Shown piece after piece: positions 1-64,000 of a stretch of DNA of 64,000 nucleotides. Every line of letters starts with the position of its first letter. Position 1 is the first letter of the stretch. The position numbers were made by a program, and so were the translations under genes. This DNA comes from Nannobrachium achirus (Eukaryota > Chordata > Actinopteri > Myctophiformes > Myctophidae), in NCBI GenBank assembly GCA_963921795.1, contig OY997640.1:9226737-9290736 (forward strand). The letters are read 5' to 3'. Below the pieces are notes generated by a model. The model saw nothing but the letters and a program-made list of their open reading frames with translations. It had not been told where the DNA came from and searched no databases.

Positions 1-1726
1 AGCAAAGATTTGAGATAAATGTGGGTCTTGCTAAACGCCAGATGCTCTAAGTTTACACGCCCCCATCGCTCCTCTAAGTGAGTTTATACATTGGCTATTA
101 CAACTATTTTTGCATGCCTTTTTGCGATGAAGTATAACATAACGTTTAAGTAGTTAATCAATGTGTTGATCTATTAAAAAAAAATCAAACCTCGGTTCGA
201 AGTGGAGCGGTGAATTTGAGCAGCTGTACCCTATGTGAGTGAGTGAGTGAGTGTAAACTGTGCCTGTGAGTGAGTGGTGAGTGTGCCTGGCCTGCACAAA
301 ACAGCGCCCCTCCTTTAACTAGTGTGTTGTGTGTGGCCACTCAAGGTATTGCCCAGGCTACGGACACGGCCAGCCAGCCAGCCAGCCACCCAGCCAGCCA
401 GCCACCCAGCCACATACCCACGGATATACCTGTTCATTGGGAGCGCTTTCACCGCTCCAAAAACAAATTATATATTTTAACTCTAGGTAAATGAGTGGTG
501 GAGTGCTTCTCAGTTATTCGGATAATTGAAAAGGTAATTGATAGAATAACCACTGAGAAAATAATCAATAGTTACAGCCCTATAGTGCCTGGTTTACTAC
601 AATAAAGACTGACCAGATGTATCAGTAATTTTTAACTGTAGTCAAACGCACAACATCACAATTTAAGTGTATTTGATAATACTGACCACGGTGCCAGGAA
701 CATCCCAGTAAAAGACACACTTTCTTCAACAAAAATCTGCATCATATTGTGCAGTTTTAGGAGGGGGGAAGCTTCAAAGTGGCATGTGATATTTAAATTG
801 CAGACACTCTACCTTACAGAGCCTTTGAACTATAAAAGTGACTGTGGTTATTGTCAAGCGAACCGTCGTCAAGGATTTCATGTTCAATGCACAAAAACTA
901 AAGGCTGGTCCTTCAGAAGGTATATATATCCGCTAATAAAAGAACACACACACATACCAGACAGTAGCAGCAAACAATGTTCCAGGCAGTTAGATTTCGT
1001 TGGAGACAGACAGACTATCGTTAAGCATCACTGGGCTGCAGTCGGGAGGACACCGGCCCCCCCACCCACCCCCCAGCCCAGATGTGTGTCCCCACGGTGC
1101 GGGGGCAGGGTCTTTTTTTCCCTTCTTTATTTTTTTTTTACAGGAGGACAAGAGAATTAAGCTCTCTGGCTTCTGTCGGTCTATTTGAGCAACTGCCACA
1201 ATATGGAACGTGGGGGGAGACGAGTCGCCCCCCCCGCCCCCAAAGTTCAACACAGGCCACTCATTCTGTCTTCAATCATTCTAAAGTCCAACTAGAAGCT
1301 GTTTTAATTACTGAATGGGACGAGGAAAAAGAAAGGAAAGACTCGAGTGGCAAGTGAATTATTCTGTCACACTCATTACGAGTGGTGACACAGGGTGTCT
1401 ATGTGTGTCGTGTGCACATTTTCTTGGGCACTAAAGCACTTTGATGTAAGAATAGCGAAAATAGACAATATACAAGCTCACAAGCCGCAATATTGGTAGG
1501 GTTTGCCAATTTGATCTGGTCAGGACAGAGACCCGATTTATCAGCTTCAATGATATTAGTGTTCCAGTTCCAATTTCGGCAGCTCATTTTAAGTGAAAAG
1601 GACCTTTTCTTTGACGATGGCTAAGCCAGATTGCTGACATAGAAACATAGGTTTTTCAAAAGATCTTAGAAGGATTCAAAAGACACTTATAGAATCGGGT
1701 CAAAATTCTAATTTTCACGATTTATC

Positions 1727-1799
1727 AAAAATAGCAGATCTACAAGCTCGCAGCGCGGCACTCGGTGCCGCGCTGTGAGCTTGTATATCTGCTATTTTT
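1727..1799. repeat. Foldback palindrome (copy 1)
   Basis: Two arms of about 35 nt, starting AAAAATAGCAGATCTAC, pair around the centre CTCGG. The sequence before it (about 1637-1676, GACATAGAAACATAGG...) recurs before another copy at 11903-11944, so both belong to one longer repeat family. Confidence 0.8.
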
Positions 1800-2474
1800 C
1801 ACTGGTTAAAGCATTCAATAATTCTAGGCCTAAAAATGTATGTTTATCCTGCCAGGAGTTCTCTCTCCTGATTGGATAAAATTGTTATCCCGATTTATTT
1901 TTTTATTTTTTTGTTTACCAAAGAACTGGAGACGGGGTGACCACTGTTACCGAAAAAACACGTAGGGAGGGGTCTTCAGGCAAAGGACCCCTTAGCTGAG
2001 ATAGAGATGATTCCCTCCACAACATATTATTGTAGAAAATCGCGTTGCTTTATTGAACTTTTCTTTCCTCAGAAAACCTTCCATGCAACTTGATACTAGG
2101 CTTGAGGCTTTATAAGAAGCCAGTTACCATATTTAGCGGGAACGTTTGTTTGTTGAGATTTGAGAGACTAACGTGGTAGGTTTTCTACAGGTGTTTTGTT
2201 TGAATGCCTTTGGGCTGCCTCCAAAGTGATGCCGCCGATTTGATGGCCAAATAGATTATCTATCAGCCGTGTTGTGTCAATGAAATGTGTTTTGTTTATT
2301 TGTTTGCAAATTATCTTTGAGAACATGTTAGACTCATGCAAATGTGTATTTTGAGACATTTATTAGGGGGAGGGTGGAGGGAGTACTACAGTATCACATA
2401 AAAACTTGCCACCCCTTCTGTAGTAACTCTGAGGATCCCCTAGGGGTCACGGAACCCAATGTTTAAGACCTATG

Positions 2475-2780
2475 CAGTGGTTCTCAATCATTTTACACCA
2501 AAATTAAAATGCTCTCAGCTGAAGACACCCATCTGAAGACATTTTCCATATTCCAAAGTTTCCAATTTTTTCAAGATGAAAAAACAAGTCTACAAGGAAA
2601 TCTACAAGCCTACAAGTTATGAGCATGTAAGCTATTTTAAAAGAACCAATGTATAGGTGTAAAATGGTTTGATGCTATATTAAAAAAAGAAATCTAGGCT
2701 GGCTATATATTTATTTTTTATATATTTTCTCTGGGGGCCTCATGGAACCCCTTCAAGGAACCCAACTATGAGAACCACTG
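2475..2780. mobile_element. hAT-like MITE, CAGTGGTTCTCAA termini
   Basis: The left end CAGTGGTTCTCAA is mirrored by the right end TGAGAACCACTG, giving short terminal inverted repeats. The interior has no coding capacity. The flanking 8-mers match only weakly as a target duplication, suggesting an old insertion. Confidence 0.65.
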
Positions 2781-3150
2781 CTCTATAGCAATGATATCAT
2801 AATATAGAGCCTTTTAACACTTGTTTCAACAAAAGAATATCACTTACACGTCCTTTAATGTGGTCAGCCAGACTCAAACACTCTGCTATACAACGGCCTA
2901 TAGAACGCACAACTCTCTCTTTCTCTCTTATTGTCACACACACGCGCTCGGTCGCACACACACAGAAAGGTCTGTGGCGTGCACTGCGTGCACACACATA
3001 AAACCAGGCCGTAAAGTGTGCGTGTTAGTGGCAGTTGGAGGGCAGGTGGGGGTGGGCGAGTCCTTCCTGTCACTTAAGTAGTACTTTTTCTACATGTGGG
3101 GTCAATATGTGCAGTGCGGGCAGTATGAGTGCGTGCATGTGTGTCCCTTT

Positions 3151-3154
<4 letters not shown>

Positions 3155-3231
<77 letters not shown>
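3155..3231. repeat. (TG)n microsatellite upstream of apela
   Basis: About 77 bp of uninterrupted TG, ending some 50 bp before the apela TATA box. Alternating purine/pyrimidine tracts of this length are polymorphic and can adopt Z-DNA. Confidence 0.97.
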
Positions 3232-3232
<1 letters not shown>

Positions 3233-3283
3233 TCGGGGGTTGAGGTGAAGCCCCCCCTCTCCCTCCCTCCCCCTAAAAGGCAG

Positions 3284-3289
3284 TATAAA
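3284..3289 (+). promoter_or_regulatory. apela: TATA box of apela
   Basis: TATAAA followed by GGAG, about 400 bp before the apela ATG. The expected start site lies near 3312-3320. No ATG occurs between there and the apela start codon, so the apela ATG would be the first AUG of the transcript if the 5' UTR is unspliced. The start site itself is inferred. Confidence 0.6.
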
Positions 3290-3691
3290 GGAGATGGGGG
3301 GAGACACTCACAGAGACACATCTTTGTCACTTTGCTCTCTCTGAGACAATCACCCTGGACACACACACTCACACTCTCACTGGACTTCACTGGACACACA
3401 CAGAGCTGTCTCTGGCATTCTCCACTCCACCACTCATTTACCTAGAGGAGAGAACGGAAGACGGATCATCTCTCTTTGGTGTTTGACTCCTGTGGATCCC
3501 ACTGCAAGACAAAAAGCAAAGGAGGTACAGTCAGTCAGTGTGCGAGAGAGACTCAAAACTACTTCCAAGAAAGAGAAGAGAGAGAGAGTTGAAAAGGACA
3601 TCAAGCTACAGCACCAAACCTGCCTGGCTGAGACTGACATTTTGGAACATTTTAGTATAAAACCCACCTGTTTGACTTTCCAGCAGCCATC

Positions 3692-3797
3692 ATGAGGATC
3701 TTCAACGTTGTGTATCTGCTGCTGCTGCTGCTCACTGTCATCATAGCGTGCACCTCTGCCTCTCCCTTGAGACATAAAAAAGACAACACAAAAACTG
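3692..3797 (+). CDS. apela: apela coding exon 1
   Basis: Encodes the signal peptide and the start of the propeptide (35 codons plus 1 nt). A run of CTG codons (9-13) forms the hydrophobic core. The donor GTAAGA follows directly. Confidence 0.93.
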
Positions 3798-5999
3798 GTA
3801 AGAAAATGACCATCACACAAATGATTTTGGAATAAATAGAAAACCTTGTCTGTCCCTGTTTAGGTTAACCCAGAAGTAAAATGATAAGAGAGAACACAGT
3901 AAAACATTAAATAACTCATAATGAACAGCCTAATTAGGAGAAAAGTGAGAGGAAAATAATTGATAAACTATCTTTCTGTAGCCTACTAGTCTATGGACAT
4001 GGTGGAAAACCTAAGTATTTCTATTTGCGGCCGAGGAGAGCTTGTGTCACAATTAGCCTACTGTGGTCATTTCATTGCGTAGCTATTATTTAGGCTAGGC
4101 TACTATAATCTTAGTCACAATGCAATTAAAGCTAAGTAACTTTTCCCCCGTTTGCATTCTAATTTAGTCAACCAAAGATATCACCATTCAGTTGAAAAGC
4201 TGTTAAAAAGGCTAATTGTTTAGCTAAATATTGACCCAGTCACCAGAGTTAGTACTGCAGACACCTGCCTGAATTTAACCACCACGTCGCGCCGAGATTC
4301 GACTCCCCGCCGCGTTGCACCGAAACAGGTGACCCAACTAATAATGTGACCCCTGCTGCAGCAGCGCCGCCGCTGTTCGTGACGTTTCGTCTGGGTTTAC
4401 AATTTTTAACAGCCCCACTTGACAGGAAAAATTGATACTTTCTCCTTAGCGTTAAATTAATGCAATGCATGCCTTTATCTCATTTGGCTGACCAGTTGAA
4501 ACACTTTTAACCCCACTTATCAGTAGTTACTGCACTTTTTCGACAGGGCTTGCAATTCATTCAGTGCAATAAATGCCTGTTTGACTTTATTAATACCACG
4601 GCGTTTATAAATGCGAAAAGTGAAGTGTTTGTTTGTGATGGAGAGGAGGAAGGAGACAGACAGGGAGTCAGGGACAACCCGGGGTGGTACAGTAGCCCCA
4701 CCCCGCCCCGCCGGCCCAAGCTAGCCTCCGGCCGTCCCATGGCGTCTATTGTCACCGCGCCGCGCTATTGTTGACCGCCGGTGTGTAAAAACGCAATGCA
4801 AATGAATGGCGGCTGATTAACATGAAATGAAGAAGCAGCCACCAAGTGTAAAGTCACTCCTTTTGCCCTTAGGCCACTGGTTCCCAAAGACCCAAACAGT
4901 GGATGGGGGGGACTCATTTGTGGGTCGAGGACCAATTTTTACATGTGTCACGACTCTGCAAAATAAATAAATAAATATATATATTTAAAAAGATGGAAAT
5001 ATAGCCTATACTTTTATTTTTTATAAACACTTTTTTTTTAAAATACATTTTCAAACAATCTAAGAAATTCCATAAATAAAATAGGGCATAGAATATTAAG
5101 AAGTAGTGCAAACAGCCAAACGTAATCAGATTTGCACTAGTTTAAGTCCCAGGGCAAATGTCTAATTCCTCTTTTGGGGTCACAGCTCACAGGCTAAAAA
5201 GTTTGGGAACCAATGCTTTAGGCACTGACGTAGGCTACAACAGGCCTTTTCATTCAGAGATGCAGGGGGGAGGATAAGGGGGAGACATGGAGAGAGAGGG
5301 AAAGAGTCATAAAGCCATCCAGAAGTTTATCTCTTCCTGTGCTTTTAGCTGTCTGTCCCCGTGTGTGAACTTTGGGAGTCAATTGTGGATTTTACGAGGG
5401 ACGATTAAAAATAATCATGTGTTAGGTCTGTGTTGTTCTGGTTTATTGGGAGGGTCCAATCTCCCTTTGTCCGGCAGCTCTTGCAGTAATTAGAGTGTGA
5501 TTTTCATTGGGAGCTTTAAAACGCAATGGGCAGGTGGACCATTTGAATCCTGTAGGTCAGTGCCTCTCAAACTTTAACAATTCAGGGTCTCCCCCTTAGC
5601 TCTGACAGTGTACAAATGGAACCAAATGAACCCGTTAGGGTTCATTTGGTTCCATTTGTACACTGTCAGAGTTACAGACGTGTATGGGTCAATTTAGACC
5701 CCCCGAAGGAACCCACAGAGTCCCTGGAATCCACTTCGAGAACCACTAGGTGTTCAAATCAATAGACTAATAATACTATAGCCTAACAAAGTGTCAGTTT
5801 ATTTGACCTAAACCTTGTGTGCAGGTCCCATTGGGCATTGCCTATAGCGCAATAAGTCATGGCTAAAGGAGACTAGTTGCTGATCGATTCTGTCCTTTTT
5901 TTTGCAGATTTCCTGAAGCCGAGGAGGAGATTCCACGGCCGTGGGCGCTGCCTGTACAGACGCTGCTTCCCTCTCCACTCCAGAGTGCCTTTCCCCTGA
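3692..5999 (+). CDS. apela: Apelin receptor early endogenous ligand (Elabela/Toddler) precursor, two coding exons
   Basis: The joined CDS (3692-3797 plus 5908-5999) gives a 65-residue peptide. Residues 1-23 form a signal peptide: MRIFNVVY, then a Leu/Val/Ile core ending ACTSA. A basic middle (PRRRFHGRGR, 40-49) follows, then Cys50 and Cys55 around a dibasic RR (53-54), and the C-terminus CFPLHSRVPFP. Family knowledge: Elabela is a secreted ligand of the apelin receptor (APLNR) that guides mesendoderm movement and heart formation in fish embryos. Its last 11 residues are nearly invariant, and this ending matches the zebrafish and human peptides except for Phe56, where those have Leu or Met. 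Length is close to the 54-58 residues of known orthologues, the excess lying in the N-terminal half. The start follows a clean leader with no upstream AUG. Splice sites are ACTG|GTAAGA and TTTGCAG|AT. The minus-strand tmem192 downstream supports the locus identity. Confidence 0.95.
4874..5214. mobile_element. hAT-like MITE in apela intron 1
   Basis: Inverted ends CACTGGTTCCCAAA and TTTGGGAACCAATG, with near-matching flanks (CTTAGGC and CTTTAGGC). The interior is AT-rich and non-coding. Confidence 0.6.
5558..5748. mobile_element. MITE-like repeat containing a perfect 34-bp hairpin
   Basis: The ends CAGTGCCTCTCAAAC and GAGAACCACT resemble the CAGTGGTTCTCAA group. Inside, 5600-5633 and 5638-5671 are exact reverse complements around the 4-nt loop GTTA. 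Diverged relatives occur near 13925-14050, 17460-17700 and 31714-31932. Confidence 0.7.
5908..5999 (+). CDS. apela: apela coding exon 2 with stop codon
   Basis: Encodes the mature C-terminal peptide, from Asp36 (codon split across the intron) to Pro65, then TGA. The exon runs to about 6000, where TGAG|GTAAAT starts intron 2, so the stop codon lies almost on the last exon junction. This arrangement makes the 3' UTR a separate exon. Confidence 0.93.
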
Positions 6000-6259
6000 G
6001 GTAAATAACAAACCAACATTCAGCCAGATTCTGAGCATACATGATGTATGCATGCACTTAACTCACAAAACAGTAGAATATGTTGGCATAGAGCGGTACC
6101 AGGCATACTGAACCCTGCGTCACCTACACCCGTGTGTGTGTGTTTGTGTGTGTGTGCGTGCGTGCGTGTGTGTAGGAGAGGTTAAAATATGAGCTGTCTG
6201 ACACAGTGATACATGGCACAGAAAACCAGATTAAAGAGCATGCAGGTGGTGGCAGTTAA

Positions 6260-6363
<104 letters not shown>

Positions 6364-6475
6364 TTAGTACCAGAAGTGTGTATTCACACTACAGGAGTTC
6401 TGAGGGAAGTGGAGTGGAAAAGTGGAGTGGAGAATAAATCTCACTAACAATATAGGAGGTTTTACAGACATGGTT

Positions 6476-6476
<1 letters not shown>

Positions 6477-6532
<56 letters not shown>
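6477..6532. repeat. (TG)n microsatellite
   Basis: A second TG tract in apela intron 2. Confidence 0.98.
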
Positions 6533-6715
6533 GACTCTGTGTGTGCGCGTGCTTGAGAGAGAGGTCAGACTTGAAATTAGAGAGGTGTTCATTGAGAGTG
6601 TTGCATGAAATGGGGTTTTAGGCTTATGGGGGGCTCTGTGCGCACACACACAGTAATACTTTCTGCCTCACGTCTGCTTTCTCTCAGCCATGCCTAACTT
6701 CTCTTTTCATTCCAG

Positions 6716-7400
6716 TTTTCAGGTGCAAGGTGACATGAGAAGACATGTCGACTGCGGTGCAAGGTCCCGAACGTCATCCACGGACCTCACTACAAACTAC
6801 AGGAGGACGCAGAGAGAGAGGGGTGAAGGGGAATGAAAATCATAATAGGACACCCTTCGTGAAAACAGAAGACAGAAACTTGCCTGTGTTTCCTAAGCTG
6901 TCTTGTGAACACGGTTCAAAGCAAAGCCTCGAAACGTTTAGGTTCTAGACCTCCTGGGTGGACACTAGTAGACGCTCGGGTGTTTTGACCTTGCAGATCT
7001 CCTGGCGTGTGTGTCGGACTTCACGCGTCTTGTCGTCGCCAAGTGTGAACCTGAGGGTGCAATTTGATGGACTCGTTCTTCTCCACCAAACTACAGACAG
7101 CTATGCCAATGTGCGAGCACCTACCCCCTCCAATGCAACACTAAATGAACACTCAGGATTTTGCAGTGTGTGGAATGAGTTCAGTCTTCAAGCGTGCACA
7201 CGGCCTACCTCTCAGTCCTGGACCAAAGACATTATTTGAGACCAAAGAGTTGTGTGTCACTGACTATGCATGCAGAGTGACTAGACACAATGAACTAAAT
7301 CCATGTAGTATTCCTATAGTATAGTGTTTAAAATGCATGTATGCACTTCAAATGTTTTAATGAGTTACTTTTTTAAATAAATAAATCTTTATCATGTATA
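6716..7400 (+). other. apela: apela 3'-UTR exon
   Basis: Begins after the acceptor TTTTCATTCCAG and reaches the tandem AATAAA signals near 7376-7385. It has no convincing reading frame. One GCACTT hexamer (7343-7348), the seed match of the fish miR-430 family, lies close to the 3' end. The start could alternatively be another AG nearby (CTCTCAG, about 6687). Confidence 0.65.
7376..7385 (+). terminator. apela: Polyadenylation signals of apela
   Basis: Overlapping AATAAA hexamers at 7376-7381 and 7380-7385, followed within 60 bp by a TG-rich stretch (GTGAGTGTGTGTGTGTC). This fits cleavage shortly after 7400. Confidence 0.65.
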
Positions 7401-7614
7401 TACTGATTGGTTCTTTTACTTCCGATACTTTTGTGAGTGTGTGTGTGTCTGTCGATAGGGAGTGGAGTATGAATAATTCAACTATATTATGAGATGGGGT
7501 TTCCAATGTAATTAACACACAAAAGGCTTTTCTAGCCTTTTTTACAAATAAGCTGAAACAGAGACATGTACTGTATGTGCCCATGCTTTAGAGCTGCACT
7601 ATGTAAATTTCCAC

Positions 7615-7690
7615 TTCTACCCCGGATATGAACCCGGTTCCTGGCGTAAGTGGTGCAATTCTCACCATTGAGCTAATAGAGCCCGCCTGC
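7615..7690 (-). repeat. tRNA-derived SINE head or tRNA relic
   Basis: On the minus strand, TAGCTCAATGG (7675-7665) matches the Pol III A box exactly and GGTTCATATCC (7634-7624) matches the B box with one mismatch, at tRNA-like spacing. A normal anticodon arm cannot be drawn with confidence, so a SINE head or a pseudogene is likelier than a functional tRNA. Confidence 0.5.
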
Positions 7691-9234
7691 TTGTGATAAA
7701 TTGAATCTTGCAAAGACAAAAATGACGCACATCCTCTGTTTGGTGCTGAGCCAAACTGAAAAAACAAACATGCGGTACAAAGCGTAATTTGCGACAAAAC
7801 AGCAAGTAAATACAACATTTCACCCAAGGGGGGTCTTAATCAAGCATAAATACTTGACCATTAGGTCAAAATCAGATCCTGAGTCTAGGTGAGGCATGAC
7901 CTTTTACACAATCTAAATGTCTCAATAGAAGAGCAGGGAGACAAAATACAACGACCACCATTGTTATATTGTATTAAAAATAACATACGCCCACACCCTA
8001 GGTGGGGTTGGTGAAAGGGCCTTTCTGTGTGGAGTTTGCATTTCTTCCTGTGTCTCCTAGGGTACAGTTACAGTATATACCCTCACAAAAACATGCAGTA
8101 ATCCTGGTCTCTATACTGCCTCCCCCTGGCCAGCCGGGGCGCCTGATGGAGGGGAAAGGAACTGGTTGGAATAACGTGTTCCTTCCACGCGCTACGTCCA
8201 ACTGGGGAAACTTCCACCTGTCAGGTGAAAAGAAGCAACTTGGACTACTCATGGATAGAAGGAAGCATGAGGTCAGTCCGTTGTCTCCCCCAAGCGCGGC
8301 AGAGGGAGAGCAGAGCCCAGGATTACAGCTTAGGCAGTTGGCACTGGGTGAGAAAATGGGTTACAAAATCGTGGGATAAAAATAAAGGAAAAATATATAT
8401 ATATATACTCTACCTAACACACAGATTGGGCACAATGTTATTTTACATAGTGCCTGTTCTGACGCAGGCACTGTAAATGTTCAGCAACCAATTTCATCTA
8501 AAACACACTTTGAAGTATTAGCAGATGTACATACATTGTCACAATCCTCACCAGGAAATGTGCATTATTCACTTCAGCAGAAATATTTCGTCTGTCGGGG
8601 TGGAAAGTCCAAAACTGTTACTTTTCAGGGTTCAAATGCCCAAATAGCAAAAGAAGCAGGTGAAATGCTACAGATGCTACTTTTGTGTGCCGAGGTAGAA
8701 CAATCAAGTAGGTATTAATTCATGAAATATGGAGATAAGCGGTTTCTGCCCGACAGCGACAACGTCAAATATAAGTGGCAGATGTATTGGTAATTGGTTG
8801 TTTGCCATTGTAATATCGGCCCAGCTCTAAAATGCAATCCATCAAACGAGGTTCCTTCCACATGACCTGAGGTAGCCTGGGTAATGCTGGGCCCTAGCAG
8901 AAGCCTCTGGGAAAGAGGTCGTAAATTCTACCCTCCCTGTGGAGGTATGGAGCCCACAACATAAAGGCCTCACACCAGGCAACTACACTGCTAAAGGCTT
9001 CAAATGAGAACAATCACTATATTCATTTTGGGCGCGTGGTGATTTTCCGATGGCCTTAATGTCCGAGAGACTTAAAGTCTTTTTACCTTCTGTAAAATTG
9101 GAGTTTGAAAACAAAATATACACAGTAAAATACTAGTCTACTTATTGATAGGGTTGCAACATCTGATCAAACTCAGTTTAAAATATTAAAATAATCAATT
9201 TGAAAGATTTCTTTAAATCGAAAATATAAACATT

Positions 9235-9266
9235 GCAGATCTACAGGCTTGTAGATCAGCTATTTT
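9235..9266. repeat. Foldback palindrome, shortened copy
   Basis: GCAGATCTACAGG is mirrored by CTTGTAGATCAGC. The CG-rich core is missing. Confidence 0.6.
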
Positions 9267-10638
9267 GTGCGACACCGTTTTACACCCAAGTATAAAATAT
9301 ATAACCAATTAAGTTTTTCATTGATTCATTAATACCGTATGTACAAAACACAATATAAAACACGCTACTCTTATTTGACGAATCAAAAAGGTAATCAAGA
9401 ATAATCACTAAGGAATTAAACAATCGTTTCTGCCCTACTTATTGACTCTCAATCCATTTTCAAGCATAATCGTCCTCACACCATAAGAGATATTATGCGA
9501 TCTATTACACGATAAAAGAATGTCAAAACACAACACACCTCCTTTATGATTGTATACGTTTTTTTGTTGTGGTTAGGTGGACTGACCACATGCTCCTCGC
9601 AGGGACTCAACTTTGAATCAGACAATTTAAAAACGAGAATTAAAATGCGAGAACATAAAATATTTATTATTGGAACAAGATCACAAAAAAAGAAAGAAAA
9701 AAACAAACAAATATCAAGTAAAAAAATACTTCCAGACAATGATCACACACGCACAACACATTCTCCTCCCGGACCACGCAGGCTCACACACAACGTAAAA
9801 ATAACACACAAAGTAAAATAACACAGTTCCAGTGCGATTCGAAATGTCTTTCAACTCCGTCAACGTCGCTGCTGCTCACGACATAATGATCCCTCAATAA
9901 CATTTATCTGCATTTTCTTGGTTGCTCATCAAGTCACACACATTGTGTGAGTCCTCACACACCTCGCCCTCGCAGAGGTCAGGAGGGGTGGTAACTCTGT
10001 AATAAAACGCGTCCCCTCTGATCTGTGACCCATGTCTCTCCTCCTCCTCTTTTACCAAGCTCTATTCTCTATTCTCCTCCGTCCGCTTGTCCTCTCCTCC
10101 TCCCTGAAACCCGCCCCCCACGCCCCCGCTATCAGTTCACCTCGGTCAGGTGAATCAGAGGGCATCAGGCACAGTAAGGCCTCCCTTCACCCTCCACCCT
10201 GTGTGTACAGGTGTGTGTGTGTCAGGGGCGTCAATTTGGTATGGCAGGGGTATGCAGCTGCCATACCCTGGGGCCAGGGGGTAAAATAAAAGTTACTTTT
10301 TAAATATAAATCCATGAATGTCTCTTTGTCTATCTGCACTGGTTATTATTATGTTGTTAAATTACAGTAAAATAACGACAAATGCAAAATGTAACAAAAT
10401 GGTCACTTTAACTATTCTCCACACTTCTCCCCATCTTGGCAAAATGGTATATTCCCAGGTTCCACAGGTCAGCTGCACAGGTGCAATGCATTATTGTTAA
10501 TTGTGGCACATTTACCAACATGCCAAGTTTAGCTGCACTTGAACAACCGTTCCAGGCTGCCATATCCAGCCCAAGAAACAGTAGAAACCTGTGTAAAAAA
10601 TGGCCAAAATTCTACATGCTCACTTCTACATGCTCAAT

Positions 10639-10698
10639 TCTACATGCTCACAACGCCTCGCAGCACGAGGCGTTGTGAGCATATAGATCTGCTATTTT
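10639..10698. repeat. Foldback palindrome
   Basis: Arms TCTACATGCTCACAACG and CGTTGTGAGCATATAGA around the core CGCAGCACG. The right flank (CACAATAGAACCGTGTT) is shared with the copy at 17261-17319. Confidence 0.8.
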
Positions 10699-10792
10699 CA
10701 CAATAGAACCGTGTTATACAAAATGTAATGCCTCTTTTCCATGAGGACTCCCATCTTTGCCATATCCTAGCTTTTGCTGAACTGACACCACT

Positions 10793-10793
<1 letters not shown>

Positions 10794-10848
<55 letters not shown>
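10794..10848. repeat. (TG)n microsatellite
   Basis: Uninterrupted TG tract between repeat remnants. Confidence 0.97.
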
Positions 10849-10849
<1 letters not shown>

Positions 10850-11523
10850 AGGGCTTTCCTTACTCAGTAACAGGCTGATATCTGGAGCGACTTATCCAGC
10901 ATCTCCTCCTTCAGACCATTGTCTCTGACTCACGCAGTTTGCTAATCTGAAAGAGGTGGGTCACTTTCACAGTTGAATGAATGCAGCGCACCGAAGATTG
11001 CCCATCTACAAAGCACACAACACGTTGTGAGATCTGCCAATTTTTGCGATGTGCAACGACAACACCGAGTACAAGCCCTTTATAGTGAACTACTAGCCAC
11101 ATATACAGTACCAGATAGGAAAAAAATAATCTATTTACATTCCCTTTTAGTTTTCATCCTCCCTTTAACTGATAAAAATCCATTAACTTAGCTATGTATC
11201 ATTTCTTTTAGTTGAGGGTCTACTAAATGGGTTGTTTTGAACTTTTGGGGCCCTTTGAGTGTTTTGAAGTCCCGCTGTTTGCCATGCCAAGGTTCTTTTG
11301 TTTAAAACAGTACAGCGCGTTAAACATTGTGGGTCCGCTCATCGTGACATCGCCGACTTCACTTTCCACAAAAAGTTAACCGGGATGTTGTGCGTTCCCG
11401 ACAGCAGCTTGCGGGAAAGAGAGAAGTCACTCGTCAGCGTCAAGGACCACGGCTGGGCTTCTTCTTCCCACAGGGATCAGATTAGCTAACCGGGGGATTA
11501 GAAAGGAGGTGGTCATCATCGGC

Positions 11524-11623
<100 letters not shown>

Positions 11624-11746
11624 TGACTGAACAGGGTTTTGTTTCGCAGGCAGGGGCGTCACAAGGGGGGGAAGTGGGACTGAGTTACTAGGGACCAAGG
11701 TGGAGAGGCCTCCATTATTTTATACTTTAGCTATTGGCACCGAGTC

Positions 11747-12013
11747 TGCAAGCTTGTAGATCTGCTATTTTTTGAATTTTTTTGAAAATGTGTGCAAATC
11801 TTTGAACATTTATAACTCAAATTTCGCTTCTATTTTGAGATGGAAATGTCAAATACATATCATTTTGGGGGTCCTTCACATGAAAAGGTTTGAGCACCAC
11901 CGACATAGAAACATAGGTTTTTCAAAAAAAACCTTAGAAGGATTTGCACAAATTTTCACTTAAAAAAAAAAAAAAAAAATAGCAGATCTACAAGCTTGTA
12001 TATCTGCAATTTT
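11747..12013. repeat. Two partial foldback palindromes in one repeat
   Basis: A half-arm at 11747-11770 (GCAAGCTTGTAGATCTGC) and a short palindrome at 11977-12013 flank sequence shared with 1637-1676. A poly-A run lies at 11962-11979. Confidence 0.55.
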
Positions 12014-12216
12014 TCAATAGCTAAAGCACAAAATAACGCGTAATAATGCGTTCCCAGTCTAAATGGGTTAAGCCCCCTCCCCCTATGAAGAACATTCACG
12101 GGGGCCCTGGCCCCCACAGTAAATCCTTGTACCCAGGGCCCAGGATTTGGTGCGACACCCCTGTGCGGGGTCATCTTGAGAGGTGGCTGGAGGGGAGGTG
12201 GGGGGCTGGGCTGTGG

Positions 12217-12331
12217 TCAGTGCTGTGCAGTCAGGTTCAGCAGTCTCCTGCTCAGCAGGGTGTTGTGCTGCTTCAGGTATTCTATCAGGTCGGCCTGCTT
12301 CTCCACCACCTCCTCCAGACTGGAGCCTTCC
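12217..12331 (-). CDS. tmem192: tmem192 exon 6 (C-terminal coiled-coil tail)
   Basis: Begins after CTACAG and completes the split Arg238 codon (AG|G). It encodes residues 239-275, EGSSLEEVV... to LTAQH, then TGA. The repeated Leu/Ile spacing suggests an amphipathic helix. Confidence 0.92.
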
Positions 12332-13804
12332 CTGTAGAGCAACACATCAAAAGATGTTGAGACAAAGGTCACATACACTGAATACTGCAAAAAAATGGAT
12401 TTATACCTAGTTGCATGCCGGTATCAGATACCAATAAAAGCAGATCCTCAAGCTCACAACGTGTCGCGCTGTGGCGCATCGTGAGCTTGTAGGTTTGTCA
12501 TTTTGAGTGCGTTTTGGTGCGCTGCCGAGTCTATGGCCGTCAAATGTTTATGAAATGTCATCAACATTCATATCACGTCTTAGATCATCATCCAGGTAAA
12601 AAACTACACACAACTACTCATTTGTGCATGTGTGGAGAGGTGCTCAGTGGGTGGATGAATGAACGAATAGACAAATCTGAAGGATTTGGGGTTATTTTGT
12701 CATGTGGGACCGAACGGTTCGACGGATGAGCCTAGATTGAAGGGTGAAAGAATGCATGAAATGAATGCATGTGAATGAATGAATGAATGAATGAATGAAT
12801 GAATGAATGAATGGATGAATGGATGAATGAATGAATGAATGAAATGAAAGAGTCAGTGAGAGTACCTGAAGCCCGTCTCCATGGTGAGGTTGGTGGTGCT
12901 GTGGGTGTGTGAGTGCTCCTCGTGGCTGACGTCTGGCACGGCTCGCTCTCGGTTGAAGCGCACAACCCTGACTAGAAACAACAACAAACACAAACCCCCC
13001 TATTAGAGCCTAGATATCATTATTTGACTTCTCTGTATCGGCAATTATACAGCCGATATGTCCCAATTTTAAACACGATCAACCTGGCATCCCCTATTTT
13101 GGGGCATTTTATTATGGGTGATTTTCAGACGTTTTTTAAAGGGATAGGGATTAAGCGGTTAAATAGTTCAGCTCGTCATGTGTTTTTTGTTTTTAAATTT
13201 GTGTGTTTATTTATTAGTTTAATTTTCTCAAATAGAAACTTTAATCAAGCCCAATCTAGTTTTTGTTTCTCCAAATACATTAAAAAACTCAAAGCATGTA
13301 ATTGAAGGTCAAATCGGGATCGGACAAAAAAGAAATCTGACGTTCACTCATTGGAACTAAGACTGGATGACAGTGTTTCCTCAGTCCCAACACACACTTG
13401 CACTTGCGCACACCCGCACACACACACAGGCGCATGTGCAAGCGCACAAGTGCACACACACAAACACAAACACACACACACAAAAACAGGCCGGTGAGAT
13501 ATCTCCCAACAATCACTCAGGTGGGAGCGGGTGAGGAGGACGACACACATTGGGGTTGAATGGGTTTTCCTGCCTCAATCTCTCTCTCTCTCTCTCTCAA
13601 GCACACACAAGCTGTTATATCCTGCACTTAACCCTTATGGGGCTGCCATATCCTGCACTCAGGGCCCCAATTCTCACACCCGTAACATACACCTTCACAC
13701 GAGGGGGCGGGGCGGGGGCAGAGCCCAGGTGTGTGTGGTATACAGTAGCTTAAGAGGCGTGTGGGGGGGGGATAACAAGAGTTTTAAATCAAGATAAGAA
13801 CCGC

Positions 13805-13848
<44 letters not shown>

Positions 13849-14211
13849 AGTGAGAGAGAGAGGTGACATGTGTGTAAAGCGTGACTACTATATTAAGTGC
13901 ACGTGCATGTACGTATATTAGTGCAGTGTTAGATTCCAGGGACTCTGTGGGTTCCTTTAGGGGTGTCTACATTGACCCTTACAAGTCTGTAACTCTGACA
14001 CACGGTCAGACTTAAGGGGAGAACTTGACATTTGAAAGTTTGAGAAACACCGTAATCATGGGTAGCATTTGTAGTCCTAAACCGGCCATATTGAGGACAC
14101 AGGTGTTCAATTTGTCTGATTGGCATAGAAACAATGTTCTATGTTAATGAAAACAAATGTGTTGGTCCTCAAAATGACTACAAATGCAACCCATGAATTA
14201 GTGAATACGGG

Positions 14212-14261
<50 letters not shown>

Positions 14262-17200
14262 TAAAGAGACAGAACTGCCACAGGGTTGAGACGGGCTGAG
14301 TATTGATAAGGCGGAGTGTCATTAACCAGAGGAAATTGTCAGGGAGGGTCTAAAGAGCCCCATCTTTACTTTGCTAAAAGCATGGCATCACAACTCACAC
14401 ACACACACGGACACACACACACACACACAAAGAGAAATGCCACACATTCCTGCATAATAAGCCCTTTGTGTGTGTGTATGTGTGTACAAATACAGTAATA
14501 GTGAGCAAGTATGTGTGAAGGAGAGGGTAGAGAGACATTCCAGTAGAGAGAACGGGGTGGCAGAGAGGACGAACCGAAGGGTTAACGGAGGTTTGAGTCA
14601 AGTTGAGTTTTTTTTTGTCAAAGACAAAGTACAATGGCAAACTGTCGGCTGTCGCCATTGTACGGCCAGGTTCACCGACGCACGAGACGTACGCATTTCT
14701 CGAATGAAAACGAGTGGATAACATGGTTCTGGAAGTATAATGGCTAACTAGAGTTTGACTTCAGGCATCTGGTTTATGAGTCTGCGACGTGCCGATTAGG
14801 AGAGTCATTTATACGATTGGCTCCATTGTTAGCTCTGAGTCCTCCGTAAAGAGCTAACTGAATAGCAGCCGGAGCTAACCATCAATTAGTTGAGTTGTAA
14901 CAGGTTCCATTTACACTACCCATGTTTTTTTTTTTTTTTTTTGCTATTTCGGTTGTCTTCTCCAGTGTTTCTCAACCTTTTTTCTGCATGGGCACACTTT
15001 TCATGTCCCAAGAATCCATGGGCACACCAACATAATACAGGGGTGTAAATATCGTCACTGTCGGGAAGAAACTTTGTATCTCCAAGTTTCAAATTTGTAC
15101 GTTTCTTCGCAACGTAAAGCCCTGCTTCATCATACAAGGCTGTCGCACAACAGTAGTGAAAACAGCAGATCTACAAGCACACAACGCCTCGCACGCCTCG
15201 CACCGCGAGGCGTTGTGTGCTTGTAGATCGGCTGTTTTCACTAGTTTAACTCATTTTTAAAGTACAATACTGGCTTTCAAGCAGTTTCAAGGGGCACACT
15301 TGACCCTTCTCAGGGGCACACCAAAGGTCCCCAGGCACAGTGGTTGAGAAACACTGGTCTACTCTACTGCATTGAAACATTGAAACCATATGAATGTATT
15401 TATGTATTTATTATTGACTTTGTCTGTATGTCTCTGCTAACCCATATAAGACAGATTCAAGGACACAGAGATTCTAAGGTCAATGCGGGACCGGGGCGAC
15501 ACATTTAACACCTTCCTGTTAGAAAGACACACACACTAGCTGGTAGAGACAGAGGTCAGGTCCAGGCTAATGTGTTACACTCAAGACCTGATGCACTTCA
15601 ATCAGTCCTTACTAAAGACACGTTTCTAGGTGCTAACAGCTAACTGGCTAAGACGCGCACAGTGTCACACTGGTCACCTGGTTACAGATGAGCCGTGTTG
15701 AAATCAGCGGGGGAATCTAAAAGGAAATGGATCTCAGCATCTCTACATCATGCTAATATTGTTTGTCAACTAAAATGGAGTACAAACGCATAGATTAACT
15801 GATCGAGTGGACAGTACATAAGAGCCAAACGTGAAATGAATGACGCGGCAAAGTTCCTTGTATGAACCTATGGTTAAGTGACTGTGATTCTGAAAAGCCA
15901 AGCAGGTGAGCATTTACGTTAAATGATGGAAAATTAGCTAGTAGTATCTGACATTTTGCATATAGGCCTAATGATGTCGGAGCCCCTTAATAATGGGTTG
16001 CTTTTCACTTCAGTTCATACTAGTACCGTATTTGCCTTTCTAATGAGACTTGAAATGTGATCGGTAGATCATCGATTTAGAAAACAATCAACATGGGCCG
16101 ATATATATTATCAGGCCGCCAATCGCTATGATCGGCCGCCAAAAGATTGGTGCGTCCTGACTCCCAATCCATTATGATCAATGAGAAATGTGATCAATGT
16201 GATGGGAGGCAACATGGTCTTGAAACGTAAGCTTGCAGCTTGCAATGTGAAAACAACTTTACATTAGGCAAGACAACCTTCACAGCCAAATTTTAAACAT
16301 ATGAGGTGGACTAGAACAGTGGTTTCTCAACCTGGGTATCGGGACCCCCAGGTGACAATTTAAGTAACCCTTTTCATGCCTAAAAAGTAAAAATTTTCAG
16401 AAAGCAAAAAAAAAAAAAATCAAATAGAAAGAAAGAAAGAAGGCAAAGAAGAAATAGGTAAAGATGTGGAAACTAGCTGACCTACAAGCTCACAACGCCT
16501 CGCATCGCTAGTGCTTGTCAGGGTGGGGGGGGAGTTCAAATATGATTATTTGGGGAGGGGGATGACAGCCTGAAAAGGTTGAGAACCACTGGACTAGAGG
16601 AGTCATGTCAACTCCTCGCGAGCTTGTCAATCTGCTATTTTCGGCGAAGAGATTTTGAGTAGAGAGGGGGGAAAGGAGGGACCATAGTATATAGAGCCTT
16701 GGGGGACCCCCAGCCAAATAAGTGTATAGGGTTTAAGTGGTTAATGTCATACTGGGCCTTTGAAGGCCGGGGCCTGGCTTTGATGTGTTGAGGGTCATGT
16801 AAGGCCTATAGAGGACCAGGGCATTCATATTCAACATCGATTGCACTTCAAAGAAAGCTGAACGGGGTCTTCCTGCTCTGGGGAGCTTCGTACCTGCAGC
16901 TATCTCCCGTCCTGTGTCTCTCCACTGCCACTCTGATGCTTGTCTCTCACGTCTCCCAATCTGTCTCACACGGACGCTTGTGTCTCGCGTCTCTTAACCC
17001 CGTCTCACTCTGAATTTTGTCTAATGCAGTGGTTCTCAACCTGTGGGTCGGGACCCCCAGGGGGGTCCCCAAATTATTTTGAGGGGGGTCCCCAGGTTAT
17101 TAACCTAATGTGCAACATTGTTTTCTCACTCAAAAGTAAACAAACCAACATAAGGTTTTAAGTGCATAGAGGGTATCTGCACATTTCTAAAGTGACTTTT

Positions 17201-19014
17201 TAATAAAATGACAAATTAAACATTGGCCAAATTGGCAAATATTAGAGGCAGAAATAGTCAAAATAGCAGATCTACATGCTCACAACGCCTCGCAACGCCT
17301 CGAGTAGAACTGCTATTTTCACAATAGAACCGTGTTGTACAAAATTTTATTCCTCAACTCTTAGTGCTCGTCAGGGTGAGGGGGTCCCCAGTTAAAATAT
17401 GATTATTTTGGGGGTCGCGGCCTGAAAAGGTTGAGAACCACTGGTCTAATGCAGGGTTTCTCAAACTTTCAAATACTTTCAAGTTCTCCCCTTAACTCTG
17501 ACAGTGTACAAATGGAACCAAATTAACCCCAATCTGGCTAGCCATCATCACGAAAAGGGACCGCCCACTTGTCCCTTTTCTGTGCCGTAGCCATCATTGA
17601 CTCTTGTCTCGAGAGATTGAATGAACCCTAATGGGTTGTACACGGTCAAGTGTTACAGACTTGTATGGGTCAGTTTAGACCCCCACTAAAGGAACCCACT
17701 TTAGTATCTCACTCTGAATCTGGTCTCGCGTCTCTCAGTCTGTCTCACTCTGAATGAAATCTTGACTCTCATCCGGTCTCACTCTGTCTGACACTTGTCT
17801 CACTGTTGTCTCGTCTTCCAGCCTCTGCTATCATAAGTAGGGCTGTCACGATTATGACATTTTACATGACGATTAATTGTCACTCAAATAATTGCGATTA
17901 ACAGTTTAATTGTGTTTCTGTCGTTGACAATTACATTTCTGACATATGACATCGGACATATTTCTGACAAAAGATATGACGCATAACTCTAAATACACAA
18001 AGAAATGACATATTTGACAACTTTAAACTTGAAAAAGAACATCGATAGTGGAAATAGCGATCTACAAAGTCACAATGTGTCGCATCGCAACGCGTTGTGA
18101 GCTCGTAGATCTGCCATTTCCACTATTTTTGAAAATGTTTGAAGATATGAACATTTTTCAACTTGTAAACGATTATGACGAATATGACAAATTAATTGGG
18201 ATTATGTCAAATAATTGCGATTAGATGATTATGTATTAATTGTGACAGCCCTATCATAAGCTGACCAGCATCCTTTATTGTTTTTGCGCTGCAATTGTCG
18301 ATTTGTGGGTAGGTACAGTGTGTGATGTGTGCTGCTGTGCACTCTTTGTGTTGTCTCTTTGAACAACCCAGCCAGCTAGCTTGCTGACCATGCAACCCCG
18401 ATTGTGGTCTTGAGTCCCATTCAGGATATATCAACTCCCTTCTCTCTCTCTGCTACAGTCGGTAAAAAGAAAGAAAGGAAAGTTCCCTTAAAACAAGGGT
18501 CTTCAACAGGGGGTCCGGGACCCCTAGGGCGTCCTCAGAGTTACTGCAGGGGGTCCTCCAAATCTTTGTGTGATAGAAACTTTTTTCTACTTTTTTATAT
18601 GAACCACTTGAACCCTAGTGTCCATATTTTTAGAACTTTCACCACAAATAGCAGATCTACAAGCTCACAACGCCTCGCAGCGCGAGGCGTTGTGAGCTTG
18701 TAGATGGGCTATTTTCGGCAAAGGGGTAGGTGTAGAGGGGAAAAAGAGCAGACTAAGTACAGAGTGAAAGGTCAAGTTAATTAAGTATTGAAGTGGTTAA
18801 ATATCTGAAAACACAAATTGAATCCAGAATACACTGATGATTGTGCTGTCGAACAAAACGGTGAAACTATATGGAATCTATGAACAGGTTGTGGGGGTCC
18901 CTGCTTCATCTCTCTCTCAACTTTGAAGACCCCTGCCTTAAAAAGGGGATGTTAATAACAGATAACAGTTTCTCATTACTATGCTTTCATGAGCCGATTG
19001 ATGTCACCTTTGCT

Positions 19015-19058
<44 letters not shown>

Positions 19059-19198
19059 ATCCGTGTTTGTATGTGATCATGACTGTGTTTGTGTTGGAAT
19101 GAAGCAGGCTTGAGTTTCAAAGCTTCCCTAAGTTCGGGTCGTGCCCGGCTACACTGATCCAACCTGGAATGTGATAGGCACACAAAGCCCCCCCTCAC

Positions 19199-19256
<58 letters not shown>

Positions 19257-20905
19257 ACAGGCACACACACACAGTAAACAAGCCGACAATGCGTCAATGC
19301 TGCTTGGGTGGAGTTGAGCAGAGAAGCTAGCCCTTGGCCGGTCTCAACCTTAGATTAGCCGAGGGGCTTTAGACTCTAAACTAAAGCCTAATGTGTCTTA
19401 TCTCCTCCTCTCCTCCTCGGTATCTCAGCCTCGTATCTGTGCCCCGAGGCTCCTAAAAACTCCTTTATTATGGATTTCCTTTCAATACAGACGGTTTAAT
19501 ATCCATATCCTCTGCTGAAGTATCTGTAATAGGAGCTTTCCTTCACTGATGGGTATTTTGTTATGGTTAATATCATCCTTTTATCAAATCATATTGATTG
19601 TTACTTGTTAGATATGATTTATGATACATAAATGTATGATTCATGTATGACCATATGAGCTTATATTCTGTGAATTACTGTTTGATTACAGGTCATGGTG
19701 ACTGTGGTTACCCTGACTACGAGATCATGTTTTGGTTATACTGTATGTCACTGTGGAAAGTTATTAGAAGAACCTATGTGTCTGTCTTCTCGTTATGATT
19801 ATGGGAACGAATAAATGAGTCCCACGATCTAACTGTCAAACTGTACTTCATATATACTGTAAGTTGAACCACCATCTTTGGAAGAGAGAATTACCAAGCA
19901 GCCACGATGGTATGCTCAACGTTTGTCTCCTTGTCTGCTCTCTCCAAAATACAACAATTTAAAGCTATACTATGGAAGTTGCTCAACTACTGGTCAGTAG
20001 CGGTATTGCTTTTTTCTGACGGTTTTCGCCCGGGGTCGCCGCAGACCACCGGAGCGGGGCCGCAACACCGCCTTCACCTCGCCGATACGCATCTTTAGAG
20101 GGGTCTCACATTCCTCTGCGACCAGGCGTTGGGGAGTAACAGGCAAGACTCCAACACCAGCGTAAACACTGTTGCTGATGCAAGCTACTTCCTGAAGAGA
20201 TGGCAATACGCGCTGTGATTGGCCGGTAGTGTATGATCCGCGCTGTGATTGGCCAACGTATATACAACGTATACGGAAAGATGAAGATGACGTAATTTTG
20301 CCACGAAATGCAGCCCCTGTCACGGCTCAGTAGAAAACATATAAAGAGAAGGCTTTAGGGGCTGAAATTAACGGAGTGGGTGTTCTAAAACTTTAGCGAT
20401 TTAATAGTTAGGACAATTTTAAAATTAGTTCTATTGGAAAAGTTACAGAGTATAGCTTTAAGATAATTGTCCTTTTGGCTGCCTCCGAGTCTTATTTTGG
20501 TTATGGATTTATAGATCCATATGTATTTATTTAAGTTATCTATCCTTCACAATCAGTCCAAAACCTTGGCCGACCTATCTGTAATATAATTGGTCCTCGC
20601 TAATGCTCATTATGATTGGTTGCCATTCTTGTCAACCGTTCAGAAACCTGCCTACCAGTGACATCATCGACGGGGAATCCAACCTAATAGAAACAACAGG
20701 CTCTCTATTCCTGGAAAGTTGGCCAGAGTTACTACAGGGGGTTCTCCAAATCCTTGAGACATCTCTCTCTCAACTAAGGGGTCCTTGGTCTGAAAATGTT
20801 GAAGACTCCTGGTCTATACTAAATTAAATAGATAACAAGATGCTTATGAGTCAAGCACTTTTGCAGACATTGATGAAGGACTGGATACTGAGAGAAAGAG
20901 AGACA

Positions 20906-20936
<31 letters not shown>

Positions 20937-21084
20937 CTTTTCATGATTGATAAATAGGTTTGCGCTCGGTACCCGCTATGGCAAACATTATTATGGAGAG
21001 CCGCTAGGCATGGTCTCATATCATAACCACCGAATGCAGTAGCAGTAATGCGAGTGTAAGCAAAGCTAGGAAGAGGCAGGGGGG

Positions 21085-21141
<57 letters not shown>

Positions 21142-21264
21142 AGAGAGAAAAGATGGGGAGGTGGGTGAATGGCTGAATTGTCTTGGCTATTGACTGTCTG
21201 TGAAGAGGGTGTGGCCAGGGCAGTTGTGATGCAAACGCCTCCAGATACAGTGTGGGGGTAGTAG

Positions 21265-21303
<39 letters not shown>

Positions 21304-24038
21304 TGTGTGTCTGTGTGTGTGTGTGTGTGTGTGTGTCGTAATTTGTAGGGCGTGTCTTCTCAATAGCACTACCACTGTTATTAGAAGCCCTGTCCAAAAG
21401 AACAACACTTTCCGTAACGTGGCACCCAGGTTCATGACTCATCCATGAGGAAAACACTAATTCTGTGACGTCCACAGGACGTTCAACGCAAAACAATTCA
21501 CCTCTAAAAAGTTACATTTCAACTACGGTTTGACCCTCAAAGCAATGCGCACGTTACCGCACACGTGTGCCCATTCTCTAACGTTCATGCACGCGCACAT
21601 ACGGGGGAAACTTTTGTAGTGAATGTTGAAAACCGGGACATATTAGTGTTTTAGAGATATTTGTCGGGACACGCAGCTTGAAAACTGGACAGTCCTGGCC
21701 AAACCAGGACTTCTGGTCACCCTACTCTAGTCTATCCACCTGTTTCCGCGAGAATTTACTGTAGCATTATTTGCGGGACACTTCCGGTTAACAGCAGACA
21801 TAAAAGCTTACGTCGCGTCGCAGATGCAACCGTTGTGAGCTTGTAGATCACTCTCGGCTGTGGCGCCGGAAGCTGCCTGCACATTCTGCGCAATGCACGA
21901 TGGGATGTTGGAAAGTTGTGGATACCAAGTCGACATAACCATAATAGAGACATTAGGGTTCAAGACTTAACACATATGGTGCCAACCCTGAGTTTCCCGA
22001 GTTTGTATAGGTACCACAGCTGTGCCAACCCAGAGTTTCCCGAGTTTGGGCAATTAAAAAAAAAAAAAACATCTTTCAAACATGGCAGCCATGTTTGTTT
22101 ACATTTGAAGAAAAAAATAATAGCTGCCTGAACGGATTTCCAAGCTGATGTTTTTGTTTGAAAGCTGTGAGCAGCGTGCACACACGTGGTGCATGATCTA
22201 GGCATGGGTGTGCATGATCCGTGCACTATGAATTACATGGAAGTCTATGGAGACTGTAGCAACTTGGAACTTCAAAGAGGTTTTTTAAATAGCAACAAAT
22301 GTGTTAACATATCTTTGTACCCTATATCAATGTGTACAATTTTACTTGTAGTGGACGCTCATGTCCAGCAACTAGAATAAAGATAGTACTCTACTGAATG
22401 ATATTAAAGAATGGTCGTAAGACCACTGATATAATTGTCACATGCAGTGAGCAGAATAGCAAAGCAATCAATATCACATTCTCTGACCCCACAACCGTTA
22501 CCCAGTAAAGTGGTTTTGCATCTCTGGGTGTCAAAATGGACTGGATTATGCTTTGTCCCTCTCCAATGATTTATTGATCCTACTTGTCCTCAAAGTTATT
22601 CAGCGAGATGGTGTCTCCTGTCTTCATACTAGGGCATTCACAAATAGTGATTTTTAGTATTCAAATTTTCGACCTCAAAGTATTCGAATAGTCGAATATT
22701 CTACAGGACTGGCCAAACTGTCAAATATTAAGTAAGCAAGAGGCGAACATTGTGAAAACAGCCGATCTACATGCTCACAACACCTCGCAACGCAAGGCGT
22801 TGCGAGCATGTAGAACGGCTATTTTCACAATATTTATCTGCGGAACCGAGTCACATTAAATGTAATACCTACAATTCCAAGTGCTTGTCAGGGTTCTTAT
22901 GACTTCCTATCTAGCCAAGCTTTATAAACCATGAAGAAATACAGCATATATATTTTTAAAGACAAAACAATAAAAATAAATAAAAGAAAGCGAATATTCT
23001 ACTTCAGTGAACAACGTCGAATAGTGACTTTGATATTCGAATATTTGGTGAATGCCCTAGTGTGTGTGTGTTATCTTCCTTACCCATGTAGTAGATCAGA
23101 CATGGCACCGCCAGCACCAGCTCCAACACAAGAATGACCACCAACATGATGCCAAAGCACTCGTCTGTCAACGTAGGTGAATACTTGGCATTCACCACCA
23201 GCAACAATGCCACGTTACCTAAACGCACACGCACACACGCACACACACACGCACACACGCACACACACACACACACACCGAATATTTGAATATCAAAGTC
23301 ACTATTCGACATCATGACCAAACTATCCCAACAATGCCCTCTTGTGGTGAACAAGTAAACAACTTGATATTTTGCAATAAGATGGATTGATTTATAGTAG
23401 AAGTTTGCATAGGAAAAGGTACAGCTCTATGACAGCACTGTTCACTGATCAATGATCAAGGTCAACTAAAAGGATAAACACCTCAAGAAAGCTTTTGAGC
23501 TTGTTTCAAGAAGTCTTCACACACACACATCATGATACTCAGTGTATTACTGTATTATCACAACAATGCCTTGATGAACATTACTAGCAGAAGGGAGAAA
23601 TCTTCCACCAAGGCTTTCTGACAGACAATGGTGCCCTCTTGTGGTAAAAAAGGAAATACAACTTCACATTTAGCAATAAAATGATTCATGTTCACTGCTG
23701 GCAGTATTAGTTTATTGACCTGTTGACAACAATGATAATAATAACTAATAAGACACCTCAGGGTAACATGGGACCTAAAGGGCGAGGTCGCGCCAATTCT
23801 TGGCCATCTGGCCAGTGATGTATATCGGACCGGTAACCCATTATGGAGACCCCTGGTACCCATATATGGAGATCCATGTACTGTATATGGAGATATGCTG
23901 TGAGAGCCCAAACATGCTTACTTATTTATTTGTTAAGTGAAAGTGCCCATACATGGAGATCCCTGTCTGTAGAACCAGCCACACAGATATAGGTTGTCTG
24001 TCTTGTTCATATAAGGATTCTGTTAGTGTGGTATTATA

Positions 24039-24090
<52 letters not shown>

Positions 24091-27000
24091 AACTCCATAT
24101 ATGGGCATAAAAGGGATTCTGTTAGTGTGATATCACAAGTGAAGCCAGAGCGTGATGTCAGAGCAGCAAACCCATTCTGTTAGAGTGGTTCCCCTGACAT
24201 CACAGTGACATCAGAGCATGATGTCAGAGCGACAAACCCATAGAACCACAGTGTCAGGCGTTATAGACACTTAGACTGAGATGGACAAGAAGTGGCCGTT
24301 CCCATACTAATCTGCGACCTTCGGTCGCAATAATGACAACAAGGATGATAATAATAATACTCATGGTAGGGCTGTCACGATTTAAGTATACAAATAATTG
24401 CGATTAACCATTAAATTGTGTAAGTGACGTGTTCTAGATTTGGCTTTTAGGCTTTGAAGTTGAACAGATAATATAGTCACATATCTAACAAAGATAACAA
24501 ATTCAACATCCCTAGGAGAATCTTTGACAGCTAGGGTAATTCTGGGTCTCATTCACTTACTATACACTATAAGGGAAAACATTACACCCAAAAGAATATG
24601 CTTTAAGTGGGATGTGAGGGGTCTAACTAGGTGTTTTTAATTATTCTGAATCCATTGCAAGCATTTGTTTTGCACGAAAAACATTCCTTGGGCCAAAGAT
24701 TATTAATATCCCCTGACTATTAATAAAGGACAGAGGCATGGATTTACAAGATGTTCTCAATCATCTCACCAATAATGCCAGAACGCACTGCTGTGGAGAC
24801 CCCACCACATGCAGCTCAGCCGGTCCAGTGAAATGACTGATAACAGGAAGGATAGAGTTGTATGCATCCCCGGGATGCAGTGATGCTTAGTTTAATGCGT
24901 CCTTTAAAAAAAAGATGTGTCAGGGACACAGGATGCAGAGCTAGTACTTATATTCATTAGTCTCGCGTAGCCAGACAACTATTTCACAATCTCCGAATGC
25001 TATATAGCAGGGTTCCCCAATTAGTTTTCCCCAAGGGCCGAATTATGTCTAGGGTACCAAGCCGAGGGCCACAACATTTGCAGGGGCCGACGGTGGCGTT
25101 CCCGCTACTCCAGCGACTGCGACAGTTCAGATATCGTCATTGTCGGGTGAAAATCTTGTATGTCCAAAACCATTCCTACTTTTGTGCGACGGCCTTGTAT
25201 GAGTTGCGAAAGAACGTACAAATTTGGAGATACGAGATTTCCACCCGACAACGACGATATACTAGTGTTGTTGCTGCTCTTATACCACCATTATTACTGG
25301 GGTTGGTGGGGGCCAGACAGAACCCTGCTATATAGAGTCTGGAACGGTAGCTCCTGAATGGCGAGTATCGGAAGTAGCCAGTGCTGCACGGAACTGTAGT
25401 CCCACTGGAAACATAACAGAAGCACACTTGCACAGACAGAGTCAGTCGAGCGGCATATTCTTGTATAGTTTAGACAACATTTGAAAACATCATGGAAGTA
25501 ACACCAACAACACCAGAGAAAGACGAAATAACTCCCCAAAAATATTGAAAGGAGACAGAACGCTTCCAGTAGGGCCATGTTATCGCTACTGCACCAAGGG
25601 AGCGGTTGCGTCACATCCGCTCTATCTCGCACTCATCGTTTCTATTTCCGTGCCCCAGACTGTACAGTATGCCGGGAGCATTTGCAAATCGCGTTAGGCA
25701 ACAGTCTGTCCACGCGAGACTACAGAGCTAGAAGCATCACTGAGACCATCATGTAATAAATATGACAGGCCTACCAGCAGAGTGGATGGCGAAGGGCAGG
25801 TGGTTGAGGCCCTGCGTGTTCCTGTAGAAGCCGAGGTACCCTCTCCTCCTGGCCTTGGCGTGGTGGTGCCGCACGCACTCGTTGAAGAACAGCACCAGCA
25901 CCCACAGCCCCGCCTTGCCGAACACCACGGCGCTGCCCCCGGACACCTCGCTCAGCACGCCCTTACAGCCCTGCCGCGTCTCACGGTCGGTGTCGAACAC
26001 GCACAGCACCACCACGGTCACCGACAGCGCCACGTACGCCACCTGGTGGAGACCGGAGGAGAGGAGGAAGCCGACACAAGCACACACACACAATTAGTAT
26101 ATCGTCGTTGTCGGGTGGAAACCTCGTATCTCCAAGTTTCAAATTTGTATGTTCTTTCACAAAGTAAACCCTGCTTCATCATGCAAGGCCGTCGCACAAA
26201 AGTAGTGAAAACAGCAGATCTACAAGCACCATTGTGTGCGTTTGCAAATCGTGGGAGTCAACAGTCTGGCCACACAAAACTATTAATTGTTTTTGTTGTT
26301 GTCGCATTCCTAAACCAATCATTTGATGACCAGCAGTGGTTCCCTATGGAGACACAAAGAGCATGCTTTGTTCCCTATGGAGTCATTTTATAGCAGTATC
26401 TAAAGAGCACAAAGTATGTTTCTAAATGTGCCAAGTATCGCGAGACTATCCACCGTTTCCTGTCTGGGAAACAAATCTCACAATACTTCGGAGACAGAAA
26501 CGATTATTATTTACTGTTATTATTTCATTATGTACTTTGCACATCGAAAAGCAAGTGATTGTAAAAATACCTGTGATATGATATGTTTTCTTTTATATTC
26601 CTGAACAGACTTTATGACAAGACAGACTATATGGAGACACAAGACACAAGACTCTCCTCAAATTATTGGCTTAGAATGCGACAAAAACAAAAGAATATCA
26701 ATGAACTCAGCAGCGCCGTAAGAATGGCAGCAGCCGTGCACCCTTAAATGCACAAATACATTTCGTTGTACTGTGTATGTGCTTGTACGTGTACTGTGCT
26801 TTGGAAATGAGTTGATCGTTGACAATGAAACTGTGCCTGTACCTGTACTGTATTGTTACAATGACAAATAAACTCTATCTAATCTAAACTCAAGTCTGCA
26901 TGGGGTGAGTAATCGATAAGAAAAAAAAAAAACAACAACTACGTAATTTTGGGGGTGAACAATCCCTTTAAGACAATGTGAGAGTAGGGCTGTCACGATT

Positions 27001-27431
27001 ATGACATTTTACATCAAATAATTGCGATTAACAATTTAATTGTGTTTTTGTCGTTGACTATTACATTTCTTGTTTGGCTTTTAGGCTTTGAGGTTGCACA
27101 TGGCAGATATGACACATAACCTAAATATACAAAGAAATGAAGGACATATTTGACAACTTTACACTTTAAAAAGAACGTTGATAGTGGAAATATGTGACGC
27201 GTTGTGAGCTGGGAAATCTGCTATGTCCACTATTTATTTTAATTGTTTGAACATAATATAAACATTTTTCAACATGTAAACGATTATGACGATTATCCCA
27301 AAATGATTGCGATTATGTCAAATTATTGCGATTATGTCAAATAATTGCGATTAGACGATTTATGTAATAATTGTGACAGCCCTATGTGAGAGTGTAGTGG
27401 ACTGTGGTTGGCTTTTTGTCTCTTATTCTCT

Positions 27432-27478
<47 letters not shown>

Positions 27479-28147
27479 TCTTACATGTACTAGACACAGC
27501 AGGATGGCGGGCCACAGCGTAGGGATGGTCTTAAACTCTCTCCTGATGACAGACTCCAGTGCATCTTGGGAGATCAGGGGGCTGTCAATCAGAGGGCTGT
27601 CAATCAGGGGGTCGTCATCAACGCCCGGCGTCGTGTCTGATGCGGCTGCCTGCTGCTCAAACACATTGTAACAATGTCAACTCTAACACAAACACACATT
27701 TTAACAATGTATTTACGTCCACACAAAGGAGAAGCATACAAGGACACAAATATTATAGGTGCAGTAAAGTAACATTTACAAAATCATGGTATATGTCTTT
27801 ATGATACAATAGCATGTCTCTTGGTACTCTACGGGTATAAGTAGCAGCGTCTCCGCCATATGTGGCGGCTGCCGACTATAGCGGAGATGGCACAATACTT
27901 TGCCAGCCTTTTTGCCTCTTTTTTGGGCATCCCAAGTTGTTGCAACCCTCTAACAACCGGGGAAATCTCGCTCTTTCGAAGAAATTCGAACGACCATCAT
28001 TTCGACAACAGAGCGTCTGGGTTAGGTTTGGGTGTCGAAAAGATGACACAAAGAAACAGCGAAAAGCTCCCCTAACAACCAGCCTGTGGGTATGTCCTAG
28101 GGCCTAGGCTGCCAAATATAAATACAAATTGTCTGCACCTGTAGCCC

Positions 28148-28202
<55 letters not shown>

Positions 28203-28334
28203 CCAGAGTGGAACTCTGAGGGTACAAATGGACCTGTACGGATACATATTTGTTACATTTGTACAATTAAACGAAACCTGAGCATTTTACTCTTGACAGG
28301 ATTTTTACTACTAGCCTATTGACATCAGAAGCTT

Positions 28335-28407
<73 letters not shown>

Positions 28408-29150
28408 CCCTAGAATGTCTGTGATATTACACACACAGATTACACACACCCGAAGTGAGTTTGAAAACATGACCAATGATGAAAAACTCCAATACCTACT
28501 GGGAGAAATACAACAATGTGCGAACACAGCAGCACGATTTGAGAAACACAACCACCCTAAGGACTACAAACCATGGATTGACATCTAGACCTACTGCATA
28601 CACAGTATGAAACAGAGCTGCTACCTTTAAATGCATTTTGAGGAAAACAAATAGGCTAATGCTGCTATTTGTTCCAAAAGCTTTATACCCTGTATAGTGT
28701 ATATACATAAAATGTCACAATCTGACATAGCCTGTTTGGGTGCCATGGCATTAGTCAGAAAGCTCATTAGTCAGAATCTGGTGATGTTAACCTGGTGAAA
28801 AATACTATGCCTAAACCTAACCTCAGTAAAACTATGCCTAAACCTAACCCTAACTAAATTCTGACTAATGATGAGCTTTCTGACTTATGGGCATTCCCCC
28901 TGTTTACACAATGCTGTACCACCTCCAACTGTATATATGTTCCCCATTTTCAACAGTTTTTATTTTATTTGTGACACTTGCTTTGGCAATGTATGTTTTC
29001 TAATGCCAATAAAGCTCATTTGAATTGAATTGAATAAGACATTTGTCTAATATTCCATAAACAATAGCGCAATAGGAGTGATCTATGGCTGTGTTTATAG
29101 AATAGACAGACATTCTAGAGCTAACACACACACAACACAAAATAAGATGC

Positions 29151-29213
<63 letters not shown>

Positions 29214-29325
29214 GACAAGACATGGTGTTGTATGTAATGTAATTCACAAATTTAGAAGCAGCTAATCGAGCTAAAAGCTAAATACGTACCGTGTAAGTTC
29301 CCTTTGAATCCAGTGTGTGCGACAT
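12217..29325 (-). CDS. tmem192: Transmembrane protein 192 (lysosomal membrane protein), six exons
   Basis: Joining exons 29325-29290, 27652-27485, 26042-25775, 23218-23084, 12971-12866 and 12331-12217 gives one open frame of 275 codons plus stop, close to the 271 residues of human TMEM192. Family knowledge: TMEM192 is a multi-pass late endosome/lysosome membrane protein that forms homodimers. Visible in the protein: an acidic-dileucine type motif DDDPLI (24-29) near the cytosolic N-terminus, like human DDPLLD. Four hydrophobic segments lie near 57-84, 106-122, 152-168 and 178-201. A basic loop [11 protein letters not shown] follows segment 2, RVVRFNRE (204-211) follows segment 4, and the cytosolic tail [18 protein letters not shown] is a likely coiled coil that closely matches human. 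All introns have GT-AG ends with compatible phases (0, 0, 1, 1, 2). The first residues of exon 2 are uncertain by one codon, because two CAG triplets adjoin the acceptor. Confidence 0.94.
12436..12505. repeat. Foldback palindrome in tmem192 intron 5
   Basis: Arms AAGCTCACAACG and CGTGAGCTTGT around the core TGTCGCGCTGTGGCG. Confidence 0.7.
12774..12842. repeat. (TGAA)n microsatellite next to tmem192 exon 5
   Basis: A tetranucleotide array with TGGA variants that ends 24 bp from the exon 5 donor, inside intron 5. Confidence 0.95.
12866..12971 (-). CDS. tmem192: tmem192 exon 5
   Basis: Acceptor TTTCTAG and donor TTCAG|GTACTC. It encodes the polar segment [15 protein letters not shown] to TMETGF. 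The ending matches human SETGFR; the His-rich middle (HEEHSHTHS) is less conserved. Confidence 0.9.
13806..13846. repeat. (TG)n microsatellite
   Basis: TG tract running into a short GA tract. Confidence 0.96.
14213..14261. repeat. (TG)n microsatellite
   Basis: Uninterrupted TG tract. Confidence 0.96.
14963..15356. mobile_element. hAT-type MITE with nested long palindrome
   Basis: The termini CAGTGTTTCTCAACC and GGTTGAGAAACACTG are inverted repeats. The flanks GTCTTCTC and GTCTACTC differ at one of 8 positions, as expected for a hAT target duplication. Inside, 15155-15242 is an 88-bp palindrome. Its left arm extends outwards to about 15047 (ATCGTCACTGTCGGG...), a motif also found at 25133 and 26101. 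Confidence 0.8.
15155..15242. repeat. Foldback palindrome, long copy
   Basis: Arms AGTGAAAACAGCAGATC and GATCGGCTGTTTTCACT enclose a core in which CGCCTCGCA is locally duplicated. Confidence 0.85.
16317..16591. mobile_element. hAT-type MITE
   Basis: Ends CAGTGGTTTCTCAACC and GGTTGAGAACCACTG. The flanks GACTAGAA and GACTAGAG form a 7/8 target duplication. A damaged palindrome arm lies at about 16470-16510. Confidence 0.8.
17037..17443. mobile_element. hAT-type MITE with perfect 8-bp target duplication
   Basis: Ends CAGTGGTTCTCAACC and GGTTGAGAACCACTG. GTCTAATG is repeated exactly at 17029-17036 and 17444-17451. A palindrome copy is nested at 17261-17319. A diverged second element starts immediately after it (about 17452-17700). 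Confidence 0.9.
17838..18252. mobile_element. hAT-like MITE, TAGGGCTGTCAC termini
   Basis: Ends TAGGGCTGTCACGATTA and TAATTGTGACAGCCCT. ATCATAAG occurs exactly at 17830-17837 and 18253-18260. The interior carries repeated ATTGCGATTA motifs and a palindrome at 18045-18126. Confidence 0.88.
18045..18126. repeat. Foldback palindrome inside a MITE
   Basis: Outer arms ATAGTGGAAATAGC and CATTTCCACTAT; inner arms ACAAAGTCACAA and TTGTGAGCTCGT. Confidence 0.8.
18494..18935. mobile_element. hAT-like MITE, CAAGGGTCTTCAA termini, perfect target duplication
   Basis: Ends CAAGGGTCTTCAAC and TTTGAAGACCCCTG. CCTTAAAA occurs exactly at 18486-18493 and 18936-18943. The palindrome at 18646-18714 is the most symmetric copy. 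The right half recurs at about 29940-30145, and a fragment at about 20700-20815. Confidence 0.9.
18646..18714. repeat. Foldback palindrome, reference copy
   Basis: The arms pair almost perfectly for 33 nt, from AAATAGCAGATCTAC to the core CGCCTCGC/GCGAGGCG with a one- to three-base centre. RNA from either strand would fold into a hairpin of pre-miRNA-like length. Confidence 0.88.
19959..20462. mobile_element. MITE with TTAAAGCTATACT termini
   Basis: The left end TTAAAGCTATACT is mirrored by AGTATAGCTTTAA at the right end. The interior is non-coding with a GC-rich stretch (about 20030-20090). Flanking duplication is unclear. Confidence 0.65.
20905..20936. repeat. (ACGC)n microsatellite
   Basis: About eight ACGC units. 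Confidence 0.95.
21088..21338. repeat. GA and GT microsatellite pair
   Basis: (GA)n at 21088-21136 and interrupted (GT)n at 21269-21338, separated by unique sequence. Confidence 0.95.
21791..21849. repeat. Degenerate foldback palindrome
   Basis: CAGCAGACATAAAAGCTTACG faces CGTTGTGAGCTTGTAGATC with several mismatches. Confidence 0.5.
22631..23060. mobile_element. MITE with AGGGCATTCAC termini, abutting tmem192 exon 4
   Basis: The left end AGGGCATTCACAAATA is mirrored by TATTTGGTGAATGCCCT at the right end. The interior is rich in ATTCGAATA motifs and holds a palindrome at 22750-22830. The right end is only about 24 bp from the exon 4 donor. No clean flanking duplication, perhaps because a TG tract follows. 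Confidence 0.75.
22750..22830. repeat. Foldback palindrome inside a MITE
   Basis: Outer arms TTGTGAAAACAGCCGATC and CGGCTATTTTCACAA; core CACCTCGCAACGCAAGGCG. Confidence 0.85.
23016..23310. repeat. Inverted repeat bracketing tmem192 exon 4
   Basis: 23016-23045 and 23281-23310 are reverse complements over 30 bp with one mismatch. They enclose the whole of exon 4 with its splice sites. The left arm is the tail of the MITE at 22631-23060; the right arm follows an AC-rich tract. Confidence 0.85.
23084..23218 (-). CDS. tmem192: tmem192 exon 4 (third and fourth membrane segments)
   Basis: Acceptor CGTTTAG and donor ATGG|GTAAGG. It completes Gly158 and encodes [16 protein letters not shown] through to the hydrophobic stretch ending VPCLIYYM. 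Human has a short loop at the same place between the last two segments. Confidence 0.93.
24041..24088. repeat. (TA)n microsatellite
   Basis: About 24 TA units, flanked by inverted ATATGG/CCATAT motifs. Confidence 0.95.
25008..25327. mobile_element. hAT-type MITE with nested palindrome and perfect target duplication
   Basis: Ends CAGGGTTCCCCAAT and AGAACCCTG. CTATATAG occurs exactly at 25000-25007 and 25328-25335. Inside, about 25131-25262, ATATCGTCATTGTCGGGTG is mirrored by CACCCGACAACGACGATAT: the outer arms of the long palindrome, with the CG-rich core deleted. Confidence 0.88.
25775..26042 (-). CDS. tmem192: tmem192 exon 3 (first and second membrane segments)
   Basis: Acceptor CTCCACCAG and donor GCTG|GTAGGC. 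It encodes residues 69-157, from [16 protein letters not shown] through [13 protein letters not shown] and [16 protein letters not shown]. The exon is strongly GC-biased at third positions compared with its introns. Confidence 0.93.
26101..26240. repeat. Half of a long foldback palindrome
   Basis: ATCGTCGTTGTCGGGTGG to AGCAGATCTACAAGCACC matches the left arm of the copy at 15047-15180. The right arm is absent. It sits about 60 bp upstream (transcript sense) of the exon 3 acceptor. Confidence 0.7.
26985..27384. mobile_element. hAT-like MITE, TAGGGCTGTCAC termini, second copy
   Basis: Same family as 17838-18252. TGTGAGAG occurs exactly at 26977-26984 and 27385-27392. The palindrome inside (27180-27233) has lost most of its left arm. 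Confidence 0.88.
27434..27478. repeat. (TG)n microsatellite next to tmem192 exon 2 donor
   Basis: The tract ends a few bases before the exon 2 splice donor, so the 5' part of intron 2 (minus strand) is almost pure CA. Confidence 0.96.
27485..27652 (-). CDS. tmem192: tmem192 exon 2 (cytosolic N-terminus and start of segment 1)
   Basis: Donor GTACAT|GTAAGA. The acceptor lies in GAGCAGCAG, with one-codon ambiguity. It encodes [17 protein letters not shown] and the first half of membrane segment 1 ([12 protein letters not shown]). The motif LIDSP is tandemly duplicated. Confidence 0.88.
28149..28405. repeat. Two (AC)n microsatellites in tmem192 intron 1
   Basis: AC tracts at 28149-28201 and 28339-28405, the second just upstream of a LINE 3' end. 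Confidence 0.95.
28436..29036 (+). mobile_element. LINE 3' end (truncated), antisense in tmem192 intron 1
   Basis: An open frame ending at 28588 reads [18 protein letters not shown] and then AARFEKH, which resembles the C-terminus of fish L1/Tx1-like reverse-transcriptase ORFs. A 3' UTR follows with GCCAATAAAGCTC and a TTGAATTGAAT tail. Only the extreme 3' end is present, as after 5' truncation. Family assignment is from memory of the motif. Confidence 0.65.
28738..28898. mobile_element. 161-bp MITE inserted in the LINE 3' UTR
   Basis: The ends GGGTGCCATGGCATTAG and GACTTATGGGCATTCCC are inverted repeats extending through a shared AGTCAGAAAGCTCAT motif. CCTGTTT is repeated on both sides (28731-28737 and 28899-28905). 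The related LINE copy at 29541-29806 is uninterrupted at this point. Confidence 0.8.
29151..29212. repeat. (AGAC)n microsatellite
   Basis: About 15 units, 78 bp from the tmem192 exon 1 donor. Confidence 0.97.
29290..29325 (-). CDS. tmem192: tmem192 exon 1 (start codon)
   Basis: ATG at 29325-29323 followed by [11 protein letters not shown], donor ACG|GTACGT, phase 0. The frame continues into exon 2. This is the first ATG in a short, GC-richer leader and the only one joining the exon 2 frame through a good donor. Confidence 0.8.
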
Positions 29326-29329
29326 GGTT

Positions 29330-29460
29330 GTAATGTGTGTAACTTTCAGTTTATTCCACAACAACAAACACGACCCTACATGTTGGCTTGCTTTCAACCC
29401 GCCCCGTTTTCACGTGACACCTGCGGTTAGTAAACTTCCGGTGTCCCTTATTATTGGTCC
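29330..29460 (-). promoter_or_regulatory. tmem192: tmem192 promoter-proximal region with CLEAR-like E-box
   Basis: On the minus strand GTCACGTGA (29418-29410) matches nine of ten positions of the CLEAR consensus bound by TFEB/TFE3, about 85 bp before the ATG. A CCAAT box (29457-29453) and an ETS-like TTCCGG near 29436 are also present. The transcription start is not defined. Confidence 0.55.
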
Positions 29461-29540
29461 TACTGTGTGTTGACTACACTTTAAGGTTCCGGTGTTATCC
29501 CTATCATCATAAACGAACGTGTCCCACTTCAATATCACAT

Positions 29541-29806
29541 ACATTATGAATGAATGCATTTTGAGAAAAAGATAATGCTGCTATTTGTTCCAAAAGCTTT
29601 ATACCCTGTATCAGAGCCCTATACTGCTCTGCCCTGTATATAAATACAATGTCACAATGCGACATAGCTCTGTTTACACAATGCTGTACCCCCTCCAACT
29701 GTATATTATGTTCCCCATTTTCAACTGTTTTCATTTTATTTTGTGACACTTGCTTTGGCAATGTGAACGTATGTTTTCTCATGCCAATAAAGCTCCTTTC
29801 AATTGA
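29541..29806 (+). mobile_element. Second LINE 3' end, upstream of tmem192
   Basis: Shares GAATGCATTTTGAG, CCAAAAGCTTTATACCC, ACACAATGCTGTACC and GCCAATAAAGCTC with the element at 28436-29036, but lacks the 161-bp MITE and is truncated further. Confidence 0.75.
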
Positions 29807-29939
29807 ATGAACTATGAGCCTATCATAAAATCGAAATATACAGGTAAAGTCAAATGTAGGCCCTACTTTTCAATATTTTCGCCCCTAGTGGTAAAACAAA
29901 TATATAAAAAAAAGAACGTGTGATTTTCGCCTCTAGTGG

Positions 29940-30145
29940 AAAATAGCAGATCTACAAGCTTGTAGATCTGCTTATAGATCTGCTATTTTCGGCAAAGAGC
30001 TTTGGTGTCAAGGGGGAAAAGAGCAGACTAAGTACAGAGTGAAAGGTCAAGTTCATATTGACGGTTCAAGTGTTCAAGGGGTCCCTGCTTCATCTCTCTC
30101 TCAGCTAAGGGGTCCTTCTTGGCCTGAAAACGTTGAATTCCCCTA
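29940..30145. mobile_element. Right half of a CAAGGGTCTTCAA-type MITE
   Basis: Opens with a short palindrome (29940-29989) and continues with sequence shared with 18716-18935, including GAGCAGACTAAGTACAGAG. It lies between tmem192 and the next promoter. Confidence 0.7.
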
Positions 30146-30177
30146 CATGGTCACGCCGCGCAGAGCACGCACCCGAG

Positions 30178-30290
30178 CGGACCAATGAGCGTGACGCGCG
30201 TGCCGGCCACGCACGCAGCACACGCTGATTGGCTCCGCGCGGCGCCGCCACGTCACGAGGCGTACATAAACGCCGGTCAGAACCAGAACC
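30178..30290 (+). promoter_or_regulatory. GC-rich promoter of a plus-strand gene
   Basis: Within 90 bp: CCAAT (30182-30186), an inverted CCAAT (ATTGG, 30228-30232), a CRE-like ACGTCAC (30250-30256) and a TATA-like TACATAAA (30263-30270). CpG density is far above that of the surroundings. A transcript start near 30293-30300 is expected. The divergent arrangement with tmem192 fits the human TMEM192/KLHL2 pair. Confidence 0.55.
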
Positions 30291-30292
30291 GC

Positions 30293-30469
30293 GCACTCGA
30301 GCAGTTGTCCAGCTGACAGGCGGCCGCGCGCCGAGACGCTCCGAGTCCGACCTTCAACTTGAACTGTCTGTCTGGCATGAGAAGACACTGACTGTCGCCA
30401 GCAGAGGGCCCTCCAAGCTAGGAATCAATCGACGTTCACTGGACCCGTGTGAAATTCACAACTTTGAAG
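30293..30469 (+). other. Probable non-coding first exon of the downstream plus-strand gene
   Basis: Starts below the TATA-like box and ends TTTGAAG|GTACGG. Its only ATG frame is a few codons long (MRRH, stop), so it is a 5'-UTR exon or part of a non-coding RNA. From the conserved gene order the downstream gene could be klhl2, but no klhl2 coding sequence is in the window, so no symbol is assigned. Sequence from 30299 to about 30880 is the source, or a sister, of the exon-bearing part of the 1.41-kb tandem units. Confidence 0.45.
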
Positions 30470-30895
30470 GTACGGTAAATACATTGTTTTTGTTTTGGTT
30501 AGGATTGGCACATTGATAACGTTTATAGTTTCTGTGTGTTTGGTGTTTGTGTGCTCAGTTAATTTCATACGAGTAATTTAACCTCGGAGGCCACACAGCA
30601 CCGTCGATGTTTCAGTTGATATTTCAATTTGCAATCATTTGGGAGACGGTTTTGACCGTGTCAGCTGTAAGTTAGCTAGCAGTTGCTGCCTTTGTATTTT
30701 GTTGTTAGCGTCAGGACACGCTGCTGTAAACAATCACGTTAACTTGTCAACATGTTGGTGTTTGGGAATCATTCCCAAAGCCTATTTAAAACGACGGTGC
30801 GCCTCCGTCATCTCCACCGAAAACAAGCGCTCCTTTACAAGAACCTAACGGAACCCTGGTGGTGGGTTCGGGTCATGGTTCACGCGTTTAAACTA

Positions 30896-31329
30896 ACTGA
30901 AAAACGTTATTATTTTAATAAACATTTGATTTAACTAGGCTAATAAATGTTAAGCTCAGTTGTAATAATGTCCACATAAACGTAAATCCTTCAAAACGTC
31001 GTGCAGAGGCCGTTGTTCGTTGTATATTTTTAAACTTGGCACTGTGTCAGTTCGGACCAATGAGAGCGACGCATGCTGCGGTGACGTCACACGCTTTTAA
31101 AACTGCCCTCGGAGTTGAAACCTGGAAGTTATCTGACAAACGTTATTATTTTAATCAACATTTGATTTAACTAGGCTAATAAATGTTAAGCTCAGTTGTA
31201 CTAATATCCACATAAACGTAATACTTTCAAAACGTCGTGCAGAGGCCGTTGTTCCGTTGTATGTTTTTGAATTTGGCCCGGTGTCAGTTTGGACCAATGA
31301 GAGCGACGCATGCCGCGGTGACGTCACAG
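30896..31329. repeat. Tandem duplication of a CCAAT/CRE promoter-like module
   Basis: 30896-31092 and 31132-31329 align with an offset of 236-237 bp. Each copy ends with GGACCAATGAGAGCGACG and a palindromic CRE TGACGTCA (31082-31089 and 31319-31326). The same GGACCAATGAG motif opens the promoter at 30178. Confidence 0.8.
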
Positions 31330-32290
31330 CGGTGGAGGTTCGGGAAACTTCGGCTTTTAACGGGCAGGTTCGACCGGGTTTAAACCTCTCTCTCGGTGTT
31401 GCCATGTCTGCTTATTATAAGCGACTTGTTTTTCTGTAAAGTTTTGCAAAGTATTGATACTTGTTACGTGAGCTTGAGTTGGTTTTTAGGCTATTTATCT
31501 TCAAAGCGTTAGCGTGTCAGCGGGCCGTTGCGCGGTTGCTATGGTGGTTGGTTGCTATGTACAATAACAGTACGCCACTTCATGTGGCCTGTAGTCGCTT
31601 GTTTTCGTGGACTAGGTTGCTTATTTCACCAGCTAAATCTGGCAAACAACACAGAACACTCGAAGCAACGTAAATGAATGAAGGGAAAATATTAAGGATC
31701 TACTCGTTTAATCCACTGGTTCTCAAACTGTTTCATGTCAAGGACCCCCAAATTGACTATTACTAGTCCGCGGACCCCCATTTGAAAATATAACTTCCAT
31801 TTGTACACTCAAGCGTGCGTTACAGACCCATAAGGGTCAATTTTGTTCCTCATATCATTTAGCCGGGGACCCTCTAGGTCCCCCTCAAGGACCCATATGG
31901 GGGTCCCCGGAACCAACTTTGAGAACCAGTGATGTAAGGAATGAAGGGAAAAGTTTAAGGATCTGCTCGTTTGACCGGTGGAGGACGCTAAAGTTCTGTA
32001 CAAAAAAAAGAAAGTATTGCAAAATGTAGGTCTATCGTTTTCAGTTCTGTTTATTTGTATGTTTATATGTCACGTTAGAACAATGCTAAAAACAGTTGTG
32101 CAGTAAAACCTTTTAGGTGGTTAAGATCTAATAATTGGTTGTTGGACATGCATGGTTAAATTGGAATGGTTGAGATCTTATACTGTTGGTTGTTTGTTTG
32201 ACATAGTTAATGGGTTGTTGAGGCTAGATATTTGGGCCGTATTTATTTTTTTGATTGATTGATTGATTGATTGATTGAAGAGTGAAGACT
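31330..32290. other. Intron-like sequence before the tandem arrays
   Basis: No exon seen. It contains a MITE at 31714-31932 and a short (TTGA)n tract at 32252-32277 directly before the first 1.41-kb unit. Confidence 0.65.
31714..31932. mobile_element. hAT-like MITE
   Basis: Ends CACTGGTTCTCAAACTG and CTTTGAGAACCAGTG. The interior (GTTACAGACCCATAAGGG) is related to the elements at 5558 and 17460. No clean flanking duplication. Confidence 0.65.
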
Positions 32291-35200
32291 TTATTAGGAG
32301 TTTGCATAGGAAAGGTACAGTTTCATGACGGTACAGTTCACTGGTACAAGGTCTACTAAAAGGAAATCCTAGAAAAGACAAGCTTATTTCCACAGGAAAC
32401 CATTTAAGTATCTCATATAACATTGAATGACAGACGAATAGAACACAGTAGCCTACTATGATAATTACTTTTTTTTACGGTTTTCATGTAATTTTTTTTA
32501 TCTTTGTCTTATAATCTGTACCTAATTAATGTTTTACTTTTATCTGTATTGTGCTGGTGTGTTATACTGTCATTATAGATTATATTTGTATTTATATTAA
32601 GGTTGTAAATGGTTTTATGAGATGATGGAGAGAAGTTGGGGTATTAGTTCTATCTGAAGGCATTGAGATCATTTCAGTCCCTCAGTACAAGGTAAGATAG
32701 AACCTGGTGGCTGACATGTTCCCAAGGCCAAAGTTAATTTCAGATGAACGCATTTTATAATGCCACCTTCTAGCTTGAAAACTAGTGGGAAACAATATCT
32801 GCTTAACTCTAACTGTATTGTTTTTAGACAACAATAAGTTGGACACATTTTTATAACGAGTCCTAGCTTGTTAACTGGTAATTATGAAAACGTTTCCTTT
32901 CAATACAGTGCTACTCATGCTTTATTTTTATGCAGGTGCGATCTAGGTACGGTATTTAAAACAATGTCCACTTAACTGTATTGTTTTCAATAGTAGGCCT
33001 CTATTTGACTGTGTTTTGTGTTGCAGTGCCTGTTTGTAATGTGTTTTACAATCATTTATTTTTGTGTGTCATTACACATGCAGGCAGAAGCTGAAATGGA
33101 GAAGAAGGGAAGCTGAGTGATGGAGCAGTTGTCCAGCTGACAGACGGTGCACCGACACGCAACTTGAACTGTCTGTCTGGAAGGGATGATGCAAGGACTC
33201 TCTGACACTAACTGTCGCCAGCAGAGGGCCCTCCAAGCTAGGAATCAATTGACATTCACTGGACCCTGTGAAATTCACAACTTGAAGGTAAATTGTTTTT
33301 GTTTGTTTTTTTGTTAGGATTGGCACATTGACACAGTTTATGTGTGTTTGGTGTTTGTGTGCTTAGTTAATTTCATACGAGTAATTTAGCCTCGGAGGCC
33401 ACACAGCACCGTCGATGTTTCAGTTGATATTTCATTTGCAATCATCTGGGAGACGGTTTTGACCGTGTCATATTTAGCTGTAAGTTAGCTAGCAGTTGCT
33501 GCCTTTGTTTTTTGTTGCTAACGTCAGGACAAGCTGCTTTAAACAATCACGTTGTCAACATGTTGGTGTTAATTAATTTAATGCAACGTCCGTCCCCATT
33601 CCCAAAGCCTATTTAAAACGACAGCGCACCGAAAACAAGCGCTCCTTTACAAGAACCTAACTGAACCCTGGTGGGTTCGGGTCGGGATTCACACGTTTTA
33701 TTAGGAGTTTTCATAGGAAAGGTACAGTTTCATGACGGTACAGTTCACTGGTACAAGGTCTACTAAAAGGAAATCCTAGAAAAGACAAGCTTATTTCCAC
33801 AGGAAACCATTTAAGTATCTCATATAACATTGAATGACAGACGAATAGAACACAGTAGCCTACTATGATAATTACTTTTTTTTACGGTTTTCATGTTAAG
33901 CGTTATTTTTTTTTATCTTTGTCTTATAATCTGTACCTAATTAATGTTTTACTTTTATCTGTATTGTGCTGGTGTGTTATACTGTCATTATAGATTATAT
34001 TTGTATTTATATTAAGGTTGTAAATGGTTTTATGAGATGATGGAGAGAAGTTGGGGTATTAGTTCTATCTGAAGGCATTGAGATAATTTCAGTCCCTCAG
34101 TACAAGGTAAGATAGAACCTGGTGGCTGACATGTTCCCAAGGCCAAAGTTAATTTCAGATGAACATTTTATAATGCCACCTTCTAGCTTGAAAACTAGTG
34201 GGAAACAATATCTGCTTAACTCTAACTGTATTGTTTTTAGACAACAATAAGTTGGACACATTTTTATAACGAGTCCTAGCTTGTTAACTGGTAATTATGA
34301 AAACGTTTCCTTTCAATACAGTGCTACTCATGCTTTATTTTTATGCAGGTGCGATCTAGGTACGGTATTTAAAACAATGTCCACTTAACTGTATTGTTTT
34401 CAATAGTAGGCCTCTATTTGACTGTGTTTTGTGTTGCAGTGCCTGTTTGTAATGTGTTTTACAATCATTTATTTTTGTGTGTCATTACACATGCAGGCAG
34501 AAGCTGAAATGGAGAAGAAGGGAAGCTGAGTGATGGAGCAGTTGTCCAGCTGACAGACGGTGCACCGACACGCAACTTGAACTGTCTGTCTGGAAGGGAT
34601 GATGCAAGGACTCTCTGACACTAACTGTCGCCAGCAGAGGGCCCTCCAAGCTAGGAATCAATTGACATTCACTGGACCCTGTGAAATTCACAACTTGAAG
34701 GTAAATTGTTTTTGTTTGTTTTTTTGTTAGGATTGGCACATTGACACAGTTTATGTGTGTTTGGTGTTTGTGTGCTTAGTTAATTTCATACGAGTAATTT
34801 AGCCTCGGAGGCCACACAGCACCGTCGATGTTTCAGTTGATATTTCATTTGCAATCATCTGGGAGACGGTTTTGACCGTGTCATATTTAGCTGTAAGTTA
34901 GCTAGCAGTTGCTGCCTTTGTTTTTTGTTGCTAACGTCAGGACAAGCTGCTTTAAACAATCACGTTGTCAACATGTTGGTGTTAATTAATTTAATGCAAC
35001 GTCCGTCCCCATTCCCAAAGCCTATTTAAAACGACAGCGCACCGAAAACAAGCGCTCCTTTACAAGAACCTAACTGAACCCTGGTGGGTTCGGGTCGGGA
35101 TTCACACGTTTTATTAGGAGTTTTCATAGGAAAGGTACAGTTTCATGACGGTACAGTTCACTGGTACAAGGTCTACTAAAAGGAAATCCTAGAAAAGACA

Positions 35201-37606
35201 AGCTTATTTCCACAGGAAACCATTTAAGTATCTCATATAACATTGAATGACAGACGAATAGAACACAGTAGCCTACTATGATAATTACTTTTTTTTACGG
35301 TTTTCATGTTAAGCGTTATTTTTTTTTATCTTTGTCTTATAATCTGTACCTAATTAATGTTTTACTTTTATCTGTATTGTGCTGGTGTGTTATACTGTCA
35401 TTATAGATTATATTTGTATTTATATTAAGGTTGTAAATGGTTTTATGAGATGATGGAGAGAAGTTGGGGTATTAGTTCTATCTGAAGGCATTGAGATAAT
35501 TTCAGTCCCTCAGTACAAGGTAAGATAGAACCTGGTGGCTGACATGTTCCCAAGGCCAAAGTTAATTTCAGATGAACATTTTATAATGCCACCTTCTAGC
35601 TTGAAAACTAGTGGGAAACAATATCTGCTTAACTCTAACTGTATTGTTTTTAGACAACAATAAGTTGGACACATTTTTATAACGAGTCCTAGCTTGTTAA
35701 CTGGTAATTATGAAAACGTTTCCTTTCAATACAGTGCTACTCATGCTTTATTTTTATGCAGGTGCGATCTAGGTACGGTATTTAAAACAATGTCCACTTA
35801 ACTGTATTGTTTTCAATAGTAGGCCTCTATTTGACTGTGTTTTGTGTTGCAGTGCCTGTTTGTAATGTGTTTTACAATCATTTATTTTTGTGTGTCATTA
35901 CACATGCAGGCAGAAGCTGAAATGGAGAAGAAGGGAAGCTGAGTGATGGAGCAGTTGTCCAGCTGACAGACGGTGCACCGACACGCAACTTGAACTGTCT
36001 GTCTGGAAGGGATGATGCAAGGACTCTCTGACACTAACTGTCGCCAGCAGAGGGCCCTCCAAGCTAGGAATCAATTGACGTTCACTGGACCCTGTGAAAT
36101 TCACAACTTGAAGGTAAATTGTTTTTGTTTGTTTTTTTGTTAGGATTGGCACATTGACACAGTTTATGTGTGTTTGGTGTTTGTGTGCTTAGTTAATTTC
36201 ATACGAGTAATTTAGCCTCGGAGGCCACACAGCACCGTCGATGTTTCAGTTGATATTTCATTTGCAATCATCTGGGAGACGGTTTTGACCGTGTCATATT
36301 TAGCTGTAAGTTAGCTAGCAGTTGCTGCCTTTGTTTTTTGTTGCTAGCGTCAGGACAAGCTGCTTTAAACAATCACGTTGTCAACATGTTGGTGTTAATT
36401 AATTTAATGCAACGTCCGTCCCCATTCCCAAAGCCTATTTAAAACGACAGCGCACCGAAAACAAGCGCTCCTTTACAAGAACCTAACTGAACCCTGGTGG
36501 GTTCGGGTCGGGATTCACACGTTTTATTAGGAGTTTTCATAGGAAAGGTACAGTTTCATGACGGTACAGTTCACTGGTACAAGGTCTACTAAAAGGAAAT
36601 CCTAGAAAAGACAAGCTTATTTCCACAGGAAACCATTTAAGTATCTCATATAACATTGAATGACAGACGAATAGAACACAGTAGCCTACTATGATAATTA
36701 CTTTTTTTTACGGTTTTCATGTTAAGCGTTATTTTTTTTTATCTTTGTCTTATAATCTGTACCTAATTAATGTTTTACTTTTATCTGTATTGTGCTGGTG
36801 TGTTATACTGTCATTATAGATTATATTTGTATTTATATTAAGGTTGTAAATGGTTTTATGAGATGATGGAGAGAAGTTGGGGTATTAGTTCTATCTGAAG
36901 GCATTGAGATAATTTCAGTCCCTCAGTACAAGGTAAGATAGAACCTGGTGGCTGACATGTTCCCAAGGCCAAAGTTAATTTCAGATGAACATTTTATAAT
37001 GCCACCTTCTAGCTTGAAAACTAGTGGGAAACAATATCTGCTTAACTCTAACTGTATTGTTTTTAGACAACAATAAGTTGGACACATTTTTATAACGAGT
37101 CCTAGCTTGTTAACTGGTAATTATGAAAACGTTTCCTTTCAATACAGTGCTACTCATGCTTTATTTTTATGCAGGTGCGATCTAGGTACGGTATTTAAAA
37201 CAATGTCCACTTAACTGTATTGTTTTCAATAGTAGGCCTCTATTTGACTGTGTTTTGTGTTGCAGTGCCTGTTTGTAATGTGTTTTACAATCATTTATTT
37301 TTGTGTGTCATTACACATGCAGGCAGAAGCTGAAATGGAGAAGAAGGGAAGCTGAGTGATGGAGCAGTTGTCCAGCTGACAGACGGTGCACCGACACGCA
37401 ACTTGAACTGTCTGTCTGGAAGGGATGATGCAAGGACTCTCTGACACTAACTGTCGCCAGCAGAGGGCCCTCCAAGCTAGGAATCAATTGACGTTCACTG
37501 GACCCTGTGAAATTCACAACTTGAAGGTAAATTGTTTTTGTTTGTTTTTTTGTTAGGATTGGCACATTGACACAGTTTATGTGTGTTTGGTGTTTGTGTG
37601 CTTAGT
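32291..37606 (+). repeat. Four tandem copies of a 1.41-kb exon-bearing unit
   Basis: Units start at 32291, 33698, 35111 and 36524, with lengths 1407, 1413 and 1413; the last is cut at about 37606 where the SINE array begins. Copies 2-4 are almost identical (single-base differences such as ACATTCACT/ACGTTCACT), so the amplification is recent. Each unit holds, in order: a repeat also found once at 23403; an exon-like end CAGTACAAG|GTAAGA; the segment GGTACGGTATTTAAAACAA; an acceptor ACACATGCAG; a 204-bp copy of the first exon ending CTTGAAG|GTAAAT; and intron sequence matching 30470-30880. Confidence 0.93.
33084..33287 (+). other. Exon-like copy of the 30.3-kb first exon (copies also at 34497, 35910, 37323)
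   Basis: The first exon near 30299 and this block share AGTTGTCCAGCTGACAG, AACTTGAACTGTCTGTCTGG and CTGTCGCCAGCAGAGGGC. Here the block gained an upstream acceptor (TTACACATGCAG) and so could act as an internal exon. Two short ATG frames stop within seven codons, so it is not protein-coding. Copies end at 34700, 36113 and 37526 with the same donor. Confidence 0.6.
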
Positions 37607-37922
37607 GCCCTAGTGTAGCTGTTAGAGCACACGCCTTTCCCGTCGTGGGTTCAAACGCAGCTGGGGTCGACGTCAGCGTGGAATTGCGTTCGCAACGGGC
37701 CCCATATTGTAAATCGCTCTGGATCAAGACCTGCTTGATTTTCGCGTAAGTATTAACTGAGTAAGTATGGAAAGATGTCCCCTTTATTCACAGGTCATAT
37801 ACAGTTGCAGTGCATCCAGGAGATGATGCCTACATAATATTGTAAATGTTTGTTATTTATTTTTAAAAATTGGTTCCTGGTTTACCTACGTTTTTAGGTT
37901 ACTACTTCTAGGCATGTGATAT

Positions 37923-38359
37923 GGGGCCGCCCTAGTGTTGCTGTTAGAGCACACGCCTTTCCCGTCGTAGGTTCAAACGCAGCCGGGGTCGACGTCAGCA
38001 AGGAAACGCGGTCGCAATGGGCCCCTTGTTCTGAATAGGGGCCGCCCTAGTGTAGCTGTTAGAGCACACGCCTTTCCCGTCGTGGGTTCAAACGCAGCTG
38101 GGGTCGACGTCAGCGTGGAATTGCGGTCGCAACGGGCCCCATATTGTAAATCGCTCTGGATCAAGACCTGCTTGATTTTCACGTAAGTATTAACTGAGTA
38201 AGTATGGAAAGATGTCCCCTTTACTGACAGATAATTTACAGTTGCAGTGCATCCAGGAGATGATTCCTACATAATATTGTAAATGTTTTTTATTTATTTT
38301 TAAAAATTGGTTCTTGGTTTACCTACGTTTTTAGGTTACTACTTCTAGGCATGTGATAT
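37923..38359 (+). repeat. Module D: dimeric tRNA-derived SINE plus spacer (first copy)
   Basis: The left monomer begins GGGGCCGCCCTAG at 37923 and the right monomer begins identically at 38038, 115 bp later. Each has an A-box-like TAGCTGTTAGAGC (left GTTGCTG variant) and a B-box GGTTCAAACGC, one mismatch from consensus. Only the right monomer carries the tail TGTAAATCGCTCTGGATC, resembling the 3' tail of many fish SINEs. Later D copies start at 38360, 39246, 39683, 40568, 41005 and so on to 63815. A 69-codon minus-strand frame in each copy is a by-product of the SINE. Confidence 0.88.
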
Positions 38360-38821
38360 GGGGCTGCCCCTAGTGTTGCTGTTAGAGCACACGCCTTTCC
38401 CGCCGTGGGTTCAAAAGCAGCCGGGGTCGACGTCAGCAAGGAAACGCGGTCGCAATGGGCCCCTTGTTCTGAATAGGGGCCGCCCTATTGTAGCTGTTAG
38501 CGCACACGCCTTTCCCGTCGTGGGTTCAAACGCAGCTGGGGTCGACGTCAGCGTGGAATTGCGGTCGCAACGGGCCCCGTATTGTAATTCGCTCTGGATC
38601 AAGACCTGCTTGATTTTCACGTAAGTATTAACTGAGTAAGTATGGAAAGATGTCCCCTTTATTCACAGGTCATATACAGTTGCAGGCATCCTATAGGTAA
38701 GGTATGAAACAATGTTTACTTAACTGTATTGTTCTAAATTTCATTTCTGACTCTGTTGGATTCTTGTTGTTTATAATATACTGTATATCTAATCTACTTT
38801 TCTTTTTCTTTTTTTTTACAG

Positions 38822-39051
38822 GTTCCTCTCCGAAGGAACCATCACCTTAGCGTGGTGGAGAGGTTTGCGTGCCCCAATGAACCTGAGAGCTGTGTTGTCT
38901 GGTGCCTTGTGCTCCTGGAAGGGTCTCCCATGGCAAATTGGTCTCTGGGGAGGGGCCTGACTAAGAATGGTTCAAGAAGACCCAAAGAGGATGATGAAGA
39001 GTATTAGTTCGATCAGAAGGCATTTGAGATCATTTCACTCCATCAGACAAG
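38822..39051 (+). other. Module E exon-like cassette, copy 1
   Basis: A 230-bp block preceded by an outstanding acceptor (TTTTTCTTTTTTTTTACAG) and followed by a strong donor (GACAAG|GTAAGC). Frame 1 is open for 61 codons (VPLRRNHHLSVVERFACPNE to KEDDEEY, then TAG), but the length is not a multiple of 3 and no start codon leads it, so coding is doubtful. Part of the block (CACCTTAGCGTGGTGGAGAG, CCCATGGCAAATTGG) resembles, from memory, a motif common in fish repeats, so it may be an exonised transposon fragment. Its last 51 bp match an exon-like end inside the 1.41-kb units. Confidence 0.6.
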
Positions 39052-40143
39052 GTAAGCTTGATTTTCACTTAAGTATTAACTGAGTAAGTATGGAAAGATG
39101 TCCCCTTTATTCACAGGTCATATACAGTTGCAGTGCAACCAGGAGATGATGCCTACATAATATTGTAACTGTTTTTTATTTATTTTTAAAAATTGGTTCC
39201 TGGTTTACCTACGTTTTTAGGTTACTACTTCTAGGCATGTGATATGGGGCCGCCCTAGTGTTGCTGTTAGATCACACGCCTTTCCCGCCGTGGGTTCAAA
39301 CGCAGCCGGGGTCGACGTCAGCAAGGAAACGCGGTCGCAATGGGCCCCTTGTTCTGAATAGGGGCCGCCCTAGTGTAGCTGTTAGAGCACGCGCCTTTCC
39401 CGTCGTGGGTTCAAACGCAGCTGGGGTCGACGTCAGCGTGGAATTGCGGTCGCAACGGGCCCCATATTGTAAATCGCTCTGGATCAAGACCTGCTTGATT
39501 TTCACGTAAGTATTAACTGAGTAAGTATGGAAAGATGTCCCCTTTATTCACAGGTCATATACAGTTGCAGTGCATCCAGGAGATGATGCCTACATAATAT
39601 TGTAAATGTTTGTTATTTATTTTTAAAAATTGGTTCCTGGTTTACCTACGTTTTTAGGTTACTACTTCTAGGCATGTGATATGGGGCCGCCCTAGTGTTG
39701 CTGTTAGAGCACACGCCTTTCCCGTCGTAGGTTCAAACGCAGCCGGGGTCGACGTCAGCAAGGAAACGCGGTCGCAATGGGCCCCTTGTTCTGAATAGGG
39801 GCCGCCCTATTGTAGCTGTTAGCGCACGCGCCTTTCCCGTCGTGGGTTCAAACGCAGCTGGGGTCGACGTCAGCGTGGAATTGCGGTCGCAACGGGCCCC
39901 GTATTGTAATTCGCTCTGGATCAAGACCTGCTTGATTTTCACGTAAGTATTAACTGAGTAAGTATGGAAAGATGTCCCCTTTATTCACAGGTCATATACA
40001 GTTGCAGGCATCCTATAGGTAAGGTATGAAACAATGTTTACTTAACTGTATTGTTCTAAATTTCATTTCTGACTCTGTTGGATTCTTGTTGTTTATAATA
40101 TACTGTATATCTAATCTACTTTTCTTTTTCTTTTTTTTTACAG

Positions 40144-43100
40144 GTTCCTCTCCGAAGGAACCATCACCTTAGCGTGGTGGAGAGGTTTGCGTGCCCCAAT
40201 GAACCTGAGAGCTGTGTTGTCTGGTGCCTTGTGCTCCTGGAAGGGTCTCCCATGGCAAATTGGTCTCTGGGGAGGGGCCTGACTAAGAATGGTTCAAGAA
40301 GACCCAAAGAGGATGATGAAGAGTATTAGTTCGATCAGAAGGCATTTGAGATCATTTCACTCCATCAGACAAGGTAAGCTTGATTTTCACTTAAGTATTA
40401 ACTGAGTAAGTATGGAAAGATGTCCCCTTTATTCACAGGTCATATACAGTTGCAGTGCAACCAGGAGATGATGCCTACATAATATTGTAACTGTTTTTTA
40501 TTTATTTTTAAAAATTGGTTCTTGGTTTACCTACGTTTTTAGGTTACTATTTCTAGGCATGTGATATGGGGCCGCCCTAGTGTTGCTGTTAGATCACACG
40601 CCTTTCCCGCCGTGGGTTCAAACGCAGCCGGGGTCGACGTCAGCAAGGAAACGCGGTCGCAATGGGCCCCTTGTTCTGAATAGGGGCCGCCCTAGTGTAG
40701 CTGTTAGAGCACGCGCCTTTCCCGTCGTGGGTTCAAACGCAGCTGGGGTCGACGTCAGCGTGGAATTGCGGTCGCAACGGGCCCCATATTGTAAATCGCT
40801 CTGGATCAAGACCTGCTTGATTTTCACGTAAGTATTAACTGAGTAAGTATGGAAAGATGTCCCCTTTATTCACAGGTCATATACAGTTGCAGTGCATCCA
40901 GGAGATGATGCCTACATAATATTGTAAATGTTTGTTATTTATTTTTAAAAATTGGTTCCTGGTTTACCTACGTTTTTAGGTTACTACTTCTAGGCATGTG
41001 ATATGGGGCCGCCCTAGTGTTGCTGTTAGAGCACACGCCTTTCCCGTCGTAGGTTCAAACGCAGCCGGGGTCGACGTCAGCAAGGAAACGCGGTCGCAAT
41101 GGGCCCCTTGTTCTGAATAGGGGCCGCCCTAGTGTAGCTGTTAGAGCACACGCCTTTCCCGTCGTGGGTTCAAACGCAGCTCGGGTCGACGTCAGCGTGG
41201 AATTGCGGTCGCAACGGGCCCCATATTGTAAATCGCTCTGGATCAAGACCTGCTTGATTTTCACGTAAGTATTAACTGAGTAAGTATGGAAAGATGTCCC
41301 CTTTATTCACAGGTCATATACAGTTGGAGTGCATCCAGGAGATGATGCCTACATAATATTGTAAATGTTTGTTATTTATTTTTAAAAATTGGTTCCTGGT
41401 TTACCTACGTTTTTAGGTTACTACTTCTAGGCATGTGATATGGGGCCGCCCTAGTGTTGCTGTTAGAGCACACGCCTTTCCCGTCGTAGGTTCAAACGCA
41501 GCCGGGGTCGACGTCAGCAAGGAAACGCGGTCGCAATGGGCCCCTTGTTTTGAATAGGGGCCGCCCTAGTGTAGCTGTTAGAGCACACGCCTTTCCCGTC
41601 GTGGGTTCAAACGCAGCTGGGGTCGACGTCAGCGTGGAATTGCGGTCGCAACGGGCCCCATATTGTAAATCGCTCTGGATCAAGACCTGCTTGATTTTCA
41701 CGTAAGTATTAACTGAGTAAGTATGGAAAGATGTCCCCTTTATTCACAGGTCATATACAGTTGCAGTGCATCCAGGAGATGATGCCTACATAATATTGTA
41801 AATGTTTGTTATTTATTTTTAAAAATTGGTTCCTGGTTTACCTACGTTTTTAGGTTACTACTTCTAGGCATGTGATATGGGGCCGCCCTAGTGTTGCTGT
41901 TAGAGCACACGCCTTTCCCGTCGTAGGTTCAAACGCAGCCGGGGTCGACGTCAGCAAGGAAACGCGGTCGCAATGGGCCCCTTGTTCTGAATAGGGGCCG
42001 CCCTATTGTAGCTGTTAGCGCACACGCCTTTCCCGTCGTGGGTTCAAACGCAGCTGGGGTCGACGTCAGCGTGGAATTGCGGTCGCAACGGGCCCCGTAT
42101 TGTAATTCGCTCTGGATCAAGACCTGCTTGATTTTCACGTAAGTATTAACTGAGTAAGTATGGAAAGATGTCCCCTTTATTCACAGGTCATATACAGTTG
42201 CAGGCATCCTATAGGTAAGGTATGAAACAATGTTTACTTAACTGTATTGTTCTAAATTTCATTTCTGACTCTGTTGGATTCTTGTTGTTTATAATATACT
42301 GTATATCTAATCTACTTTTCTTTTTCTTTTTTTTTACAGGTTCCTCTCCGAAGGAACCATCACCTTAGCGTGGTGGAGAGGTTTGCGTGCCCCAATGAAC
42401 CTGAGAGCTGTGTTGTCTGGTGCCTTGTGCTCCTGGAAGGGTCTCCCATGGCAAATTGGTCTCTGGGGAGGGGCCTGACTAAGAATGGTTCAAGAAGACC
42501 CAAAGAGGATGATGAAGAGTATTAGTTCGATCAGAAGGCATTTGAGATCATTTCACTCCATCAGACAAGGTAAGCTTGATTTTCACTTAAGTATTAACTG
42601 AGTAAGTATGGAAAGATGTCCCCTTTATTCACAGGTCATATACAGTTGCAGTGCAACCAGGAGATGATGCCTACATAATATTGTAACTGTTTTTTATTTT
42701 TTTTTAAAAATTGGTTCTTGGTTTACCTACGTTTTTAGGTTACTATTTCTAGGCATGTGATATGGGGCCGCCCTAGTGTTGCTGTTAGAGCACACGCCTT
42801 TCCCGCCGTGGGTTCAAACGTAGCTGGGGTCGACGTCAGCGTGGAATTGCGGTCGCAACGGGCCCCATATTGTAAATCGCTCTGGATCAAGACCTGCTTG
42901 ATTTTCACGTAAGTATTAACTGAGTAAGTATGGAAAGATGTCCCCTTTATTCACAGGTCATATACAGTTGCAGTGCATCCAGGAGATGATGCCTACATAA
43001 TATTGTAAATGTTTGTTATTTATTTTTAAAAATTGGTTCCTGGTTTACCTACGTTTTTAGGTTACTACTTCTAGGCATGTGATATGGGGCCGCCCTAGTG

Positions 43101-46100
43101 TTGCTGTTAGAGCACACGCCTTTCCCGTCGTAGGTTCAAACGCAGCCGGGGTCGACGTCAGCAAGGAAACGCGGTCGCAATGGGCCCCTTGTTCTGAATA
43201 GGGGCCGCCCTAGTGTAGCTGTTAGAGCACACGCCTTTCCCGCCGTGGGTTCAAACGCAGCTGGGGTCGACGTCAGCGTGGAATTGCGGTCGCAACGGGC
43301 CCCATATTGTAAATCGCTCTGGATCAAGACCTGCTTGATTTTCACGTAAGTATTAACTGAGTAAGTATGGAAAGATGTCCCCTTTATTCACAGGTCATAT
43401 ACAGTTGCAGTGCATCCAGGAGATGATGCCTACATAATATTGTAAATGTTTGTTATTTATTTTTAAAAATTGGTTCCTGGTTTACCTACGTTTTTAGATT
43501 ACTACTTCTAGGCATGTGATATGGGGCCGCCCTAGTGTTGCTGTTAGAGCACACGCCTTTCCCGTCGTAGGTTCAAACGCAGCCGGGGTCGACGTCAGCA
43601 AGGAAACGCGGTCGCAATGGGCCCCTTGTTCTGAATAAGGGCCGCCCTATTGTAGCTGTTAGAGCACACGCCTTTCCCGTCGTGGGTTCAAACGCAGCTG
43701 GGGTCGACGTCAGCGTGGAATTGCGGTCGCAACGGGCCCCATATTGTAAATCGCTCTGGATCAAGACCTGCTTGATTTTCACGTAAGTATTAACTGAGTA
43801 AGTATGGAAAGATGTCCCCTTTATTCACAGGTCATATACAGTTGGAGTGCATCCAGGAGATGATGCCTACATAATATTGTAAATGTTTGTTATTTATTTT
43901 TAAAAATTGGTTCCTGGTTTACCTACGTTTTTAGGTTACTACTTCTAGGCATGTGATATGGGGCCGCCCTAGTGTTGCTGTTAGAGCACACGCCTTTCCC
44001 GTCGTAGGTTCAAACGCAGCCGGGGTCGACGTCAGCAAGGAAACGCGGTCGCAATGGGCCCCTTGTTTTGAATAGGGGCCGCCCTAGTGTAGCTGTTAGA
44101 GCACACGCCTTTCCCGTCGTGGGTTCAAACGCAGCTGGGGTCGACGTCAGCGTGGAATTGCGGTCGCAACGGGCCCCATATTGTAAATCGCTCTGGATCA
44201 AGACCTGCTTGATTTTCACGTAAGTATTAACTGAGTAAGTATGGAAAGATGTCCCCTTTATTCACAGGTCATATACAGTTGCAGTGCATCCAGGAGATGA
44301 TGCCTACATAATATTGTAAATGTTTGTTATTTATTTTTAAAAATTGGTTCCTGGTTTACCTACGTTTTTAGGTTACTACTTCTAGGCATGTGATATGGGG
44401 CCGCCCTAGTGTTGCTGTTAGAGCACACGCCTTTCCCGTCGTAGGTTCAAACGCAGCCGGGGTCGACGTCAGCAAGGAAACGCGGTCGCAATGGGCCCCT
44501 TGTTCTGAATAGGGGCCGCCCTATTGTAGCTGTTAGCGCACACGCCTTTCCCGTCGTGGGTTCAAACGCAGCTGGGGTCGACGTCAGCGTGGAATTGCGG
44601 TCGCAACGGGCCCCGTATTGTAATTCGCTCTGGATCAAGACCTGCTTGATTTTCACGTAAGTATTAACTGAGTAAGTATGGAAAGATGTCCCCTTTATTC
44701 ACAGGTCATATACAGTTGCAGGCATCCTATAGGTAAGGTATGAAACAATGTTTACTTAACTGTATTGTTCTAAATTTCATTTCTGACTCTGTTGGATTCT
44801 TGTTGTTTATAATATACTGTATATCTAATCTACTTTTCTTTTTCTTTTTTTTTACAGGTTCCTCTCCGAAGGAACCATCACCTTAGCGTGGTGGAGAGGT
44901 TTGCGTGCCCCAATGAACCTGAGAGCTGTGTTGTCTGGTGCCTTGTGCTCCTGGAAGGGTCTCCTATGGCAAATTGGTCTCTGGGGAGGGGCCTGACTAA
45001 GAATGGTTCAAGAAGACCCAAAGAGGATGATGAAGAGTATTAGTTCGATCAGAAGGCATTTGAGATCATTTCACTCCATCAGACAAGGTAAGCTTGATTT
45101 TCACTTAAGTATTAACTGAGTAAGTATGGAAAGATGTCCCCTTTATTCACAGGTCATATACAGTTGCAGTGCAACCAGGAGATGATGCCTACATAATATT
45201 GTAACTGTTTTTTATTTTTTTTTAAAAATTGGTTCTTGGTTTACCTACGTTTTTAGGTTACTATTTCTAGGCATGTGATATGGGGCCGCCCTAGTGTTGC
45301 TGTTAGAGCACACGCCTTTCCCGCCGTGGGTTCAAACGTAGCTGGGGTCGACGTCAGCGTGGAATTGCGGTCGCAACGGGCCCCATATTGTAAATCGCTC
45401 TGGATCAAGACCTGCTTGATTTTCACGTAAGTATTAACTGAGTAAGTATGGAAAGATGTCCCCTTTATTCACAGGTCATATACAGTTGCAGTGCATCCAG
45501 GAGATGATGCCTACATAATATTGTAAATGTTTGTTATTTATTTTTAAAAATTGGTTCCTGGTTTACCTACGTTTTTAGGTTACTACTTCTAGGCATGTGA
45601 TATGGGGCCGCCCTAGTGTTGCTGTTAGAGCACACGCCTTTCCCGTCGTAGGTTCAAACGCAGCCGGGGTCGACGTCAGCAAGGAAACGCGGTCGCAATG
45701 GGCCCCTTGTTCTGAATAGGGGCCGCCCTATTGTAGCTGTTAGAGCACACGCCTTTCCCGTCGTGGGTTCAAACGCAGCTGGGGTCGACGTCAGCGTGGA
45801 ATTGCGGTCGCAACGGGCCCCATATTGTAAATCGCTCTGGATCAAGACCTGCTTGATTTTCACGTAAGTATTAACTGAGTAAGTATGGAAAGATGTCCCC
45901 TTTATTCACAGGTCATATACAGTTGGAGTGCATCCAGGAGATGATGCCTACATAATATTGTAAATGTTTGTTATTTATTTTTAAAAATTGGTTCCTGGTT
46001 TACCTACGTTTTTAGGTTACTACTTCTAGGCATGTGATATGGGGCCGCCCTAGTGTTGCTGTTAGAGCACACGCCTTTCCCGTCGTAGGTTCAAACGCAG

Positions 46101-49100
46101 CCGGGGTCGACGTCAGCAAGGAAACGCGGTCGCAATGGGCCCCTTGTTTTGAATAGGGGCCGCCCTAGTGTAGCTGTTAGAGCACACGCCTTTCCCGTCG
46201 TGGGTTCAAACGCAGCTGGGGTCGACGTCAGCGTGGAATTGCGGTCGCAACGGGCCCCATATTGTAAATCGCTCTGGATCAAGACCTGCTTGATTTTCAC
46301 GTAAGTATTAACTGAGTAAGTATGGAAAGATGTCCCCTTTATTCACAGGTCATATACAGTTGCAGTGCATCCAGGAGATGATGCCTACATAATATTGTAA
46401 ATGTTTGTTATTTATTTTTAAAAATTGGTTCCTGGTTTACCTACGTTTTTAGGTTACTACTTCTAGGCATGTGATATGGGGCCGCCCTAGTGTTGCTGTT
46501 AGAGCACACGCCTTTCCCGTCGTAGGTTCAAACGCAGCCGGGGTCGACGTCAGCAAGGAAACGCGGTCGCAATGGGCCCCTTGTTCTGAATAGGGGCCGC
46601 CCTATTGTAGCTGTTAGCGCACACGCCTTTCCCGTCGTGGGTTCAAACGCAGCTGGGGTCGACGTCAGCGTGGAATTGCGGTCGCAACGGGCCCCGTATT
46701 GTAATTCGCTCTGGATCAAGACCTGCTTGATTTTCACGTAAGTATTAACTGAGTAAGTATGGAAAGATGTCCCCTTTATTCACAGGTCATATACAGTTGC
46801 AGGCATCCTATAGGTAAGGTATGAAACAATGTTTACTTAACTGTATTGTTCTAAATTTCATTTCTGACTCTGTTGGATTCTTGTTGTTTATAATATACTG
46901 TATATCTAATCTACTTTTCTTTTTCTTTTTTTTTACAGGTTCCTCTCCGAAGGAACCATCACCTTAGCGTGGTGGAGAGGTTTGCGTGCCCCAATGAACC
47001 TGAGAGCTGTGTTGTCTGGTGCCTTGTGCTCCTGGAAGGGTCTCCCATGGCAAATTGGTCTCTGGGGAGGGGCCTGACTAAGAATGGTTCAAGAAGACCC
47101 AAAGAGGATGATGAAGAGTATTAGTTCGATCAGAAGGCATTTGAGATCATTTCACTCCATCAGACAAGGTAAGCTTGATTTTCACTTAAGTATTAACTGA
47201 GTAAGTATGGAAAGATGTCCCCTTTATTCACAGGTCATATACAGTTGCAGTGCAACCAGGAGATGATGCCTACATAATATTGTAACTGTTTTTTATTTAT
47301 TTTTAAAAATTGGTTCCTGGTTTACCTACGTTTTTAGGTTACTACTTCTAGGCATGTGATATGGGGCCGCCCTAGTGTTGCTGTTAGAGCACACGCCTTT
47401 CCCGCCGTGGGTTCAAACGTAGCTGGGGTCGACGTCAGCGTGGAATTGCGGTCGCAACGGGCCCCATATTGTAAATCGCTCTGGATCAAGACCTGCTTGA
47501 TTTTCACGTAAGTATTAACTGAGTAAGTATGGAAAGATGTCCCCTTTATTCACAGGTCATATACAGTTGCAGTGCATCCAGGAGATGATGCCTACATAAT
47601 ATTGTAAATGTTTGTTATTTATTTTTAAAAATTGGTTCCTGGTTTACCTACGTTTTTAGGTTACTACTTCTAGGCATGTGATATGGGGCCGCCCTAGTGT
47701 TGCTGTTAGAGCACACGCCTTTCCCGTCGTAGGTTCAAACGCAGCCGGGGTCGACGTCAGCAAGGAAACGCGGTCGCAATGGGCCCCTTGTTCTGAATAG
47801 GGGCCGCCCTAGTGTAGCTGTTAGAGCACACGCCTTTCCCGCCGTGGGTTCAAACGCAGCTGGGGTCGACGTCAGCGTGGAATTGCGGTCGCAACGGGCC
47901 CCATATTGTAAATCGCTCTGGATCAAGACCTGCTTGATTTTCACGTAAGTATTAACTGAGTAAGTATGGAAAGATGTCCCCTTTATTCACAGGTCATATA
48001 CAGTTGCAGTGCATCCAGGAGATGATGCCTACATAATATTGTAAATGTTTGTTATTTATTTTTAAAAATTGGTTCCTGGTTTACCTACGTTTTTAGGTTA
48101 CTACTTCTAGGCATGTGATATGGGGCCGCCCTAGTGTTGCTGTTAGAGCACACGCCTTTCCCGTCGTAGGTTCAAACGCAGCCGGGGTCGACGTCAGCAA
48201 GGAAACGCGGTCGCAATGGGCCCCTTGTTCTGAATAGGGGCCGCCCTATTGTAGCTGTTAGAGCACACGCCTTTCCCGTCGTGGGTTCAAACGCAGCTGG
48301 GGTCGACGTCAGCGTGGAATTGCGGTCGCAACGGGCCCCATATTGTAAATCGCTCTGGATCAAGACCTGCTTGATTTTCACGTAAGTATTAACTGAGTAA
48401 GTATGGAAAGATGTCCCCTTTATTCACAGGTCATATACAGTTGGAGTGCATCCAGGAGATGATGCCTACATAATATTGTAAATGTTTGTTATTTATTTTT
48501 AAAAATTGGTTCCTGGTTTACCTACGTTTTTAGGTTACTACTTCTAGGCATGTGATATGGGGCCGCCCTAGTGTTGCTGTTAGAGCACACGCCTTTCCCG
48601 TCGTAGGTTCAAACGCAGCCGGGGTCGACGTCAGCAAGGAAACGCGGTCGCAATGGGCCCCTTGTTTTGAATAGGGGCCGCCCTAGTGTAGCTGTTAGAG
48701 CACACGCCTTTCCCGTCGTGGGTTCAAACGCAGCTGGGGTCGACGTCAGCGTGGAATTGCGGTCGCAACGGGCCCCATATTGTAAATCGCTCTGGATCAA
48801 GACCTGCTTGATTTTCACGTAAGTATTAACTGAGTAAGTATGGAAAGATGTCCCCTTTATTCACAGGTCATATACAGTTGCAGTGCATCCAGGAGATGAT
48901 GCCTACATAATATTGTAAATGTTTGTTATTTATTTTTAAAAATTGGTTCCTGGTTTACCTACGTTTTTAGGTTACTACTTCTAGGCATGTGATATGGGGC
49001 CGCCCTAGTGTTGCTGTTAGAGCACACGCCTTTCCCGTCGTAGGTTCAAACGCAGCCGGGGTCGACGTCAGCAAGGAAACGCGGTCGCAATGGGCCCCTT

Positions 49101-52100
49101 GTTCTGAATAGGGGCCGCCCTATTGTAGCTGTTAGCGCACACGCCTTTCCCGTCGTGGGTTCAAACGCAGCTGGGGTCGACGTCAGCGTGGAATTGCGGT
49201 CGCAACGGGCCCCGTATTGTAATTCGCTCTGGATCAAGACCTGCTTGATTTTCACGTAAGTATTAACTGAGTAAGTATGGAAAGATGTCCCCTTTATTCA
49301 CAGGTCATATACAGTTGCAGGCATCCTATAGGTAAGGTATGAAACAATGTTTACTTAACTGTATTGTTCTAAATTTCATTTCTGACTCTGTTGGATTCTT
49401 GTTGTTTATAATATACTGTATATCTAATCTACTTTTCTTTTTCTTTTTTTTTACAGGTTCCTCTCCGAAGGAACCATCACCTTAGCGTGGTGGAGAGGTT
49501 TGCGTGCCCCAATGAACCTGAGAGCTGTGTTGTCTGGTGCCTTGTGCTCCTGGAAGGGTCTCCTATGGCAAATTGGTCTCTGGGGAGGGGCCTGACTAAG
49601 AATGGTTCAAGAAGACCCAAAGAGGATGATGAAGAGTATTAGTTCGATCAGAAGGCATTTGAGATCATTTCACTCCATCAGACAAGGTAAGCTTGATTTT
49701 CACTTAAGTATTAACTGAGTAAGTATGGAAAGATGTCCCCTTTATTCACAGGTCATATACAGTTGCAGTGCAACCAGGAGATGATGCCTACATAATATTG
49801 TAACTGTTTTTTATTTTTTTTTTAAAATTGGTTCTTGGTTTACCTACGTTTTTAGGTTACTATTTCTAGGCATGTGATATGGGGCCGCCCTAGTGTTGCT
49901 GTTAGAGCACACGCCTTTCCCGCCGTGGGTTCAAACGTAGCTGGGGTCGACGTCAGCGTGGAATTGCGGTCGCAACGGGCCCCATATTGTAAATCGCTCT
50001 GGATCAAGACCTGCTTGAATTTCACGTAAGTATTAACTGAGTAAGTATGGAAAGATGTCCCCTTTATTCACAGGTCATATACAGTTGCAGTGCATCCAGG
50101 AGATGATGCCTACATAATATTGTAAATGTTTGTTATTTATTTTTAAAAATTGGTTCCTGGTTTACCTACGTTTTTAGGTTACTACTTCTAGGCATGTGAT
50201 ATGGGGCCGCCCTAGTGTTGCTGTTAGAGCACACGCCTTTCCCGTCGTAGGTTCAAACGCAGCCGGGGTCGACGTCAGCAAGGAAACGCGGTCGCAATGG
50301 GCCCCTTGTTCTGAATAGGGGCCGCCCTATTGTAGCTGTTAGAGCACACGCCTTTCCCGTCGTGGGTTCAAACGCAGCTGGGGTCGACGTCAGCGTGGAA
50401 TTGCGGTCGCAACGGGCCCCATATTGTAAATCGCTCTGGATCAAGACCTGCTTGATTTTCACGTAAGTATTAACTGAGTAAGTATGGAAAGATGTCCCCT
50501 TTATTCACAGGTCATATACAGTTGGAGTGCATCCAGGAGATGATGCCTACATAATATTGTAAATGTTTGTTATTTATTTTTAAAAATTGGTTCCTGGTTT
50601 ACCTACGTTTTTAGGTTACTACTTCTAGGCATGTGATATGGGGCCGCCCTAGTGTTGCTGTTAGAGCACACGCCTTTCCCGTCGTAGGTTCAAACGCAGC
50701 CGGGGTCGACGTCAGCAAGGAAACGCGGTCGCAATGGGCCCCTTGTTTTGAATAGGGGCCGCCCTAGTGTAGCTGTTAGAGCACACGCCTTTCCCGTCGT
50801 GGGTTCAAACGCAGCTGGGGTCGACGTCAGCGTGGAATTGCGGTCGCAACGGGCCCCATATTGTAAATCGCTCTGGATCAAGACCTGCTTGATTTTCACG
50901 TAAGTATTAACTGAGTAAGTATGGAAAGATGTCCCCTTTATTCACAGGTCATATACAGTTGCAGTGCATCCAGGAGATGATGCCTACATAATATTGTAAA
51001 TGTTTGTTATTTATTTTTAAAAATTGGTTCCTGGTTTACCTACGTTTTTAGGTTACTACTTCTAGGCATGTGATATGGGGCCGCCCTAGTGTTGCTGTTA
51101 GAGCACACGCCTTTCCCGTCGTAGGTTCAAACGCAGCCGGGGTCGACGTCAGCAAGGAAACGCGGTCGCAATGGGCCCCTTGTTCTGAATAGGGGCCGCC
51201 CTATTGTAGCTGTTAGCGCACACGCCTTTCCCGTCGTGGGTTCAAACGCAGCTGGGGTCGACGTCAGCGTGGAATTGCGGTCGCAACGGGCCCCGTATTG
51301 TAATTCGCTCTGGATCAAGACCTGCTTGATTTTCACGTAAGTATTAACTGAGTAAGTATGGAAAGATGTCCCCTTTATTCACAGGTCATATACAGTTGCA
51401 GGCATCCTATAGGTAAGGTATGAAACAATGTTTACTTAACTGTATTGTTCTAAATTTCATTTCTGACTCTGTTGGATTCTTGTTGTTTATAATATACTGT
51501 ATATCTAATCTACTTTTCTTTTTCTTTTTTTTTACAGGTTCCTCTCCGAAGGAACCATCACCTTAGCGTGGTGGAGAGGTTTGCGTGCCCCAATGAACCT
51601 GAGAGCTGTGTTGTCTGGTGCCTTGTGCTCCTGGAAGGGTCTCCCATGGCAAATTGGTCTCTGGGGAGGGGCCTGACTAAGAATGGTTCAAGAAGACCCA
51701 AAGAGGATGATGAAGAGTATTAGTTCGATCAGAAGGCATTTGAGATCATTTCACTCCATCAGACAAGGTAAGCTTGATTTTCACTTAAGTATTAACTGAG
51801 TAAGTATGGAAAGATGTCCCCTTTATTCACAGGTCATATACAGTTGCAGTGCAACCAGGAGATGATGCCTACATAATATTGTAACTGTTTTTTATTTATT
51901 TTTAAAAATTGGTTCTTGGTTTACCTACGTTTTTAGGTTACTATTTCTAGGCATGTGATATGGGGCCGCCCTAGTGTTGCTGTTAGAGCACACGCCTTTC
52001 CCGCCGTGGGTTCAAACGCAGCCGGGGTCGACGTCAGCAAGGAAACGCGGTCGCAATGGGCCCCTTGTTCTGAATAGGGGCCGCCCTAGTGTAGCTGTTA

Positions 52101-55100
52101 GAGCACACGCCTTTCCCGTCGTGGGTTCAAACGCAGCTGGGGTCGACGTCAGCGTGGAATTGCGGTCGCAACGGGCCCCATATTGTAAATCGCTCTGGAT
52201 CAAGACCTGCTTGATTTTCACGTAAGTATTAACTGAGTAAGTATGGAAAGATGTCCCCTTTATTCACAGGTCATATACAGTTGCAGTGCATCCAGGAGAT
52301 GATGCCTACATAATATTGTAAATGTTTGTTATTTATTTTTAAAAATTGGTTCCTGGTTTACCTACGTTTTTAGGTTACTACTTCTAGGCATGTGATATGG
52401 GGCCGCCCTAGTGTTGCTGTTAGAGCACACGCCTTTCCCGTCGTAGGTTCAAACGCAGCCGGGGTCGACGTCAGCAAGGAAACGCGGTCGCAATGGGCCC
52501 CTTGTTCTGAATAGGGGCCGCCCTAGTGTAGCTGTTAGAGCACACGCCTTTCCCGCCGTGGGTTCAAACGCAGCTGGGGTCGACGTCAGCGTGGAATTGC
52601 GGTCGCAACGGGCCCCATATTGTAAATCGCTCTGGATCAAGACCTGCTTGATTTTCACGTAAGTATTAACTGAGTAAGTATGGAAAGATGTCCCCTTTAT
52701 TCACAGGTCATATACAGTTGCAGTGCATCCAGGAGATGATGCCTACATAATATTGTAAATGTTTGTTATTTATTTTTAAAAATTGGTTCCTGGTTTACCT
52801 ACGTTTTTAGGTTACTACTTCTAGGCATGTGATATGGGGCCGCCCTAGTGTTGCTGTTAAAGCACACGCCTTTCCCGTCGTAGGTTCAAACGCAGCCGGG
52901 GTCGACGTCAGCAAGGAAACGCGGTCGCAATGGGCCCCTTGTTCTGAATAGGGGCCGCCCTAGTGTAGCTGTTAGAGCACACGCCTTTCCCGCCGTGGGT
53001 TCAAACGCAGCTGAGGTCGACGTCAGCGTGGAATTGCGGTCGCAACGGGCCCCATATTGTAAATCGCTCTGGATCAAGACCTGCTTGATTTTCACGTAAG
53101 TATTAACTGAGTAAGTATGGAAAGATGTCCCCTTTATTCACAGGTCATATACAGTTGCAGGCATCCTATAGGTAAGGTATGAAACAATGTTTACTTAACT
53201 GTATTGTTCTAAATTTCATTTCGGACTCTGTTTGATTCTTGTTGTTTATAATATACTGTATATCTAATCTACTTTTCTTTTTCTTTTTTTTTACAGGTTC
53301 CTCTCCGAAGGAACCATCACCTTAGCGTGGTGGAGAGGTTTGCGTGCCCCAATGAACCTGAGAGCTGTGTTGTCTGGTGCCTTGTGCTCCTGGAAGGGTC
53401 TCCCATGGCAAATTGGTCTCTGGGGAGGGGCCTGACTAAGAATGGTTCAAGAAGACCCAAAGAGGATGATGAAGAGTATTAGTTCGATCAGAAGGCATTT
53501 GAGATCATTTCACTCCATCAGACAAGGTAAGCTTGATTTTCACTTAAGTATTAACTGAGTAAGTATGGAAAGATGTCCCCTTTATTCACAGGTCATATAC
53601 AGTTGCAGTGCAACCAGGAGATGATGCCTACATAATATTGTAAATGTTTGTTATTTATTTTTAAAAATTGGTTCCTGGTTTATCTACGTTTTTAGGTTAC
53701 TACTTCTAGGCATGTGATATGGGGCCGCCCTAGTGTTGCTGTTAGAGCACACGCCTTTCCCGTCGTAGGTTCAAACGCAGCCGGGGTCGACGTCAGCAAG
53801 GAAACGCGGTCGCAATGGGCCCCTTGTTCTGAATAGGGGCCGCCCTAGTGTAGCTGTTAGAGCACACGCCTTTCCCGTCGTGGGTTCAAACGCAGCTGGG
53901 GTCGACGTCAGCGTGGAATTGCGGTCGCAACGGGCCCCATATTGTAAATCGCTCTGGATCAAGACCTGCTTGATTTTCACGTAAGTATTAACTGAGTAAG
54001 TATGGAAAGATGTCCCCTTTATTCACAGGTCATATACAGTTGCAGTGCATCCAGGAGATGATGCCTACATAATATTGTAAATGTTTGTTATTTATTTTTA
54101 AAAATTGGTTCCTGGTTTACCTACGTTTTTAGGTTACTACTTCTAGGCATGTGATATGGGGCCGCCCTAGTGTTGCTGTTAGAGCACACGCCTTTCCCGT
54201 CGTAGGTTCAAACGCAGCCGGGGTCGACGTCAGCAAGGAAACGCGGTCGCAATGGGCCCCTTGTTCTGAATAGGGGCCGCCCTAGTGTAGCTGTTAGAGC
54301 ACACGCCTTTCCCGCCGTGGGTTCAAACGCAGCTGGGGTCGACGTCAGCGTGGAATTGCGGTCGCAACGGGCCCCATATTGTAAATCGCTCTGGATCAAG
54401 ACCTGCTTGATTTTCACGTAAGTATTAACTGAGTAAGTATGGAAAGATGTCCCCTTTATTCACAGGTCATATACAGTTGCAGTGCATCCAGGAGATGATG
54501 CCTACATAATATTGTAAATGTTTGTTATTTATTTTTAAAAATTGGTTCCTGGTTTACCTACGTTTTTAGGTTACTACTTCTAGGCATGTGATATGGGGCC
54601 GCCCTAGTGTTGCTGTTAGAGCACACGCCTTTCCCGTCGTAGGTTCAAACGCAGCCGGGGTCGACGTCAGCAAGGAAACGCGGTCGCAATGGGCCCCTTG
54701 TTCTGAATAGGGGCCGCCCTAGTGTAGCTGTTAGAGCACACGCCTTTCCCGTCGTGGGTTCAAACGCAGCTGGGGTCGACGTCAGCGTGGAATTGCGGTC
54801 GCAACGGGCCCCATATTGTAAATCGCTCTGGATCAAGACCTGCTTGATTTTCACGTAAGTATTAACTGAGTAAGTATGGAAAGATGTCCCCTTTATTCAC
54901 AGGTCATATACAGTTGCAGGCATCCTATAGGTAAGGTATGAAACAATGTTTACTTAACTGTATTGTTCTAAATTTCATTTCTGACTCTGTTTGATTCTTG
55001 TTGTTTATAATATACTGTATATCTAATCTACTTTTCTTTTTCTTTTTTTTTACAGGTTCCTCTCCGAAGGAACCATCACCTTAGCGTGGTGGAGAGGTTT

Positions 55101-58100
55101 GCGTGCCCCAATGAACCTGAGAGCTGTGTTGTCTGGTGCCTTGTGCTCCTGGAAGGGTCTCCCATGGCAAATTGGTCTCTGGGGAGGGGCCTGACTAAGA
55201 ATGGTTCAAGAAGACCCAAAGAGGATGATGAAGAGTATTAGTTCGATCAGAAGGCATTTGAGATCATTTCACTCCATCAGACAAGGTAAGCTTGATTTTC
55301 ACTTAAGTATTAACTGAGTAAGTATGGAAAGATGTCCCCTTTATTCACAGGTCATATACAGTTGCAGTGCAACCAGGAGATGATGCCTACATAATATTGT
55401 AAATGTTTGTTATTTATTTTTAAAAATTGGTTCCTGGTTTATCTACGTTTTTAGGTTACTACTTCTAGGCATGTGATATGGGGCCGCCCTAGTGTTGCTG
55501 TTAGAGCACACGCCTTTCCCGTCGTAGGTTCAAACGCAGCCGGGGTCGACGTCAGCAAGGAAACGCGGTCGCAATGGGCCCCTTGTTCTGAATAGGGGCC
55601 GCCCTATTGTAGCTGTTAGCGCACACGCCTTTCCCGTCGTGGGTTCAAACGCAGCTGGGGTCGACGTCAGCGTGGAATTGCGGTCGCAACGGGCCCCGTA
55701 TTGTAATTCGCTCTGGATCAAGACCTGCTTGATTTTCACGTAAGTATTAACTGAGTAAGTATGGAAAGATGTCCCCTTTATTCACAGGTCATATACAGTT
55801 GCAGGCATCCTATAGGTAAGGTATGAAACAATGTTTACTTAACTGTATTGTTCTAAATTTCATTTCTGACTCTGTTGGATTCTTGTTGTTTATAATATAC
55901 TGTATATCTAATCTACTTTTCTTTTTCTTTTTTTTTACAGGTTCCTCTCCGAAGGAACCATCACCTTAGCGTGGTGGAGAGGTTTGCGTGCCCCAATGAA
56001 CCTGAGAGCTGTGTTGTCTGGTGCCTTGTGCTCCTGGAAGGGTCTCCCATGGCAAATTGGTCTCTGGGGAGGGGCCTGACTAAGAATGGTTCAAGAAGAC
56101 CCAAAGAGGATGATGAAGAGTATTAGTTCGATCAGAAGGCATTTGAGATCATTTCACTCCATCAGACAAGGTAAGCTTGATTTTCACTTAAGTATTAACT
56201 GAGTAAGTATGGAAAGATGTCCCCTTTATTCACAGGTCATATACAGTTGCAGTGCAACCAGGAGATGATGCCTACATAATATTGTAACTGTTTTTTATTT
56301 TTTTTAAAAAATTGGTTCTTGGTTTACCTACGTTTTTAGGTTACTATTTCTAGGCATGTGATATGGGGCCGCCCTAGTGTTGCTGTTAGAGCACACGCCT
56401 TTCCCGCCGTGGGTTCAAACGTAGCTGGGGTCGACGTCAGCGTGGAATTGCGGTCGCAACGGGCCCCATATTGTAAATCGCTCTGGATCAAGACCTGCTT
56501 GATTTTCACGTAAGTATTAACTGAGTAAGTATGGAAAGATGTCCCCTTTATTCACAGGTCATATACAGTTGCAGTGCATCCAGGAGATGATGCCTACATA
56601 ATATTGTAAATGTTTGTTATTTATTTTTAAAAATTGGTTCCTGGTTTACCTACGTTTTTAGGTTACTACTTCTAGGCATGTGATATGGGGCCGCCCTAGT
56701 GTTGCTGTTAGAGCACACGCCTTTCCCGTCGTAGGTTCAAACGCAGCCGGGGTCGACGTCAGCAAGGAAACGCGGTCGCAATGGGCCCCTTGTTCTGAAT
56801 AGGGGCCGCCCTAGTGTAGCTGTTAGAGCACACGCCTTTCCCGTCGTGGGTTCAAACGCAGCTGGGGTCGACGTCAGCGTGGAATTGCGGTCGCAACGGG
56901 CCCCATATTGTAAATCGCTCTGGATCAAGACCTGCTTGATTTTCACGTAAGTATTAACTGAGTAAGTATGGAAAGATGTCCCCTTTACTGACAGATAATT
57001 TACAGTTGCAGTGCATCCAGGAGATGATTCCTACATAATATTTTAAATGTTTTTTATTTATTTTTAAAAATTGGTTCTTGGTTTACCTACGTTTTTAGGT
57101 TACTACTTCTAGGCATGTGATATGGGGCCGCCCTAGTGTAGCTGTTAGAGCACACGCCTTTCCCGTCGTGGGTTCAAACGCAGCTGGGGTCGACGTCAGC
57201 GTGGAATTGCGGTCGCAACGGGCCCCATATTGTAAATCGCTCTGGATCAAGACCTGCTTGATTTTCACGTAAGTATTAACTGAGTAAGTATGGAAAGATG
57301 TCCCCTTTATTCACAGGTCATATACAGTTGCAGGCATCCTATAGGTAAGGTATGAAACAATGTTTACTTAACTGTATTGTTCTAAATTTCATTTCTGACT
57401 CTGTTTGATTCTTGTTGTTTATAATATACTGTATATCTAATCTACTTTTCTTTTTCTTTTTTTTTACAGGTTCCTCTCCGAAGGAACCATCACCTTAGCG
57501 TGGTGGAGAGGTTTGCGTGCCCCAATGAACCTGAGAGCTGTGTTGTCTGGTGCCTTGTGCTTCTGGAAGGGTCTCCCATGGCAAATTGGTCTCTGGGGAG
57601 GGGCCTGACTAAGAATGGTTCAAGAAGACCCAAAGAGGATGATGAAGAGTATTAGTTCGATCAGAAGGCATTTGAGATCATTTCACTCCATCAGACAAGG
57701 TAAGCTTGATTTTCACTTAAGTATTAACTGAGTAAGTATGGAAAGATGTCCCCTTTATTCACAGGTCATATACAGTTGCAGTGCAACCAGGAGATGATGC
57801 CTACATAATATTGTAACTGTTTTTTATTTATTTTTAAAAATTGGTTCTTGGTTTACCTACGTTTTTAGGTTACTATTTCTAGGCATGTGATATGGGGCCG
57901 CCCTAGTGTTGCTGTTAGAGCACACGCCTTTCCCGCCGTGGGTTCAAACGCAGCCGGGGTCGACGTCAGCAAGGAAACGCGGTCGCAATGGGCCCCTTGT
58001 TCTGAATAGTGGCCGCCCTAGTGTAGCTGTTAGAGCACACGCCTTTCCCGTCGTGGGTTCAAACGCAGCTGGGGTCGACGTCAGCGTGGAATTGCGGTCG

Positions 58101-61100
58101 CAACGGGCCCCATATTGTAAATCGCTCTGGATCAAGACCTGCTTGATTTTCACGTAAGTATTAACTGAGTAAGTATGGAAAGATGTCCCCTTTATTCACA
58201 GGTCATATACAGTTGCAGTGCATCCAGGAGATGATGCCTACATAATATTGTAAATGTTTGTTATTTATTTTTAAAAATTGGTTCCTGGTTTACCTACGTT
58301 TTTAGGTTACTACTTCTAGGCATGTGATATGGGGCCGCCCTAGTGTTGCTGTTAGAGCACACGCCTTTCCCGTCGTAGGTTCAAACGCAGCCGGGGTCGA
58401 CGTCAGCAAGGAAACGCGGTCGCAATGGGCCCCTTGTTCTGAATAGGGGCCGCCCTAGTGTAGCTGTTAGAGCACACGCCTTTCCCGCCGTGGGTTCAAA
58501 CGCAGCTGGGGTCGACGTCAGCGTGGAATTGCGGTCGCAACGGGCCCCATATTGTAAATCGCTCTGGATCAAGACCTGCTTGATTTTCACGTAAGTATTA
58601 ACTGAGTAAGTATGGAAAGATGTCCCCTTTATTCACAGGTCATATACAGTTGCAGTGCATCCAGGAGATGATGCCTACATAATATTGTAAATGTTTGTTA
58701 TTTATTTTTAAAAATTGGTTCCTGGTTTACCTACGTTTTTAGGTTACTACTTCTAGGCATGTGATATGGGGCCGCCCTAGTGTTGCTGTTAGAGCACACG
58801 CCTTTCCCGTCGTAGGTTCAAACGCAGCCGGGGTCGACGTCAGCAAGGAAACGCGGTCGCAATGGGCCCCTTGTTCTGAATAGGGGCCGCCCTATTGTAG
58901 CTGTTAGAGCACACGCCTTTCCCGTCGTGGGTTCAAACGCAGCTGGGGTCGACGTCAGCGTGGAATTGCGGTCGCAACAGGCCCCATATTGTAAATCGCT
59001 CTGGATCAAGACCTGCTTGATTTTCACGTAAGTATTAACTGAGTAAGTATGGAAAGATGTCCCCTTTATTCACAGGTCATATACAGTTGGAGTGCATCCA
59101 GGAGATGATGCCTACATAATATTGTAAATGTTTGTTATTTATTTTTAAAAATTGGTTCCTGGTTTACCTACGTTTTTAGGTTACTACTTCTAGGCATGTG
59201 ATATGGGGCCGCCCTAGTGTTGCTGTTAGAGCACACGCCTTTCCCGTCGTAGGTTCAAACGCAGCCGGGGTCGACGTCAGCAAGGAAACGCGGTCGCAAT
59301 GGGCCCCTTGTTTTGAATAGGGGCCGCCCTAGTGTAGCTGTTAGAGCACACGCCTTTCCCGTCGTGGGTTCAAACGCAGCTGGGGTCGACGTCAGCGTGG
59401 AATTGCGGTCGCAACGGGCCCCATATTGTAAATCGCTCTGGATCAAGACCTGCTTGATTTTCACGTAAGTATTAACTGAGTAAGTATGGAAAGATGTCCC
59501 CTTTATTCACAGGTCATATACAGTTGCAGTGCATCCAGGAGATGATGCCTACATAATATTGTAAATGTTTGTTATTTATTTTTAAAAATTGGTTCCTGGT
59601 TTACCTACGTTTTTAGGTTACTACTTCTAGGCATGTGATATGGGGCCGCCCTAGTGTTGCTGTTAGAGCACACGCCTTTCCCGTCGTAGGTTCAAACGCA
59701 GCCGGGGTCGACGTCAGCAAGGAAACGCGGTCGCAATGGGCCCCTTGTTCTGAATAGGGGCCGCCCTATTGTAGCTGTTAGCGCACACGCCTTTCCCGTC
59801 GTGGGTTCAAACGCAGCTGGGGTCGACGTCAGCGTGGAATTGCGGTCGCAACGGGCCCCGTATTGTAATTCGCTCTGGATCAAGACCTGCTTGATTTTCA
59901 CGTAAGTATTAACTGAGTAAGTATGGAAAGATGTCCCCTTTATTCACAGGTCATATACAGTTGCAGGCATCCTATAGGTAAGGTATGAAACAATGTTTAC
60001 TTAACTGTATTGTTCTAAATTTCATTTCTGACTCTGTTGGATTCTTGTTGTTTATAATATACTGTATATCTAATCTACTTTTCTTTTTCTTTTTTTTTAC
60101 AGGTTCCTCTCCGAAGGAACCATCACCTTAGCGTGGTGGAGAGGTTTGCGTGCCCCAATGAACCTGAGAGCTGTGTTGTCTGGTGCCTTGTGCTCCTGGA
60201 AGGGTCTCCCATGGCAAATTGGTCTCTGGGGAGGGGCCTGACTAAGAATGGTTCAAGAAGACCCAAAGAGGATGATGAAGACTATTAGTTCGATCAGAAG
60301 GCATTTGAGATCATTTCACTCCATCAGACAAGGTAAGCTTGATTTTCACTTAAGTATTAACTGAGTAAGTATGGAAAGATGTCCCCTTTATTCACAGGTC
60401 ATATACAGTTGCAGTGCAACCAGGAGATGATGCCTACATAATATTGTAACTGTTTTTTATTTATTTTTAAAAATTGGTTCTTGGTTTACCTACGTTTTTA
60501 GGTTACTATTTCTAGGCATGTGATATGGGGCCGCCCTAGTGTTGCTGTTAGAGCACACGCCTTTCCCGCCGTGGGTTCAAACGCAGCCGGGGTCGACGTC
60601 AGCAAGGAAACGCGGTCGCAATGGGCCCCTTGTTCTGAATAGGGGCCGCCCTAGTGTAGCTGTTAGAGCACACGCCTTTCCCGTCGTGGGTTCAAACGCA
60701 GCTGGGGTCGACGTCAGCGTGGAATTGCGGTCGCAACGGGCCCCATATTGTAAATCGCTCTGGATCAAGACCTGCTTGATTTTCACGTAAGTATTAACTG
60801 AGTAAGTATGGAAAGATGTCCCCTTTATTCACAGGTCATATACAGTTGCAGTGCATCCAGGAGATGATGCCTACATAATATTGTAAATGTTTGTTATTTA
60901 TTTTTAAAAATTGGTTCCTGGTTTACCTACGTTTTTAGGTTACTACTTCTAGGCATGTGATATGGGGCCGCCCTAGTGTTGCTGTTAGAGCACACGCCTT
61001 TCCCGTCGTAGGTTCAAACGCAGCCGGGGTCGACGTCAGCAAGGAAACGCGGTCGCAATGGGCCCCTTGTTCTGAATAGGGGCCGCCCTAGTGTAGCTGT

Positions 61101-63620
61101 TAGAGCACACGCCTTTCCCGCCGTGGGTTCAAACGCAGCTGGGGTCGACGTCAGCGTGGAATTGCGGTCGCAACGGGCCCCATATTGTAAATCGCTCTGG
61201 ATCAAGACCTGCTTGATTTTCACGTAAGTATTAACTGAGTAAGTATGGAAAGATGTCCCCTTTATTCACAGGTCATATACAGTTGCAGTGCATCCAGGAG
61301 ATGATGCCTACATAATATTGTAAATGTTTGTTATTTATTTTTAAAAATTGGTTCCTGGTTTACCTACGTTTTTAGGTTACTACTTCTAGGCATGTGATAT
61401 GGGGCCGCCCTAGTGTTGCTGTTAAAGCACACGCCTTTCCCGTCGTAGGTTCAAACGCAGCCGGGGTCGACGTCAGCAAGGAAACGCGGTCGCAATGGGC
61501 CCCTTGTTCTGAATAGGGGCCGCCCTAGTGTAGCTGTTAGAGCACACGCCTTTCCCGCCGTGGGTTCAAACGCAGCTGAGGTCGACGTCAGCGTGGAATT
61601 GCGGTCGCAACGGGCCCCATATTGTAAATCGCTCTGGATCAAGACCTGCTTGATTTTCACGTAAGTATTAACTGAGTAAGTATGGAAAGATGTCCCCTTT
61701 ATTCACAGGTCATATACAGTTGCAGGCATCCTATAGGTAAGGTATGAAACAATGTTTACTTAACTGTATTGTTCTAAATTTCATTTCTGACTCTGTTTGA
61801 TTCTTGTTGTTTATAATATACTGTATATCTAATCTACTTTTCTTTTTCTTTTTTTTTACAGGTTCCTCTCCGAAGGAACCATCACCTTAGCGTGGTGGAG
61901 AGGTTTGCGTGCCCCAATGAACCTGAGAGCTGTGTTGTCTGGTGCCTTGTGCTCCTGGAAGGGTCTCCCATGGCAAATTGGTCTCTGGGGAGGGGCCTGA
62001 CTAAGAATGGTTCAAGAAGACCCAAAGAGGATGATGAAGAGTATTAGTTCGATCAGAAGGCATTTGAGATCATTTCACTCCATCAGACAAGGTAAGCTTG
62101 ATTTTCACTTAAGTATTAACTGAGTAAGTATGGAAAGATGTCCCCTTTATTCACAGGTCATATACAGTTGCAGTGCAACCAGGAGATGATGCCTACATAA
62201 TATTGTAACTGTTTTTTATTTTTTTTTAAAAATTGGTTCTTGGTTTACCTACGTTTTTAGGTTACTATTTCTAGGCATGTGATATGGGGCCGCCCTAGTG
62301 TTGCTGTTAGAGCACACGCCTTTCCCGCCGTGGGTTCAAACGTAGCTGGGGTCGACGTCAGCGTGGAATTGCGGTCGCAACGGGCCCCATATTGTAAATC
62401 GCTCTGGATCAAGACCTGCTTGATTTTCACGTAAGTATTAACTGAGTAAGTATGGAAAGATGTCCCCTTTATTCACAGGTCATATACAGTTGCAGTGCAT
62501 CCAGGAGATGATGCCTACATAATATTGTAAATGTTTGTTATTTATTTTTAAAAATTGGTTCCTGGTTTACCTACGTTTTTAGGTTACTACTTCTAGGCAT
62601 GTGATATGGGGCCGCCCTAGTGTTGCTGTTAGAGCACACGCCTTTCCCGTCGTAGGTTCAAACGCAGCCGGGGTCGACGTCAGCAAGGAAACGCGGTCGC
62701 AATGGGCCCCTTGTTCTGAATAGGGGCCGCCCTAGTGTAGCTGTTAGAGCACACGCCTTTCCCGTCGTGGGTTCAAACGCAGCTGGGGTCGACGTCAGCG
62801 TGGAATTGCGGTCGCAACGGGCCCCATATTGTAAATCGCTCTGGATCAAGACCTGCTTGATTTTCACGTAAGTATTAACTGAGTAAGTATGGAAAGATGT
62901 CCCCTTTACTGACAGATAATTTACAGTTGCAGTGCATCCAGGAGATGATTCCTACATAATATTTTAAATGTTTTTTATTTATTTTTAAAAATTGGTTCTT
63001 GGTTTACCTACGTTTTTAGGTTACTACTTCTAGGCATGTGATATGGGGCCGCCCTAGTGTAGCTGTTAGAGCACACGCCTTTCCCGTCGTGGGTTCAAAC
63101 GCAGCTGGGGTCGACGTCAGCGTGGAATTGCGGTCGCAACGGGCCCCATATTGTAAATCGCTCTGGATCAAGACCTGCTTGATTTTCACGTAAGTATTAA
63201 CTGAGTAAGTATGGAAAGATGTCCCCTTTATTCACAGGTCATATACAGTTGCAGGCATCCTATAGGTAAGGTATGAAACAATGTTTACTTAACTGTATTG
63301 TTCTAAATTTCATTTCTGACTCTGTTTGATTCTTGTTGTTTATAATATACTGTATATCTAATCTACTTTTCTTTTTCTTTTTTTTTACAGGTTCCTCTCC
63401 GAAGGAACCATCACCTTAGCGTGGTGGAGAGGTTTGCGTGCCCCAATGAACCTGAGAGCTGTGTTGTCTGGTGCCTTGTGCTTCTGGAAGGGTCTCCCAT
63501 GGCAAATTGGTCTCTGGGGAGGGGCCTGACTAAGAATGGTTCAAGAAGACCCAAAGAGGATGATGAAGAGTATTAGTTCGATCAGAAGGCATTTGAGATC
63601 ATTTCACTCCATCAGACAAG
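40144..63620 (+). repeat. Module E exon-like cassettes, copies 2-14
   Basis: Starts: 40144, 42340, 44858, 46939, 49457, 51538, 53297, 55056, 55941, 57470, 60103, 61862 and 63391, each 230 bp. Acceptor and donor are unchanged in all copies. Variants are rare: CTCCTATGG in copies 4 and 6, GTGCTTCTGG in 11 and 14, GAAGACTATTAG in 12. Confidence 0.9.
42765..43085 (+). repeat. Module m: single SINE monomer plus spacer (first copy)
   Basis: Begins like a left monomer (GTGTTGCTGTTAGAGC), then switches to right-monomer sequence (AGCTGGGGTCGACGTCAGCG), so one 115-bp monomer was lost by exchange inside a dimer. The private base in CAAACGTAGCTGG is shared by later copies near 45284, 47365, 49883, 56367 and 62287. 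Pure right-monomer singles (R) lie near 37607, 57123 and 63046. Confidence 0.85.
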
Positions 63621-64000
63621 GTAAGCTTGATTTTCACTTAAGTATTAACTGAGTAAGTATGGAAAGATGTCCCCTTTATTCACAGGTCATATACAGTTGC
63701 AGTGCAACCAGGAGATGATGCCTACATAATATTGTAACTGTTTTTTATTTATTTTTAAAAATTGGTTCTTGGTTTACCTACGTTTTTAGGTTACTATTTC
63801 TAGGCATGTGATATGGGGCCGCCCTAGTGTTGCTGTTAGAGCACACGCCTTTCCCGCCGTGGGTTCAAACGCAGCCGGGGTCGACGTCAGCAAGGAAACG
63901 CGGTCGCAATGGGCCCCTTGTTCTGAATAGTGGCCGCCCTAGTGTAGCTGTTAGAGCACACGCCTTTCCCGTCGTGGGTTCAAACGCAGCTGGGGTCGAC

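Follow-up and report, generated by a model that had tools for sequence, protein, structure and literature searches.

The DNA analysed here, referred to as the window, is a stretch of 64,000 nucleotides from Nannobrachium achirus (C3:9,226,737-9,290,736, where C3 is contig OY997640.1; the genome has 1.66 Gb in 564 contigs). It contains the gene TMEM192, a promoter-like and exon-1-like stretch called the head, and two tandem arrays (Table 1). Array 2 is the main subject of this analysis. It is not finished at the window end, as the original prediction had stated. When 94 kb beyond the window are added, the array block measures about 118 kb between ordinary genes, with its right end at ~155.6 kb in window coordinates.

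Table 1. Features of the locus (window coordinates) and exon arrays elsewhere in the genome (contig and Mb).
Feature	Position	Strand	Remarks
TMEM192, left neighbour	12220..27676	-	transcribed away from the array; Pfam PF14802
Promoter-like stretch of head	30171..30296	+	motifs that we take to be CCAAT-type and TATA-like TACATAAA
Exon-1-like sequence of head	30297..30469	+	GAAG/GTACGG donor; CTCF-like motif at 30398
Two copies of a 199-bp block	30894..31328	+	92% identity; each with GGACCAATGAG motif and TGACGTCA
Array 1	32290..37606	+	1,413-bp unit, ~3.8 copies; exon-like pieces, one CTCF-like motif per copy
Array 2	37607..64000, continuing to ~155.6 kb	+	SINE-like dimers (437), monomers (322), exon cassettes (448)
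B-type SINE-like head with 12-bp spacer, example	37923..38037	+	115 bp
A-type SINE-like head, example	38038..38140	+	103 bp; A-box-like and B-box-like motifs
First of 14 exon-like cassettes	38822..39051	+	230 bp
Starts of the other 13 cassettes	40144, 42340, 44858, 46939, 49457, 51538, 53297, 55056, 55941, 57470, 60103, 61862, 63391	+	
Exon array	C2:20.472-20.547 Mb		28 among the matches listed
Exon array	C3:4.884-4.937 Mb		21 among the matches listed
Exon array	C3:5.146-5.266 Mb		34 among the matches listed
Exon array	C3:6.268-6.297 Mb	minus	at least 17 among the matches listed

The Pfam family of TMEM192 is recognized in four exon reading frames, two of them above and two below the curated cut-off. 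The first coding exon of this gene holds a 15-bp tandem repeat (27573-27611), which reads as repeated DSPLI residues. Inside the gene, the piece at 23395-23474 matches the start of the 1,413-bp unit (76% over 80 columns). On the other side of the array, two exons downstream on the same strand (C3:9.383 Mb) match human SGSH (PDB 4mhx, E = 1.9e-48). KLHL2, proposed as the right-hand neighbour from synteny, was ruled out; the neighbour is the 3' part of SGSH.

Between TMEM192 and array 2 lie the head and array 1. The tandemly duplicated 199-bp block downstream of the exon-1-like sequence is a second promoter-like stretch, with motifs that are presumably CCAAT-type and TGACGTCA. Array 1 has 99.6% identity at a shift of one unit, and a diverged copy of its unit (78%) lies at 30,299-30,889. 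One 14-mer, which we take to be CTCF-like from 1 mismatch to the consensus, occurs in the head and in each array 1 copy (30398, 33218, 34631, 36044 and 37457). Sites with at most 1 mismatch number 7 in the window, including these 5, versus 0, 0, 0, 0, 2 and 0 in six first-order random sequences. Array 1 also has homologous pieces in the exon cassette with its intron (62 columns at 85% and 205 columns at 62%), so that both arrays seem to stem from one ancestral segment.

The CpG observed/expected ratio is 0.86 in the window part of array 2 and 1.11 in the head region, versus 0.54 in array 1; for the left and right flanks it is 0.57 and 0.32, respectively. The high values in array 2 and the head fit a recent origin or low methylation.

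Array 2 was parsed by scanning the + strand of the window for anchors of the A head, the B head and the exon cassette. From 37,607 on, this gives 48 A-type and 40 B-type SINE-like heads and 14 cassettes. The 88 heads are repeated head to tail, which is one trait of a SINE-derived satellite. Successive A heads are 437 bp (31 times), 438 bp (once), 322 bp (twice), 885 = 437 + 448 bp (7 times) or 770 = 322 + 448 bp (6 times) apart; one further distance, of 956 bp, is cut by the window end. The original prediction had held that modules of 437, 322 and 448 bp explain every spacing between cassettes, and all 13 exon-to-exon spacings are indeed sums of these lengths. In 13/13 complete cases the 448-bp piece lies within a SINE-bearing unit of 885 or 770 bp. 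It is therefore not an independent tandem unit. The inner monomer heads appear to be chimeric: of the nine diagnostic sites, the first has the B base and all remaining ones have A bases in 6 of 8 heads, and 2 of 8 are pure A. This fits a deletion by unequal exchange between neighbouring B and A heads, an argument that depends on one base.

Above the modules there are longer periods. Both nested periods proposed earlier were recovered by measurement, at 99.6% identity over 6,792 bp (4,599-bp period) and at 99.75% over 12,372 bp, DNA beyond the window included (5,921-bp period). The multi-monomer unit is more identical than its monomers, and array 2 is thus a higher-order repeat.

Over the extended C3 stretch, the counts rise to 173 for A heads, 150 for B heads and 56 for exon anchors, and all 323 head matches are on the + strand. 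The array is broken once, at ~91.7-110.5 kb in window coordinates, by an 18.9-kb block of other tandem repeats (units of ~1.5 kb at 93-98%, then others at 74-82%). When 437-bp SINE units of at least 300 bp are compared with one reference unit, mean identity is 98.1-99.8% per 10-kb bin, with no drop toward the array edges. This counts against a simple edge-decay model of unequal exchange, which predicts such a drop. At the right edge, identity does fall over the final three exon matches (97.4, 94.0 and 92.0%), of which the last two are partial.

An array of this kind might owe its length to an assembly artefact that inflated a short array, and the copy number may indeed be wrong. Nevertheless, the longest higher-order runs (shifts of 4,599, 5,921 and 8,565 bp) differ by 0.25-0.54%, unique genes flank the array, and arrays elsewhere in the genome have other periods. 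An artefact is thus very improbable.

The heads were described originally as tRNA-derived. Compared with the consensus sequences, and without a shuffled control, the A box matches at 11/11 letters in 29 of the 88 window heads and at 10/11 in 59. The B box, compared in the same way, matches at 10/11 letters in 82 and at 9/11 in 6. These box matches are what speaks for a tRNA origin. Neither ARAGORN nor Rfam (gathering score) finds a tRNA or known RNA gene in the window. For 37,300-40,000, Rfam with a limit of E up to 5 also finds nothing.

A second part of that description, a dispersed SINE as the source of the array, is unsupported so far. No SINE copies were found in the 32-kb flank. Genome-wide, a 34-mer from the SINE core has 1,323 exact matches and its reversed control 0. 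This C3 stretch holds 289 of the 1,323, and the C4 stretch 82. The first 100 matches listed all fall in one array (C2:20.468-20.518 Mb); if the listing follows contig order, none lies on C1 or in the first 20.4 Mb of C2. Diverged dispersed copies may be present in the genome.

The exon-like cassette is highly regular. Within the window, the exon has 230 bp in 14/14 copies with one acceptor and one donor throughout, and its sequence is identical in 9/14. In the extended C3 stretch, 43 of 55 near-full exons are identical. The donor is kept in 55/55 exons on C3 and in 10/10 on C4, the acceptor in 55/55 and 9/10. The claim of splice-competent signals is therefore upheld at the level of sequence. 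The exon length is not a multiple of 3 and there is a stop in every frame. No repeated open frame, as in a protein-coding exon repeat, runs through each copy. The exon may act as a last coding exon, with 61 codons in frame 1; Pfam assigns the frame-1 reading to 0 families.

Comparisons of exon with intron reveal no selective constraint on this exon or on exon 1. Between the consensus sequences of C3 and C4, the exon differs at 6/229 sites and the flanking intron at 6/121 (p = 0.35). Exon 1 of the head is no better kept than intron 1.

Outside sources of the exon were also considered. Its origin from a widespread coding segment, suggested by a presumed resemblance, was rejected: an IUPAC pattern has 0 matches in viral_contigs and 0 in genome_contigs. 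Peptide patterns matched 12 stretches in viral_contigs and 126 in genome_contigs, and none was confirmed. A DNA search of plasmids and phages with window positions 38,640-39,010 found no match. When the genome was searched with the exon itself, 40 of 799 candidates were scored, and all 40 are 100% matches from this C3 locus.

The exon sequence also occurs elsewhere in the genome. A 34-mer from it has 350 exact matches and the control 0; the first 100 matches listed of the 350 form the four additional arrays of Table 1. Together with the present locus and those at C4, C3:62.88 and C3:64.63 Mb, eight array loci were seen.

The head provides a second way to find related loci. A genome search with its 219 bp returned 23 rows. 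These are its own place, five matches at 84-88% (C4:54.844, C3:64.630, C3:62.872, C3:62.875 and, on the minus strand, C3:65.066 Mb), four inside array 1, a second piece at C3:65.067 Mb, and 12 weaker ones of 48-131 bp. Three of the 12 were placed relative to an array. They measure 79, 48 and 131 bp, and all three precede a listed array, 8.8-9.8 kb upstream and on the same strand as the first listed exon at C2:20.47, C3:4.88 and C3:5.15 Mb, respectively. Heads or weaker head matches thus precede the arrays other than the one at C3:6.27 Mb. Head matches also lie on C9, C19 and C20 and at C3:6.43, C3:6.68 and C3:10.37 Mb. At C4:54.844, C3:62.872 and C3:64.630 Mb, the promoter-like stretch again lies upstream of exon-1-like sequence; the first 95 bp of the window copy differ from the sister copies at ~20% of sites.

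The stretches that follow the sister heads keep one order. Head and then array, on one strand, are found in the window (30.3 to 37.6 kb), on C4, and at C3:62.87 and C3:64.63 Mb. Twelve probes of 600 bases were taken downstream of three sister heads: six have SINE heads or the array exon, in full or in part, one has pieces of cassette and intron, one has an array-1-like exon, and four have nothing. The four of these probes at C3:65.07 Mb revealed no SINE array and, in one of them, the array-1-like exon. Of 20 probes of 700 bases used to find array ends (C4 side and far right of C3), one has array sequence and one a 29-bp match. The C4 array extends over ~54.848-54.880 Mb, with 10 full exons and a period of 3,908 bp (99.6% over 8,011 bp). 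Its right flank has an AIG1-family reading frame (flank piece 1-1539, +) and eIF3a (5679-8828, -).

The arrays that were measured differ in their rhythm. The higher-order periods or commonest exon spacings are 2,687 bp on C2, 2,392 and 2,387 bp at C3:4.9 Mb, 3,770 and 2,844 bp at C3:5.2 Mb, and 2,006 bp at C3:6.27 Mb, where the difference between the two main exon spacings is 437 bp. Periods of at least 99.6% identity that differ between arrays suggest recent local amplification. The SINE spacing is of two kinds, 437 bp at this C3 locus and 316 bp on C4 and C2. Probes from C3:62.9 and 64.6 Mb match the C4 cassette at up to 98-99%. The spacing common to C4 and C2, together with these matches across loci, indicates that different loci can have module lengths in common.

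The SINE-like heads themselves are very similar between loci. The A and B head consensus has 0/218 differences between C3 and C4, versus 12/350 in exon and intron (p = 0.0045); because heads were selected by a 17-base anchor with at most 1 mismatch allowed, this part of them is biased toward similarity. In the A tail, 3/55 sites differ. The identity points to an exchange of heads between the arrays, the alternative being a constraint on the heads.

One account is a plain SINE-derived satellite: a SINE-bearing stretch with a chance exon-like piece was amplified, and no transcription unit is involved. Homogeneous head-to-tail units, nested periods and an exon lacking constraint are all in keeping with this, and SINE-derived satellites have already been published (PMC10702118). 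At four well-resolved loci, however, a common head precedes the array on its own strand, which would not be expected of a free satellite. We consider this account rather unlikely.

Alternatively, the locus could be a large non-autonomous mobile element with an expanded internal tandem repeat, the head being one end of the element. The single order at several places is suggestive of this, as is the left edge, the one that was compared: similarity to the sister heads begins abruptly there, at ~30,176-30,181 of the window. The right flank fits segmental duplication better. A genome search with the second SGSH exon gives four rows at three places, which are this locus, C3:62.641 Mb (minus strand) and C3:64.652 Mb; none of the rows is at the C4 array. 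The match at C3:64.652 Mb is split between two frames. This copy lies directly behind an array, as at C3:9.38 Mb, and the two places have a common array-to-SGSH junction (1.56 kb at 91%). The duplicated stretch thus exceeded the array, and a mobile element is improbable.

On balance, array 2 probably represents the interior of a gene-like segment after tandem expansion, and this segment is present at several loci. The best explanation is that segmental duplication spread the segment and that unequal exchange then amplified it locally. The segment would consist of the head, with its promoter-like stretch and its exon-1-like sequence with a donor, followed by exon-like and intron-like DNA. Within it, 115-bp tRNA-like SINE heads would have adjoined the 230-bp exon-like cassette. 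Segmental duplication would have carried it elsewhere, since a common order is observed at several loci. At each locus, unequal exchange between near-identical SINE heads and whole cassettes would have produced a separate array with its own higher-order period. The local unequal exchange is deduced from the module arithmetic, the chimeric monomers and the differing periods. Several observations count against this explanation: the exon shows no clear constraint, exon 1 is kept no better than intron 1, C3:65.07 Mb has no SINE array in the probes, SINE-unit identity does not drop toward the array edges, and some module lengths are common to several loci.

Transcription of the array from the head is possible. 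The product would be a long RNA in which the spliced 230-nt exon occurs many times, and array 2 could possibly give rise to a non-coding, spliced, repeat-rich RNA. A more far-reaching proposal, which is tentative and somewhat doubtful, would make the loci, 8 to perhaps 18 in number, a dispersed family of transcription units whose gene interior has become a satellite with a local rhythm. Copies would keep a promoter, a first exon and ~10 to >50 tandem 230-nt exons, and their SINE-like heads would be kept identical between chromosomes by exchange. If such a family exists, each unequal crossover would change the length and the exon number of the RNA.

Overall, the original prediction is partly supported: its modules, periods, splice signals and unfinished end were borne out, and its dispersed-SINE source was so far not supported. 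Its array start at 37,607 is right for array 2, and the repeat complex begins earlier, with the 1,413-bp array at 32,290-37,606. The prediction recognized the module array and missed the promoter-like head, the 1,413-bp array, the sister arrays and the downstream SGSH exons.

Several known systems resemble array 2 in part. The sSats of squamate reptiles are tandem arrays made from parts of SINEs, box B among them; their subvariants alternate, and homogeneity is greater in the longer loci (PMC10702118). Array 2 resembles them in these traits. The authors regard the restriction of sSats to squamates as uncertain (PMC10702118). The main sSat unit, however, comes from part of a single SINE; it measures 67 nt in snakes, and sSats occupy up to thousands of loci (PMC10702118). 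Array 2, by contrast, has SINE dimers alternating with a 448-bp exon cassette, an upstream head, eight array loci seen and a locus-specific higher-order structure. Among the papers listed in a literature search, judged by titles and abstract openings, there was no teleost array of SINE plus exon, which is no proof of absence.

DXZ4 and Firre, macrosatellite or lncRNA repeat loci, are likewise described as having large tandem units. Array 1, with one CTCF-like motif per copy, may be compared with them by its sequence. Unlike these loci, the window part of array 2 lacks any CTCF-like motif, even when 2 mismatches are allowed.

In alphoid-type satellites, monomers make up larger units, which are repeated with very high identity. 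Array 2 likewise has monomers in highly identical larger units, but it differs in its three module lengths, its exon-like cassette and its location between genes. SINE-derived satellites are known; the exon cassette, the common head and the multi-locus order set the present case apart. One structure here combines SINE-like sequence with a higher-order satellite and a gene-like segment. As it recurs at several places in a single genome, the steps from the interior of a gene-like segment to a satellite can be compared side by side.
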